64,000 nt of DNA from Triatoma infestans (taxonomy: Eukaryota > Arthropoda > Insecta > Hemiptera > Reduviidae), in contig JAAEAF010002813.1 in the NCBI GenBank assembly GCA_011037195.1, positions 52,741 through 116,740 of the forward strand, in the 5' to 3' direction. The translations under genes were made by a program, and so were the position numbers. The notes under the pieces were generated by a model. It saw only the letters and a program-made list of their open reading frames with translations. It had not been told where the DNA came from and did no database searches. Each line of letters opens with the position of its first letter. Position 1 is the first letter of the stretch. Positions 1 through 64,000 of this stretch are shown piece after piece.

Positions 1-7
1 TCTCGTT

Positions 8-1000
8 TTTACTTTCTCTTACTCCTGTAAGAGGAAGTATTGTAATCGTGTCAAATTTTCGATATCGAGTTTTCACCGGTAATATCCGTTTTGAGGTCCC
101 CTGAGTCCAAAATAGTGGTTTTTAGAAAATAGTGTGTGTATGTGTGTGTGTATATGTGAACAGCATAGCTCAAAAACGAAAAACCGTAGATAGTTCAAAC
201 TTAATATTCCGCTTAGGTACCACCATGGGATCTGACAGTACGTTACCTGTCATAATTCCTCAACCGGGAGTACCACTTTATTAGTTTTTTTTTACTTTTT
301 TGCGATTTTCTCAAAAATGGCTCTAACGATTTTCTTGAAACTTGGTACATCAACTACACATACAAAGAGCTCCAACTTTTCTTTATATCATTTCTCCGGA
401 AAAATTCATTTAAGGTTACTTTTGGGGGAGAGGTGGGGTTGCGGCTTCCTCTAAAATGCTATTTCAGTTTATAGACAATTCTGTCATTTAAATAATGTTA
501 TTTAGAATTAAACATGTTGTTGAAATTCCGAGTTGCACAAAAATCGGATGACCGGAAGGGCGTTTACTTTACCACTTTAATCAATGATTTTATCACTTTT
601 TCGCAATTTTCTCAAAAATGGCTTGGACGATTTTCTTGAAGCTTCGTATATAAATTACACATACAAAGATGTACAATTTTTATTTAAAACATTTCACTGG
701 GAAAATTTATTTAAGAGCACTTTTAGAGGAGGGGTGGGGTTATGTTTTTCTCTAAAGTGCTGCTATCATAGTTGATTATACAATTTTATGATCCAAACAA
801 AATTAATTAGAAATAAATAAATGGCCAAAATTCTGAGTTCAAGAAAATTAGTAAACCGGAAGTATGCCTTCACTGAACAGTTTTTCAGTTATCGAAGAAT
901 TTCATTAAATTTGGTACACTAACTATAAAATTTGTCAATTATAATTTTGAAAACTGGAGTAAGAGAAAGTTGTTTGAGTGTTTCACACCAGATTTTTATT
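8..1000 (+). repeat. ~1 kb dispersed repeat, near full-length reference copy
   Basis: This is the most complete copy of the commonest repeat in the window. It begins with a pyrimidine-rich ACTTTCTCTTACTCC end followed at once by its near complement (GTAAGAGGAAGT). It then has a TCGATATCGAG block and a TG-rich tract, and two to three internal units built on 'TTTTCTCAAAAATGGCTCTAACGATTTTCTT', quoted here only in short: CTCAAAAATGGCT at about 311 and 611. It ends with GTAAGAGAAAGT and TTTCACACCAG near 970-995. No reading frame of note is present. The two ends are near inverse complements, which suggests a non-autonomous DNA element, but no target-site duplication was established. Confidence 0.6.
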
Positions 1001-2177
1001 TATGGTAACCAACCGCCCCAGAGTGTGTGAGCGGGAGTGGATGAGGAAGAGAACTGCTAAGAATATTTTTAGTTTCTCTTACTGTTGTGAAATTTTAGGT
1101 TTAAAAATTGCAAATATAAAAGTCATCTTTAGTATTGAGAATTTTGTTTAATCTTGCTCGTTATATACGGCATAATTGTATTAATACGATTTTGGTAAAT
1201 ATCAGAATTAAATATCTTATGGTTGTTTCACGTTTCGAGGTTTATAGAATTTGGTCACATAAAAAAAAATTTGAAAACATCGGTCGGCCTGTCTGTCTGG
1301 TCATTTATTAGATATATTTTAGAAATTATAAACAATTTTTTCCAAACTGTTTTTGCAAACACTTTGAAAAGTAGCGGACTCGAAAATGTTGTAACAGTTT
1401 TTCAGAATTAAATTAAAATAGATTTAAGCGAAATGCTAGATATCAGAACTTCCTCCAAATAACTTAAAACAAAAAATTCCTCGAAAAAAATTACAAATGA
1501 ATACGAAAGATCTTGAAGTGTGTCGAAAGTATAGCAGAAAAAAAATTATTTTTAGAAAATCAGGACGAAAAAAGTATTCTTTAAAGTGATCTTCTGTAAA
1601 ACTTTTTTGGGATCTCAAGTGAAATAGAATTGTTTTAATCTTTTGTTTTTATTTACGCTACTGGTATACATAAAATAAAAATATTAAGACATATCTAGTG
1701 CTAATCAATATTTTTGGTTGGGAGGGGGCCACAAAATGTATTTTCGGGAATAAATCTAGATTAAGTTAATTTTTAAACACTGTTGAATGAAAAATAATTG
1801 AGATGAGAATTTTTGTTTTTCTATAAATTTGCATATCATGAAAGTTCCTTATTCTCTTGTAAAATAATTCAAATACTTGGACATACATTAAAATAGTTTG
1901 TATTTTTTTAAATACATAAACCTATTTTTCATTGTCTATAATCTTTTATATTTTATTTCTATTTATGCTACTTTCATTTTTTGAGAGCGAGATTTATTCT
2001 CTTCTCATGCAGTTTTGGCTCATATGCCATATGTCAAAATGTTATTTGGAATTCTGCATGTTTGCTACCTATTCATATCATTGCATTGTGCGGTTTCTGT
2101 AGTTGAATGGGTTCACCTTTTCTTTTTAATGAAGAATTGAAGTTTTTCAATTTAAATGTGGCCCAGTTTCATCTGTT
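1001..2177. other. AT-rich region upstream of HROB
   Basis: No gene is seen here. Weak, diverged pieces of the 1 kb repeat can be traced at about 1070-1440. The rest is AT-rich sequence that must contain the HROB promoter and 5' UTR. No TATA box, initiator or CpG-rich block could be singled out by eye. Confidence 0.4.
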
Positions 2178-5100
2178 ATGTTTCAAGTAGAAGATGATTT
2201 TGATTTCGATGATGTAAGTTTTTGCTTCTTAAAGGTGTAGTTAGTAAATTTTTTGAAATAAATGAATGGTATTTACATATTCGGGTTTGGATTTATGGGG
2301 CAAGGCAACAGGTGTTAATACTGTGCAAGTTTGTATTAGTGTTATATACTTACAGAAGCCCTATTTTCATTTAGGAAGTTTGATTTCTTTATTACTTCCG
2401 TGATACAGGAATCTTTTTGAGATTTTGCATAATGCAAGAAACCTCCTAGTTTATGAAGTAAATCGTTTTTACAGTATATAGAAAAAAGATATTATTACCA
2501 TTGTTTAATAAAACTTACTAATAAAGAGAATACTTGGTCTTTCAACCATCAGAGGATAGTTTATGCACAGAATAACTTACAAGTTGGAAATATTAATATG
2601 ACTTGTCAGTCAATAATAATAGAAGGCATTATGTATGATTTTTTATTACTAGTATTATATGTACTTAGTGCAACAAAATCAAACATTTATATAAATTTAA
2701 ATTGTTGTACACAATATAGAGAGAATATCCGAGCTTTTAAAAGTTCTATAATTAGATTAATTAAATCCCCTCTAATCTTAAAAATTCATATAATAATTGA
2801 GAAGGATTGTTTGTCAGTATTATAATTCTTATCGTCTAAATTACAATTAAGTATACTATTCCACGGGAATACTGTATAATTTTTAGCTGGGTTGATTATT
2901 GTAAAAATAATTTTGTATACCGGGATTTGAAGTATTACCAAGTTATTTTTTTCCACACAGTTCAATATTATAACATTTTTCTGTATTTATGCCATAATCT
3001 TTAAACAGTTATTTACTTTTTATAAACCAGACCATTCGTTAAAATATTATTTGAATAGCCAAAAATTTTTAGGTACCTCTCAAAGAGGTAATTCTTATAT
3101 TTTTAAAATCTAATGAACGCATAATTTTTGGTTTATATATAGACTACAGATCCACTTTGTTTAAGGATCAATTGGACATACCTGCCAGTGGAAGTGATGT
3201 TAGTAGTAAACCTGAGGATGTACCAGAGATCGTAGCACAAAATCTTACAAATCGTAAGCTAGATCTTTTCGGAAAAGTTAAACGTGCTAAACCAGTTGGC
3301 AATATAGAATTTTTAAATGCTTGGGAAGCGCACAAAGAAAATGGTTTTCCACAAAACATAAGTAACACATTCTCATTTTCAGGTATGCTTCTTTTTATTT
3401 TGTTAAATTGTTGTTGAGTAGTTTTCTTTTTATTCTATAATAATACTACTTTTATTTATAATAATACTCCCTATATTTTATATAATATATTACTTTCTAG
3501 TATATGATTAAAGTGGTGATTACCTTTTTCAGACAAGGTTGAATTAAGTACAAGACATATTAAGAAGACTGTGCGTCAGCGAAAATTTCCGGGACCAGCA
3601 GGACTTTTACCTGAACGGGTAAGAGATTATCTATAATATTATTTCATTGAAGATTTCAGATTTCTTGAAGTATAAATAATTGAATATTTTACATTTTTTT
3701 AGCAAGGAAACACATCACTTATTGCGACTGAAGAGTTCTTGGATGAATTGAATTATGAAAATGATGAGCCTCCCAGCTTCAAAGTTAATATAATAATATT
3801 TCTTTCATTATATGTTTTTATTTTGTGTCCATTGACAGAATAATATACTAATACTAAATTTCAGGAGAAAGAGGTACTTTCGCAAAGTTCTGGCAGAGTG
3901 TTTGAATCTGGAGCTTGGAGTGTTATGATGGAAGACTTAGGAGCATCCGGGAGAAGTTTAATTTCTCTAATGAACTTAGCATCGCTCCGTTTAAAGCTTA
4001 CACGAGGTTATAAAGTTCCTTTTCTGGCAGTAATTATTAATAGTATAGATTGTACTTTGCCAGATCCAACTTTGATAGTTAAAGATATCACTGGTAGGTT
4101 GATCTAAAAAATATATAGAGATATTAAAAAAAAAAAAAAAAAATGAAGAAATTTCTTTCTTTAAAGATGAAATGCATGGAATGCTGCATAGAGAAGTTTG
4201 GGAAAAATTCAATGCCGAGATGACTCCAGGAAGCGTATTAGTTTTAAAAAATGTTGGCGTAATTAGTGCAGGAACAACTTCAAGGAGACATGTATTAAAT
4301 ATTACAGCAAATAATCTGACTGCTATATATTCTACTCGGCAAGGTAACTATATGAATATTGTTCTGTTATAATAGAGATAAAAGTTTTGGTTGCACTTCA
4401 GTTTATGTCAGATCTTCAACTGAGGTACAGTTATAAATCCGGCCGACAAAAAAGTTAGTGTCCTAATTCAAATTAAACCAGAGTTTCCTCGTAAACTTTT
4501 GCACGAATTGAACCCTTTAAGAATGATTTTTCCGTCTACTCCTTATTTCATTTATAATTCAGTAGTTTTTCAGGTTTAAACGGCCACTTCGGGAATGGGT
4601 TTCTTTGAGCAATAGAAGGAAGTTTTCTGAAAACTTACTGATATGATTCCTAAAAGTATCATACACGCTTACTTCTTCCAGTGATCTGTTTCTTCGGGTT
4701 ACTGGGATCTGGTCGTCCAGTTGGGTTCTCCACGAATTCCTGTCTTCTCAACCTCCTTCCGTCAGCCCTTTTCCATGAATTCCGCCACATGATCCGTCCA
4801 TTACCTTCGGGGACTTCGTCTTCTTTTTCCGCTCTAATTGCATTTAATAATTTTTCTGCCCATCCCTTCTCGTTCATTCTTTGCACATATTAAGCAATTT
4901 TTTAACTGACTTCCTTTCATTCGCAGAGCCTTTAATACCGAATCATTCTTTTATTTCCTCATATCTAAGCTGGTCAACATTACTTGGAATGTACTGTTTT
5001 TAAAACATCCAATGGCATTCACCATTTACCTCTGTCCCTGAAAATGAGCCGTTTACAATGCATGTGCATCTAAAATATGTATTTAATTGCTTATGGATCC

Positions 5101-8100
5101 CTCAAAAGAAACGTTTATGCGATGGAAGGCATCATACTTTTATCACCCTCATTGGAAACCTCTAAACAAAACGAATACACATTTGGCATTTCTGTGTCAC
5201 AAAGATCATATATACAAGGATGCAAATTTTTAGTAATACTGTTGTACCAAGAGAGAAGAAAATTTTTCTTTGGAGCGACGACTTTTGAATTATTTCAGTT
5301 TTGTTTTGCTTTCATTTCATCTTGTACTGCAATCATATCTGCTACAAAGATATGTGTGTATTTGTGAACGAAAAACTCAAAAATGAAATATCTTAGTAAA
5401 CTCAAAACTTGTTACTCCATCCTAAATAGAAAGTACAGCTTTAATGGATTCTTTTTTCTTCAGTTTTTCGTGAAAAGGCCTCCGATGATTTTCTTTAAAT
5501 TTGCATACTAACTAAACATGATAACTAAAGTAGACTTTGTATAACTTTTATTGGCCAGAAAAATGTTTTTTCCTTTTAAGGCTTCTGAGGTGGCTAATAG
5601 GTTAAGGTGTTATTTTTCGAAGGTGCTATTTCAATAGTTGTGTCGGTTCTATCATTTATTAATATTTAGGTACAAAAATGCAAATGACTAAACAAAATTC
5701 GTTCATCGAAAGCGCATTTACCGATAAGATTTCCTGAGTTTTTCAATTTTCTTTCGAAAATGGCTTCAGTGATATTATTTTTATTTTTTGGTAAATTGCT
5801 ATATCGCTAAATTGTGAACTGATTGTAAACTATGATCGTGTCCTCCCTCTCTGCCCTAAGTTAAATTGGAAAATTCAAAATAAAAATAACTATCAATATA
5901 AATTACAATGTTTCTTGAACTCTGTAAAGTATACACCAACGGATATTAATGAAAAAATAAATTTTTTATGCGATACCATAAAAAAATCTTCAAGCTACAA
6001 CCCGTACCCACAGAAATCAAAATATAAGGAGAAATGATATGATAGATAGTGCCAACAGGCTCGTAAAAATACATTTAAATATCTTAGAAAATACAAAAAA
6101 AGTAATCTCTTAAAGTGTAAGATATTATATCTGCAATATAATAAAGAATATAAACAGCTCTGTTCAAGAAAGAAAAAGGATTACCATCTGATTTAGTGAA
6201 GAAAATGAATAGTTCTATTAATACAAAAGATTTCTGGGATACAATTAAGAGTTTCAAGAAAAAGGATTTCTATTCAACCGGACCTATTAAATCTAATGAA
6301 TGGGTGGAATATTTTGCAAATCTGCTTGGTGGTGACAGCGATGTACATTTTATGCCGAACAGTGATGTACAGTACGCCGAACCTTATGTGTTTGATGAAA
6401 ATTTAGATAACCCCTTTACAGCAGATGAATTGCAGATTGTCTTCCAAAAAGTAAAAAAATAGAAAAGCACCTGGGTTGGATCGGATTTCATCGGAATTTT
6501 TTAAATATGCAGCGCAAGACTTTTTGGATGAACTATTAAAACTCTATAATGAAATATTTTTAACTGGTAACATACCTACTTCGTTCAGGAAATCAATAAT
6601 ATTTCCTATACATAAAAAAGGTAATGTCAACGAAGTGCAAAACTACAGAGGAATCTCTTTCAACAACGCGATAGGCAAAATATTTTCAGGTCTCTTGCTT
6701 GAAAGAATAACAAAGTAGATAAACGCGGGTATACTCAATGATTTGCAGGCAGGGTTTAGAAAATATTTTTGTGCCCTGGATAACATATTTAATCTTAACA
6801 ATATTGTTAATATAAAATTGCAACATAAACGAGTAAAAGTTTATGCCTTCTTTGTAGATTTATCATCAGCATTTGACAACGTAAATAGGGGAGCTTTGCT
6901 CTTTAAATTATCTCAATATGGTTTGTCAACAAGGATGATTAATGTTTTAAAAGGTTTATTGAGAGCCACACCACCCAAAAAGCATGGTGTGGTGTAAAAG
7001 TGGTCTGACTGAGGCTTTTGATAGTGCATCTGGTGTGAAGCAAGGTTGTGTGCTAAGCCCTGCTTTATTCTCTTTGTAAAGAACTTAAATGACTTTGAAG
7101 ATTACATGTATGGAGGAGGTCTTAGAATATGTGGCGAGAGAGTAAAAATTATGGCATATGCAGATGACATTGTATTACTTGCCTCCGAACCTCATACTCT
7201 CCAGAGAATGATCAACAACTTTCAACAATATCTAATCACATGGCAGCTAAATATTAATTTAGTAAATCCAAAATAGTCATTTTTAGTAAAGGTTCAAAAA
7301 AAAGCAAAAAATGAAAAATGTTTCTCTGAGAATAATGATTTGTCAGTTAATTATAAGTATCCTGCCTTATTCTTACACCAAAACTTTCATTTAAAAAACA
7401 TTTATTAGAAAAACTTAATAAATCTAAATTGAGCATAAACTTGATGTGGCATCAGTTTATGGAAAATAAAAATATTTCATATAATTCAAAATTGCAGGTA
7501 TTTAATTCAGCAAGTAGATCAGTAATGTGCTACGGTGCCCAAGTTTGGGGAGGGACAGAACAGATAGAAGTTGACAAATTATTGAAGTTTTTTAAAAAGA
7601 AAATGTTCAGGCTGCCTAGCTATACTCCCACCTCCTTCTTGATTTGGAAACTGGAATACTACCACTTTATCTACACACATTAAAGCTACACCATAATCAC
7701 ATATTAAAAGTATTAAGTTTACTAGATTGCCGCCTCACGAAAAAACTGGCCATAAATGTTACAAAGAATAATTTATCTTGGTTTAAAGTTATGAAAAGTA
7801 TGGCCTGCCAACTAGAAATTGAAGCACTGTCAGAGAACAATATGTACCGTTAGAAAGATATTTTTTTCAAAATTAGAAATAAATTAACATTGAATTATCA
7901 AAATTAATTTATCATGGATGTGATTGAATCGGAGCCTTATTGTCATTACAGAGAACTTAATTTTGACTTAGGTGACAATCATTACTTGAAAAGCAATATG
8001 ACACTTGAGAATATGAGATGGGTTTTGAAGATAAGAAGTGCTGTACTGAAACTTAACTACTCCATTTAAAGAATATGAACGTAGTTTGTGTTTACTCCGT

Positions 8101-11100
8101 AATCGCGGTGATACCGAGGACTTGCATCATTTTCTGGTTGTATGTTCTATATTGACAGAATACAGGATTAAATATTTTAATAAGAAAACTGTATCCACAC
8201 AGGAAATGTTAAAATTTTAAATGGGAAAAACTGGATTTCCTTGATCAACTATTGTAAATCTGTTTATTTTTATGGAGAGCAATTATTGAAGGAATTTAAT
8301 TATTAGGATAGTTTTAAACTTTCCCCTAGAATATTCGTAAACATGTTTATATATTATAAGAATAATTATTTAGTTTATTTACTATAATAATAGTGAGTTA
8401 ATTCAATATTTAGATTTAATTTAAGATAAGTGCACTACTCAGTGACGGTTAAATAACCGAACTTTATAAAGTGTTTGTTTGTAGAGAAGTTTATTTGTTT
8501 TGTTTGTACTTATTATAAATAAAGATATTATTATTATTTGGTAGGCGAACTGCACATATATATAATTTTTATTTGAAAAATTTATTAGAGGAAGATTCTG
8601 AGGAGACTATATATTATGTTTGGCTTAACTCCAAATCGCCAATACATCTTGAGCTGGGGGACTGAGAGAGGCACTAACGTGGATGGTAAATCATGTACTC
8701 ACATTCTGATAGCTCTTTACGTCCAACAACTATAATTAACGTATAATAATAATCTATATTGAACGAAGTTCAATGATAGAAACATTAATATGTAACACAA
8801 TGCCAAATAAATGATCAGTAAAACTTCCAATTTTTTAGCAAGGGACAAAGTGTGCGATTGTTTTACACCAGTTTGTTTATTTAGAACTCTCATTCAAATG
8901 TCTTCTTGTACATTATTTTGTGTGAGACGAAAGAATATTATGAAGTAATTGAATATTTCTCACAAGAATTTGGATGAACTGAAAGATAAAATATAGATGT
9001 TAGGTCCCAACGATATGTTATTTACTAAATGCTAATTATGTTAAATTTTACAGATTCTATATTCGTTATAAAACCACTTGGAAGAAACTTTCAGTTCATC
9101 CAAATTCTTGTGAGAAATATTCAATTGAATGAGAGTTCTAAATAAACAAACTGGTGTAAAACAATCGCACACTTTGTCCCTTGCTAAAAAATTGGAAGTT
9201 TTACTGATCATTTATTTGGCATTGTGTTACATATTAATGTTTCTATCATTGAACTTCGTTCAATATAGATTATTATTATACGTTAATTATAGTTGTTGGA
9301 CGTAAAGAGCTATCAGAATGTGAGTACATGATTTACCATCCACGTTAGTGCCTCTCTCAGTCCCCCAGCTCAAGATGTATTGGCGATTTGGAGTTAAGCC
9401 AAACATAATATATAGTCTCCTCAGAATCTTCCTCTAATAAATTTTTCAAATAAAAATTATATATATGTGCAGTTCGCCTACCAAATAATAATAATATCTT
9501 TATTTATAATAAGTACAAACAAAACAAATAAACTTCTCTACAAACAAACACTTTATAAAGTTCGGTTATTTAACCGTCACTGAGTAGTGCACTTATCTTA
9601 AATTAAATCTAAATATTGAATTAACTCACTATTATTATAGTAAATAAACTAAATAATTATTCTTATAATATATAAACATGTTTACGAATATTCTAGGGGA
9701 AAGTTTAAAACTATCCTAATAATTAAATTCCTTCAATAATTGCTCTCCATAAAAATAAACAGATTTACAATAGTTGATCAAGGAAATCCAGTTTTTCCCA
9801 TTTAAAATTTTAACATTTCCTGTGTGGATACAGTTTTCTTATTAAAATATTTAATCCTGTATTCTGTCAATATAGAACATACAACCAGAAAATGATGCAA
9901 GTCCTCGGTATCACCGCGATTACGGAGTAAACACAAACTACGTTCATATTCTTTAAATGGAGTAGTTAAGTTTCAGTACAGCACTTCTTATCTTCAAAAC
10001 CCATCTCATATTCTCAAGTGTCATATTGCTTTTCAAGTAACATCCTTCATTTTTTTTTGGTTTGGCCGGCTTCGAATTCTCATTCATCGTCAGAATAAGG
10101 GTATCAATCAATTTGTGTAGAGAGATGACTTCAACTTAATATCAACCGGTGAATATTCAATCAATGAGATGCATGGCAAAGTTGAAGTCATCTCTCTAAA
10201 TATCAATTTGAATAAAATCAATGTCTAAAATAAGATCAGACATATCTAAAATCAATTTGAATTTTGAGAATTCAAAACCGGTCAGAACTAAAAAAATGAT
10301 GCATGCTACGACAGTTAAAATCATAGAAAATATTTGCATTTATCTTTAACAAATTGTAGCAATTGTTGGCCGTTAGAAATGATCAGATGGATCTCTTAGT
10401 TGGCTGATCGGCCAGGGGGTATCAGAAAAACTACTTTCACCGGTGTTCCTTCTCAACCTTTCTCTGGTAGTACACTCATAGATCACAGTCATAATTGAAC
10501 ATGTAGTAATTAATAGAGCATACAAATTTTCCGATTCTAAGATAGCCCCTGAAGAAGACAAACAATGTTTGTCGAAACGTCGGGCCATTAATAAAAAACA
10601 CTTAAAAAACTTTTTAGTGTTTTTCTTATGATACCCCCAAGCACATCAGCCAACTAAGAGATACATCTGATCATTTATCTTTAAATAAATATTTTGTCTA
10701 TTTTTGTTCAATATATATTGATTTTTTTTTTTTTTTTTACCTGCAAATAAAGTATTTTATACAAATCTGATGTATTGTGTTATAGAAAGCATCACTGATT
10801 CGTAGCACTCAAAAAATCCATCTTGAAATTATTTTATTGCCAATTTAATCATTTTATTCAACTCTTGCAGATAGCCAATCAGCTAGACATTACATGTGTG
10901 CCCATACTCTTGTTAATTTGTAATGTTTTCACAAATATAATTCATTTTCTAATACAAATATAGTTGGCCATCTAAGCATGACATTTTTTTATTGTCTCAT
11001 GACAGAATTACCTAAATTGTGTGCTAATTGTAAGAAAAGAAACTTTATTTTTCAGAAGAGCACGTTCAAGTTAGAAAAATTTCGGAGTTGCCTATAGGAG

Positions 11101-11534
11101 ACAATTCTAAAATGTTACAAGAATGGGCACAGATAGTGTCAACACCCACACTTACGAGCAGAACTTCCAGAAATAGATCATTTTCAGCAGAGTCAAGAGA
11201 ATTAAATAATAGCACAATAAATCTCTATAATGAACCAGCAGATTCTTCTACCCCAATCGCAGTTACAAAGCCATCGCTTATACGTCGTCAGTTGATAAAA
11301 GGACAAACTAATATGGTCAATCGTACAGCTCAAAATAAGTCACAACCTGAACATCCGTTCAAAAGATTTAAAACTATGCCGTTTAATGAGATAAACCCAG
11401 TTGCTGATAACCGAATAAAAAAACAATCATGTAAGCCTGTACAAAATAATCCATTTCAAGTTGATTCTGATACATCAGTAGTTGATTCTCTTCTTGATGG
11501 TATCGATACAAATTCTCTTTTTGAAGAATTTTAA
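2178..11534 (+). CDS. HROB: HROB homologue (homologous recombination OB-fold protein), 7 exons
   Basis: Proposed exons are 2178-2213, 3166-3382, 3533-3618, 3703-3783, 3865-4093, 4167-4343 and 11056-11534, all with GT/AG borders. They total 1305 nt and read through without a stop to TAA at 11532, giving 434 residues. Three blocks match the family: FPGPAGLLP in exon 3, an OB-fold region across exons 5-6 (KVPFLAVIINSI, then GSVLVLKNVGV and RRHVLNITANNL), and an acidic C-terminus (SLLDGIDTNSLFEEF). Vertebrate HROB recruits and stimulates the MCM8-MCM9 helicase in replication-coupled homologous recombination, and its OB domain and C-terminus look alike. The protein is shorter than the mammalian one (about 650 residues). 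The first two exons are the least certain: the start (MFQVEDDFDFDD) and the acceptor at 3164-3165 were chosen because they keep frame. A polyadenylation signal AATAAA lies at 11652. The donor of exon 4 (GTTAAT) is weak. Confidence 0.8.
3865..4343 (+). CDS. HROB: HROB exons 5-6, OB-fold core
   Basis: These two exons (3865-4093 and 4167-4343) are separated by a 73-nt intron that contains a poly(A) run. They code for the most conserved part of the protein, about residues 141-275, and carry the alternating hydrophobic pattern of an OB fold. The family signature is seen as KDITG, then LHREVWEKFNAEMTPGSV, then LKNVGVIS, then LNITANNLTAIYS. This is the main basis for calling the gene HROB. Confidence 0.82.
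4344..5830. other. HROB intron 6, first part: LINE-tail-like ORF and repeat
   Basis: No host exon was seen. On the minus strand, 4659-4886 stays open for 75 codons (RMNEKGWAEKLLNAIRAEKE, later GRIMWRNSWKRADGRRLRR). It is basic and resembles the C-terminal tail of some non-LTR reverse transcriptases, but too weakly to assign. From about 5350 to 5800 lies a diverged plus-strand copy of the 1 kb dispersed repeat. Confidence 0.35.
5835..8537 (+). mobile_element. Broken jockey-type non-LTR retrotransposon (ORF2 reverse transcriptase to 3' tail)
   Basis: A degenerate LINE lies in the sense orientation inside HROB intron 6. The linker before the RT can be followed from about 5835. The RT blocks run from 6196 to 7276 in several frames broken by stops and frameshifts. 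They include SIIFPIHKKGN, NYRGISFNNAIGKI, AFFVDLSSAFDNVNRGAL, ASGVKQGCVLSP and the catalytic box MAYADDIVLL at about 7150-7180. The C-terminal region continues at 7429-7853 (MCYGAQVWGG). The 3' end is TTATAAATAAAGATATTATTATTATT-like and stops near 8537 in a short ATT repeat. The element is 5'-truncated, since no endonuclease domain is seen, and it cannot code for a working protein. Confidence 0.8.
7982..8897 (+). repeat. Left arm of 916-bp inverted repeat
   Basis: This arm is the reverse complement of 9125-10040. The arms have equal length, and positions checked at both ends and in the middle sum to 18022, so there is no net gap between them. No mismatch was noticed. It contains the last ~560 bp of the LINE plus ~360 bp of non-LINE sequence beyond the LINE tail, so it was copied as a block after the LINE had inserted. 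Confidence 0.9.
8898..9124. repeat. Spacer of the inverted repeat with an inner 39-bp inverted pair
   Basis: This is the 227-bp centre between the two 916-bp arms. Inside it, 8947-8985 is repeated in inverse orientation at 9088-9126, which overlaps the right arm by two bases. The left side therefore carries about 49 extra bases (8898-8946) between the long and the short inverted blocks. That pattern fits a template-switch or foldback origin with a deletion on one side. Confidence 0.8.
9125..10040 (-). repeat. Right arm of 916-bp inverted repeat
   Basis: This is the reverse complement of 7982-8897, including the 3' end of the LINE in minus orientation. It ends at 10040 in the sequence TTTTCAAGTAA, after which similarity stops abruptly. 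Confidence 0.9.
10064..10290. repeat. Degenerate hammerhead-bearing inverted pair
   Basis: On the minus strand, 10064-10098 reads CTGACGA, a GAAT/ATTC stem, then GAAGCCGGC. This resembles the hammerhead repeats elsewhere in the window, with GAAA changed to GAAG and no clear cleavage triplet. A related plus-strand copy at about 10257-10290 keeps the GAATTTTGAGAATTC stem and ACCGGTC but has lost CTGA. Between them are two inverted copies of a 'GAAGTCATCTCTCTA' type block near 10117-10195. Confidence 0.5.
10376..10676 (+). repeat. Small element with ~57-bp inverted ends carrying a hammerhead
   Basis: The block at about 10376-10435 (AAATGATCAGATGGATCTCT onward) returns inverted at about 10618-10676 with few changes. 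Both arms include TTAGTTGGCTGAT and GGGGGTATCA. A complete hammerhead motif lies inside at 10545-10585. The total length is about 300 bp and no ORF is present. It sits in HROB intron 6. Confidence 0.6.
10545..10585 (+). ncRNA. Hammerhead ribozyme motif, family A copy 1
   Basis: In order: GCCC (stem I, 5' side), CTGAAGA, one extra A, GACAAAC-AAT-GTTTGTC (a perfect 7-bp stem II), GAAA, C-GU (ACGU, self-complementary stem III), cleavage triplet GTC, then GGGC (stem I, 3' side). All conserved core bases CUGANGA and GAAA are present. Stem I here is GCCC/GGGC, whereas the related copy at 42219 has GTTC/GAAC, so the pairing covaries. Stem III is too short to work alone, so cleavage would need a dimer, as known for hammerheads in Penelope-like elements. 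Confidence 0.72.
10680..11055. other. AT-rich end of HROB intron 6
   Basis: AT-rich sequence with a T-run at about 10722-10738. Nothing else recognised before the acceptor TTTTTCAG at 11055. Confidence 0.4.
11056..11534 (+). CDS. HROB: HROB exon 7 (C-terminal, last exon)
   Basis: The acceptor AG at 11054-11055 joins in phase 1 to exon 6 across a 6.7-kb intron. The exon codes for about 158 residues, mostly a polar, serine/asparagine-rich stretch without obvious fold. The acidic-hydrophobic end SLLDGIDTNSLFEEF resembles the C-terminus of vertebrate HROB. Stop TAA at 11532-11534. Confidence 0.78.
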
Positions 11535-12364
11535 TTTTTGTTGTAACTTTTTTACAAATTCCAGTAAATTTCATCTATTAATCATTTTTAATATAAAACT
11601 GTGCACAAACATGAGAGATTTATTGCAGTTTTGTAAATAATTTAAAAGTAAAATAAATTAATTTGTTTATTTTAATTAATTCAGTCTTTATCACAATGTT
11701 AAATACAAAAATAGATATTTCCATTTTTATCATTACATCAGAAATATCTCAGTTTGAAATGGATATTTATCTCAGCAATGAATCAAGTGCAATTGTTGGT
11801 GTACTTTGAAGAAATCTATGTCATATACTAAAACTGTGATATCGATTTTTGTTACAATTAACATTTTAATATTTTCTATTGTATATAAGTTTTCAACAAA
11901 GAAGATTTTTTCTTAAGCTTGAAATATTTATCTTTCTAAGTTTTGATTATAGATATATCTTAAGTGTTTCTTCAACAAGGAATTTAGAGATTCATTGCAC
12001 TCTCTCTAGGAAATAGTATAAACTATTGCACTATACGTTTCGTTATATGTGTATAATATTTAATAAATACTCTAAATTTTTATAAGCTCTATGAAATAGT
12101 TAAAAAAAAAAATACTTGTGTGTCAATTAAGGGTAGTTTCTCTACAGCAGAAATTCCATTGTTTTTTCGTTATTTTAATTTTGAAAATAAAAGGACATTA
12201 TTAAATAAAATCTATAAAAAAAAAACTTTTTAAGTTCATTACAAAAAAAAAAAAATACATTCACAAATATCTCTGAAGTGTACAGAAAAGGGGGGTGGGG
12301 GAAGGCAACAGTCTCCGTGTTAAATAAGGATTTGATCCAAATTTAATTTAATTTTTAAAAAAGT
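11535..12364. other. Convergent intergenic region
   Basis: About 830 bp separate the 3' ends of HROB (+) and the WSC-GNBP gene (-). The sequence is AT-rich with several A-runs and a G-run near 12291. AATAAA for HROB is at 11652. On the minus strand an AATAAA overlaps the last codons of the GNBP gene (about 12374-12379), so that gene may have a very short 3' UTR or use another signal. Confidence 0.5.
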
Positions 12365-15300
12365 TTAGAGAGCTTTTATTCGTACATGTTCTATCTGTAG
12401 TGCAGATCTTTCATCATCCCAAGTATTTCTCCAGTGGTGTCGATCTTGCCAAAAATTGAGCAATGCCTGAAATTTTGACAGTTGACGTGTTTTGTATTTA
12501 ATTTAACCATAATCATCATTTATTTTAATTATTTCGCAATAATAAATTAATTATTAAGGTGAACTTTACCTTCACAGCCAAATTTCTCCATGGTTTTTCA
12601 TGACCTGCGCTCGTACTTTCATCTGGGAAGTCTCTCATTCCGCCGACGGATATACCAAGCGATAGGTAAAACTGAAATTATGTCATATTATGATGAGTTA
12701 ATTTCTGATGCTTTGATAAAAAGAGAAAAACACATCTGACATCCCTGCTTTGTACATTTTTCCTTTTCTTTGTGAATTTCTTGGAGCAGCATAAAATTTC
12801 ATTCATCTGTCATTCAATTTTTTTTTTAATCATTCGACATTTAAATATCAATATATGTACAAAATCTAAATATATTAATATGAGCGCAGGTAGTATGTAA
12901 GTTGGCAAATGAACGAAATTTTATATTGCAACATCGAGGGCAGGGGAATTACAAGAATAATATTGGAAATGAGAGTGTGTGATGGTGAATAAGAGTTTGC
13001 TTCTTTTTCTTTCTTTTTTTTTCAATGTGACAAATTAATTTAATTGGCCGTATCCTCTCATTTACGAAAATTAGAATAAGGGATCAAATTTGATCCGTGA
13101 ATTTTAAATAGTGAGAATAATTTTTACTTTTCGCTTTTTTAAAAACTGAAAAGTTGTTAAAGGATTTTCATCTTGGATAAAAAACGGATTTCCCAACTTC
13201 AATATCAACCGCTCTTAAATATGACAGTAAAATTAAAAAATAATAATAATGGGAGAAGGTTTCGATGATCAAAATCCGCAACCAATACAATGCGACTTTA
13301 TTGTATGGGTCTTTAATTGTTTCGCCGTTTCTTCATGACGATTCAACGATTTTTATTAAATGTTGTGGTGGTTGGTTCCGCAGAGCTGGAAAGCATCAGA
13401 GACATTTTCCGTGGTAGCCTGCTTTCATTTGGTGGTCATCGACCGGTTTCGGGCGTTCGCCCATCTTCAGGATGCGTTTTTTCAGACAGTGTGCCAACAC
13501 AGACTCGTACAGAGACTTCCCAAGATGGGCGAACGCCCGAAACCGGTCGATGACCACAAAATGAAGCAGGCTACCACGGAAAATGTCTCTGATTTTTATT
13601 AAACTTCGCCTTTTATTTACAGACACATACGTCTACAAACGTCTGTATTGAAATATTTTTCTAGGAACATTGATTTTTGGCTATTCCAGGAGAGCAGACT
13701 TGAGACTTCTGAACTACAGTATTATTTCAGAAATAAGTTGATCTGACAATATGTAAAATTCAGAGAAAAATTACATTTGTTTGATAAATACAAAAAAAAG
13801 TGCAAGGTTTTCTCAAAACGGCTCTAAACATCTTCCTTAACTTGGAATTCCATGCTGCACATTTAAAAACCCATCACCTTTATTTAAAACATTTTTCCCG
13901 AAAAGTTTATTTTCAGAGAGATCTGGGAAGCTGAGTGATTAAGCTTCCCTCTATAATCATTTCAGTTCAATGTCTTGTTCCATCACCAAGTGGGACATAA
14001 GGGCACTAAGTATTTAGTAAAAATTCCTACTTCCAATGAAATTTGCCTCCCAGATCTGTAGTAAGAGAATGTTTCGCAACACAGGTAATCCTAACATAAG
14101 GCCAAATTTAAGAAGGATAGCTAATGTGCAAAGTACCCCGTATTTTTCTCACCATAGAGTATTCTAATTTTCTATTAATTCCATTATTAATATTCCATAT
14201 TCAGGTTCCTTTTTATAATCGAGCTAAAAAGCAGCCAAGTTACAAGCTACATTTAAAGATTCTATTCCTCAGTTTTTAGTTTGGCTGAACCTGTAGGAAG
14301 GGTTGCCTCCAATTTCGATGGGGAAGTTAGAGCGGTTCTTTTAGCCCTAAAACAAATCCTCACTTGAGGGTAAACAAGTAGTATTATTTATTGACTCGCA
14401 GGCGGTGATAAAGGCATTAACTACCTGGGCAGAGACCGAATCGTACGACGTTATAGAATGTCATAAGACCATTAACGACCTAATCCAGAAGGGAGTAGAA
14501 GTAGTTTTACAGTGGATCCCTAGCCATTGCGGCATAAAGGGAAACGAGGAAGCGGACAGACTACCCAAGTCAGCGGCAGTTATGACCCAGCCGGAGGGAT
14601 CCATTTCATTTGAAACGGCTAAGCGACTTCTCCGGGCAAGTGTGAAAAAGAAAACGGCAGAATTACATGCGATACAGTCAGAGGGCAAGCGTTGGGCGAT
14701 CCTCCGTCAGAGCGTGTTGCCAAATAATCTGCTGCTAAGCGAAGCAGTGGCCTGCTTCCAATTATTAACCGGACATGACTACCTACAAGCACATTTATAT
14801 AAAATTGGTTAGTCGATAATCCGGATTGTGTTCTCTGCAGGGCCGGGCACATGACTGGAGATCACCTCTTCGAGTGCGAGGCCCTTGCTGATTTAAATAC
14901 ACAATCTATTGACGAGCTCTCAGCAAGAGCCAAGATATATTGGGCTGCTAGACGTCGAATGACGGAATGCCAAATATGACGTAGGGTATTGGAAAAAAAA
15001 ACAACAAAAAAAGCATTTAAAGAATAATCAAAAGTAATAACAATAGAAAAAAATAATCAAAACTAATAACAATAGAAAAAAAATAAGGCAACTTGGATTG
15101 TCATAAAGAAATAAAGAGAATAATTTTACATATTAAAATATTACCTCTTGGTCAAATGGAGCAATCCTTGTGCCAGATTTCCAAGTAATTGCTGTATTTT
15201 CATCAAATTCAACAAGTTCCGCTAGGGTTGTTCCTGGATTCATAATACTTTCTTCATGCTGCCCATCAACAAGGAACTGTAGATTATCTGTAAGATTTTT

Positions 15301-15950
15301 TTTTTTTAATTTTGTTTATTATCTTTTGGGGAAAAGTAGCTAATCATTTTGAAGTTTTCCTTAGATTGACTTTCCTTAGTTGGTTTATTCATTGCTTTTA
15401 TACAATTATCTTTCTCTTAACCTTCATATTACTATGCTGTTGAAGGGACATGAAATACGAGATAGGTTATTCATTTTTAGAAGTAGATATAATCGAAAAG
15501 ATTGCAAATCGTCTCTTGCAAAAACGGCCAGTAAAATTAACTATTTACCTTGTCTCACACTAACTAGTGTGACGTCACAGATCAAAATGCAAATTTACAC
15601 TATTTTTTTTATCTCTTTTACAAAAGCAAAATGCAAATTTCAACATTTACCTCCTTATTTGAAAATTTAATATTTTTCAAGATTTCCAAAATGTAGACCT
15701 AACTCACCTGGCGTCCATATAAGTGTGTAGTTGTGAAAGTGCTTATGCCATCCATCAATTTTATCTCTGATAATTGTTCTTCCCCTTATATTTTCCCCGA
15801 CTCCCATCAGTACTCCAGATTCTAATTGTCTGTTTCCTATATCCTGATCCCCAGCCAATAAATTTTTATTTCCACGTGCCATAGCTATCCTTATACGACC
15901 GGATGCATAAGAAGGGCCGTATAATTTTCTTTTAGGTTCCAACCATATTT
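12365..15950 (-). CDS. GH16/GNBP domain, C-terminal exons 13-16
   Basis: Exon 13 (15950-15708) holds EIWLEPKRKLYGPSYASG and then RIRIAMARGN, where active GH16 beta-glucanases have a GEIDxxE site. The two glutamates are Arg and Met here (about residues 694 and 699) and the Asp is Arg (about 696). Exon 14 (15287-15145) has NLQFLVDGQ and TRIAPFDQ. Exon 15 (12671-12570) has FYLSLGISVGGMRDFPD, and exon 16 (12466-12365) has LLNFWQDRHHWRNTW and ends VRIKAL. These are the family landmarks of arthropod GNBPs (Y-G-P-Y-A-S-G, GGxxDFP, FWxxRxxWxxTW, terminal VRVWAL type). Confidence 0.85.
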
Positions 15951-18900
15951 CTGCAAATAATAAATTTTTAAAAGTTAGATATGAGTAAATACCACTTCTA
16001 CAGTAAAAAAAAAAAAAAGCTCAAAGCCGAACCTAATTTATCAATAAAATAGAGATAAAATACTTGTGTTTATAAACAAAATATCTCTCGGATTCGACCT
16101 TCTCATATTGCAGTACGCAAAGTTCTGACAATTGTTTTCCCAATTTAGTTACCTTAAATATTGTATAAGCAAACGGGATCACCGGATTCTATAACCGAAG
16201 AGGAAGTGAGGAATGCTCTGAATAAAATGAAACTGGGGAAGGCACCAGGATTTGATACGATTGCTCCAGAAATGCTTAAACATATGGGAAAAGCAGGTGA
16301 AGACATGTTACTCAAGGTTCTGAACCTTGTGTGGAATAACACTCGCATTCCAAGAGACTGGGAGATATCTGTTATAGTACCCATTTTCAAAAAAGATGAT
16401 AATCGGGAATGTCACAATCATTTCGGGATTTCCCTGTTATGTGTAGCGGGAAAATCTAGTAGAATACTGGAGACTCGATTAAGGGCACAAGTAGAAGGGC
16501 AGCTGCATGAGGCACAGGAAGGGTATAGACTGGCGAGAAGCACCCAAGACCTAATATTCACTCTTAGGCAGATTTGCGAGAGAGTAATAGAGTTCAACCA
16601 GGAGTTAAATGTCTGTTGTGTAGATCTGGAGAAAGTATTCGTCAGAGTACCTGGCAAGAACTATGGAGGCCTTTAAGAAAAAGAAATGTCGACCGGGAAC
16701 TAATCAAAAGGATTAAAAGCCTCTATAGAAATTGCAGGAAATTACACATCGCACGAATTTGCCACTTCAGCTGGAGTGAGACAAGGTGACATTCCCAGCC
16801 CTCTGCTGTTTGTCATCCTAATGGATGATGTTATAAAAGAAGATATTTAATCGGTCACTGGACATTGCAAACGGTCACCAACATTTTGGCTTACGCTGAC
16901 GATCAGTTACTATTAGCCGATTCAAGTGAGAAGTTGCAGTTTAACTTCAACCACCTCACACGGCACCTCAATTTAAGAAATATGATGATCAGCGAGGAAA
17001 AAACCAAAACTATGGTTGTGTCCCGGCGAAATGTGACGCATACGATTTCGCTGGGAGATGAACCACTGGAGCAATTTAATGCCTTTAAATATTTAGGAGT
17101 CAATATCGCGAAGGATGGCAAAATCCACCACGAGATAAACATGCGAGGTGCAGCTGCAGGCAGAATGTTTTATGCTGTAAATGAACATTTTTTTAGGGAA
17201 AAAAAAGGTTTCCGATAAAACCAAGCTGGCTGTGTATAAGTCCATGTTCTTGCCCATCCTGACCTACGGATGCGAATCTTGGGCATTTACCACAAAGCAT
17301 GAGTCTAAACTGCACGCTCAAGAAATGAGGTTTTTACGCCGAGTGGCAGGAAAGATCAGGTGGAACCAAACAATACGCGCTTCACTTAATGTGAACTCGC
17401 TGATGGAACGGATCCAAAACTCACAATTACGGTGGTTTGGCCACGTGGTGCGCATGGATAGTGCGCGGTATCCCAAGCAAGCCTGGAAGCGAGGACCGAA
17501 GGCAGAAGGCGAAGAGGTCGATGCCGCACCACTTGGCAGGATAATATTAAAAGTATTTTACAAAAGCGTGGTAAGAAGTGGGTAAATGCTCGGAGAGGCA
17601 AGAGATAGAGATGGTTGAAAGCCGTTTGTCGCCGCCCTACACTGCAAGGTAGAAGGGTTATAAAAAAATATTGTATAAGGTGATGGATCCACTCATCATA
17701 CCAAAATAATAGTTTAGAATTAAGCGTAATTGTGCAATTCTCCCCGAATTCCCCATAGTAAATTTCCCAGAAAAACGTTTCAAAATAATAATCTTTGGCC
17801 TACATACAAAGTAGCTAATGTCATGTTCTTTATTTTGGTAAGCGCAAACTTACGACAGAAGAAATTATTGCTTTCTTGAACAGACAGTACATTCTATCTC
17901 AAGAGGAAAGCATAACGCTACTGTTCCCTCAGAGCCCCCAAAAAACCCAATTTTTATGGGAAAATAATTCAGATAAAAGTGATATTATGTTACACATATA
18001 CTATCTACACGATAGTATACGAAGTTTAAAGAAAATATTTGGAGCCGTTTTCTAGAATATCGTAAAAACTGGAAAACAAAAAAATTCTTTTAAACACACA
18101 CCACTTTCTCTTATTCCTGTAATACAATTTTATATAAAGTACCAAATTTTACGGATTTATCCTAACATAAATAATATGTGGGGGATAAGTACCAACTTAC
18201 TAATGTGGCTGGTAGAGAAGTGACTGATGATTATATTATGGCCCAGTAGAGTACTCTAAAAACACTGAAGCTACTAAATTAAAATTTGAAATTAACACCA
18301 CAAATTCCGCACAACTATCCAAAATAATTTTCTTTTTGAAAAATTTTTCAAATAAAAGTAAAACGTTTTTATCTAGGAAGTTAGCATTCCAAGTTTAAAG
18401 GAAAGTTCTTTTAGTCTTATTCGAGAAAATACAAAAAAACCTTTTCCATAAAGTCGCACTTCCGGTTAACCGGCTGTCTTTACTAATACGCTGACATTTG
18501 CACAGAGACCCCCCTGACGTAGGGCCTACAGTGGTAATTTATGTGCGCAACTTCCTCAAGCTCCCTTACTTAAACAACTTACTCATACATGACTAAATTG
18601 TACATACAAACATTGACACCAAAGGGAGCCACAATTGATTTTCTAGATTGTCGTGGATTTGGGGAGGTATAACTTTTAGACTTATCTAGAAAGCTTCATG
18701 AGCAGCTTGTGGATATTGATTATTGTAGTAGGTGACAGTAAGAAACAGCGACACACCGATTCCCACCGATCTATAGTGTAACCACTACATACGATATATT
18801 CTCCAGTCCAGTACTCTTAATTGAGATCTTAACGCGAACTCCTACATTAATCTTATTTTCTTCCAAAAGTTGGAACCATAGTAAAACACGCTGACATTCG

Positions 18901-21900
18901 TATCATTTCTTAATTATAATGACAACAAGTGCTAACATTACCACCTTACCCTAGGCCTCTTTTCGGTTATTGAGCCTAGGAATTTAGTTTGATTAAACAA
19001 AGGAAGACATAAATTCTACCTGGCATTATCCAATCTCCAAGCGGTAATTTTGCTCTCACTTGAATTATTCCATATTTAAAGGTAATTGAATCCTTTGTAT
19101 TTATTCTTGCCGCTTCAATTGGAGGAAGGATGCTGAATGTGGCAGCTTGTCTTACGCATTCTTCGCTGTATGGCATTCCTGTACATCTAAACAAATTATA
19201 CATAGTTATGTTTGTATGCGTAATGTTTTTACATTATAAAATTAGTTTGAATATTACCTATGCAATTCCAATCTTCCTCTTCTTACAAACTCATCTTCCA
19301 AAAGCGTTGGTTTTAAATATAATTTTCCATTCTTTATGAATGCATTTTGTTCTTTTTTTTGAAATATTATAAACTCATAATCCTGTAAAAAGATAAATCT
19401 AAAAGCTATTACTCTCTTTAAAATCAACAATTTAGTTTATTATTTCTAAAAATTTGAAATTATTCATTCGCAAGAAAATACTAACTGGTATCCAGGGCAT
19501 TTTAACTTCATATGTCCATTTATCATTTGAAATTGCATTTACGAAGTCGTCTTTGAATACCATTTCTCCTCTGCACACTGTTTTACCGTTTACCACTGTT
19601 GTAGATTGTATACAATTCTTTCCTGGTGTTTGTTTGTTATTGTTATTCGCATTATGATTATTACCATTTTTATTGCCATTTCCACTACTGCTACTAGTAC
19701 TTGATAACATCACCGGTTTGTAGGTAGAAGTAGACGCTTGGATTTGATTTGGTCGTAGATTACCTTGCTGTTGTGGCCTTGGTGTGGTTCTCTGGGTTGT
19801 ATGTGAAGGACGTGCGGTTGTCTGTTGCACAACTGGGCGTTGAGTTTGCGTCTGACGTCTTGTCGTTGTAGTTCTTATTGTAGGTCTTCTTGTTGTAGTA
19901 GTTGTACTGGTTGTGGAGGTGGTGAAACTTTGAAAATTATTGGGAGTACCGACTAAATTAGAAAAAAAAAAAATCTTGTAAAAATAGGAATGTTTTATAC
20001 TATTATATAAAATAAATCCGTCAGTGGAGAAGCATTAATCAGGTTTTCAATGGTTAAATTTTATATTTTGATAAAGATTTAATACTTTCCACAAACGTTT
20101 GAAAAAAAAAAAACAAAATCAGGTGCGAAACACTCAAACGACTTTCAATATAATTGCGACTGCAATATAATTCTAATTGAGACGTTTTCTTCAAACTAAG
20201 AATTTTCGACTAAACGTTTATTGATCCTGGCATTATCGTATAATTTAAAATAGTTAGGATTATACTTGTTGATTTCTCGGATATAAGGACATTGCATTAT
20301 ATTAATGTAACATTATGTGTAATGACTGTGTGCTACCAGGGAAGGGCTTGTTTCCCGTTAGAAAGCGCTTTCAGTCCATGATTTAGGATCCCGCAATTAC
20401 TCCATGAATCCTTGCTTTTAATAATTCAATAACACTTTACTATGTCAGGAGAGGTGCTCCACTTTATTGATGTTTTTTTTAACAAACCTTATTTTATATT
20501 GATTTAGGAGTAAATAATTTTTTAAATGTTTTATTACAATTTATATCTGCTGATGCAAATGCTATATGTAAATAGAATTCTGACTAGAGATTCCAAACGA
20601 TTAGAGTCTCACCAAAAGGATCGATTGGATAACTATTACATATTGCCCTTCACTGAGGAAAACACGCAGCATCAGCAGAGCACCGCATCAGACGATAAAT
20701 GATATATTAATTCAATTAAAATTTAATTTTCAATTATTAATTATTACTTCTCTCAATCCTGTGAAGTATTATGACTATGTCAGCTTTTTTGAAATTGAGT
20801 TTGGTGCGCTCTACAGGGCCAGAATGTTATCACTTCTCTACCTGACAAAATTAGTAGGTAAGTACTTATGCCCACCACCTCTGTATTTATATTACGACAA
20901 ATGAGTACAATTTGAAGTGAAAAAAAAAAATCATTAACGGGAATGAGAGAAAGTTTTGTGAGTGTTGCATAACAGTTTTATTTTTGTGCGATTTTCTCGG
21001 CAACAGCTCTAATAATTTTTTAAATAAGGGACGATGCTAGGCTTTCTCTAAAATACTAGTTCAGTGTACTATGCGCCTTACACCGCCTGGGCGGTAGAAA
21101 AGAAAAGATAAAGACGAAAACTGTGTATTACGCGGTTCTATCATCTATATACTCTTAAAGACAGTTCAATAAAATTGTAACTAAAAAAAAAAAAAAAAAA
21201 AAATGGTTAACTAGAAGTGCGAATTTCCTGAACAGTTTTTTTAGTTTCACTCGATACGACACTAGCTTGTTTATTTAAACTTTACACTAACCATTTATAT
21301 AAAGCTCTAACACATTCGCTTAAAACTTCTTTTTTCGAATAAATTGATTATAGAGGAACTGTGGGAAAGATGAGACGTCTAGCTACCCTTTTACTAATCA
21401 ATTTCCACATTATAGTGTAGTTTTCCCCCAATACAGGCAACTAAATATCTAGTAATCAAACAAAACTTAATATTTGAAGAAAAGTTTGTGAATTTTGAAA
21501 GTATGTGATTTGTGATAGGAGAAAGTCGTGAGAATTGTCCGTACAGATTTTTTCTTTAAACTATAATTATTATTTGAAAAACTGATTAAAGTTAATTATT
21601 TGATCGGATTTTCGATCGCCTTTTAGCTTTGCACGATATTCTACAGCAATATGAAAAGAATATTTTCATGATTCTGTATCTGTAATTTTTTTTTTGTAAT
21701 TCTATACTTGGTTTTTCTTTTTATTTAATAATTAGTAACTTATTTTTTGATAAAATATTTTAAAATCTTCACCATTTGTAGAATATACAAGAATTCTCCA
21801 TCCTCCGCCACAATTTTTTTTACGGTCACCTGGACATGGCATTGCACAGTGATTTTCTCCCACTTCTTGATTACTATTTGGTCTTCTATTGCCACAATAA

Positions 21901-24900
21901 CATTCAAATCTAAAAATTTAATTTGTACAATTTAATCGATCAGGTAAAGAATGATGCAGCATGACATAAATTACAAAAAAAAAAAAAAAAAATTACCCAT
22001 ATTCAACCCCTGAGTATTTATAACCAAGCTGTAAACATATATTAAGACATAATTTTGGCGTGGACTTGTCTTCAAATGTCATCTTTATTGCGGAAAGTAG
22101 TCGTAATTCTTGATTATCAATGAAGCAACCAATTAGTTTTCCATCTTCTGAATAATCTGCAGGAAAAGTATTATTAATCTTACTTTTGTGTAATGTTTTT
22201 TGGAAGTTTTTAGAGGGAGTGATTATAATGCCAAATCCACTGTGACATGAAAGAACTATTGCAGCAAATCTAGGAAAACAGTGTTTATATTTAAAGTATA
22301 ATCGTCTAAAGAATACAATATGTGTGGTAAAATATGCCTGTGGATGCAACCCAAGTTGTTGCATCTATCAATTACCACCTCTTCACGCCTTATGAATAGT
22401 GCATGGATACCTGCAAGGAAGTTCACATTCCTGAACAGGTGCTAAACCTAGAGGAAATTAAATATTAAGAAAATTAAAAAAAAGAGAAGAAATTACCAGA
22501 AATTTGAGTATGGTAAACTCCATTTTTCCGAACGCCACCACAATTAAATCTACTATTCACACATTTAACATTACATTCGGAATCTTTTAATTTATTCTGC
22601 GCTTGATTAATGTAGTCTCCACAGAAACATTCAGTTCTGAAAAAAGAATGTTTTAAAAAATATTCGTGGCAATTTCCAGGATACTTGCTAGGAAAAACTA
22701 GAAGTATATTTGTAAAAAAATTGATATGATTCATTCACCCAGCTTTATATTACTGCATTTCGCAACTTTCAATTGGTCATTCGCACTTCACAAGCGGGTG
22801 TTGAATAGTCTTAAAAATTTATTTTTAGTCTAAAATACCAAAAACACTTAAATCTGACACTCCTAACACTCGACTATACACGTGGCACCTGTAGGGGTTG
22901 TAAAGTGCTGTATGTCCTAATCATATGTGTAGATAGAGAGTTCCGGAGTTAGTACTCGCTATAATGACAGAAGGTTGTAATGCGAAGAACGGAATAATAA
23001 CTAGTCCTAAGTCAGTTCTGATCAGACATGATACAAAAACGAGGAACCTAGGAAGGTCAGAGGGAACAGAACTTAAAAATCTGGTGTGAAACACTCACAC
23101 GACCTTCTATTACTGCAGTTAATACAATTATAAAATTGCCCAATTTCTTTAAACTTGAACATTTTTATCAGAGCTCTAACTTAAATATAAAAGGGAGGTT
23201 ACATGCCGGTAGATTACATGCATCTTGGTTCATTTAGTTACTTCAATGTAGTTACTTGTAGATCAGGACACAGCGTTAATAGCATTGAAGGAACTCAAAT
23301 AACACTTGAAATATAATAAAAATAATAAATATTATATAATGAAATATAATAAAAATATAATATAATATTGTAACATAGCCACTGGTGCCATCTAGGAGAG
23401 ATAGCAGGTACCTCAGGTACTCCTAGTGGCCGTTAGGAAGCGCTGGCGGCGCGCTCTAGCCCTTTCTAGAACAATCTATAACCTTCTACACCCTTCTCCA
23501 CAGTTATAAATAGTGGGACAACAGAGAGTTTAGAGAGATTCTTGTTACAAACGAAGTATGCGTTTGTGAAAAGTGTATAAAAAGTGAACAAAGTGAACTT
23601 TTGTTGGTTTAAGCTGTGAATTAATTATTATTAAGCGTTGTATATGTAATTTATTGTGTAAAACAATAAATTGGTGTTTGTCTTATTGAAGTTTAGAGTA
23701 TTTTATCTAAACGAACCCACTTACAACTAGTTGCAGTAGCTAGTTTAGAGGGAAAAACGTTACAATATGAGTATATTATTTTTATTATAAACAAAACAGT
23801 TATTCCGGAACAATCTTTTGAATAAAAGTCATAGAATTGTAACTGTGCACTCAGCTTTCGAAGTTTTAAGAAACTCGCTGTAGGCATTTTCGAAAAATGT
23901 CCAAAAAACTCAAAAACCTCTTCCGTAAAGTCAACCACTTAAGGTTCACGAATTTTGCCAGAGACCTTTGTGTCAGTTGCGATAGTAATAGTACCTAAAC
24001 GAAATACCACGTTTTAGCTTCTTGGGATTTTTCGTTTTTGAGATATTTGTTCACACACACACACACACACACAAAATAGAGATCATTCGCTAAAAACATT
24101 TTTTTGATCTCAGGGGGTCGTAAAACATGTAATTCCTGTGAAAATTCAATTGCGAAAATGTCGCAATACCCGATCACAATACACGATCGCAATACCTTCC
24201 TGTTACCAGGAGTAAGCGAAAGTAGAAAGAAATGAGAACATTCACAATTTAATAAATTGGGAAATATAAGAGTTCATTTCTAGTTAGAGAGACCTTTCCT
24301 TGAAAACTTGTTTTTTTTTCTCAGGTCTCAAAACATGTTTTCTCTCAGTTTTCGCAATACTGCCTTTTACTGTAATATGATAGACAAAAAATATATCTAA
24401 TAAATATTGGTTTTACCCATTTTGAACTCCTGCAAATCTATATCCTTTGCGATAACAAAAGCCGACGCAAAGTTCTGGAGATAATCTTTTTGTAAAGGAC
24501 CCATATTTTCCATTTAAATGTCGATTTTCACCTATATCTAAATAACATCCTAAATAATTGGGCTCCACGAAATTAGCCAGCATCTCTACAACAATAAAAT
24601 ACGTTTTTTAACTAGGCACTAAAAAACAAAAACAGCAGATATTAAAAATAACTAAACTTACCACTAGTTTCATGAACACTTAATCTAAAGTTAGCTCCAC
24701 ATATTTGATTTTGATCTCCATCACATTTTAAATTGCAGTCACTTTCATCAGCAGACGACTTAAATGAAGGCCTCGCATTTGAACAGTAACACTCGAAACT
24801 ATATTAAAAAGTAAGTTATTTAAAATAATAAATTTATTATTATTTTTTATTATTATTATTATTATTTTAAATTAAGGCGCGTCAACATATATGGTTATTG

Positions 24901-27900
24901 GCGCTTGGAGGCTTCTCAAATGCACAGCCGGCCTCCGGACAGTGTTCTCTCGTTACAGACAGCACTGTCCATCACCGAACAGTGAGCTGCAGAGTTTCTA
25001 GGAAGAGAAAATCTAAGAGCAGCACTGCTGGGCTTGAACTTGGGACCTCAATGTGGGAGCTCAGTGCGCTACACTAAGCTAATCCCTTCTTTCTTCTTAT
25101 TATTAATAATATTAAGTCCATGCTAGCGACTAGGACTCTTGACTTGGGTGGCGAGCGATCAGGGTTCGACATCCATGGAGATTCGAACGGTATGGATCTA
25201 TATCTGAGTAAAAGTGGAGAGCTATATTTGACAGTAACGGCGGTCGTGATGGTCAGAGGTAAAGAGGAGTTGGAAACGAGAAAAGTACTAAGCTCTCTTA
25301 CCTCTCCAAGTCGTGGCGCCGTCTGGAAAGCTTTGGGGGCCTTCATTAACTGTTGTGTCAAAGGTTTGGTTTTTGGTTAGTTTTAAATAAAAGGATCATT
25401 CAATAAATCTCCTTTTTGGTAGAATAGCATTTGCGATTTCTGGTTTTTGTGAGGTATGAAACTATTGGAATTTAATTCCCGGAAGCTGTTATTAGGAGTT
25501 GATCATTTCAAGAAAAGCATGATTTATAAGTCCGGAATGACCTATCACGGTTTCAATTGCATCACTTGAATCTCACATTATGCTCGTATTCAAGAAGACT
25601 TGCCGAGGCTGAAAAATGTAAAATATAAATATTGGACAGTTCATTCCATTATTCATTATAGGCTCAACTATCGTTTCAAAACAAAAAAGTAAAAAAAAAA
25701 AAATTCAAAACTAGGTTACTCTTCAAGACAAGAATTTTTTATTGCTACATAGAAAAAAACTAGTAGAGAAATGGGACAATGTATAAACATATTAGGGGAT
25801 TATGGAAAGAAAAATATAAATGATGAGATTCATTTATTATATCATAAAACTATAATCATTTAGTTTTCTACAGTTAGAAGAAAGTATAAAGCTCTAACCA
25901 GAATGTGGAAAGAAATTTTTATAAATCTCTGTTATAATTATAATTAGGAAGTTGTAATTGCATAGTATAATAAAAAAAAAAATACCTGTATTGTAGCCCT
26001 GCATAATCATATCCCTTTTCTTTACAAAAGTGAATACATGTTGCAGGTGTCAATGAATTTCGAAATTCTTTCATTTCATCTGGCATTAGTCTTGCTTCAC
26101 GCGATCTTTCTTTATAGCATCCCAAATATTTTGCGCTTCTTCCTCCTAGAAATTTATAAATATATCTTTTGAAAAAATTAAAGTAAATATAAGACACTCA
26201 ATTTTTTTTTTTTTAAATCGCGTTAAGAAAAATTGAAAACACAAATTGCCAAATACATACCACCGGTTGAATAAACGCTTAGCCTAAGACCACCACCACA
26301 AATTTCTTTACTATTCCCATCACATTCCATATCACAGTCTAATTCATTGGCGGCCGATTTAGGAGAAGGCCTCTCATCTGAGCAGAAACATTCGAACCTG
26401 AAATCAACAAAAATCTGGTGTGAAATATACACTCGAGTTCTCTTCCTGCTGTTATCACAATTACGTATACAATTATAATAGAGTGGGGAAATAAACAACC
26501 TAATCATTTGCCTGTCGCGTTCAGAAAAAAATTGTCCAAATACCATCCGATATATCTCTAACTTGTTTTGTCTAGTTATAGTCCACATCGTGGTATAAAT
26601 TATGCATGGAAAGATGGGTATTCTAAATCTTAGTTTCCGAAGTTTAACTTAATATTTACATCTATTTCAGAGTATAATTAGTATTTGAAGTTTAGTTCAA
26701 AAAATTAAAGTTGTCACTATTTTTAGTCTCTCCTATTATATTAAGATCATGTCAAATTTTCTGTATCGAGTTCAACGGAAATATATGTTTTGAATTGCCT
26801 TAAATGGTGGGCAAGTTTTAATCGAATGATGTTGTTTCCTCGCTATGTGTGTATATGTGGTGTGTTTTTGCTGGTGTGAACAAAATATCTCAAAAATGAA
26901 CAACTCAAACTTGACATTCCCTTTAGATATCATTACCGTTTAAAGGGAACTGGACTAGTCCTCTATCAGACATCTTGACATGGGAAAATGTTTTAAAACC
27001 ATAAAAAGTAAAAAAAAAACCTATGGTGCAACAGCCCATGAAGGGCCAAGGCTTGCCAGACGGCGATTTGAATAGGGGGGCGTGTCATAAGCAACCGCAG
27101 TTCCCACGCCGTTTAGTTCCGGCCTTCGCTACCTAAGGCGCTATTAATTGTAGCTTCCCACTTTTTATCACGATGCTGGGTCAACACCGACATTGCCCTC
27201 AGGGAATCGAAGAAAATGGTATGTATGTTGACAGTATACGAAGTTTAGTGAAAATTGTTTTTTTTTTTAATTTAAGGCGCGTCAACATGTTTTGGTCCCA
27301 GGTTTCTCAGTGCACTGCCGGCCACCGGACAGTGTTCTCTCGTTACAGACAACACTATCCATCACTGTCCAAGTGAACTGTAGAGGATCCTAGAAGAATA
27401 AAATCTACGGGCAGTAGTATAGCTGGACTCGAACTCGAGATCTCCGCGTGGGAGTCCAGTACGCTAACCACTTAGCTATTCCAATATCAATATTGTAACC
27501 GATGAAGGTCTCCAGAGGTGCGATTATTGTTAGTGAAAATTATTAGAGTTATTTTCGAGACAATCGCGAAAAATTGAAAAAAACTTCAGTGAAGTTGGAT
27601 TTCCGGTTGATGGATTTTGCCCGAAACGGAGTACTAAATTTGAGGTATTTGCGATATTTTGTTCATACACACACACACACACACACAAACAGATCATTCA
27701 CCAAAAAAATCGTCCTCAGGGGTGGGACCTCTATGTATTTGTGGTGAAAATTCAACTTTGAAAATTTGAACGTGATCGCAATACTTCCTTTTACGAGGAG
27801 TGAGAGAAGGTAAAAAATTGTGAGATTTTAAAGAACATGCATTGTAATTAGTTATCTGGCTAATATTTTGGCAATCTATCCTTAGGCGGAACTAGACTAT

Positions 27901-30900
27901 CTACTTCTTCAAGGAACTAGGAGTCTCACCAAGGGCCTGTTGATATATTAGTTGTTTACTACTTCCTTGGGTTTAGCATGTTGGCGTACCCACAAGAGAC
28001 AACTTTGACTCTAACATATGCATTCTTACATCATTCACATTTATGACATTGTACAGGGTACCGACTACTAAATTCTATACAAAACATAGCCACAACTGGT
28101 CTTTTAGTTCGCAAGGGAATGGCTTTATAATCAGCCCCTTCTGCACAGGTAACATCTACACGTATTTTAAGATCTACCCAGAAAGTACTAAGACTCCTTT
28201 TACGAGGAGTGAGAGAAAGTAAAAAATTGTGAGATTTTAAAGAACATGCATTGTATGTTTCAACATCGAATTAGTTAATTCGTACGTTTATTAAAATAAA
28301 AAGGAAAAAAAATATAGAATTCTTAAATAGAATGTTTAAAAATAGAATTTAGTTAATCGGCAATATAACATTTTTTTTATTTTGTTTTTACATTTAAATA
28401 ATGATATTAGAGACCTTCTTTCTGTTTCTATTTCAAGGCCATTTGTTTTTATAATTAGATAAAAAAACAAAAATATTAAATAAACATTTCAGAGAGAAAT
28501 TGGAACATTATTTTTTTCTAACTGCTGTTAAATGGAAGCATTACGATTATGACAAATTTTTGAAATCAAATTTTTACCGAAAATACATGTTCTGTGTTTT
28601 TATGAATATGAAAAGCATGTTTATAGTGGCAGGTTTGTTGTGAATTCAAACAAAATATCTCATATTAATGTTGATTTTTGTAAAAAATTCTGTGAAGTGA
28701 ATGTTGAATTAATTCAGTTGAAGATTTGTGGGACAGTGAAACTTCTAAATTCTTGTTTTTATTTGTTTAATTTTTCTCAAAATGTTTTGATCCGTGGAGT
28801 CATCATCATCAGCCAGTTATGAGTCAGTGGTAATTATTAGTGACTCATATTCACTCACTGAATATTTCACTTTAGTCAAAAGAAACTCCCATAGCTTCCC
28901 CAAGAGTTTATGGTTTAAATCCATAAATCTGAAACGCGACTTAAATGATTTTTTTTTTCGATATCACTTCTAATGAATTTCTATAATCTTCGCTTAGTAT
29001 TAAATACATATTTTTGTAACCTCCTATTTTTATTTGAACCTTCATTGTAGGAAAATTGATTCTTGGAGAGTTAAGGAGGTTATAAAGCAAAGTTAGGCTT
29101 TCGTTTAAAGCGCCATCTGAGTCCAGTTCATGGTCCAGTCATCTCTATCACTTTAAGAACTACTAAATGCATAGTTAGAATACTAATAGAAAAAAGTCGG
29201 TAAGTGTGATGTAAGAAATATGTTACTGAGTTTTTATTTAAAATTGGAAGATATAGTTTATAGAAGAATTTAGGAGTCCCTTACGTTAACCTCAATATTA
29301 AACTGCCAATATAGTTTTTTGTGGGGAGGATTGATAGTGAAATTACGGTTTAGCCGGTAGCTATTTTTATGTGTAAAATGTTTACAGCTTCAAAGGTTTT
29401 TACTGAATTCTACTCATGGAGTAAGAGAAAGTGAAAAATGAACATCTCAGAAAGCTGAAGCTTGGCATTTCATTTAGGTTCTATCCAGGGAGACGACAAT
29501 AAGGTTCTGGTCAAAAATAGGTCGGTCAGTTGTACCACTTTTACTGAATATATTTTTCAGTTTTGAAGATTTTCTTTAAATTTCTTATACCAACTATGCA
29601 TATAAAAAGCTCTACAACTTTTATTTATTTAGACGATTGCATCATCTAAATAATCTTAATTAGAATTAAATATGTTGCAGTAAATTTGAAAAAGTCAGTT
29701 GAACGGAAGTGCATCAGTATTGAACAGTTTTTTGAGTGTTCTGGGCGTTTTTCTCCATGGAAACAGCAACGGATTTCATATAATAATTGGTATACTAACA
29801 CAGACCTATCAATTTTGTTTGAAACTTTACTTTCCAAGGAAGTTCATTTAAAAAATTGTTTTATTAAGTTTAGATTCTCCCATTGATCTAATTTTGAAGA
29901 CAAGTAAACATTTAGTAAAAACGATAAGATTGAAGAAAATTAGTATATTATAACTATGTAAATTGCTGTAAGAGAAGGTCGTGTGATAATTTCATGCTAG
30001 TTTTTTTATATATATAGAAACAAGAACTCCTGGAATAACATAGTGTTAATGGGTACCTGTATGGAACCTAATGTATATTAATTTGGGGAATTCCCAGTTT
30101 TAAATAAACAAAAGCTATAAAGGAATCTTCCATTCCTAAATCATATTTTTGCACATATTTTTTCCCAATTAACTTAATATAAAGTACGAATTATCTTTAC
30201 TCACCTGTATTCCAGGCCTGCATAAGCAAAACCTTTTCCAGCGCAATGTGAAATACATTTATTTGGTGTTAGCGTATTACGAAAATTTACATGGTCCCCT
30301 TTTAGTAGTCTATCACTTGGTGATTTCTCTCTGAAGCATCCAATATAAGTGGAACTATAAATACCTAGGAGGAAAAACAGAAATATTTCAACAATTAGCA
30401 TGTAAATTATTCAAAAGCTTATTAAGTTCAGTTAATGTATATAGTTAACTGTAATAATAATTATTATAACTTAGTAAATTTTGTTTGAAGCTACTTTCTC
30501 TCATGTTAAGAAATACTTAAAAATAGCTTAACGAGACTATAATAATTAATTTTCGGAATTCTTTACTTTAGAAATTTAAATATTTATTAAATTCCAAGAT
30601 TTTTAGTTGATTTCACTGATTCAAACTAATTTTTGGGATCGATCAAACTCTTACTACCGTAAGTGCGAATTTTTTTTTTTGCAATTTTCTTGAAAATGCA
30701 GCCAACGATTTTTCATTAAGTTTGCCATACGAAATGCCATTTTTATTTGAAACATTTTTTCAAGGAACTTTTTTTTTTCCAGAGGAATTGCAATTATAAT
30801 CTTTTCTCGTCTTTATAATATTACGATCCATTAAAGACATTGGTATAGCTCGGAGTTTAAAGTAAAGTGGTTAATCGAACGGACGTCCGTCTTAATTGAA

Positions 30901-31485
30901 CATCAAGATTGTTTAGGATTTTTTTCGGCATCGTCTTCAAAGATTTTCTTTAAAAATTTGGAATGCTTATTGCACATATATTTACCTATTTACTTGTTAT
31001 TTGAAACATTTTTCTAGGAAAAATGTATTTTAGCGAGTGTATGGGGGACGTTTTGACGTTAGGTTTTCTTTTGTAATTTTCCCTTTTCTTTTTAAATTTT
31101 ATTAAGAAAGATTGGGAAAATTACCATGGAAAAATTCACAACTGAATAACAAGCGAAAAGCGTACAGTTTTATTTTGAAAATCAACGATTTGTCGCTTGA
31201 TTCTGAGCGTTTCCTACAGCAAGGTTCTTTAGCCGGATCTGGTAGACCGAATTTAGCTAGAACGGAACTAAACATCAAACATTTACGGCAGAATGTCCGA
31301 GAAGAAGCTGCAGATTGGTGTTTTCCGGAAGTTATTTCAGAATTTTTTATGGCACTTAAATCTTTTTCCATGCTAAATTCAATTAGTACAGGAACTATAT
31401 AAATAAAAAGTGATTGGATGTTTATACCCCTTTGTGACTTTATGGGCCATACTGTACACAAATTGAGATCTCCAGAAATTTAATA

Positions 31486-31518
<33 letters not shown>

Positions 31519-32970
31519 AAGTGAGTGTGGGAACAGAATAACTCAAAAAAAACACAGAGAGCTTAATTTTTATTAAATTCCTTTTTGGTATAATCAGAGA
31601 ATCTTATCCGGAAGTTTCGGCCAGAAATCCATAAAAACCGGAAATTTGACGACTTCACTGCAGGTTTTTAGATTTTTGTGGTTATCTAGATAACAGTTAC
31701 ATTTTTCTTCTTGGAACTTAGCAGTCTAAGTGATGAAAAACGTTCTTGTGGGAAAATTCTTTTTTTTTTAGCTAATTTCTGGGGGTGGAGATAGTTTACG
31801 ATCCATTTTAGTTAGTTTACGAAAATGAATTTTCTTCCTTTTCACCCAGCATTTTCCCGGATAACGTAGAATATTTTCTATGTAAAAAAAAATATTTAAG
31901 GTAAGAAATGGTAATAATTAATTTATTTGGAAATAAAACCACAACAGCACTATATATTTTTTTCTATTAGAATTCAAACGCAAAAATATATATCTTCATA
32001 TGTAATTATTTTGATTGTTTTCTCACAAAACTAGCTGACCTTGATGGTTCCCATTCTTGCCTTATAATTTTTTTTTTTTTTAAATCAAGTAACAAAACAG
32101 AAAAGTATTAATAAAGTAAATAAAGTTTGAACGTATTTCCATTTTACATATTTGAGGAAAATGGTTTTTACATACGTAAATTTGTTGTAAGAAAATTAAT
32201 GATTACTTAATAATACTTTTTGAAAATGCAATTTTTAGAGCAGTATTATATATTTAGTTTGTATTTCTTAATTATTTATTTATAAGAGCAAAATTGCAAT
32301 CATGTAATATTTTCAGAATTGAGTAATTCACAAGTAATACTTATTTAGATGGGTCTTTTGAGGACGAATAAAGTAGTCTCGTATCTGTCTATGAGTCTGT
32401 CCATATACGTATGTGGCCTGCAGAACTCAAGGAACGGAAAACCACTGTAAGTTCATACTTGATATTTTCTTTAGATTCGATCAGAGGATTCGACAGTTGA
32501 ACTTTAATTGACGTTGGCCAAGCGGAAATACCATTTTACTAAATATTCACTTATTTTCCAAGTTTTCTCGAAAACATTTCCTATGATTCTTGTTAAGTTT
32601 GATATGCTAACTATTCATTTAAAGATCTACTGAACTTTTATTTTGAACATTTTTCTGGGAAAATTCATTTTAAGGAAGTTCTAGGAGGCGCTGAGCCATT
32701 AGAAAATGTTATTTTCATGTAATCTGAGATTCCATCAACAATATGTTGAAGAGGATAACTAAAAGTTTAGTAAAAAGAAAATTCTAAATTCTAAGGAAAA
32801 TTGTCAGAAGTGTGAGAATCGCAATAAGGAATAGAGAAATTCATTTGAACGAAACATACGTGTCTGTTGTTATTATTATTACTAGTAAACATAATGTACT
32901 TACCATTAATTTTAAATGCTGTAAACACATAGAAAATTATAAGAACTTCTTGATAAAAACTAGGATTCAT
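12365..32970 (-). CDS. Secreted WSC-repeat / GNBP (beta-1,3-glucan recognition, GH16-like) protein, 16 exons
   Basis: Exons in transcript order: 32970-32904, 30364-30205, 26397-26261, 26145-25986, 24798-24662, 24585-24417, 22636-22497, 22156-21997, 21909-21773, 19952-19486, 19382-19258, 19186-19020, 15950-15708, 15287-15145, 12671-12570, 12466-12365. All borders are GT/AG and phases match, and the sum is 2616 nt (871 residues plus stop). Domains: signal peptide (1 to ~20), WSC 1-4 (about 28-120, 125-219, 229-322, 329-421), Thr/Gln/Asn-rich linker (about 423-535), and a GNBP-type GH16 domain (about 536-871). WSC modules are Cys-rich putative sugar binders. GNBP/betaGRP proteins bind beta-1,3-glucan in haemolymph and start Toll or melanization cascades. 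The usual catalytic glutamates are replaced (GRIRIAMARGN in place of a GEIDxxE-type site), so it is probably a recognition protein, not an enzyme. The WSC plus GNBP arrangement is unusual. Confidence 0.82.
12672..13355. other. GNBP intron 14 part, AT-rich
   Basis: Nothing recognised beyond AT-rich sequence and homopolymer runs. Confidence 0.35.
13360..13605. repeat. Inverted pair of hammerhead-bearing repeats (family B)
   Basis: Two copies of the same ~110-bp repeat face each other, about 13390-13480 on the minus strand and 13515-13600 on the plus strand. They share GAGACATTTTCCGTGGTAGC, a GGTCATCGACCGG block and the hammerhead core. A TTGGTTCCGCAGAGCTGG block at 13370-13390 marks the outer end and recurs at 50930 and 56545. 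It lies in an intron of the GNBP gene. Confidence 0.7.
13437..13474 (-). ncRNA. Hammerhead ribozyme motif, family B copy 1
   Basis: On the minus strand: CATC (stem I), CTGAAGA, extra U, GGGC-GAAC-GCCC (stem II), GAAA, CCGG-U (ACCGGU, self-complementary), cleavage triplet GTC, then GATG (stem I). The core is complete. The facing copy at 13519-13556 has lost CTGA (it reads CCCAAGA) and should not cleave. Confidence 0.7.
13785..14115 (+). repeat. 1 kb dispersed repeat, partial copy
   Basis: Recognised by TTTTCTCAAAACGGCTCTAA, the TTTTATTTAAAACATTTTTC-like block and the AAGCTTCCCTCTATAAT stretch that all occur in the same order in the copy at the left edge of the window. Confidence 0.55.
14286..15120 (+). 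mobile_element. Non-LTR retrotransposon 3' end with RNase H domain
   Basis: A sense frame of 135 codons (14405-14812), extended upstream after a frameshift and downstream across stops, codes for an RNase H domain. Visible are FIDSQAVIKALTTW (second acidic residue) and QWIPSHCGIKGNEEADRL (His and last Asp block). A Cys/His knuckle follows (CVLCRAGHMTGDHLFECE) at about 14825-14880. Upstream, 14300-14350 keeps a piece of the first block (NFDGEVRAVLLALKQIL). A-rich sequence at 14990-15110 is the 3' tail. The element is antisense to the GNBP gene and lies in its intron. It is a truncated fossil of the jockey/I/R1 group. Confidence 0.75.
16170..17665 (+). mobile_element. 5'-truncated non-LTR retrotransposon with 14-bp target-site duplication
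   Basis: The insertion is flanked by direct repeats AAATATTGTATAAG at 16156-16169 and 17666-17679. The RT is nearly complete but broken by a few frameshifts. It has EEEVRNALNKMKLGKAPG, WEISVIVPIFKKDD, FGISLLCVAGK, a changed catalytic block (CCVDLEKVFVRVPG), GVRQGDIPSPLL, NILAYADDQLLLA, and a C-terminal YGCESWAFTTKHESKLHAQE and LRWFGHVVRMDSARYPKQAW. It is antisense to and within intron 12 of the GNBP gene. Clade not assigned. The clean duplication shows that the left end is a real 5' truncation point. Confidence 0.85.
17740..18560 (-). repeat. 1 kb dispersed repeat, minus-strand copy
   Basis: The minus strand shows the ACCGGAAGTGCGACTTTA block (plus strand CACTTCCGGTTAACCGG at about 18454) and the TTTTCGAGAA and ATTTTTC blocks in the usual order. 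It is truncated at both ends. Confidence 0.5.
18561..19019. other. GNBP intron 12 remainder
   Basis: No ORF, tandem repeat or known element was recognised. Confidence 0.3.
19020..19952 (-). CDS. Linker and start of GNBP domain, exons 10-12
   Basis: Exon 10 (19952-19486) codes for a low-complexity linker. It opens with a run of Thr (TTSTTSTTTTTRRP), continues Gln/Pro-rich (TTPRPQQQGNLRP), and has Asn/Gly/Ser tracts (SSSSGNGNKNGNNHNANNNN). It then enters the GNBP domain with NGKTVCRGEMVFKDDF and NDKWTYEVKMPW. Such Thr/Ser tracts are usually O-glycosylated spacers. Exon 11 (19382-19258) has DYEFIIFQKKEQNAFIKNGK. Exon 12 (19186-19020) has RCTGMPYSEECVRQAA, then ILPPIEAARINTKDS and FKYGIIQVRAKLPLGDWIMP, the classical landmarks of this family. 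Confidence 0.85.
19953..21772. other. GNBP intron 9 with repeat copies
   Basis: It contains a minus-strand end of the 1 kb dispersed repeat at about 20108-20180 and a plus-strand body at about 20930-21620, with a 22-base A-run at 21183. The stretch 20280-20660 was not recognised. Confidence 0.4.
21773..22156 (-). CDS. WSC domain 4 (exons 8-9)
   Basis: The first half (22156-21997) is DYSEDGKLIGCFIDN to CLQLGYKYSGVEYG. The second half (21909-21773) is FECYCGNRRPNSNQ to KKNCGGGWRILVYSTN. The Cys pattern of a WSC domain is kept. The last exon ends AAT-G with a donor GTGAAG that joins in phase to the linker exon. This donor is the point of difference from the two other WSC clusters. Confidence 0.85.
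22497..24585 (-). CDS. WSC domain 3 (exons 6-7)
   Basis: The first half (24585-24417) is EMLANFVEPNYLGCYLDIGE to ELCVGFCYRKGYRFAGVQNG. The second half (22636-22497) is TECFCGDYINQAQ to CNVKCVNSRFNCGGVRKNGV. Its Cys spacing in the second half differs a little from the other three domains. The 1.8-kb intron between the halves contains a 1 kb repeat copy split by a solo LTR. Confidence 0.83.
23078..24232 (-). repeat. 1 kb dispersed repeat, nearly full length, split by a solo LTR
   Basis: The minus-strand copy starts at the TCTGGTGTGAAACACTCACA end (about 23080) and ends at the GGAGTAAGCGAAAGT end (about 24225), with an AC microsatellite at 24053-24072. A 396-bp LTR lies inside it, so the repeat is older than the LTR insertion. 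Confidence 0.6.
23369..23764 (+). mobile_element. Solo LTR, copy 1
   Basis: The element begins TGTAACATAG and ends AACGTTACA, and is flanked by the direct repeat ATAT (23365-23368 and 23765-23768). It has a promoter-like TTATAAATAGTGGG at about 23505 and AATAAA at about 23665. A second copy lies inverted at 44699-45078. No internal gag-pol is present, so it is a recombined LTR. Confidence 0.8.
24662..26145 (-). CDS. WSC domain 2 (exons 4-5)
   Basis: The first half (26145-25986) is GGRSAKYLGCYKERSREARL to CIHFCKEKGYDYAGLQY. The second half (24798-24662) is SFECYCSNARPSFKSS to CGANFRLSVHETS. All typical cysteines are present. Confidence 0.85.
24868..25085 (-). mobile_element. tRNA-derived SINE, copy 1
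   Basis: The tRNA-related head lies at the right end on the minus strand (GGGATTAGCTTAGTGTAGCG type box A; box B degenerate). The body shares GACAGTGTTCTCTCGTTACA and GGAAGAGAAAATCT with copies at 27272, 34495 and 50762. Confidence 0.7.
25115..25380 (+). repeat. Possible second tRNA-like SINE
   Basis: The plus strand has CTAGCGACTAGGACTCTTGA followed 30 bases later by CAGGGTTCGACATCC, spaced like box A and box B of a tRNA gene. The sequence downstream is non-coding and of higher GC than its surroundings. Only one copy was seen, so family membership is unproven. Confidence 0.35.
26261..30364 (-). CDS. WSC domain 1 (exons 2-3)
   Basis: The first half (30364-30205) is GIYSSTYIGCFREKSPSDRL to CISHCAGKGFAYAGLEYR. 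The second half (26397-26261) is FECFCSDERPSPKSAANE to CGGGLRLSVYSTG. The intron between them is 3.8 kb and full of repeats. Confidence 0.85.
26405..27005. repeat. Fragments of the 1 kb dispersed repeat
   Basis: A minus-strand end (ATCTGGTGTGAAATATACAC) lies at about 26410-26480 and a plus-strand start (CTCTCCTATTATATTAAGAT, then TGTATCGAGTTCAACGG) at about 26730-27000. Confidence 0.5.
27015..27200. repeat. GC-richer unclassified block
   Basis: A stretch of higher GC with GTGCAACAGCCCATGAAGGG at its left end. It looks like the end of a mobile element, but no second copy, ORF or terminal repeat was found in the window. Confidence 0.3.
27272..27484 (-). mobile_element. tRNA-derived SINE, copy 2
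   Basis: The minus-strand head has TAGCTAAGTGGTTAGCGTAC (box A) and GAGTTCGAGTCC (box B). The left end is TTAAGGCGCGTCAACAT, the same as copy 1. Confidence 0.75.
27530..28254 (-). repeat. 1 kb dispersed repeat end, with a 59-bp direct duplication
   Basis: A minus-strand partial copy with an AC microsatellite at 27667-27688 ends near 27840. The terminal block 27788-27846 is repeated directly at 28196-28254 with few changes. The 350 bp between (27847-28195) is not otherwise recognised. Confidence 0.5.
28480..30010 (+). repeat. Partial plus-strand copies of the 1 kb repeat
   Basis: A weak copy lies at about 28490-28800 and a clearer one at about 29405-30010 (from GGAGTAAGAGAAAGTG to CTGTAAGAGAAGGTCGTGTG). 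The stretch 28850-29400 between them was not recognised. Confidence 0.45.
30640..32810 (+). repeat. GNBP intron 1: repeat copies around a transposase remnant
   Basis: Plus-strand 1 kb repeat pieces lie at about 30640-31080, 31540-31850 and 32340-32810, with a GT/GA microsatellite at 31485-31520. The order (transposase remnant, repeat piece, signal exon) is the same in the second WSC cluster at 52.1-52.9 kb. Confidence 0.5.
31120..31335 (+). pseudogene. Transposase N-terminal remnant, copy 1
   Basis: The plus strand keeps pieces of a helix-turn-helix transposase start: MEKFTTE, a broken region, then FLQQGSLAGSGRPNLARTEL and HLRQNVREEAA. The QQGSxxxxxxSGRPxxARTxxN pattern is common in IS630/Tc1/mariner-type proteins. 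A homologous remnant lies at 52110-52385 in the matching intron of the second WSC cluster. No DDE part is left. Confidence 0.6.
32904..32970 (-). CDS. Signal-peptide exon of the WSC-GNBP gene
   Basis: The ATG at 32970-32968 starts a 22-residue hydrophobic leader (VLIIFYVFTAFKIN core) followed by donor GGTAAGT, phase 1. It joins in frame with exon 2. The matching exon of the second cluster is at 52915-52870. Upstream sequence is conserved between the two for over 100 bp, which supports this as the true first coding exon. Confidence 0.75.
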
Positions 32971-33120
32971 TTCTCTAATACAAGTGCACTACTACTATGT
33001 AAGAATGGAACTAAAATGAATAAGTTTTAATCAGTAAGAGTTGACCTTTCCGCTGTATATCCCACTGGAGCGTAGAGGCTCCATCTGTGAATGAAGATAA
33101 AAACAAAGATACGGAATTAC
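32971..33120 (-). promoter_or_regulatory. Conserved 5' flank / putative promoter of the WSC-GNBP gene
   Basis: About 130 bp upstream of the start codon match the region 52916-53060 upstream of the second cluster, including GCGGAAAGGT and GGAGCCT blocks and a TATA-like GGATATACAGCGG. Transcription start not determined. Confidence 0.45.
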
Positions 33121-33980
33121 CGTTCTTTTGGAATTACCCCAATGTTTATGTTTATTCAAATTTTATCACGTATGTATATATACAACAGGAATGAGTAACA
33201 TTTTATAGTAATTATGCAAAGTAATTTCCTATTAACTATTATTAAATCCCAGATTATATAAAAGTTATATAAAAGAAATATTCTAGTCAAATAATATGCT
33301 CGCATCTCTTCATTTTAATTTTCATTTGAGTTTACTTTTTCCTTCAGAACAATGGAAATTATTTTCCGGCTGTCTATCTTTTGCTATATTTATCACGAAA
33401 CAAATACACATCATTCGCATATAACATTTTTGTCATATACAGGGCATCTAATGTTTAGGTGGTAGATTTAATAACAAAGTGATAGGCCTATTATGTGAAT
33501 CACAGTTGGTTATGTAGGTTTAAAGAAAATTGTTGGACCCGTTTTCGCGTATATGAAAAATAATTTAGTATAGGTAACTTCCGATTTAGTGATTTTGATC
33601 AACCGTTTTTTAATAATACTGTGTGTGTATGTGTATACGCAGACTTACCGAAAGATCAGTTCTAAATAGCATTTTTTCGTTCTCAAGAGATTCTCAAAAT
33701 AGGGTTTATAACAAAAAAAAAAAAAAAAATACTTTCTGATTGATTATTGCAAGCAATTATTCTGCCAACTTTTGGATCCCTTAATGATACCATTTCTTGG
33801 GATTGGAATAAAAAACTCCTGCACTCAAGTCTCAACTTCAGTGCAATTAAATTTTCTCAATGGAACCAAATTCGTGATGAATCACTCCTTCCAAGTCATA
33901 GAAAATGTAGAACATTGCCTTTTTCTCAAATTTCCCTCTTGCACTAATTCTTGCACCAGAAATGTTCGCGATCCAACCGT
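33121..33980. other. Intergenic AT-rich DNA
   Basis: Diverged pieces of the 1 kb repeat at about 33510-33700. Nothing else was recognised. Confidence 0.3.
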
Positions 33981-34019
33981 TTTTTTTTTTTTTTTTTTTT
34001 TAATTTAACGCTCGTATCT

Positions 34020-34453
34020 ATCCCTCCTAGCACTTATATGGACTTAGGGACTTGAACTTTACGGATCAGCTAAACGGTCTAATATCAACCGATTACAGAC
34101 ACTTCAATCTAAAATCCTCCGCCGCATTGTAAACGCTCCATTCTATGTCAGTAACCTAACTATACATAATGATCTCAAAATTCCTTTTATATCTGAACTT
34201 GCTAAAACTCGTTACAATAGATTTCACAGAAAACTTATCATCACATCCTAATCCATTAGCAGCTAATTTATCCTCAACTACACTTCCTTCCAACCCCCGA
34301 GGGGTCGTTGGTCCCGCAATCACCTTGTTGACTAATGGAGATCATCACTGGATGATCACCAAGCACGCCATAATGCATGCCACTTTTACCATACTTATTT
34401 ATTGTACCATTACGTACAGTTGTAAATGACAAATAAAAAGTTGAAAAAAAAAA
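34020..34453 (+). mobile_element. 3' end of a jockey-type LINE
   Basis: The plus strand reads GLELYGSAKRSNINRLQTLQ and KILRRIVNAPFYVSNLTIHN, the C-terminal motif of insect jockey/TRAS-like ORF2 proteins. Diverged sequence and an A-run at 34443 (tail) follow. Only the last ~430 bp is present. Confidence 0.7.
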
Positions 34454-34494
34454 AAAATGAAAGGCTCAGTCGACATCCATCTCATTGACACATT

Positions 34495-34715
34495 CATCAT
34501 TGGCGCTCATTGGTCAATGGCGCTCGGAGCATACTCAGCGCACTGCCGGCCTCAAGACAGTGTTCTCTCATTACAGACAACAGTCCATCAACGAACAGTG
34601 GGCTGAAGTTTCTTCTAGGAAAAAAAAATCTAAAGGCAGCACTGCTGGACTCGAACCCGGGACTTCGCGACTTCGCATGGGAGCCCAGTGCGCTAACTAC
34701 TGAGTTAATCCCTTT
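34495..34715 (-). mobile_element. tRNA-derived SINE, copy 3 (best preserved head)
   Basis: The minus strand reads GGGATTAACTCAGTAGTTAG (box A) and CCCGGGTTCGAGTCC (box B). It lies directly behind the LINE tail. An A-run at 34619-34628 is internal. Confidence 0.8.
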
Positions 34716-34904
34716 CCGCGATCCAACATTGACCACCAGTCCCAGGATTTTGCCAATAAATCACATCTCAGCATTTTTTTTGTAGAAGCGTATATCAGAT
34801 AGATTTTTTAAGAGAAGTTTTTTTAGGAAAAGTCCATTTTCCTGGTGGCATGTTAAGTTGTAATTCATACGGCATTAACGGATATCTCCTTTTTATTTTA
34901 TCCA

Positions 34905-35370
34905 TTGTATGAGAACGGCGGCTAACGGTGCAAGTATTGCGATAGTGTTAAATTTTCGAAATTGAGTTTTCTCCGGAAAAAAGAAATGTTTGTAGGTCCC
35001 CTGACTATGAAAAAAATGTGTGTGTATGTATGTATATTACCTATCACTTTTATTTCATACATTTACCAGAAAATTCCATTTAATGTGTGGTTTTAGTACC
35101 TACATAATATTAATATATATGGGAAGTTTTGCTAGAATTCCAAATTTGAAGAAAATCGGTTAACCGGAAGTGGTGCTTTACAGAATAGGTTTTTGAGTTT
35201 TGTAATTTTCTTGAAAACAGTTTAATAATTTCCTGCAAAACTTGGTATACTAAATGAACAGATATAAATTTGTCCCCCGCTTCCTTCCATCTCTACATTT
35301 TATATTAGGATAGAGGATAGATGTGTAAAATTTCAAGTGTAAAAAAAAAAAATTGGTCATTTTATAGATA
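34905..35370 (+). repeat. 1 kb dispersed repeat, partial copy
   Basis: AAATTTTCGAAATTGAGTTTTCTCCGG-like start, a TG-rich tract at 35018-35035, and GGTTAACCGGAAGTGGTGCT at about 35158. Confidence 0.55.
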
Positions 35371-36290
35371 TTTGTATTAACAGCAGTACTTTACTTAATC
35401 CATGGCAAGTCATACTGATAAGTACAGAACAGAAATTATCATTCAGTTTCTCTCTCTCCCTCTACAACTTGGATTATATATAACTTATTTTTATTTTTTA
35501 TTTAATATTATAGGTTTGATAATGAACCAAGATATAAGCAAAATCGTGTTTGGAACATCCTTCTTTCTTAAGAAGTGTGCTGAAGTGTGAAATAGCCTAT
35601 GATTTAATCATAACTGCGTAATATAAAGGAGTATATAGCATATTCTGTACTTCTTTATGTGTAAGTATCATGATTTATATAATTCAACCGAAAAAAAAAT
35701 ATGATTCTATAAATTATCTCATTCAGTTTATTTAAAAACAAAAACAAAGTAGGAAAAATATTTTAACAAACGAAAAAATACATTTAATCACCTTATATGA
35801 ATATAATTTTAAAAGAATTATGAGTACATTGCAACATGGGAAATTTAGCAGATTGTTGGAAGGGACATTTGAATGGTTGATATTGCAACTTGGGAAATTT
35901 GAATGGTTGATAGCACCCTGTAAATTACAATGTGGCTAAGAATGAGAAGTCAGCTACATAAGCATGCAAATGTAATAAAACTTTGCAAAGAAAAATAAAA
36001 ATACTAAAAGGGCCTATGTCTGCCCTACAGGTCATAGACAGTTTTCTAGGATAATGCCAGTGGAAATGGATGTACGTGAGAGAGAGTTTTGAAATTAAAA
36101 TAGCCTTAAAAGCTACCATGGAAAATTTGGCTAAAATATATATATATAATTGGGCCATCTCTAATAAGAAGACGAATGATAAGGATTTTCATTTTGAAAA
36201 GGATCAACCTGGCGACAGCCTAAAAGAAGAAAAATAGGTAAGTTTTAATGTATTTAAATAAATACTCTTTCATTGATTGCTTCACTATAA
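35371..36290. other. Intergenic, unassigned
   Basis: No gene or element recognised. A short near-duplicate (GGGAAATTTGAATGGTTGAT type) occurs at about 35835-35910. Confidence 0.3.
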
Positions 36291-36299
36291 AACTATATT

Positions 36300-36600
36300 T
36301 TTTAGTTAGTATTTGTAATATAAGAGTTTGTCTGTATAAAGTTTAGTTGCTTTTTTTAGATGTTTCGGTTTTTCATTTCAAAACTGGCAAATGGGATTCA
36401 AAAAAAAGTATCTCGATCTACACAGTGTTTATGCGGAAAATGTAAGTAAAATTAGAGTTCAACATTTATTAATATAGACCGATTAGAACCCTGTCTTTAA
36501 GGAAAACAAACACAGTGAACCTTTGATTTTAACATATTTTCTCGGGAAGTTATGTAACTGGAGAATTCTGAGAAAACGATGATCTCAGCCGTTCCTGTCA
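36300..36600. repeat. Duplicated upstream block, copy 1
   Basis: Similar to 55520-55830, sharing TTTATGCGGAAAATGTA, the AAGAGTTTGTCTGTATAAAG type block and ACCGATTAGAACCC. It lies about 3.4 kb upstream of the first signal exon, and its partner about 2.7 kb upstream of the second. The tandem duplication therefore included upstream DNA. Confidence 0.5.
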
Positions 36601-36969
36601 AGAACTATTTCCAAATACCATAAGGTTTTATAATATAACATAAAAAATAATTAAATATGTTTAATCAATATCCAAATTTGAAGAAAATCGATTTGCCCAA
36701 AATGTCTTTTTCCTTTCTTCGCATTTATTTATTTCAAAAATTGAAACAAAGAGTTATTAAATTAAATGGCAAACTAAATAGACTTTTGCCTGAAAAATTT
36801 TTTTTTTAGGAAAATATAATGTTTTGGCTATTCCGGGACTTGATTCCTGTGCTTCTTCCCTCCATATTCTATGTAACATGAATATATATATGCTGGCACG
36901 AACAGAGCACTTTACTGTTCGATCATCTGGTGGAAGATAAGGCAACTAAAATTTAGCATTAAAAAAAAA

Positions 36970-37680
36970 AACTGATGTGAAACACATACATACGACTTTC
37001 TCTTTTTTGCAATTTGCACATTAATTTTCTTTAAATTTATAATTCTTACTAAATGTTTAGTTGTGTTCACTGGAAAATTTATAACAACTTTTTTTTTGAG
37101 GAAAACCCAACTCCACCCCACACCCTAAACACCCTTAAATGAACATTCCCGGAAATTCAAACAGAAGTGGTAATGAAATCCGTTGGTGTTTTTAAATGGA
37201 GAAAATCTCAGATAACTGAAACAATTAATCAGTTTAAAGACGCACTTCCGGCCAGCCGATTTTCTTCAAACTAGGAATTTTGGCAACATATTTAATATTA
37301 ATTAATATTATTTAGATGCAGAAATCGTATAAGAATTTAAAATAACACTTTAGAAGAACCATGGACACCTCCCCACACAAACTTCCTTTAAATGAATTTT
37401 CCGGGAAAAATGTTTTTCAAATACAACTTATATCCTCTTGATATAGCTGTTATATCAAGTTTAAAGAAAATCGTTGGATCGTGTTCCGGATCGGAAAATC
37501 GCAAAAAAACTGAAAAATCTATTCAAGTAAAGACGTATTATTTCCGGTTGAGGATTTCGAGAGATAACTTCGCGTCAAAACCTGATGATGAATCCAAACA
37601 CACATAGAAAGAGAGAGACTGGGCAAGCGAGAGAGAGAGTGAGAGACCATTTTCTAAAAACCACTTTTCCTCATGAGAAA
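36970..37680 (-). repeat. 1 kb dispersed repeat, minus-strand copy
   Basis: The copy starts at CTGATGTGAAACACATACAT (about 36973) and shows the ACTTCCGG and TTAGATG...TTAATATT blocks inverted. It ends in the AG-rich 37603-37645 stretch. Confidence 0.55.
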
Positions 37681-39815
37681 CACAAGGAAATATTAATTAT
37701 CAATATTATTCAGTATTAAATAGGAAATTCACTGCTAAGAAATAAATACACAATTGCGAAATGTTAAAAAAAAAAAAAAAAAATTGAAATAATTTTATGT
37801 TTATTCTCAATTTTCCTAATCGTTATTCATTAATTATTTGAATTTCAAGGTTATAAAAAATACATTATCTCATCAAACATTCGTTGTAAACATTGCTAAA
37901 TTGATTTAAATAAATAGAAGAGTTTTGTTTTTAATTTTCTAAAAATATATATATATATATTTTTATAAATAACCAGTTTTAAAATTAAAATGAGATTCAG
38001 GACTTATAACTGTACTGTTTATTTTATAACAGTATATTATCAAAAGTGGTTTTTAATTGTTATTATTTCCTACTTTTAAAGGTTAAAAAATAAATATATA
38101 AAACTTTACAATTATTTTTTCCAATTAATTTAGAAAAATTCACACAATTTTCTCATATAGTTTAATATTATAATTGTGTTCATGATAAGAAAATGAATTT
38201 TGTTCGAGACACATTCTCGAATGAGTTTTTAATGGAAATATGTTTTGTACTTCCCTCAGTGTAAAAAAAAGAAGTATGTAGCGAATGATTTGTTATGTAT
38301 GGGTGAGCAGGAAGCTCAAACTTATTATTTTGTTTAGGTGGTTGCTATCAGCGTATCTGATACGAAGGTTTTGGGCAAAATCCATGAACCGGAAGTGCGA
38401 TATTATTGATAGTTTTTTTTTCTTCCGTTTTTTTTTACGATTTAATAAACATAGTAAACAGCTTTTAACAATCAATTATAACAACAATTTCAAACAATTA
38501 CAAAACAAAATTGATATTGTTAATCTCAAAAAAAAAAAAAAAAAATTAAAAAAAACAACACTAAGATTTAACATTTAAAAATAAAACCTCAAAATAGGAT
38601 CCCAAATTTCTTGAAAGAATAGTGTGTCATAAAATAGTACACAAATTTCTTTTCTTTTTATCCAAATAGTTTTTTTTTTTTCTAAGTAATGTAATTTTGA
38701 AATAAAAGAAAACTGTAAATTACACATGGAAAAACCAACAAACATCTTGCATGGCGTTAAAAAATCCCAAGTTTAAATATTATTTAAATACTATTTTTTT
38801 TTTTTCAGAGTAAATGATTAATTAAAAAAAAACGACTTTAGATCGACATTAAAGCCTGGCAAAAATTGATTTAAAGACGGAGCATTTTTTTTTATTTAAC
38901 TATTTAGAAAACATAATGTACACGATTGTGATGTCTGTAAATACACTTGCATGTCTAGGTGGTATGAAATGATACCGGGCAACCGGTTATTCCAAGACTG
39001 AAGGAGGGTCATTAAAAAAGGAAGTTAGAATAACGTCATTGTATTGACCTTGACTCTATATAAATTTCTGATAGTCTTTTTTTTCTCTTTTTATTTTTTA
39101 TTTAATTAATAACTTTCTTTTCGCTAAAGAAAGATCTTATGCTATATTTTCTCCAGTAATATAATATTCACCTTTGGTAATGCAAACGTTTTATAAAATA
39201 TTCTTTACATTGCTGAAGTGTTCTTCGGCAATGAGTAATGAAATGTCCTTCACCTTCAATTGAACTCGTAAATTCATATAAATATTATGTTTATTTGAGA
39301 AGGGGAAATTAATTTATTCTTTCCTTCATTCTTTTCCTTTTTTTTTCTTGTTTTGTTTTGTTTTGTTTTTATCCTTCATTAGTAACAAAACTATTGATTG
39401 GTTCCGGTATTAAATTTAGTTTTATAATTTTGTCTAAAATTCACCAATTGAACTTTTATATTAAACCAAATATCTTTACATTCTTTTGTTGATTTAAGTG
39501 GATTCCAGATATTGTGAGTTGGATTTTGAAAACTGGACTTTTGCTAGACATGTCTGGATAAAGTTGTCCCCACAAACTTTTCTACACACATAATTAAAAC
39601 AGTGGGATTCCTGGCATTAGTAAACAAAATAATGCCAAAAATCTTTGGCAACATGAACTCATGTATGAATGCGTACAATTAGTCCAACATTGGCTCCGTC
39701 TTTACGCCAAAGAAGTAATTATTCTCTACAATTGTGCAACAATTGTTTGACTTTTTATGATAAAGAAAGAAATATTAATTTTTCTTAATCTTAGTAAACA
39801 GGAAATATTGCAGAT
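37681..39815. other. Intergenic AT-rich DNA
   Basis: Very AT-rich with many A- and T-runs (for example 37766-37782, 38529-38545). A short 1 kb repeat piece lies at about 38200-38400. No coding potential was recognised; the lysine- and phenylalanine-rich open frames here are products of base composition. Confidence 0.35.
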
Positions 39816-39819
39816 CGTG

Positions 39820-41380
39820 GTGAATTTTCGATATCGAGTTTTCATCGGAAATACATGTTTTGAAGTCGCTTAAGTATGAAAAAAATCTTTATAGTGAATG
39901 GTTGTTATAAATATATTATAGATTGTGTATCTCAAAAGGTCTTGAAACAAAAAAAAAATCACAGGATGCTGAAACTTGATATTCTGTTTTTTCACTGACA
40001 TCAGTCTGAAATCGAATAAAAATTGATTTTTGAGTGATTCTAGAGGAATAGGAACGTTAAGCTTTCCACTTACTGCAACCACTTTACTGCAATATACGAG
40101 TATGTTTTTTATCATCTGTAGTATTTGGAAGCATTTATACAATTCCAAAGTTAAAGAAAATCAATTTATTGGTACGTATATTATGTATGAATGCGTAACG
40201 ATAAGTGTACATTAGAATAAATGTACATATTAGTTTTATTTAGGCTAAGATCTGTGAAGGGTGCGAGGACTATCAAGTACTCTACATAAAGTAGTTATAG
40301 AAACAATATACGTTCGATTTAATCTACGTATGGCCAATTGCGTCAGGTTTACTCGTGTGGTAACTAGTAGTTTAACCCAATCAGTATAGTGGCCATCAGA
40401 GGTAAGGTACAAGGTGCGAAGGACCTTAGATGTCTCAAAAACATGTAAAACACAGAAAATAAATACATCTCTAATCCAGACATGTGATTTTACAGAATTA
40501 ATTCTTCGATTTCATGGAATTTTCTAGAAAATAACTGCAATGATTTAATCCTGACATTCTGACAGCTTAGATAATAAACACCTATCACTTTTATTTGAAA
40601 CATTTTTCCTTAATAATTGCTTTTGCAGTTACTTTCTATGGAATGATAAATTTGAGATTGTGGAATGTTTTGGTGCTACCTTTTGGATTACAGTGTTAAT
40701 ACATACAATTTCTATTTTTCGTTCAACTGAAACAATACTCAGCTTTTCCACTTTTACTTGTCCATACTTTCAATTAAATTTAATTACTAATTATTTAATT
40801 CCGTTTAGAGCACAATTGTGCTTGGTTCCACCGATCTCTGAATCAAAAAACCCCAAGAAACTCAAACTTAATATTGCATTTAGATAATCATCACTGCCAC
40901 TAACACTAAGTTTCAGTCAAATTCCATCAAACGGAAATGCGACTTTACTGGATGATTTTTCATTAAAAGTTCGCCAACTTACTACCAACATAAATGCATC
41001 ATCACTTTTTATCTGAGACATTTTTCCAAGAAAATTGAATTTTGAACATTATCTGGTGGAGCTGCACTATTACGCCTTCCTCTAAAGTTCTACATCAATG
41101 TAATGTACAGTTCTACCATTTATATAAAATTGAGAGCAATGCTATAATTAGTGGTTTGAAGAAAACAGTTTTTAGGAGAATTTTGTCGAAAACGTCTCGT
41201 AACTTTATCCTTTAAATCGGAATGTTAACTACAAAGTTATAAAGCTTTCATTTATATGTAAAAATTGATTTTAGAAGAGTTATGGTGGATTTGTGAGTTA
41301 AGCTTAAATTTAAACTACCATTTACTAAGGAACAGCTGAGCTCCCTATGTAATTTCTGTAAATAGGCCGTAAGATTAGAA
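39820..41380 (+). repeat. 1 kb dispersed repeat, two or three partial copies
   Basis: Recognised by TTTTCGATATCGAGTTTTCA at about 39824, and by AACATTTTTCC, CCTCTAAAGTTCTA and ATATAAAATTGAGAGC blocks at 40590-41150. Confidence 0.5.
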
Positions 41381-41834
41381 GGGGAATGATAGTTTAAATC
41401 TATTTGCATTTGCAGGTTTTTTCATTTTTTTAAGCACAATGTTTACGTTTATTATTTTTTTCTGAAAAAAAAAAGAAGAAATTAAATTATTATTTTCAAA
41501 TTATTTAATATTACTAAAAGGGATTAAAATATTATGTTTGTTATATTATTGTTTATAGTAGCAATTATTTCATTTTTCCCTTGCACTAATATTGTTTCTT
41601 GTAATTTTTGTAATCTTATTCAATTTTATTGTTAGTTCACTGAGTTTTGTGTCTTTCTTATCATCTATTTACAGAATTACTCTTTAAGTTCTGTACATTA
41701 CTTATTATAACTTTCATTCATTAATTATTCTACGAATCTGAAAACAAAAATTAGTTGGCTTCTCGACCAGTTGATGGTAAAAAAAAACAAAACCAAAAAA
41801 AATAAATTTTGTTATTGTTTTTTAATAATTGACA

Positions 41835-41875
41835 GTTCGCCGTTTCGACAAACTTTGTTTGTCTTCTTCAGGAAC
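41835..41875 (-). ncRNA. Hammerhead motif, family A copy 2 (cleavage triplet lost)
   Basis: Minus strand: GTTC, CTGAAGA, A, GACAAAC-AAA-GTTTGTC, GAAAC, GGC, GAAC. It is identical in layout to the facing copy, but the triplet is GGC instead of GTC, so self-cleavage is not expected. Confidence 0.6.
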
Positions 41876-42218
41876 AATATAAAACAAAATTAAAGAAAAA
41901 ACAAAATTATAACATGAAACACAAACAAAAAACCAAATACATAGGTGAGATTACAGTAGTAATGCTAAGTCTGCTAATGCTAATGTACTAATATTAACAT
42001 TACTACTAATCAGTAGTAATGCTAATGTACTACTGTAATCTCACCTATGTATTTGGTTTTTTGTTTGTGTTTCATGTTATAATTTTGTTTTTTCTTTAAT
42101 TTTGTTTTATATTGTTCGTAGTAATGCTAATGTACTACTGTAATCTCACCTATGTATTTGGTTTTTTGTTTGTGTTTCATGTTATAATTTTGTTTTTTCT
42201 TTAATTTTGTTTTATATT

Positions 42219-42259
42219 GTTCCTGAAGAAGACAAACAAAGTTTGTCGAAACGTCGAAC
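42219..42259 (+). ncRNA. Hammerhead ribozyme motif, family A copy 3
   Basis: GTTC (stem I), CTGAAGA, extra A, GACAAAC-AAA-GTTTGTC (stem II), GAAAC-GTC with ACGU as palindromic stem III, then GAAC (stem I). Complete core. Confidence 0.72.
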
Positions 42260-42300
42260 TGTCAATTATTAAAAAACAATTACAAAATTTTTTACACAAA

Positions 42301-43514
42301 AACGCAATAACTTGAATTGTAATTGATGTACAGAAACTAACTTTAGTTTATCTAATGCTCCATCTCATAAAGTTTTTTTCCTTGTTTAGTCCACTTCAAT
42401 ATGCGCACCTCTTGTGGCACGTACGATATGTAATCGGTATTCAACTTCCATCCACAGTCGCCGTAACATGTGTTCATCAACAGTGGCAATGGCATCGGTG
42501 ATTCTGTTCTTCAGATCGTTGATATCATTGACAGGAGTACGATAAACTTTGTCTTTAACGTAACCCCAGAGAAAAAAGTCTAAGGGTGTCATGTCAGGGG
42601 ACCTAGGAGGCCAGGAAATGGGGCCACCTCTTCCAATCCAACGTTGCGGAAAGGTGACGTCCAGGACCTCTCTCACGTTAAGAGCCCAATGTGGTGGTGC
42701 ACCATCTTGCTGAAAAAAGACTGTTGGTTGTCGATCAGCTAATTGAGGTATCAGATACATCTGCAGCATATCAAGGTAATTGGTACCATTAACTGTGTTT
42801 TCTGCAATAAAGAATGGTCCAATAATGCGATCAATCATGACACAACACCACACATTAACTTTGGGGCTATCACGCACCACTTCTCTCAAAGCATGTGGGT
42901 TTACTGACCCCCAGATGCGGACATTGTGTGTATTGACTCTTCCACACACATGAAAAGTCGATTCATCGGAGAAAGCCACATTATTAAGAAAATTGTTATC
43001 CTCTTCCACACGTGTCAGAATTTCCACAGCAAATTGCATGCGCTTCGGTCTATCATTTGGCTCAAGTGCCTGCAGTAATTGCAGACGATATGGGTACAAC
43101 TGAAGACGTTTCCGGAGTACCCTGTGCACTGTTGTGCGAGGGATTTGCAGTTCCTGTGAGGCCCTTCGAATCGACTTCTGTGGCGAACGCTGGAAAGCTA
43201 CACGTATGCGTTCGAGGTCTGCATCACTCGTTCCGGGCCGGCCAGTATGAGGCTTTACATCAACACAGCCTGTCTCCATGAAGTTGTTGTACCACTTTCT
43301 TATTGATGGTCGAGAGGGTGGATTCTTGTTAAATCGTGTCCTGAAGTTTCTCTGTGTCTGAATGTCAGATCTGGTTTCAATAAACCACTTCACACATTGT
43401 GCCTTTTCTTGTGGGGACGCCATTATTCTTATACTTGTTTCCTGTTATCTGAAACACGAGGGAAAAAAAACTTTATGAGATGGAGCATTAGATAAACTAA
43501 AGTTATTTTCTGTA
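42301..43514 (-). mobile_element. Mariner-like (DD41D) DNA transposon, truncated ends
   Basis: The transposase gene 43423-42386 is flanked by inverted repeats. One is CTTTATGAGATGGAGCATTA at about 43468-43487, and its complement is at about 42354-42373. The 3' side extends to about 42301 in sequence that matches the end of a second copy (43780-43858), but both outermost ends of this copy are missing. The left break abuts the hammerhead repeat. The right break (about 43514) runs straight into a second, inverted copy. Confidence 0.8.
42386..43423 (-). CDS. Mariner-like DD41D transposase, intact 345-residue ORF
   Basis: A single uninterrupted frame codes for a cut-and-paste transposase. The N-terminal helix-turn-helix region has KWYNNFMETGCVDVKPHTGR and ASQELQIPRTTVHRVLRKRL. 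The catalytic domain has VAFSDESTFHVCG (first Asp), VFFQQDGAPPHW (second Asp) and SPDMTPLDFFLWGYVKDKVY (third Asp). Between the second Asp and the Asp of PLD there are 41 residues, which fits the DD41D group of Tc1/mariner elements. Length is normal for the family, and the unbroken frame suggests recent activity. Mobility in place is unlikely because the terminal repeats are truncated. It lies between the first and second WSC gene and is not part of either. Confidence 0.88.
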   Translation of the reverse strand: MASPQEKAQCVKWFIETRSDIQTQRNFRTRFNKNPPSRPSIRKWYNNFMETGCVDVKPHTGRPGTSDADLERIRVAFQRSPQKSIRRASQELQIPRTTVHRVLRKRLQLYPYRLQLLQALEPNDRPKRMQFAVEILTRVEEDNNFLNNVAFSDESTFHVCGRVNTHNVRIWGSVNPHALREVVRDSPKVNVWCCVMIDRIIGPFFIAENTVNGTNYLDMLQMYLIPQLADRQPTVFFQQDGAPPHWALNVREVLDVTFPQRWIGRGGPISWPPRSPDMTPLDFFLWGYVKDKVYRTPVNDINDLKNRITDAIATVDEHMLRRLWMEVEYRLHIVRATRGAHIEVD

Positions 43515-43880
43515 AGAGGTGGCCCCATTTCCTGGCCTCCTAGGTCCCCTGACAAGACACCCTTAGACTTTTTTCTCTGGGGTTACGTTAAAGACAAAGT
43601 CTATCGTACTCCTGTCAATGATATCAACGATCTGAAGAACAGAATCACCGATGCCATTGCCACTGTTGATGAACACATGTTACGGCGAGTGTGGATGGAA
43701 GTTGAATACCGATTAGATATCGTACGTGCCACAAGAGGTGCGCATGTTGAAGTGGACTAAACAAGGAAAAAAACTTTATGAGATGGAGCATTAGATAAGC
43801 TAAAGTTAGTTTCTGTACATCAATTACAATTCAAGTTATTGCGTTGTGAAGTTGTAAAGTACTTTTGGGACACCCTATAG
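43515..43880 (+). mobile_element. Second, partial mariner-like copy, opposite orientation
   Basis: The plus strand codes for the last ~82 residues of the same transposase (RGGPISWPPRSPDKTPLDFF to HVEVD, 43516-43760), followed by the inner repeat and the full outer end GACACCCTATAG. It is the only complete 3' end of this family in the window. The PDM of the first copy is PDK here. Confidence 0.8.
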
Positions 43881-44698
43881 TTTAAAGAAACTTGATAAAT
43901 TATAACTATGTAGACTACAGTACGAGAAAGTCATGTGTGTTTCACACCAGATTTTTTAATTATATTTATTATATCTAAAGACTGATTAAAGTTAATTATT
44001 CACCTTTCAGCCTTGGACGGTATTTAAAGTAATAAAACAAAGATTTCCTCCATGATTCTGTAATTCTATCTTTTACTTTCTTTCTATTTATTTAGAAACT
44101 TTTTTTTTAGGCAATAAATTGAAATTTGTAGAATGTACAAGAATTCTCCAGTCGTTGCCACAATTTTTTGTAAAATCACCTGTACATGGATTTTCACACT
44201 CATTTTCAGCCACTTTTAGATCATTATGTGGTCTTGTATTGTCACAATAACATTCATCTCTAAAAAGTTAATTTGAACAGTTTAAACATCTAGGTAAAAG
44301 GTAAAGTAAAGCAAACAATACATTAATTTAAAAACAAAACATAAATTATCCAGATTCAACTCCTGCATATTTATAACCAAGCTGTAAACAAATATTAAAA
44401 CATAAGTTTGGCGTGCACGTTTCTCTAAATATCAACTGTATGGCCGGAAGAATACGTTTTTCTTCATCAATGAAACTGCCTATGAGTTTGCCATCTTCTG
44501 AATAATCTGTGGGAAAAATATAATTTCATAATCACTTGTGCAATTTGTTGGACGTTTATAGAGGGTGTGGTTATAAAACAAAATCCACATATGGTTAGAA
44601 TATAAAGTATAATGTAAATATGACTGAGTATTTGATTTGGTGAAATAGAGTTTGCCTGGGGATACTGCTGTGTCCAAGTTGTTGCATCGATACAATAT

Positions 44699-45078
44699 TG
44701 TAACGTTTTTCCCTCTAAACTAGCTACTGCAACTAGTTTTAAGTGGGTTCGTTTAGATAAAATACTCTAAACTTCAATAAGACAAACACCAATTTATTGT
44801 TTTTCACAATAAATTATAAATATAACACTTAATAATAATTAATTCACAGTTTAAACCACAAAAGTTCACTTTTTCTACACTTTTCAAAAACGTACACTTA
44901 GTTTCTAACAAGAAAACTTTCTGAACTCTCTGTGGTCCCCCACTAGCTGCACCGGCGGACAAGTGTCTAGAATGTTCTCAATTCTTCCAGAGAGAACTAG
45001 ATCGCTTCCAAACGGCTACTAAGAGAACTTGAGGTACATGCTTTATCTTCTAGATGGCATCACTGGCTGCCATCTACA
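44699..45078 (-). mobile_element. Solo LTR, copy 2
   Basis: An inverted relative of 23369-23764, flanked by ATAT (44695-44698 and 45079-45082). It has TG and CA ends (minus strand TGTAGATGGC to AACGTTACA). It is absent from the paralogous position near 59.6 kb, so it inserted after the duplication. Confidence 0.8.
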
Positions 45079-45108
45079 ATATATTGAAATCTTCTACACT
45101 TGTAGAGT

Positions 45109-45233
45109 ACACAGGAATTCAGCCTCCGCAACAATTTTTCCCTCGGTCACATAGACATGGCACTGTACAGTGATTTTCAACCATTTCTAGGTTATTATCT
45201 AGTCTTTTATTGTTACAATGACATTGTGTTCTA
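45109..45233 (-). pseudogene. Extra, dead WSC second-half exon
   Basis: The minus strand reads TQCHCNNKRLDNNLEMVENH to KNCCGG, then a stop in place of W, then PVYSTS. It is a copy of the WSC4 second-half exon placed before WSC4. A matching relic is present at 59650-59770, so it dates from before the split of clusters 2 and 3. Confidence 0.65.
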
Positions 45234-45659
45234 AAAATTTAACACTTTGAATTGTTTAAACGACTAGGTAAATGGTAAACTTCTGTAGCCCTCATGAGTG
45301 TTTGGGATATGATTGTGCATGTTATTTTGCCGGGAAGCCAGCTTCCTTAAAGAGGTGGCTATTCCTACAGGAATTTAAATATTAAGAAAATTAAATAAAA
45401 AGAAATATTACCAGAAATTTGAGTGTGGTAAACGCCACTTTTCCAAAGGCCACCACAATTTAATCTTTTGTTGTTAGCACACTTAATGTCACATTCAAAA
45501 TCTAATACTTTATTGACTTCTTGATTAATGTAGTTACCACAGGAACATTGAATTCTGAAACAAGAATATAATATGATTAATCATTCATCTAGCGTACCAT
45601 TACTGCATTTCTCAACTTTCAATTTACAGTTAATTCAAACCTGAAATTTTAACAATACA

Positions 45660-45941
45660 TTTAGTGGTTTTTTACTATGGAAACGTTATCGTATTCCATG
45701 AAAATGGAAATGTATAAGCAACCCTGATACCTCAGCCTCTTAACAATTTTTTCACATATTGTAAGTGAGAGTCCTAGTAGTTGGAATATCAAGATAGAAG
45801 AAATCATTGGAATGTGTAAATAATTTTAAAGATTTTAACAATAGATGTTATACTCTTCAAGGGAAGTCGAGAGAATAAGCAAATTTAGCCATAGCGCACA
45901 TATTTCAAGATATTTAAGAAACACAAAATTTTAATCGAACT

Positions 45942-45988
<47 letters not shown>

Positions 45989-46540
45989 TTATTACTATTT
46001 TTTGGGTTCATTCATTCATTTGCAAATGTATATTACATAACACGCAAATATGAAACTAAATGCGTGGCATGAAATAGAGTGATGAAAATGCCAAGGTTTG
46101 TATGCAGAAGACCACTGGCATTTGAGAGCCGGAGTTGAACAGTGTTACAGATTTGTTTAACTTAACACTTTTTTTTCGTTCTTAACATACTCATTTGTCG
46201 ACCTTTAGTGGCAAGAAGGCAATAGCATTTCTTCAGGGAACTTAGCATCACTGCAATTATCCCAGTGCAAAAATATCAGTGACCTTGAATCTGACACTCC
46301 TAACATTCATACATACAGTCTGGAGAGGTAATTGATGTGTATAACTATTTGGGTTAAGTGTACCTACAAACAAGCATAGTACAGATACTCAAGGGAGTCA
46401 AATGTATCTTGTAGGTCTTGTAGAGCCTTTACTTCAGGAGACCTTTAAAACAATAATTGTTTCAGTTTCGAAAATTTAACATATTGCAATATTTTCTCTT
46501 ACAACAATCAGTGAAAAAATTATATACTTAGAGAATAGTG
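45660..46540. other. Intron with AAT microsatellite
   Basis: An (AAT)n tract spans 45944-45987. A stretch near 46280-46330 resembles the intron of the first gene near 22845-22880, showing shared ancestry. Nothing else recognised. Confidence 0.4.
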
Positions 46541-48245
46541 ATTTACCCATTATAAACTCCAGCATATCTATATCCGTTGCGATAGCAGAAGCCGACGTAC
46601 AGTTCTGGAGTTAAACGTTTTGTAAAGGTTTCATACGTGCCATTTAAAAGTCGATCTCCACCAATATCGAAATAACAGCCTAAATAATTGCCCTTCACGA
46701 AATTATCATGCTTCTCTGCAACATTAAACATGGAAAGATATAAAAAAGAACAAAGACAAACATGGCAGTTTAAAAAAAAAAAAAAACTAAACTTACCACT
46801 AGTTTCATAAACACTTAATGTATGCTTAGCTCCGCAAATTTGAATTTCATCTCACATTTTGAATCACAATCATCTTCATTAGTAGTCCATTTAAATGAAG
46901 GCCTCGAATTTGAAAAGAGAGCTATTTAAAATATGAATAGCTTCAATACAGAAGTGGCAATTGGGTATACGATTGTGGTTGAATTTTAAATCACCGTATA
47001 AAACGATCTCTAGCATTTAGTGAGAAGTATCTTATTTAAGAGTAATATTACGTAGATTGCTGAATCAAATTGAGCTTTGAAAAGTTTAGAAGTTTAGATG
47101 CCAAAGGGAGTAATGAATTCTCTTACTGACATTCACTCATTTTATCACTAACATTTTATATCAGCTGTTAGATAGGGATCTATAACTGCAGAGCTCTAGT
47201 TTATAAATGTCATAGTATTATAAAAAAAATACCTGTTTTCTAACCCTGCATAATCATATCCCTTTTTTTTTTTTTTGCAATACTCAATACATTTTGTAGG
47301 TGTCAATGAATTTCGAAATTCTTTCATTTCATCTGGCATTAATCTTTTTTTACGCGACCTATCTTTATAGCATCCCAAATAATTTGCTCTCTTACTGAAA
47401 ATTTATACTTATGAATCATTTGAAAAAATTAAAGTAAACATAAGACAAGTGAGTTTTTGTTTAATCACGTTAAGAAATATTGGGAAAAAAATTACTAAGT
47501 ACATACCACCGGTTGAATAAACCCTTATCCCAAGATTACTACCACATATTTCTTTACTATTTCCATCACATTCCTCATCACAGTATAATTCATTGGCGGC
47601 CGATTTAGGAGAAGGCCTCTCATAGGAACAATAACATTCGAACCTGAAATCAACATAAAATACAGTAATTTATATTTTTGAGTGTAAATTGAAATAACAG
47701 TGCAAGTAATTTACTATTACTATACAATTTTAATGTGGTTTTTACTTGCTCTAAGAAGCAATAAAAAAACATTCGTTTCATATTTTCAAGATTTAATTTT
47801 CATTGTAAATTCTAGTTATGAAAACTCTGGAATCAGAAAACTGGCTTTTAACAATTGACGTCTCTTTCTCACTCTCTCTGTGTGTACGATATACATATCA
47901 AGGCGAATACAAATCGAATAATTGCGGGAATTCGCTTCGATATCAATAAAGACTTTCCATCTACTGGGGGTAATCTCTTGATTCCCTGTAGATGGAAATG
48001 GCATAAGTTAACTCTCAAGTTATCTTCGTGCCTCTGCAGGCAGCGCACAGATATTCTAGCCTAACAGTGTGAACAGCACTAACATAGACATCCCCCTCAT
48101 CCACACAATACAATAGTTAAATGATGTGCGTCATTGTCGGGCCTTTTACTATCACCGAAACGGAAGTGTGAACTTTATGCGTATTCTGAAAATAAAGCTT
48201 TGAGATATTATTTTTTGCATAGTTCAAGGGATATTTTGCGGATGG

Positions 48246-49060
48246 CAACACATAATGTTGTCCACAAAAACTGTTATTAAATTGCGTCTGTTGCTGTCAA
48301 TACTGGTTGCTATTCATAATTTGTATCTATTTACAGAGTTTTAATGAAAATTTTGTTATAAATTGACTTTAATTCATGCGTAACCTATTTTCTTCTGAAA
48401 TAAACAATATCCTTCTATTTTTATTAAATAACTAATTATCTTCTATTATCAATAAATTAATTCATTTTATGATCTCATAATTTTCAAAATTAGTTCAAGG
48501 CTGTTCCATTTCATGCATTATACAACATATTTGATATGAAATACTTTTTTTGGTGATTATTGAATCAATAAAAACAAAATTAAAAATAAGATTTATTAGG
48601 CACACAATCTAGTTAGCTGTATTCATGCGTAAAACGTTAAGAGCCTTAAAGTTTTTGGAAATGCTATTTTCGAAAAATAATTATCAATAATAGGATAATA
48701 CGAGACTATAGTGTTTTCCTTTTTTAAGCGCATCAGCTGCGATGGCTATTAGCGTTAAAACTCTACATAATGAATGTCTCAAGCGTATGTAAATCATTCT
48801 GAGTATATTCTAATACCTTCTTTATTCCGGAGGTCTTTACCACTGGTGTACCCACCTATTTAAATTGCCTATCTTGTCATCTTTCTTCACTTCTGATCCA
48901 CAAGACAAGGGTTATATGTAATTGTAATAGTTAAGATAAATCACACCAGTTTTATTTTTTGTTTCTCTTACAAGCTGGAAAGATTGCATACCTGTAGATT
49001 TTCTAAATAGAGTTTTAACTGGAAATATAAGTACCGAACCCCTTTTATATAAAAAATAAT
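48246..49060. other. AT-rich intron, unassigned
   Basis: No ORF or known repeat, apart from GATTATTGAATCAATAAAAA at 48558, which recurs at 50140. Confidence 0.3.
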
Positions 49061-49069
49061 ATGGTCTTA

Positions 49070-49675
49070 CTCACACGACTTTCTCTTAATCCAAATTTAC
49101 AATTCCATTAACAAATTGTTTAAAAATTGCAACGTTTCGAATGTTTAGCTGGGTGGTCTTAAAAAAAAGACGGTAGAGGTTGCACTTATATAACCAAGAA
49201 TACATAAAAAATATTTTTTTTTTTTTTAAATATTTCGAATAAAATTGATACGTTTTCATCTGTGCGGTGAGCACAATCGTGTTTAAAGAAAATCGTAACT
49301 GTTTTTGATAAAATAACTCGTAAAACGTATTCCGTAAAATTGCACTTCTAGTTAACCGATTTTCTTGAAATTAGGAATTATATCAATGCTTCTAATGTGT
49401 ATAATTATTATATAGGGGATAAAGAAACCATATATTATCCTGAGGTGGTAGTTTACAGGAAAGCATATCGCTCTTTTTCTTCTCAGAACCTTCCAAAAAT
49501 CAGTTTTTCCAGGTATTTATGTGTGATAGTAAATGTAGTTTAAAGAAATCGTTGTAACTGTTTTCGAGAAAAATCAAAAAAACAAGTCACATTTCCGGAA
49601 AAATTCAATTTGGAAAATCTGGCACGATCCCAATATTTCTCTTACTAGTGTGAGAGAAAGTAAAAATAAAAATAG
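49070..49675 (-). repeat. 1 kb dispersed repeat, minus-strand copy
   Basis: The copy runs from CTCACACGACTTTCTCTTAA (about 49070) to CTCTTACTAGTGTGAGAGAAAGT (ending about 49671). Both ends are preserved although the body is shortened. Confidence 0.6.
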
Positions 49676-50046
49676 ACCTACTCTAGTCCATATTGCCTCC
49701 TATGATACCACATAATTCTAAAAACTTTATCTAAAAAATCTTGCTCTAGTAAATTCTCCAGTGTACCTCGGAGTCATGGACAATTCCAACACATGACCTC
49801 ATCATATTGATATTTACAGCATTACTTTCAATAAATTGAAATATCATCTGGCATACTGATTTCAGTTATAATCCTGAGATATTTACTACATAAAGTAAAT
49901 AAATTCAGCTAATGCTAAATCCATCATAATAATAAAAACAGTATTTCTTTTTAAGATGGTATTCAAATCGTCAGGCCTTTAAATTACAATGAGATGTTTG
50001 TACGGCGATGGCCAAAGGAGTTTTTAAAGAAAAAAATGTCTTTGTT

Positions 50047-50087
50047 GCTCTACGTTTCGGGTATCATTGGTGCCCTTCTTCAGGAGC
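50047..50087 (-). ncRNA. Hammerhead ribozyme motif, family C copy 1
   Basis: Minus strand: GCTC, CTGAAGA, A, GGGCACC-AAT-GATACCC (imperfect stem II), GAAA, C-GUA (triplet GTA, palindromic ACGU), GAGC. Core complete, with an allowed NUH triplet different from the GUC of families A and B. Confidence 0.65.
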
Positions 50088-50232
50088 ATTTAAGGGTTGG
50101 AGAGGAGTGAATGTTGAGAACGTTGAGACTGAGACATTGATGATTATTGAATCAATAAAAAAAAAATTAAAAATAAGATTTATTGCTTCAGCCTCATCTT
50201 TCTCAACGTTCACTCCTCTCTTACCCTAAAGA

Positions 50233-50273
50233 GCTCCTGAAGAAGAGCACCAATGGTACCTGAAACGTAGAGC
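50233..50273 (+). ncRNA. Hammerhead ribozyme motif, family C copy 2
   Basis: GCTC, CTGAAGA, A, GAGCACC-AAT-GGTACCT, GAAA, C-GTA, GAGC. Stem II has two mismatches and one G-U pair, so it is less stable than its partner. Confidence 0.6.
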
Positions 50274-50761
50274 AACAAAGACATTTTTTTCTTTAAGAAC
50301 TCCTCCGACCTTTGCCGTACAAACATCTCATTTTATTTCTTTTTATATTCTCTAAAATTGTCCAATTGGACATTGTTTAATATTATGCATTTATTTAATT
50401 CTTAATTTTATCTTGCCACTTAATGTTATAAATTTTTATAGACATCAATTTTAAATAAATTATTTTTCTATAGCACATAATTATGCTACAGCCTTTCTAT
50501 ATTATTTAACTTGTTCATAACATGTAACTGGGTACATCCAGTAAAATAAATAACTTAACTCACTTGATTTGCAGGCCTGCATAGGCATATCCTTCACCAG
50601 CACAATGTGAAATACATTTATTTAATGTTAGCGCAATATGAAAATATACATCGACCCATTTCAGTAGTCTATATCATTTATTGAGTTTTCTTTGAAGCAG
50701 CCAATATAACTGGAACTATATATACCTAGGAAGAAATACAGAAATATTTTAAACAATTTTT

Positions 50762-50915
50762 TTTCTGGTCATTGGAGCCCGAAGCCTTTTCTCAGTGCAC
50801 TGCCAGCTCCGGACACTGTCCATCTCTAGGAAGAGAAACTCTAAGGGGAGCACGCTGATTCGAACCCTGGACCTCCGCGTGTTGTCCATTATGCTAAACC
50901 ACTGAGCTGATGTAA
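50762..50915 (-). mobile_element. tRNA-derived SINE, copy 4 (shortened)
   Basis: The minus-strand head has CAGCTCAGTGGTTTAGCATA (box A) and CCAGGGTTCGAATCAG (box B). About 60 bp of the body is deleted relative to copies 1-3. Confidence 0.7.
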
Positions 50916-50927
50916 ATTAGTTGTTGT

Positions 50928-51075
50928 GGTGGTTGGTTCCGCAGAGCTGGAAAGCATTAGAGACATTTTCCGTGGTAGCCTGTTTCATTTTGTGGTCATC
51001 GACCGGTTTCAGGCGTTCGCCTATCTTCAGGATGCGTTTTGTCATACAGTTTGATAACACAGACACACCGAGCAA
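50928..51075 (-). repeat. Family B hammerhead repeat, single copy
   Basis: The same outer block (GTTCCGCAGAGCTGGAAAGC) and GAGACATTTTCCGTGGTAGC as at 13.4 kb, with a complete hammerhead inside. Confidence 0.7.
50997..51034 (-). ncRNA. Hammerhead ribozyme motif, family B copy 2
   Basis: CATC, CTGAAGA, U, AGGC-GAAC-GCCT, GAAA, CCGGTC, GATG. Compared with 13437-13474 the closing pair of stem II changed from G-C to A-U on both sides, a compensatory change. Confidence 0.72.
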
Positions 51076-51299
51076 ATTCAGTTTATGCACTGACTAGTTT
51101 TTTTAATTGTATTTCAAAACTAAACTCTTAAACTAGGTCAAAGGGGCTAATATATAGTTAACTGTAATAATGGCAATTAACGGCAGTAATGTTGTTCAGG
51201 CAACTAATTTTATCAAGAATAGATTATGGTTGTTTTCTTTAAGGAGATGCTGCTAATACATATTTAATTATAATAGGCAGAATTCAATAAAAATCTCTA

Positions 51300-51985
51300 A
51301 GAACCAGTCTGGGGCCTCTCATCTCGACTCCTAGCAATTGATGGAGGTCAAAGAATCTCCATTGAATATAAAAAGAAATTTACGCCTAGCAGCGCGTTTG
51401 CACACAGATCGTATCTGTAATAAACGACCGTCCAGGATGGAATTGAGGATTAGTGCAGATTAGTAGAATTGCACTCAGAATCCTTACTTTAAAATTCTGG
51501 CAGGATAAAACTTACCTAGAGCAAACTGATTTACTACCCCAGTTTCACTTTCATGCTGCCAATTGCTCACATTATATCCTCACTGATTTTTACGATTACG
51601 ACATCCAGCTCCCCAACTCGATAAATAATGTACAGTTCCTTGACAGATTACATTCGGAATTCCCTAATGCATATTTCCTATACACAGATGGCTCCAAAGA
51701 TGCAAACAGAGTTGCACAGTGTACACTCCATAAAATAACACCAGTGAGCTGTACAAACTACACAGCACTGCCTCAGTTTATACAGCTGAACTATTAGCAA
51801 TTAAGTAATGTCTAGAGTTAGCCCATTCACTGAAACAGAATATTATAATGCTATTGTCCGACAGTGGAAGTATATTCAGTTTTGATAAAAACAGTACGAT
51901 AACTCATGAGCGGATAAACTGATTTTGCTCTGTGCAAATCTAAATTGGAATTCAGTATTTCTGGGGCTTGGTAGATCTTTGATCA
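51300..51985 (+). mobile_element. Non-LTR retrotransposon fragment with RNase H start
   Basis: Plus strand: LRILTLKFWQDKTYLEQ, then FPNAYFLYTDGSKDANRV (first RNase H Asp), then after frameshifts a TAELLAIK block and LLSDSGSIFSF. It is broken and has no tail. It lies in intron 1 of the decayed WSC gene. Confidence 0.65.
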
Positions 51986-52094
51986 GTTTCACTTACGGAA
52001 ATACAGAGTAGTCTCTATAAATCACGAACAGGTTTGAAATTTTTATAACCTTTTTTTTTATAATTTTTCTATTTAAATTTTTAAGATTTTAAAA

Positions 52095-52390
52095 AAAGTT
52101 ATGAAAATTACCATTGAAAAATTCACAACTGAACAACGAGTGAAAATCGTACAGTTCTCTATTTTGCAAATCAAAGCTCTGTTGTCTTTAACCCAAAGAA
52201 CATATCGACGATATTTTTATGTGAGTTTTTTGATATTTTAAAATGAGCATTCGTCGATGAATTCTGAAAGTTTTCTGCTGCTAAACTCTTGTGGATGACT
52301 TCCTATGTTCGACAATCAGCCAAAAATCGTACATATACGACGGAGTGTCTGAGAAGAAGTTCAGGTTGGAGCTATAAGTTTGATATAAAA
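52095..52390 (+). pseudogene. Transposase N-terminal remnant, copy 2
   Basis: The plus strand keeps IEKFTTEQRVKIVQF and LTQRTYRRYFYV, then decays. It is the counterpart of 31120-31335. Together they give the start of an IS630/Tc1-type transposase and show that the insertion preceded the gene duplication. Confidence 0.62.
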
Positions 52391-52813
52391 CATTTTGTCC
52401 AGAAAATTTTATTTTAAAAGGTTGTGGGTGGCATTAAGTTTTTCATTATGACTGAAAACAGTTTTAATGTTCTGACAAAATTACAAATTTAAGGGGTATC
52501 TATTAACCGGGAGTTGGGTTTTATATGAATAGGTTTTTTTTGTTCAGCTTTTTGTAATTTTTCTCAAAAACGAATTCCTTTAAACTTGGCATATGCCGGG
52601 AGAATTCATTGTAAGAGAGTTCTGGGGTGGCGTTGAGTAATTAAAAAAATGCCCTTTTCCCCCTCTAATATATGGTTTCTACAATCAATATGTTGAGAGA
52701 ACTACTAAAAATTAAAAAAAAAAAAAAATTCAAAATGCAAACGAAATTTGCCAGAAGTATAAAAATCCTAGGAGGAGAAATTCGTGTAAATATTAACACC
52801 AGATTTCTTTTTG

Positions 52814-52849
<36 letters not shown>

Positions 52850-52869
52850 AAATAAAACAATATACTTAC
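52391..52869 (+). repeat. 1 kb repeat piece and ATT microsatellite
   Basis: A repeat piece at about 52390-52770 lies where the matching piece lies in the first gene (32340-32810). An (ATT)n tract spans about 52815-52849. Confidence 0.5.
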
Positions 52870-52915
52870 AATTAATTGTAAATGCAGTAAACAGAAATAA
52901 AATTATGAGATGCAT

Positions 52916-53075
52916 TTCCTTAATACTTTCTTATACATACAAGTGTACTATTACTACTATATAAGAATGGTATAAAAATAAATCATTTTTACTCAGTGTT
53001 AACCTTTCCGCAGTGTATTCCACAGGAGAATGAAGGCTCCTCTCTCTGTGAATGGAAGATAAATACCCCACTTTT
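52916..53075 (-). promoter_or_regulatory. Conserved 5' flank of the decayed WSC gene
   Basis: Aligns with 32971-33120 (GCGGAAAGGT, GGAGCCT blocks; GGAATACACTGCGG in place of the TATA-like GGATATACAGCGG). Confidence 0.4.
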
Positions 53076-53334
53076 TATGTGTTTGTTCAAATTTTATTAT
53101 AATACCGTAATAAACTTGTAATGTTACAGGTAATTAATTTAGTAAAAATTTTAATTAAAAATTAGACACGCTCACACAGACCAAATTGAATTTTTTTCCA
53201 TAGGTAGGAAATCTGAAAACATGATGTAATGGGTGCTAACAAAACAAAAAAAGAAATGAATCTTTTTCTAACTGAAGAAGTTCCATGGACTTTAAAAACA
53301 ATCCACATACGTCTGATGTTTACAAACACTATTA

Positions 53335-54330
53335 TAGAATAGAATAGAATATTTTTATTGCTCCAAAGATATATATCTTTATGGCAAGGGTGAGGAATGC
53401 ACAGAATTGGACACTTTAACGCTCAACAAATTAAACTTGACTTTTAAATAAAATGAGAATTACTGCCTTGCAATTAGCACAACTTGGTGCAAAGCGGTAG
53501 GACAAATTATAGATTTGCCTGCTCCTTAAATAAAAGCGCTCTATCAACAAATAAATAAATACAATTAATTTTCTCCAAATTTAAATTATAGAACAAACAT
53601 TCCATAGCTTCCTCCTCCTTTACATAGAAAGATGGCAGAAATCTGGAAAGGTATTTCATTCTTACATCACTAAATTTTACATAATGAAACGAGAAGTAAT
53701 AAATATCAGATTCCTTTAGCGGACACAAGGAGCATTGCTTGATGGACCAAAAATAATAACGTTTACCGTTCAAAAAAAATATGGAAATTTTTTATTAAAT
53801 AGCCTTACTGGAAAATAACTCCGAGTTTATTGATATGGCATATAATGAAGATATTCTTCACCAAACTTCAGACTGCTGACCACAATAGTGCCTATTAAAG
53901 GAAGACTTCAATACTGAGTCACTGTCTCTACTAATCAATCTCATTACTAAGATATATTAATGAGAGACATCATGGTTATGCAACAAATAATCCCCACCAA
54001 CACATTGGAAATAAGATTTAACTGACAAAACCAGTTAAAAGGTAAATTAACATTAGCAAGCTCAACCAGTCTGAAATATACATCTTAGGTACACAATTAT
54101 TATCCCTATTCAATATTAATTAACCAATCCATTATTCTGGTAAAAATTTTCAGTTGGCAGTGAACAAACCCAGTCTTCAGTCGAGGTAACTTCCAGTGTG
54201 ACTCGAGGTAAGCAGAGAACAGACGTCAGAAACTTTAACTGGCATTTTTCTAAAAGACTATAATACTCAGCAGCCCACACTTCCCTTAAATAAACAAGTA
54301 CAGACACTGCTAAAGCATTGAATAATTGAA
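53335..54330 (-). mobile_element. Non-LTR retrotransposon 3' end, minus strand
   Basis: The minus-strand tail ends AATAAAAATATTCTATTCTA at about 53340. Upstream, a frame at 53773-53507 has a Cys-containing end (QCSLCPLKESDIYYFSFHYV), and another at 54307-54116 has REVWAAEYYSLLEKCQLKFL. These are typical of the C-terminal part of jockey/R1-type ORF2. Broken by several stops. Confidence 0.65.
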
Positions 54331-54789
54331 CTTTTTTTGATCACGAATCTCATTTGCTTCTCTCTAAGAATATTCAAAACCGCAACATTAGGAATATTAA
54401 ATTTAGTCTACTGAATACTACTTTATCATCACAAGCTTTACAAAACTTACCGGTTATATGAAAGAGTTACTCCCAAGTAAACAATAACAAGTTACAAACA
54501 CTACATTAGACTGTTTTTGTGTAGTCTCATTCAATTGTGATTTTTTTTTGTTTAAGAAACCATGGAGTGTTAACAATTTATCAGCAATTTTTAACGTTAC
54601 CGTTAGGGGGTAAAATAATGTACAGCTGCTGAAGTTAGTTACACATGCTCTATGTGAAATCGAAGGAAAAGATGTCTTTGATCAGTGTTCTGACCGGCGT
54701 TGTTTTGAAAAAGTTTCCTTAGAAAGAAAGACAGGTTCATGGCTGCCATTATGTGACATTGACGAGCCTTTAAGGGATACTGTCAAATT

Positions 54790-55294
54790 CAACCACAACT
54801 ACTCGAGCACTTTGCTTGTGGAATTTGGCAGTATCTAAAGACACTACTAAAGAATTTTTAATTTGTTCCGGTGTCTCACAAGGATCCCATCTAGGTCCTC
54901 TGCATTTCAGTTTGTATATAAAGGCATTAAATCTTCTTTGTTATCTTTTAAATCATCAAAGTTCTTGGATATTTTTGTTATATGCCGATGATCTCAAGAT
55001 ATTTTTCTCCCTATCATTAGTTCATTAAATGATTGTGCAGTTTTCCAGATTTCACTACATGCTCTTTTAAATTGGTGCAACAACAATGAAATGTGTTGTC
55101 TCCAGAATTATTTGAAGTTGGGAGATCATTTGCTCCATAGACCTGCTTATATTAAAGGTATTGGTATTGTCATGAATCCAAATCTAACTTTTCAAAACCA
55201 TCTTGAAATTATTTGTGAGAAAGCTTCTACGTTACTTGGTTTTATTTTTAGAACTAATAGAGATTGTCATGGTGTTTTCATTCCACAAAATTAA
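54790..55294 (+). mobile_element. Non-LTR reverse transcriptase fragment
   Basis: Plus strand: LICSGVSQGSHLGPLHFSLYI, FLLYADDLKIFF (catalytic Asp pair kept), then after stops IVMNPNLTFQNHLEIICEKA and LLGFIFRTNRD. It is a 500-bp RT palm/thumb piece of a CR1/jockey-like LINE, different from the others in the window. Confidence 0.7.
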
Positions 55295-55519
55295 TTAGAA
55301 TTAAAAATTAAGAGTTATGTAAATTGGTAGATGATATTAGCTTAGATGTTAGTTTCACAATATGGTGTGTTGTGAATAATAAAATAACATTTGAATATTA
55401 TTTTAATTGGAAGTGAATTTAGAAGAGCAATAAAAATAAAATTATTGCATGTTTTTAGATTTTTTGTAAGTTAATAATCTACACATTGCTCTAATATAAA
55501 ACTTTTATTTTAATTAATA

Positions 55520-55830
55520 ATATAAGCATTTGTCTCCATAAAGTTGAGAAAAATTGTTTGATTTTAATACAAGATTTTAAAATAGCCAAATAGAATTCAA
55601 AGTATATGTCGATTAACTCAGTATTTATGCGGAAAATGTATGTAATAAAATGTAAGTAAAATTTGTGTACATATTTTACCCATTAGAATCCAGGTAGTTG
55701 GCAGCCACGTCATTAAGAAAAACGCACATACTATCACTTTAATTTAAACACTTTTTTAGGAAAATTGTTTGGCTAGAGGATTCTGGAAAAGCGGTGATCT
55801 CAGCCTTTCCCTGTAAAATACTATTTCAGA
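55520..55830. repeat. Duplicated upstream block, copy 2
   Basis: Partner of 36300-36600. Confidence 0.5.
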
Positions 55831-55839
55831 ATAACATAA

Positions 55840-56465
55840 GGTGGAATTCAGACAAGAATTAAAAATATTTAATAAATATTTAAAATATTTTCTAAATTTT
55901 ATTTTTTTAATGTAAATAAGGTATAAACATTCTTCATAGCATGAAGTTGCTACAATACAAATAACACAAGAAAAAACAAAACAAAAAATTACTTTTAAAT
56001 AAAAATAATTAACTTACAAGTAATTCAAAATAATAAGCCATATTTAACAAAAAGAAAAATACATTTTTAATAATATTTTTATAAAGAAATAAAAGAATGA
56101 CCCTTCCAAACAGTCTGTAATATTATTACGCATAAATTAAAAAGCCTATGAATAAACTTCATCACTAGACTTTAATGTTTTCTTTTGTTTTTGGCTTTAG
56201 CTTGTAGGCTTCAAGCCAGTTACAAGTTGACAGAAATGACATTATTTAGATAAAATCTTATAGTAATTAATATAAATTACAACTTTTTCGTTGCTAAGCG
56301 ACTCTGTGTTGTGTTGAAAGTTTTAATTTAAAAAATATTACTCTCAAATTAAGGTAAGAAGACTGTATATAAAGAGGCGGTAAAATATTTTCTAAAGTGC
56401 ATATTACAGGAGGAAATTTGTTTATGTCAATACTTTTGCTGTTATTTATTATCGGTCAATAAATA
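55840..56465. other. AT-rich intergenic DNA
   Basis: Nothing recognised. Confidence 0.3.
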
Positions 56466-56469
56466 ATAA

Positions 56470-57335
56470 TCTGGTGTGAAACACTCACAAACTTCCTCTT
56501 ACTGCAGTTTCTAAAATTATAATTGACAAATACTTCTACTTAGTTGTTGTGGTTGGTTCCGCAGAGCTGGAAAACAAAACGTCAGGTATATATTTCGTGA
56601 TAGCCTGCTTCTATTTGTGGTTTCGACCGTTCGCCCATCATCAAGATGTTTTTATCAAAACAGTGTGATACCATAGACTTGCACAGAGCAAATTCAGTGC
56701 AACAATTTTTCTTGTGCATAGTATGTGTAGTTTCCATTTTACTTTTTCAGTTTAAAGAAAATCGTTGGAGCCGTTTTAGAAAAATACCAGTAAAGTGATA
56801 AATAGTTTTCAGTAAAAACGCACTTCCGGTCATTCGATTTTCTTCAAAACTCGGAATTTCAACAAAATATTTAATTCTATTTAATATCATTTAGATTATA
56901 GAATTGTGTAATAAACTGAAGTAGCACTTTAGAGGAAACCTAACCTCACTCCACTAAAACGTGCCCTTAAGTGATTTTGTCCAGAGAAATATTTCAAATA
57001 AAAATTGTAGCTCTTAGTATATGTAGTTGATAGTTCAAGTTTAAAGATAATTGCTGGAGCCAATTTTCGAGAAAATTGCAAAAAAGTGAAGAAAAAAAAC
57101 AGGAGATACTTTCGGTTAGGAATTCTGACAGATAGCTACGTAAACAGAATATCAAGTTAGAAGTTTATGCTATTTTTCGTTTTTGAGCTATGCTGTTCAC
57201 TCACACATTACACAGACCATTTCTAAAAACTACTTTTTTTTGCACTCAGAAGACCTCAAAAAGTGTATTTCCGGTGAAACTCGATAATTTGTCACTATTA
57301 CAATGCTTCCTTTTACTGGGTACAAGAGAAAGTAA
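56470..57335 (-). repeat. 1 kb dispersed repeat interrupted by a family B hammerhead element
   Basis: Both ends of the repeat are present (ATCTGGTGTGAAACACTCAC at 56471, ACAAGAGAAAGTAATAATCC near 57325). An insertion at about 56540-56745 is a degraded family B element. Its core reads CTTGATGATGGGCGAACGGTCGAAACC-like and lacks stem II pairing, so this copy is dead. Confidence 0.6.
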
Positions 57336-58830
57336 TAATCCTACTAATAACAGTTGATATATTTAGAGAGTTTATAGTCTACTTTTGTTACATTGTAGTG
57401 TTGAACTTTTAACTATACAATTGGTCTTTTCTTTTCTACAAGTTTTGTATAAAATTTGACATTGTGTAGAAATCTTTGTAAAAACCATTTACACAAAGAA
57501 AACATTTTGATCTCTTACGAATTCCTTGATGCCGCTTTCCTGAAAATCAGATTTAATTTACGTACTACATAATGTAAAAGGTAACACAGCAGCAGGATCG
57601 AACCTATTAAGATTTTTTTAAAAATATTACTAATTTCTTGGAAATGTTGCTTATTTATTTCAATAGAATCTACGGCTCTGATGTTTTTCCTGATAGTTTT
57701 AAAGATCCTATAATTTTCCCAGATCATAACAACTAACCAAACAGCAACGACATTATGTTTTTCTCTAATATGCTATATTATTTTATTATACGATTTCTAA
57801 ATCATATTAATATTAATTAGAATTAAATATATCAACAAAATTCCGAGTTTAATGAAAATCAGCAGACCAGAAGTGCCTTCTTACTAAACACTATTTTTCA
57901 GATTTTATCAGAAACGGCCCCAAAGATTTTCTTTAAACTTACTATGTCACCAACAAATATGAGGAGCTACAACATTTCTCCGGGAAAGTTCATTTAAGGT
58001 TTGTGGGAAGGGTATAATTTGTTTTCCTCTCAAGTGCTATTTTAGATGATTATACAATTAAATACATTGACAAAATTTGTAAGCGTCTGTCTCTACCGGA
58101 CCACAGATTGCCCAAGAAGGTAGCGATCGAGGTGATAAGTGAAAGATCTTCTTGGATTAAGCGTTAGTTCATCCAGTCTCGGAACTTACTCTTGTAAAAA
58201 AGGGAAAATAATCGATGTACTTGATGTGTCGATTATGGCTGGAAATTGTGTGTTTGACACTATGTGATGAAGTACTGTACATTTCTTCTATTGATATTTT
58301 GTTAACAGCATTAATAAAAGTTTTGGTTAATGGTGATTATTGTTTGCTTTTATTTAATCACATTCTTGTCAATTTAATGGCTGTTTGGACGAGCCATATT
58401 TGGCAGTGGACAGCTTTTTCCTCTATCAAGATCTATGACACGTGGATTCCTTTTATATAGGTACCTACTTTATAAAGCGAGCACAGAATCGGGTAACGGC
58501 CACTATATCACATAAACTTTATTTTAGCGAAATGTGGTAGTTGTTTAAGCTCAGAGGCGAACTTTTATACCTAAATTTCAGTGAGATGATGGCTCGAAAG
58601 AGATCTCGGAACAAAAAAAAACTGACGGATTTCATTAGATTGGTTACACTAACCATGAGTAGAGAGATTTATCACTATTAACGAGAACGTTTTCCCGAGA
58701 AAATTCATATAACTTTTTTAGGGGGAGTGGAGAGTGATGATTTCCTCCAAAAAAAGAAGTTGTCTCATTAGGTTTGGATTCTCCAACTGATTTATAAATG
58801 AAGAAAAGCATATATTGAGTAAAAAAAATA
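57336..58830. other. Intergenic, repeat fragments
   Basis: Plus-strand 1 kb repeat pieces lie at about 57735-58060 and 58590 onward. The part 58080-58580 has no recognised element or gene. An 81-codon open frame at 58215-58460 has no family signature and is not called. Confidence 0.35.
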
Positions 58831-59090
58831 GTTTAAAGAAACTTGGTAAATTATAACTATGTAGACTGCTGTAAGTTGTGTGAGTGTTTCACACCAGATT
58901 TTTTAATTATATTTATTATTTTGAAAACTGATTAAAGTAATTCGATGGATTTCCGTCGCCTCTTAGCCTTGGAAGATATATATTGAAGTAATAAAACAAA
59001 GAACTTCTCCATGATTCTGTAATTCTGTACTTTTACTTTCTTTCTATTTATTTATGAATTTTTTTTTTTTTGAGACAATACACTGAAATT

Positions 59091-62000
59091 TTAAACATTT
59101 GTAGAATATACGAGAATTCTCCAGTCGTTGCCACAATTTTTTGTACTATCACCTGCACATGGTTTTTCACACTCATTTTCAGCCACTTTTAGATCATTAT
59201 GTGGCCTTGTATTGTCACAATAACATTCATCTCTGAAAAGTTAATTTGAACAGTTTAAACATCTAGGTAAAAGGTAAAGTAAAACAAACAATACATTAAT
59301 TTAAAAACAAAATAAAACATAAATTACTTAGATTCAACTCCTGCATATTTATAACCAAGCTGTAAACAAATATTAAAACATAATTTTGGCGTACACGTAT
59401 CACTCAATATCATCTGTATGGCCGGAAGTATACGTTCTTCTTTATCCTTGAAACAGCCTATGAGTTTGCCATCTTCTGAATAATCTGTAGGAAAAATATT
59501 ATTTCATAATCACTTGGCAATTTGTTGGACGTTTGTAGAGGGAATGGTTATAGATTAGATTAGTAGAGTTTGTCTGGAAATATAGCTGTTGCAACAAGCT
59601 GTTGTTAGGATACAATAAATTCAAATCTTCAACTCAACACTTGTAGAATACGCAAGAATTCTTCAGCCTCCGCCACAATTTTTCCTATGGTCACATGGTC
59701 CGTATTGTACAGTGATTTTCAACCTTTCCTAGATCATTATTTAGTCTACTATTGTTACAATGACAATGTTTTCCAAAAAATTAATTTGAACAGTTTAAAC
59801 GACCAGGTAAATGGTAAACTTCTGTAGGCCTTATTTTGGGATCAGATTGTTCATGTTATTTTGCAGGGACGCCAGCTTCCCCACAGGAATGTAAATATTA
59901 AGAAAATTAAATAAATAAAAAAAATTACCAGAAATTTGAGTGTGGTAAATGCCACTTGTGCAAAGGCCACCACAATTTAATCTATTGTTGTTCGCACACC
60001 CAATGTCACATTCAAAATCTAATATTTTGTTTTCTTGTTTAACGTTGTCTCCACAGAAACATTGGTTTCTAAAACAAGAATGTTTAAAAAAATATTATAG
60101 CTTTTATTTTACTTAGCTTTCTATTACTGCATCTCTCAAATTTCAATGGAAGTTACTTCAAATTTGGAATTTTAGTTTTTACTATGAAGTTGGTATCGTA
60201 TTACATTAACAGTGATATAAAACAGACTTGCACAGAGCAAATACAGTTGACACACTATGTACAGTTATTATATACAGTTGATACACAAGGTATATGCACT
60301 GTGCAAGTCTATGTTATTATACATTTCAGCAAAATAATCCTGATGATGGGCAAATGCCCGAAACCGGTCGATGACCACAAAATGACCACGGAAAATGTCT
60401 CTGATGCTTTCCACTCTGCGAAACCAACCACCACAACAAATGAAAAAGTAGTTTTTATATGTTGTAAAGAATTTTTTTTTCCAAGCAAAATAAAACAGTT
60501 ACCGTAAATAATATTTTTATAAATTAATAATTATCTAAAACTGGTTTAGTATATGGATTAATAGTATGGAATACAGTTTAACAGTTCTCTCTCTGTAAAT
60601 AATTTTAAAGATTTCGGCAACAGATGCTATCTTCAGAGACATTTTCCGTGGTAGCCTGCTTCATTTTGTGGTCATCGACCGGTTTTGGGCGTTCGCTCAT
60701 CTTCAGGATGCGTTTTTCAGACAGTGAGCCAACACAGACTCGTATAGAGTAACTTAGTTTCACACTAACTGAGGTATATTTTTAAAAATACTAAACTCTT
60801 AAACTAGGTAAAGGGATGTGGCCAGATGGGTGGGAAAACACGTGTTTGGGTTGTTAAAGGGTAAATTCTTTTCTTACAGTGGACGCAACACGCGGGGGTC
60901 TAATCTTTAAACTCTGTTGTTGGAGGGAGACTTACTTCACAGTTAACTAACCAAAATATTAAGAATATACAAAATAAAAAATGAGATACACAAAATAAAT
61001 CTAAATAAAATTAAAATTAAACAACGATTAAACTAACATTTAAAATTCATTCATTCGTTTAAAATTGAACGATTTTTTATATAATTAAACTAAGTTTTCC
61101 CAGTTCCAGAGAATTAAGAAATTCCAGTCATTCTTTCACTTTTTCACGCAACCCTCACATCCTCGCAAGCATGTATACCTAATTATGTTTTCTTATATAA
61201 TCAAGTTTTTTATTATGCATCCCACACACCATGTCACATCATCACTCACATACATCATCCAAATACGCACTTTTTTTTTTTTTCTTATATATATATTATA
61301 TATATTATATATATATAAACTAGTAAATTTATATGTACATAGTAGATTTAAAACTAACCAAAACTTAAAATCTATTTTTCAGTGTGTCATTTTTTAACAA
61401 GATAAAAAACAAGAAACTCAGCAGGCCCTAGAGAAGACAGAACTTACAAAGAATGGAGAACATCATGCTCAAAAAAATATATTCTTCAGCGTTCACAATT
61501 TTCAACCCTTTGGGGAAAAATAACTGTCGTCATGTAGTCAGAGAATGAGTGAGCCACAATGAGAAAAACAAATTTTTATTAACCTTTAAAACAATTCTTT
61601 TTTCCTGTGAATCCCCAATTTCGAAAATTCGACATATTGCAATATTTTCTCTTACAACGATCAGTGAAAAAAAATCTATACTTAGAGAATAGTGATTTAC
61701 CCATTGCGAACTCCAGCATATCTATATCCGTTGCGATAGCAGAAGCCGGCACAAAGTTCTGGAGTTAAACGTGTAAAGGTTTCATGTCTACCATTTAAAA
61801 GTCGATTTTCACCATTGTCTAAATAACAGCCTAAGTAATTGCGCCTCACGAAATTAACATGCTTCTCTGCAACAATTAACATGGAATATATATATATATA
61901 TATATGTATAAAACAGTAGATTTTAAAAAGAACTAAACTTACCACTAGTTTCATAAACACTTAATCTGTAGGCACCACCGCAAATTTCATTTTTATCTCC

Positions 62001-62792
62001 AGCACATTTATAATGACAGTCAGCTTCATTAGCAAGCCATTTAAATGAAGGCCTCGAATTTGAACAGTAACACTCCGAACTAGATTAATAAAAAGAGAGC
62101 TATTTAAAATATGAATAGCTTGAATACAGAAGTGGCAATTGGGTATACGATTGTGGTTGAATCTCCAATCACCGTATAAAACGATCTCTAGCATTTAGTG
62201 AGAAGTATCTTATTTAAGAGTAATATTACGTAGATTGCTGAATCAAATTGAGCTTTGAAAAGTTTAGAAGTTTAGATGCCAAAGGGAGTAATGAATTCTC
62301 TTACTGACATTCACTTATTTTATCACTAACATTTTATATCAGCTGTTAGATAGGGATCTATAACTGCAGAGCTGTAGTTTATAAATGTCATAGTATTATA
62401 AAAAAAAATACCTGTATTGTAACCCTGCATAATCATATTCCTTTTCTGTGCAATACTCAATACATTCTGCAGGTGTCAATGAATTTTCAAAATTTTTCAT
62501 TTCATCTGGCATTATTCTTCCTCCTGTCTTTTTCGATCTGTCTATATAGCATCCCAAATATTTTGCCTTTCTTCTTGCTAAAAATGTATAAATGAACCAT
62601 TGGAAAAAATTAAAATAAATATAGAACATGAGTTTTATAATTACCAAATACATACCACTGATTGAATAAACGCTTAGCCTAAGACCACCACCACAAATTT
62701 CTTCACTATTTCCAGCACATTCCATATCACAGTCTAATTCATTGGCGGCCGATTTAGGAGAAGGCCTCTCATCAGAGCAGAAACATTCGAAG
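59091..62792 (-). CDS. WSC-repeat protein without GH16, 5' end beyond the window
   Basis: Exons in transcript order: 62792-62656, 62577-62412, 62079-61943, 61866-61701, 60068-59929, 59484-59328, 59232-59091. They join in frame and give 347 residues to the stop TAA at 59093-59091. They hold the second half of WSC1 (FECFCSDERPSPKSAANE), WSC2 (AKYLGCYIDRSKK to AGLQYR), WSC3 (NFVRRNYLGCYLDNGENR) and WSC4 (DYSEDGKLIGCFKDKEE; WRILVYSTNV stop). All cysteines and splice sites that I checked are kept. The signal exon and first half of WSC1 should lie to the right of the window. The position of the donor that links WSC4 to the linker in the first gene reads AATGTTTAA here, so translation stops, and AATAAATAG lies shortly after. 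Likely product: a secreted WSC-only protein that may bind glycans. Expression unknown. Confidence 0.75.
59650..59770 (-). pseudogene. Extra, dead WSC second-half exon
   Basis: The minus strand matches 45109-45233 and the WSC4 second half (CHCNNSRLNNDLG region, CGGG, then VYST) but has a broken acceptor and frame. It sits in the intron before WSC4 and is skipped in the model. Confidence 0.6.
60336..60373 (+). ncRNA. Hammerhead ribozyme motif, family B copy 3 (canonical CUGAUGA)
   Basis: AATC, CTGATGA, U, GGGC-AAAT-GCCC, GAAA, CCGGTC, GATG. This is the only copy with the textbook CUGAUGA box. Stem I has three pairs plus A-G. Confidence 0.72.
60673..60710 (-). ncRNA. Hammerhead motif, family B copy 4 (core base lost)
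   Basis: CATC, CTGAAGA, U, GAGC-GAAC-GCCC, AAAA, CCGGTC, GATG. The first G of GAAA is A, so activity is not expected. Confidence 0.55.
60776..61690. other. Intron of the third WSC gene, AT-rich
   Basis: A (TA)n tract lies at about 61287-61318. No element or ORF recognised. Confidence 0.35.
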
Positions 62793-62863
62793 CTGAAATC
62801 AACAAAAAGTACAATTATTTACATTTTCGGGTGTATATAGAAATGACATTGCAAGTGATTTAA

Positions 62864-62888
62864 TATCATTATTATTATTATTATTATT

Positions 62889-62921
<33 letters not shown>
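62864..62921. repeat. Compound ATT/ATC microsatellite
   Basis: About eight ATT units followed by about eleven ATC units, in the first-seen intron of the third WSC gene. Confidence 0.9.
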
Positions 62922-63525
62922 TAATTATACATTTTCGGTGTGGTTTGGGATCGCTCCACCACCTTTCGAATACATTTGCGATGTTATAGTTTGCAATGCC
63001 CTTGCTCTTACTGCTCTAAGAGAAGCAATAAAAGAGTATTCGTTTCATATTTTCGAGATAGCAATTTTCATTGTAAATTCATGTTATGAAGACCCTGGAA
63101 TCAGAAAACTGGCTTTTAACAATTGGTCTCTCTTTTCTCTTTCTCACTCTCTCTGTGTATATGATATATGAAGGCGATTACAGATCGTATAATTGCACGA
63201 ATTCGCTTCCATATCGACAAAGAATCCGAAGAAAATTTTCAATCAAAATCCATCCATTGGGAGTTATCTCTTGATTCCCTGTAGAGAAGTGGCACAAGTT
63301 AACTCTCAAGTTAACTTCGTGCTTCTGCGGGCAGCGCATAGATCTTCTAGCCTAACAGTGTGAAGAGCACTTGCATAGACATCCCTCTCATCCACACAAT
63401 GCAATAGTTAAATGATGTGCAACACTGTCGGGCCTTTTACTATCACCGAAACGGAAGTGTGAACTTTGTGCGTATTTCTGGAAATAAAGCTTTCAGATAT
63501 TATTTTTTTTATAGTTCAAGGGAAG

Positions 63526-64000
63526 AAACATTCTAAGGACTTTAATATTGTTTTTGAGCCGGGAGATGACATACACGACATGCGGCTAAGATGTGTAATA
63601 TTTAGCTAGAAACATTCTAAGGACTGTAATATTGTTTTTGAGCCGCGACATGACATACAGGCCATGCGGCTAAGATGTGTAATATTTAGCTTGAAACATT
63701 TTAAGGACTTAATAATGTTTTTGAGCCGCGAGATGGCATACAAGACTAGGGTTAATATTTTATAATAGTTAGCTAAACACATTCTAAGGACTTTATTATC
63801 ATTTTTGATCCGCGAGATGAGATACAAGACTAGGGCTAATATTTTATAAAATTTAGCTAAACACTTTAATATTTTTTTATATTTTGTTCATGTTTACACT
63901 TATAATATTTTAGCTAAACACATTCTAAGGACTTAACATTGTTTTTGAGCCGTGAGATGGCATACAAGACTAGGGCTAATATTTTATAATATTTAGCTAA
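63526..64000. repeat. ~84-bp tandem satellite running off the window
   Basis: Units begin with ACATTCTAAGGACTT at 63528, 63612, 63696, 63779 and 63920, each with TGTTTTTGAGCCGCGAGATG and ending ATATTTAGCTAA. The period is 83-84 bp, with one spacing of 141 bp where a damaged unit lies at about 63860-63919. The array continues past 64000. Confidence 0.9.

Follow-up and report, generated by a model that had tools for sequence, protein, structure and literature searches.

Hammerhead motifs in head-to-head insertions of probable Penelope-like ends, one long and one short, in Triatoma infestans

Introduction

What are the hammerhead-like motifs that recur in a 64-kb stretch of Triatoma infestans DNA (the window, that is, the whole stretch analyzed), and what kind of insertion brought them there? 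Minimal type I hammerheads of Penelope-like elements (PLEs) have reportedly been described by Cervera and de la Pena (2014) and by Lunse et al. (2017). In the relevant passages of PMC7761336, minimal hammerheads in PLEs are of type I with a very short stem III and are dispersed in thousands of copies; some sit in pseudo-LTRs, and their cleavage as dimers is supposed. As minimal hammerheads are already reported from PLEs, the motif itself is not new; the copies described here share type I, short stem III, and dispersal with those, and differ in forming families of one genome. An earlier note on this DNA listed seven sites, counted a dozen motifs, read them as non-coding retroelement families, and proposed a covariance search and a motif descriptor as checks.

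Hammerhead motifs in the window

All seven listed sites (10545, 13437, 42219, 50047, 50233, 50997, and 60336; three of them, 13437, 50047, and 50997, on the minus strand) carry the claimed hammerhead motif. A strict descriptor (stem I with at least 3/4 pairs, stem II with at most one mismatch, palindromic stem III) bore this out, with six matches in the window (CTGA at 10549+, 42223+, 60340+, 51030-, 50083-, and 13470-) against 4 in total over 300 order-1 Markov windows (about 0.013 per window). A CTGANGA core is present in nine copies, six of them intact; the defective ones are 50237+ (stem II with 5/7 pairs), 41871- (stem III changed to ACGG), and 60706- (GAA changed to AAA, stem II with 3/4 pairs). 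One truncated core (13516-13552+) and one decayed core (56608-56648-) raise the total to eleven, so that the dozen is nearly reached, though with nine full cores. One extra base precedes stem II in 9/9 copies, as the note held (A in families A and B, T in family C). Stem I stays paired while its sequence changes, with 4/4 pairs in eight of the nine copies and, as already stated in the note, 3/4 pairs at 60336; across the four families 16/16 pairs are kept, and among the 24 ways of dealing out the 3' strands only the real one gives 16/16, two others reaching 15. The stem II change from G-C to A-U at 50997 is likewise real. In families A and B together (5 sequences), 92.7% of stem cells are paired; the covariation score was reached by 0/500 shuffles, the count of pairs changed on both sides by 10/500, and that of further pair types by 302/500. 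The parts of a minimal type I core (CUGANGA, GAA, A15.1-U16.1, NUH, stems I and II) were all found, and the window motifs are minimal type I hammerheads, of the PLE kind with self-complementary stem III, in several repeat families.

The Rfam hammerhead search of the window gave 0 matches at the gathering cut-off and still none when hits up to E=10 (14 in all) were included, as expected, because stem III is not closed; the MIR6136 and MIR7996/MIR408 matches in that range lie on the C1 and B palindromes. A covariance model built from A and B found C1 (E=0.02) and C4 (E=0.26), and one built from C found the minus copy of B (E=0.04) and the plus copy of A2 (E=0.11), in lists that also hold other matches of similar score. 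Detection across families is weak. In public collections the core pattern matched 2 viral and 24 prokaryote loci, none with 4/4 stem I pairs, and the exact family C string had 0 matches in viral contigs; viral or prokaryote relatives were rejected, since every core-pattern match was devoid of a full stem I.

Repeat families and the Penelope link

In the 941-Mb genome, 20,660 places belong to family C, 1,296 to A1, 1,269 to B, and 245 to a sister family, D, against 0 control matches. A full family D element (L129) has hammerheads with the extra A and ACGU at 1243-, 1627+, and 4641+ around an open frame of 809 residues. The resulting order (minus, plus, frame, plus) gives direct and inverted pseudo-LTRs as in PLEs. 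The frame matches GIY-YIG at 28.1 bits (cut-off 22.6) and RVT_1 at 29.3 bits, just below the cut-off of 29.6, and has 110 relatives among the matches listed. A frame with reverse transcriptase and GIY-YIG was found for family D only; neither the window nor the C and A1 loci that were fetched had a match to PLE proteins, and no helper for A, B, or C was found there. Two further PLE traits are present: the optional 30-40-nt tail, as a long end lying about 35 nt beyond the short one, and short target-site duplications, which part of the pairs lack. It is therefore probable, as part of the explanation favored below, that the motifs sit in pseudo-LTR ends of Penelope-like retroelements. As observed here, A, B, and C answer to the description as non-coding families, but sister family D surrounds a PLE frame; and the earlier interpretation, correct as to the PLE-type motif and the several families, missed that the motifs lie largely in head-to-head inverted pairs within single insertions.

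Head-to-head insertions in the window

The A1 locus (10350..10671) is laid out as a head-to-head insertion of PLE ends. Its left arm (minus strand) is long-ended and without hammerhead, the run-on to the long site being read by eye; its right arm (plus strand) is short-ended and holds a minimal hammerhead (10545..10585, plus; GCCC/GGGC, ACGU, GUC). The inverted arms lie at 10377-10430/10623-10676, and the duplication CATTTATCTTTAA at 10337-10349 and 10672-10684. At the C1 locus (13361..13590), the minus arm is long-ended (ACCAACCACCACAACA) and the plus arm short-ended (GTCTCTGA), with the duplication GATTTTTATTAAA at 13348 and 13591; the minus arm holds a minimal family C hammerhead (13437..13474; CATC/GATG, ACCGGU) and the plus arm a 5'-truncated one that has lost CTGA (13516..13552). 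The B locus (49954..50333; inverted arms 49982-50148/50172-50338) has a long-ended minus arm and a short-ended plus arm, both ends read by eye against L162, and the duplication TATTTCTTTTTA at 49942-49953 and 50334-50345; its hammerheads are a minimal one on the minus strand (50047..50087; GCUC/GAGC, GUA) and the copy with 5/7 stem II pairs on the plus strand (50233..50273). These three loci each have one long and one short end and 12-13-nt duplications.

At the A2 locus (41801..42293), also with head-to-head arms, end classes are not assignable, and the right arm adjoins an inserted mariner-like element. It holds the hammerhead with broken stem III on the minus strand (41835..41875), a minimal hammerhead on the plus strand (42219..42259; GUUC/GAAC), and a perfect 105-nt tandem (42013..42222, plus) whose right end is the base preceding CUGA. 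The C2 locus (60217..60438) has a long-ended plus arm, with a family C hammerhead at 60336..60373 (plus), and a left inverted end-repeat arm at 69% identity without hammerhead. The remaining family C copies are all on the minus strand: C3 (60633..60815; short-ended by GTCTCTGA, hammerhead 60673-60710), C4 (50922..51145; long-ended, with an upstream end repeat of about 110 nt common to C3 and a hammerhead with compensated stem II, AGGC/GCCT, at 50997..51034), and the decayed, long-ended C5 (56528..56698). For C4, neither an inverted partner nor a convincing target duplication was found.

One long and one short end

The family C sample consists of 100 listed places, all 0-mismatch and first in order of contig number. 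They fall into 94 loci; 89 of these were fetched, and 5 were not included. Neighboring tails in these 89 loci were head to head (-+) in 44 cases, (+-) in 2, and (++) in 1; single tails, found in 43/89, indicate that one-sided insertions or lost arms are common. By-eye counts of neighbors within 4 kb among 100 listed places of each family gave head-to-head ratios of 23:0 for A1 and 20:0 for D, and a scan of family D found both orientations in 15 of 24 loci. Family C tails end at the short site 66 times, at the long site 61 times, and elsewhere 9 times. Among 74 pairs from four families, 69 were classifiable, and 68 of these join an end at the long site with one about 35 nt inside it: 41/41 in family C (44 pairs), 10/10 in A1 (11 pairs), 13/14 in D (15 pairs), the single family B pair (L162), and the three window pairs, with ends judged by eye in L162 and in the A1 and B loci of the window. 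Two short ends never occurred (0/69), and two long ends occurred once (1/69), in a family D locus (L134) with no target duplication and identical inverted flanks. Close opposite cores were the reason for fetching the 11 A1 pairs and eight D pairs, which are therefore uninformative on pair frequency; their end classes were then unknown. The other seven D pairs came from GIY-YIG loci. A stem-loop around the short site, attractive in four families, was dropped, as 5-41 of 100 shuffles do as well.

The head-to-head inserts are often flanked by target duplications of 9-16 nt. Duplications of at least 10 nt were found in 19/31 pairs of family C (the other 12/31 being without), 10/11 of A1, and 10/15 of D, against 1/2736 at random places; in the window, all three classifiable loci have one (control 0/1500). 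The inner lengths of the two arms are unrelated, and neither end class is always the longer arm. The short-ended arm of L118 extends to frame residue 684, the long-ended one only to 764, and the two abut at 1389/1393; in L136 it is the long-ended arm that reaches residue 369 and the short-ended one 758, at 2551/2550.

Ribozyme accessibility

In the head-to-head arrangement a transcript of the locus holds the sense ribozyme together with its own antisense copy. Compared with the free ensemble, adopting the predicted hammerhead fold carries a penalty of 53-63 kcal/mol at A2, B, and C1, and the folds of C4 and C2 are also disfavored (p 0.0075 and 0.0002); among the seven copies tested, A1 alone is predicted to stay accessible in its own locus (p about 0.9). 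Being paired away in the palindromic transcripts tested, the ribozymes are of doubtful activity at these loci, as far as folding predictions go, and cis-dimers would be unavailable there. The full element L129 has two direct hammerhead copies; in the nine minimum-energy dimers predicted, stem III never pairs with the other stem III. Among the 15 truncated arms of 123 in family C, 5 start at +26 to +28, the cut being at +24; this uncontrolled, post hoc count is no more than suggestive that ribozyme cleavage produced some of the 5' ends. Conservation was compared in partner arms, which are not identity-selected; 27 of 37 arms entered the comparison, 10 being dropped because of indels or truncation. 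Rates were 0.061 for the ribozyme and 0.040 for the tail; the excess lies in the 5' part, where arms end early, and from stem II onward 17/702 positions differ against 41/1026 in the tail.

Mechanism and alternative explanations

The reading that we favor, and consider probable, is target-primed reverse transcription that uses both strands of the target and two neighboring starts, each head-to-head locus being one insertion of two cDNAs from sense RNA. At an AT-rich target, the element's enzyme would open the two strands at positions about 12 nt from each other, and the 3' ends so exposed would each prime at one of the two starts just 3' of the ribozyme: the long site for one cDNA and, about 35 nt inward of it, the short site for the other. 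Both cDNAs would extend toward the RNA 5' end and halt at points of their own; the two would then be joined head to head, and gap filling would leave the target duplication. Families A, B, and C presumably moved in the same way, and the ancestors of their motifs were probably ribozymes active in the parent RNA.

The inner arms bear on fold-back second-strand synthesis, in which a cDNA primes itself and copies back, the partner ending about 35 nt short because bound protein blocks the tail. A route close to this, self-priming from palindromes at inverted junctions, is proposed for rotifer Penelope in the relevant part of PMC3846280, and about 8/31 family C pairs do have a self-complementary centre. 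Arms are also more alike within pairs than when re-paired (0/5000 permutations as low in C and A1), which counts for the favored reading as well, although by rank test this holds for A1 (p=0.001) and is not significant for C (p=0.17). A copied arm must, however, nest in its template, and in L118 and L119 the short-ended arm has frame sequence absent from the long-ended one, which in turn has a tail absent from the short; in family C the longer upstream part is on the short-ended arm in L038, L082, and L100 and on the long-ended arm in L041, L091, and L094. Such unrelated lengths make fold-back unlikely as the general route, though later deletions could blur single loci. They also speak against MITE-like DNA transposons whose terminal inverted repeats carry hammerheads by chance: these would fit the small size, the inverted arms, and the narrow length range of the duplications, but the two ends differ, one being about 35 nt longer in 68/69 pairs, and family D arms hold inverted pieces of a PLE frame, so that we regard them as very improbable.

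Retrozymes, small non-autonomous elements spread via circular RNA from working hammerheads, would account for small repeats with type I hammerheads, no visible frame, and thousands of copies, and PLEs have been named likely helpers of animal retrozymes (PMC7229834). Known retrozymes, however, are tandem repeats with canonical loop-loop hammerheads, whereas the motifs here are minimal and only 1/47 neighboring tail pairs of family C (89 loci) is a direct repeat; the metazoan layout, in which units of 150-450 bp with canonical hammerheads repeat directly in tandem, was not found here, and this origin appears quite improbable. Chance or low-complexity look-alikes might be suspected from the AT-rich genome, the 3/9 defective copies, and the weak cross-family model scores, but their probability is negligible given the descriptor result (6 against about 0.013) and the family C count (20,660 against 0), copy counts that already refute them.

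Within the favored reading of priming on both strands, we lean toward PLE insertion being an obligate two-start reaction, carried out by one complex, in all probability a dimeric enzyme bound to an RNA or RNA pair, with one cDNA per site (about 35 nt apart) and per target strand; one dimeric enzyme or RNA complex would thus set both starts. If so, every complete insertion has a long end and a short one, the optional PLE tail records the site used on each strand, and head-to-head ends standing alone are the normal truncated product. Many of the tens of thousands of copies may be read as frozen integration products, and the one-long-one-short rule makes the origin of inverted PLE ends directly testable. 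Because the palindrome hides its own ribozyme, motif counts in such repeats say little on ribozyme activity.

Comparison with known systems

In L1 twin priming, two primers on one RNA yield an inverted junction, occasionally and with a variable second start; the insertions here share the inverted junction, but show it in nearly all classifiable pairs and with fixed starts. The Penelope elements of Adineta vaga are alike in having an inverted pLTR beside direct ones, head-to-head being most frequent, with an optional 31-bp tail on one inverted pLTR and duplications of 8-10 bp (PMC3846280). That account differs in invoking self-priming, probably on an antisense template, and left the origin of inverted PLE ends open; in its pertinent sections the word hammerhead is absent, and one long and one short end is not given as a rule (PMC3846280). 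For the anole PLE (Poseidon of Anolis carolinensis, PAc), the sections concerned describe extension of both target strands from two adjacent internal starts (PMC11167929). Its hammerhead at the frame start, AC-rich internal start, and 30-40-nt tail recur here (PMC11167929); the ATG lies 24 nt before the cut in family C and 26 in PAc, and the AC-rich long end at +103 and 111-118, respectively. The PAc main text, as far as it bears on this, has no "head-to-head" and uses "inverted" only for a blocking nucleotide; in its assay the choice of start was alike on the two strands (PMC11167929), which taken alone does not predict one of each. The ribozymes are known PLE parts whose presence is ordinary; what matters is the insertion record that surrounds them.

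Results

The hammerhead motifs that the earlier note had described at seven sites stood when those sites were re-examined and both strands scanned; three of the sites are on the minus strand. Nine CTGANGA-cored motifs in the window match the described plan, six of them intact by a strict descriptor, against four matches in total in 300 Markov windows. The extra base proposed between CUGANGA and stem II is present in 9/9 motifs, and the claimed covariation of stem I across four families is borne out at 16/16 pairs; of the 24 possible assignments of 3' strands to families, the real one alone reaches 16 and two others 15. For families A and B (5 sequences), 92.7% of cells are paired and the covariation score is reached by 0/500 shuffles, further pair types being no better than shuffles (302/500); these statistics give the motif modest support. 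Rfam hammerhead models do not detect the window motif. Full stem I is absent from all core-pattern matches on viral (2) and prokaryote (24) contigs; one viral-contig stretch (L002:9803-9833, minus) has CTGACGA-T, a short stem II and GAAACGTC, without stem I.

Stems I and II are predicted to fold in free monomers in 6/7 copies tested (p 0.47-0.84; 0.004 in 50237+). In palindromic transcripts (loci A2, B and C1) the hammerhead fold has a predicted cost of 53-63 kcal/mol; in its own locus transcript the A1 hammerhead is predicted to stay accessible. RNA dimers have a predicted gain of 5-9 kcal/mol, with stem III-stem III pairing in 0/9 predicted minimum-energy dimers.

The majority of window motifs lie in inverted pairs, minus copy left, plus copy right, tails outward; for C3 and C4 an inverted partner was not found. 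In family C (signature CATC/GATG, ACCGGU) the predicted cut falls 24 nt downstream of an ATG, and the two ends of the family lie ~68 and ~103 nt downstream of the same ATG. Within the window, family C copies stop in one of two ways at the 3' side, with ...ACCAACCACCACAACA (C1 minus, C2, C4, C5) or with ...GTCTCTGA (C1 plus, C3). Spacing between the two ends, termed long and short, is ~35-38 nt in each family. Pairs C1, A1 and B are mixed, with one end of each class (A1 and B assigned by eye); the end classes of A2 and C2 are not assignable. With the correct ends used, target-site duplications (TSDs) of the three classifiable window loci measure 13, 12 and 13 nt; duplications of >=10 nt occurred in 0/1500 random boundary pairs.

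The assembly searched (941 Mb) contains the window, and repeat copy counts are lower bounds. Family C occupies at least 10,401 + 10,259 places with <=2 mismatches to a 43-nt core (control 0), A1 at least 1,296 and B at least 1,269 places within 3 mismatches. The hammerhead of a sister family, D (extra A, ACGU), occupies at least 245 places within 2 mismatches. In a GIY-YIG search with 1,157 candidates, of which 150 were scored, at least 38 matched. Around one of them (L129) an open 809-residue frame lies between D hammerheads, in the order minus, plus, frame, plus. This frame scores above the cut-off for GIY-YIG and just below it for RVT_1 (29.3 bits; cut-off 29.6); it has 110 relatives among the matches listed, few of them named and those mostly insects. 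Since the D hammerhead surrounds this frame and occurs in 20/23 GIY-YIG loci examined (some overlapping), an extra-base minimal hammerhead is tied to a Penelope-like element (PLE) in this genome. PLE proteins had no match in the fetched C and A1 loci or the window, and these sequences yielded no helper for families A, B and C.

Family C was sampled at 89 fetched loci of 94, from 100 listed 0-mismatch places. Tails neighbouring within 600 nt are head-to-head in 44 cases, tail-to-tail in 2 and direct in 1; 43/89 loci have a single tail only. Short (66) and long (61) tails are about equally frequent, with 9 other, and independent ends would leave half of the pairs mixed. Of the 44 head-to-head pairs, 41 are mixed (25 + 16), none long/long or short/short, and 3 unclassifiable (41/41, p = 4e-13). 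Mixed pairs number 10/11 in A1, one pair having a truncated arm (the short arm at L153, which stops at 112, was scored as short), and 13/15 in D, with one unclassifiable and one long/long (L134); the single fetched B pair (L162) is mixed by reading. Over all families and the window, 68/69 classifiable pairs are mixed, 74 having been examined. The long/long pair has no duplication; its flanks on both sides (L134:3410 and 6193) are identical and inverted, so the palindrome extends beyond the element into host DNA. TSDs of >=10 nt flank 19/31 C, 10/11 A1 and 10/15 D pairs, against 1/2736 random places. Truncation within or beyond the ribozyme affects 15 of 123 family C arms; five of the 15 begin at +26 to +28, beside the predicted cut at +24, which is at most suggestive of cleavage.

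Other features were observed in the window. A perfect 919-nt inverted repeat (7982-8900 / 9122-10040), whose 221-nt spacer contains more inverted sequence, is either a recent inverted duplication or a hairpin introduced in assembly. By eye, 10061-10097 (minus; E=0.046 against the family C model) and ~10260-10310 (plus) look like more decayed family C relatives in head-to-head order. The A2 arm holds a perfect 105-nt tandem (42013-42222), its first copy ending exactly at the base before CUGA; beside the arm is an open 352-residue frame with helix-turn-helix Pfam matches (42386-43444), which resembles a mariner transposase, with an inverted fragment at 43479-43760. Next to C4, a tRNA-like stretch (50750-50915, minus), by eye a SINE head, has an 82% relative at 30189-30396. 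A U4-like stretch (27474-27590; 33.9 bits, Rfam cut-off 46) is perhaps a pseudogene. Several minus-strand exon-like frames (~18976-62818) resemble, by eye, WSC repeats and glucan-binding protein.

Discussion

Arms of one pair are more alike than re-paired arms (0/5000 permutations as low, C and A1 alike; by rank test alone not significant in C, p=0.17), so that one RNA or a single source probably gave rise to both. A single cDNA that self-primes and copies back would give such an inverted partner, and the rotifer PLE arrangement has been read as self-priming in the accessible part of PMC3846280. Fold-back, however, requires one arm to be nested in the other, and the arms differ in reach: at L118 the short-ended arm extends to frame residue 684 and the long-ended arm only to 764, the two abutting at 1389/1393; at L119 the short-ended arm alone enters the frame; at L136 the longer arm is the long-ended one. 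Judged by their reach, neither arm of a pair was copied from its partner. Two cDNAs begun separately, one per site, on the two target strands would fit both the unequal arms and the extension of both target strands reported for an anole PLE (PMC11167929, available text). We infer that one enzyme dimer may set both starts; a dimer of the anole enzyme is predicted by modelling in the same text.

The hammerhead objects here are of a kind already known from PLEs, minimal dimer-type hammerheads in thousands of copies being described in the accessible portion of a review (PMC7761336). The pairing of one long with one short end was not found in the literature searched, including the available parts of PMC11167929 and PMC3846280, and is the part that a specialist may not expect. 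Rotifer PLEs, in the latter, have inverted pseudo-LTRs, head-to-head in most cases, of which one may carry a 31-bp tail, and 8-10 bp duplications. For the anole PLE, the accessible text of PMC11167929 gives a hammerhead active only with protein present and dispensable for insertion in vitro, internal initiation within an AC-rich stem-loop, 111-118 nt from the beginning of the frame, and two adjacent starts with a 30-40 nt tail; its cut is 26 nt past the start codon, compared with a predicted 24 nt past the ATG in family C.
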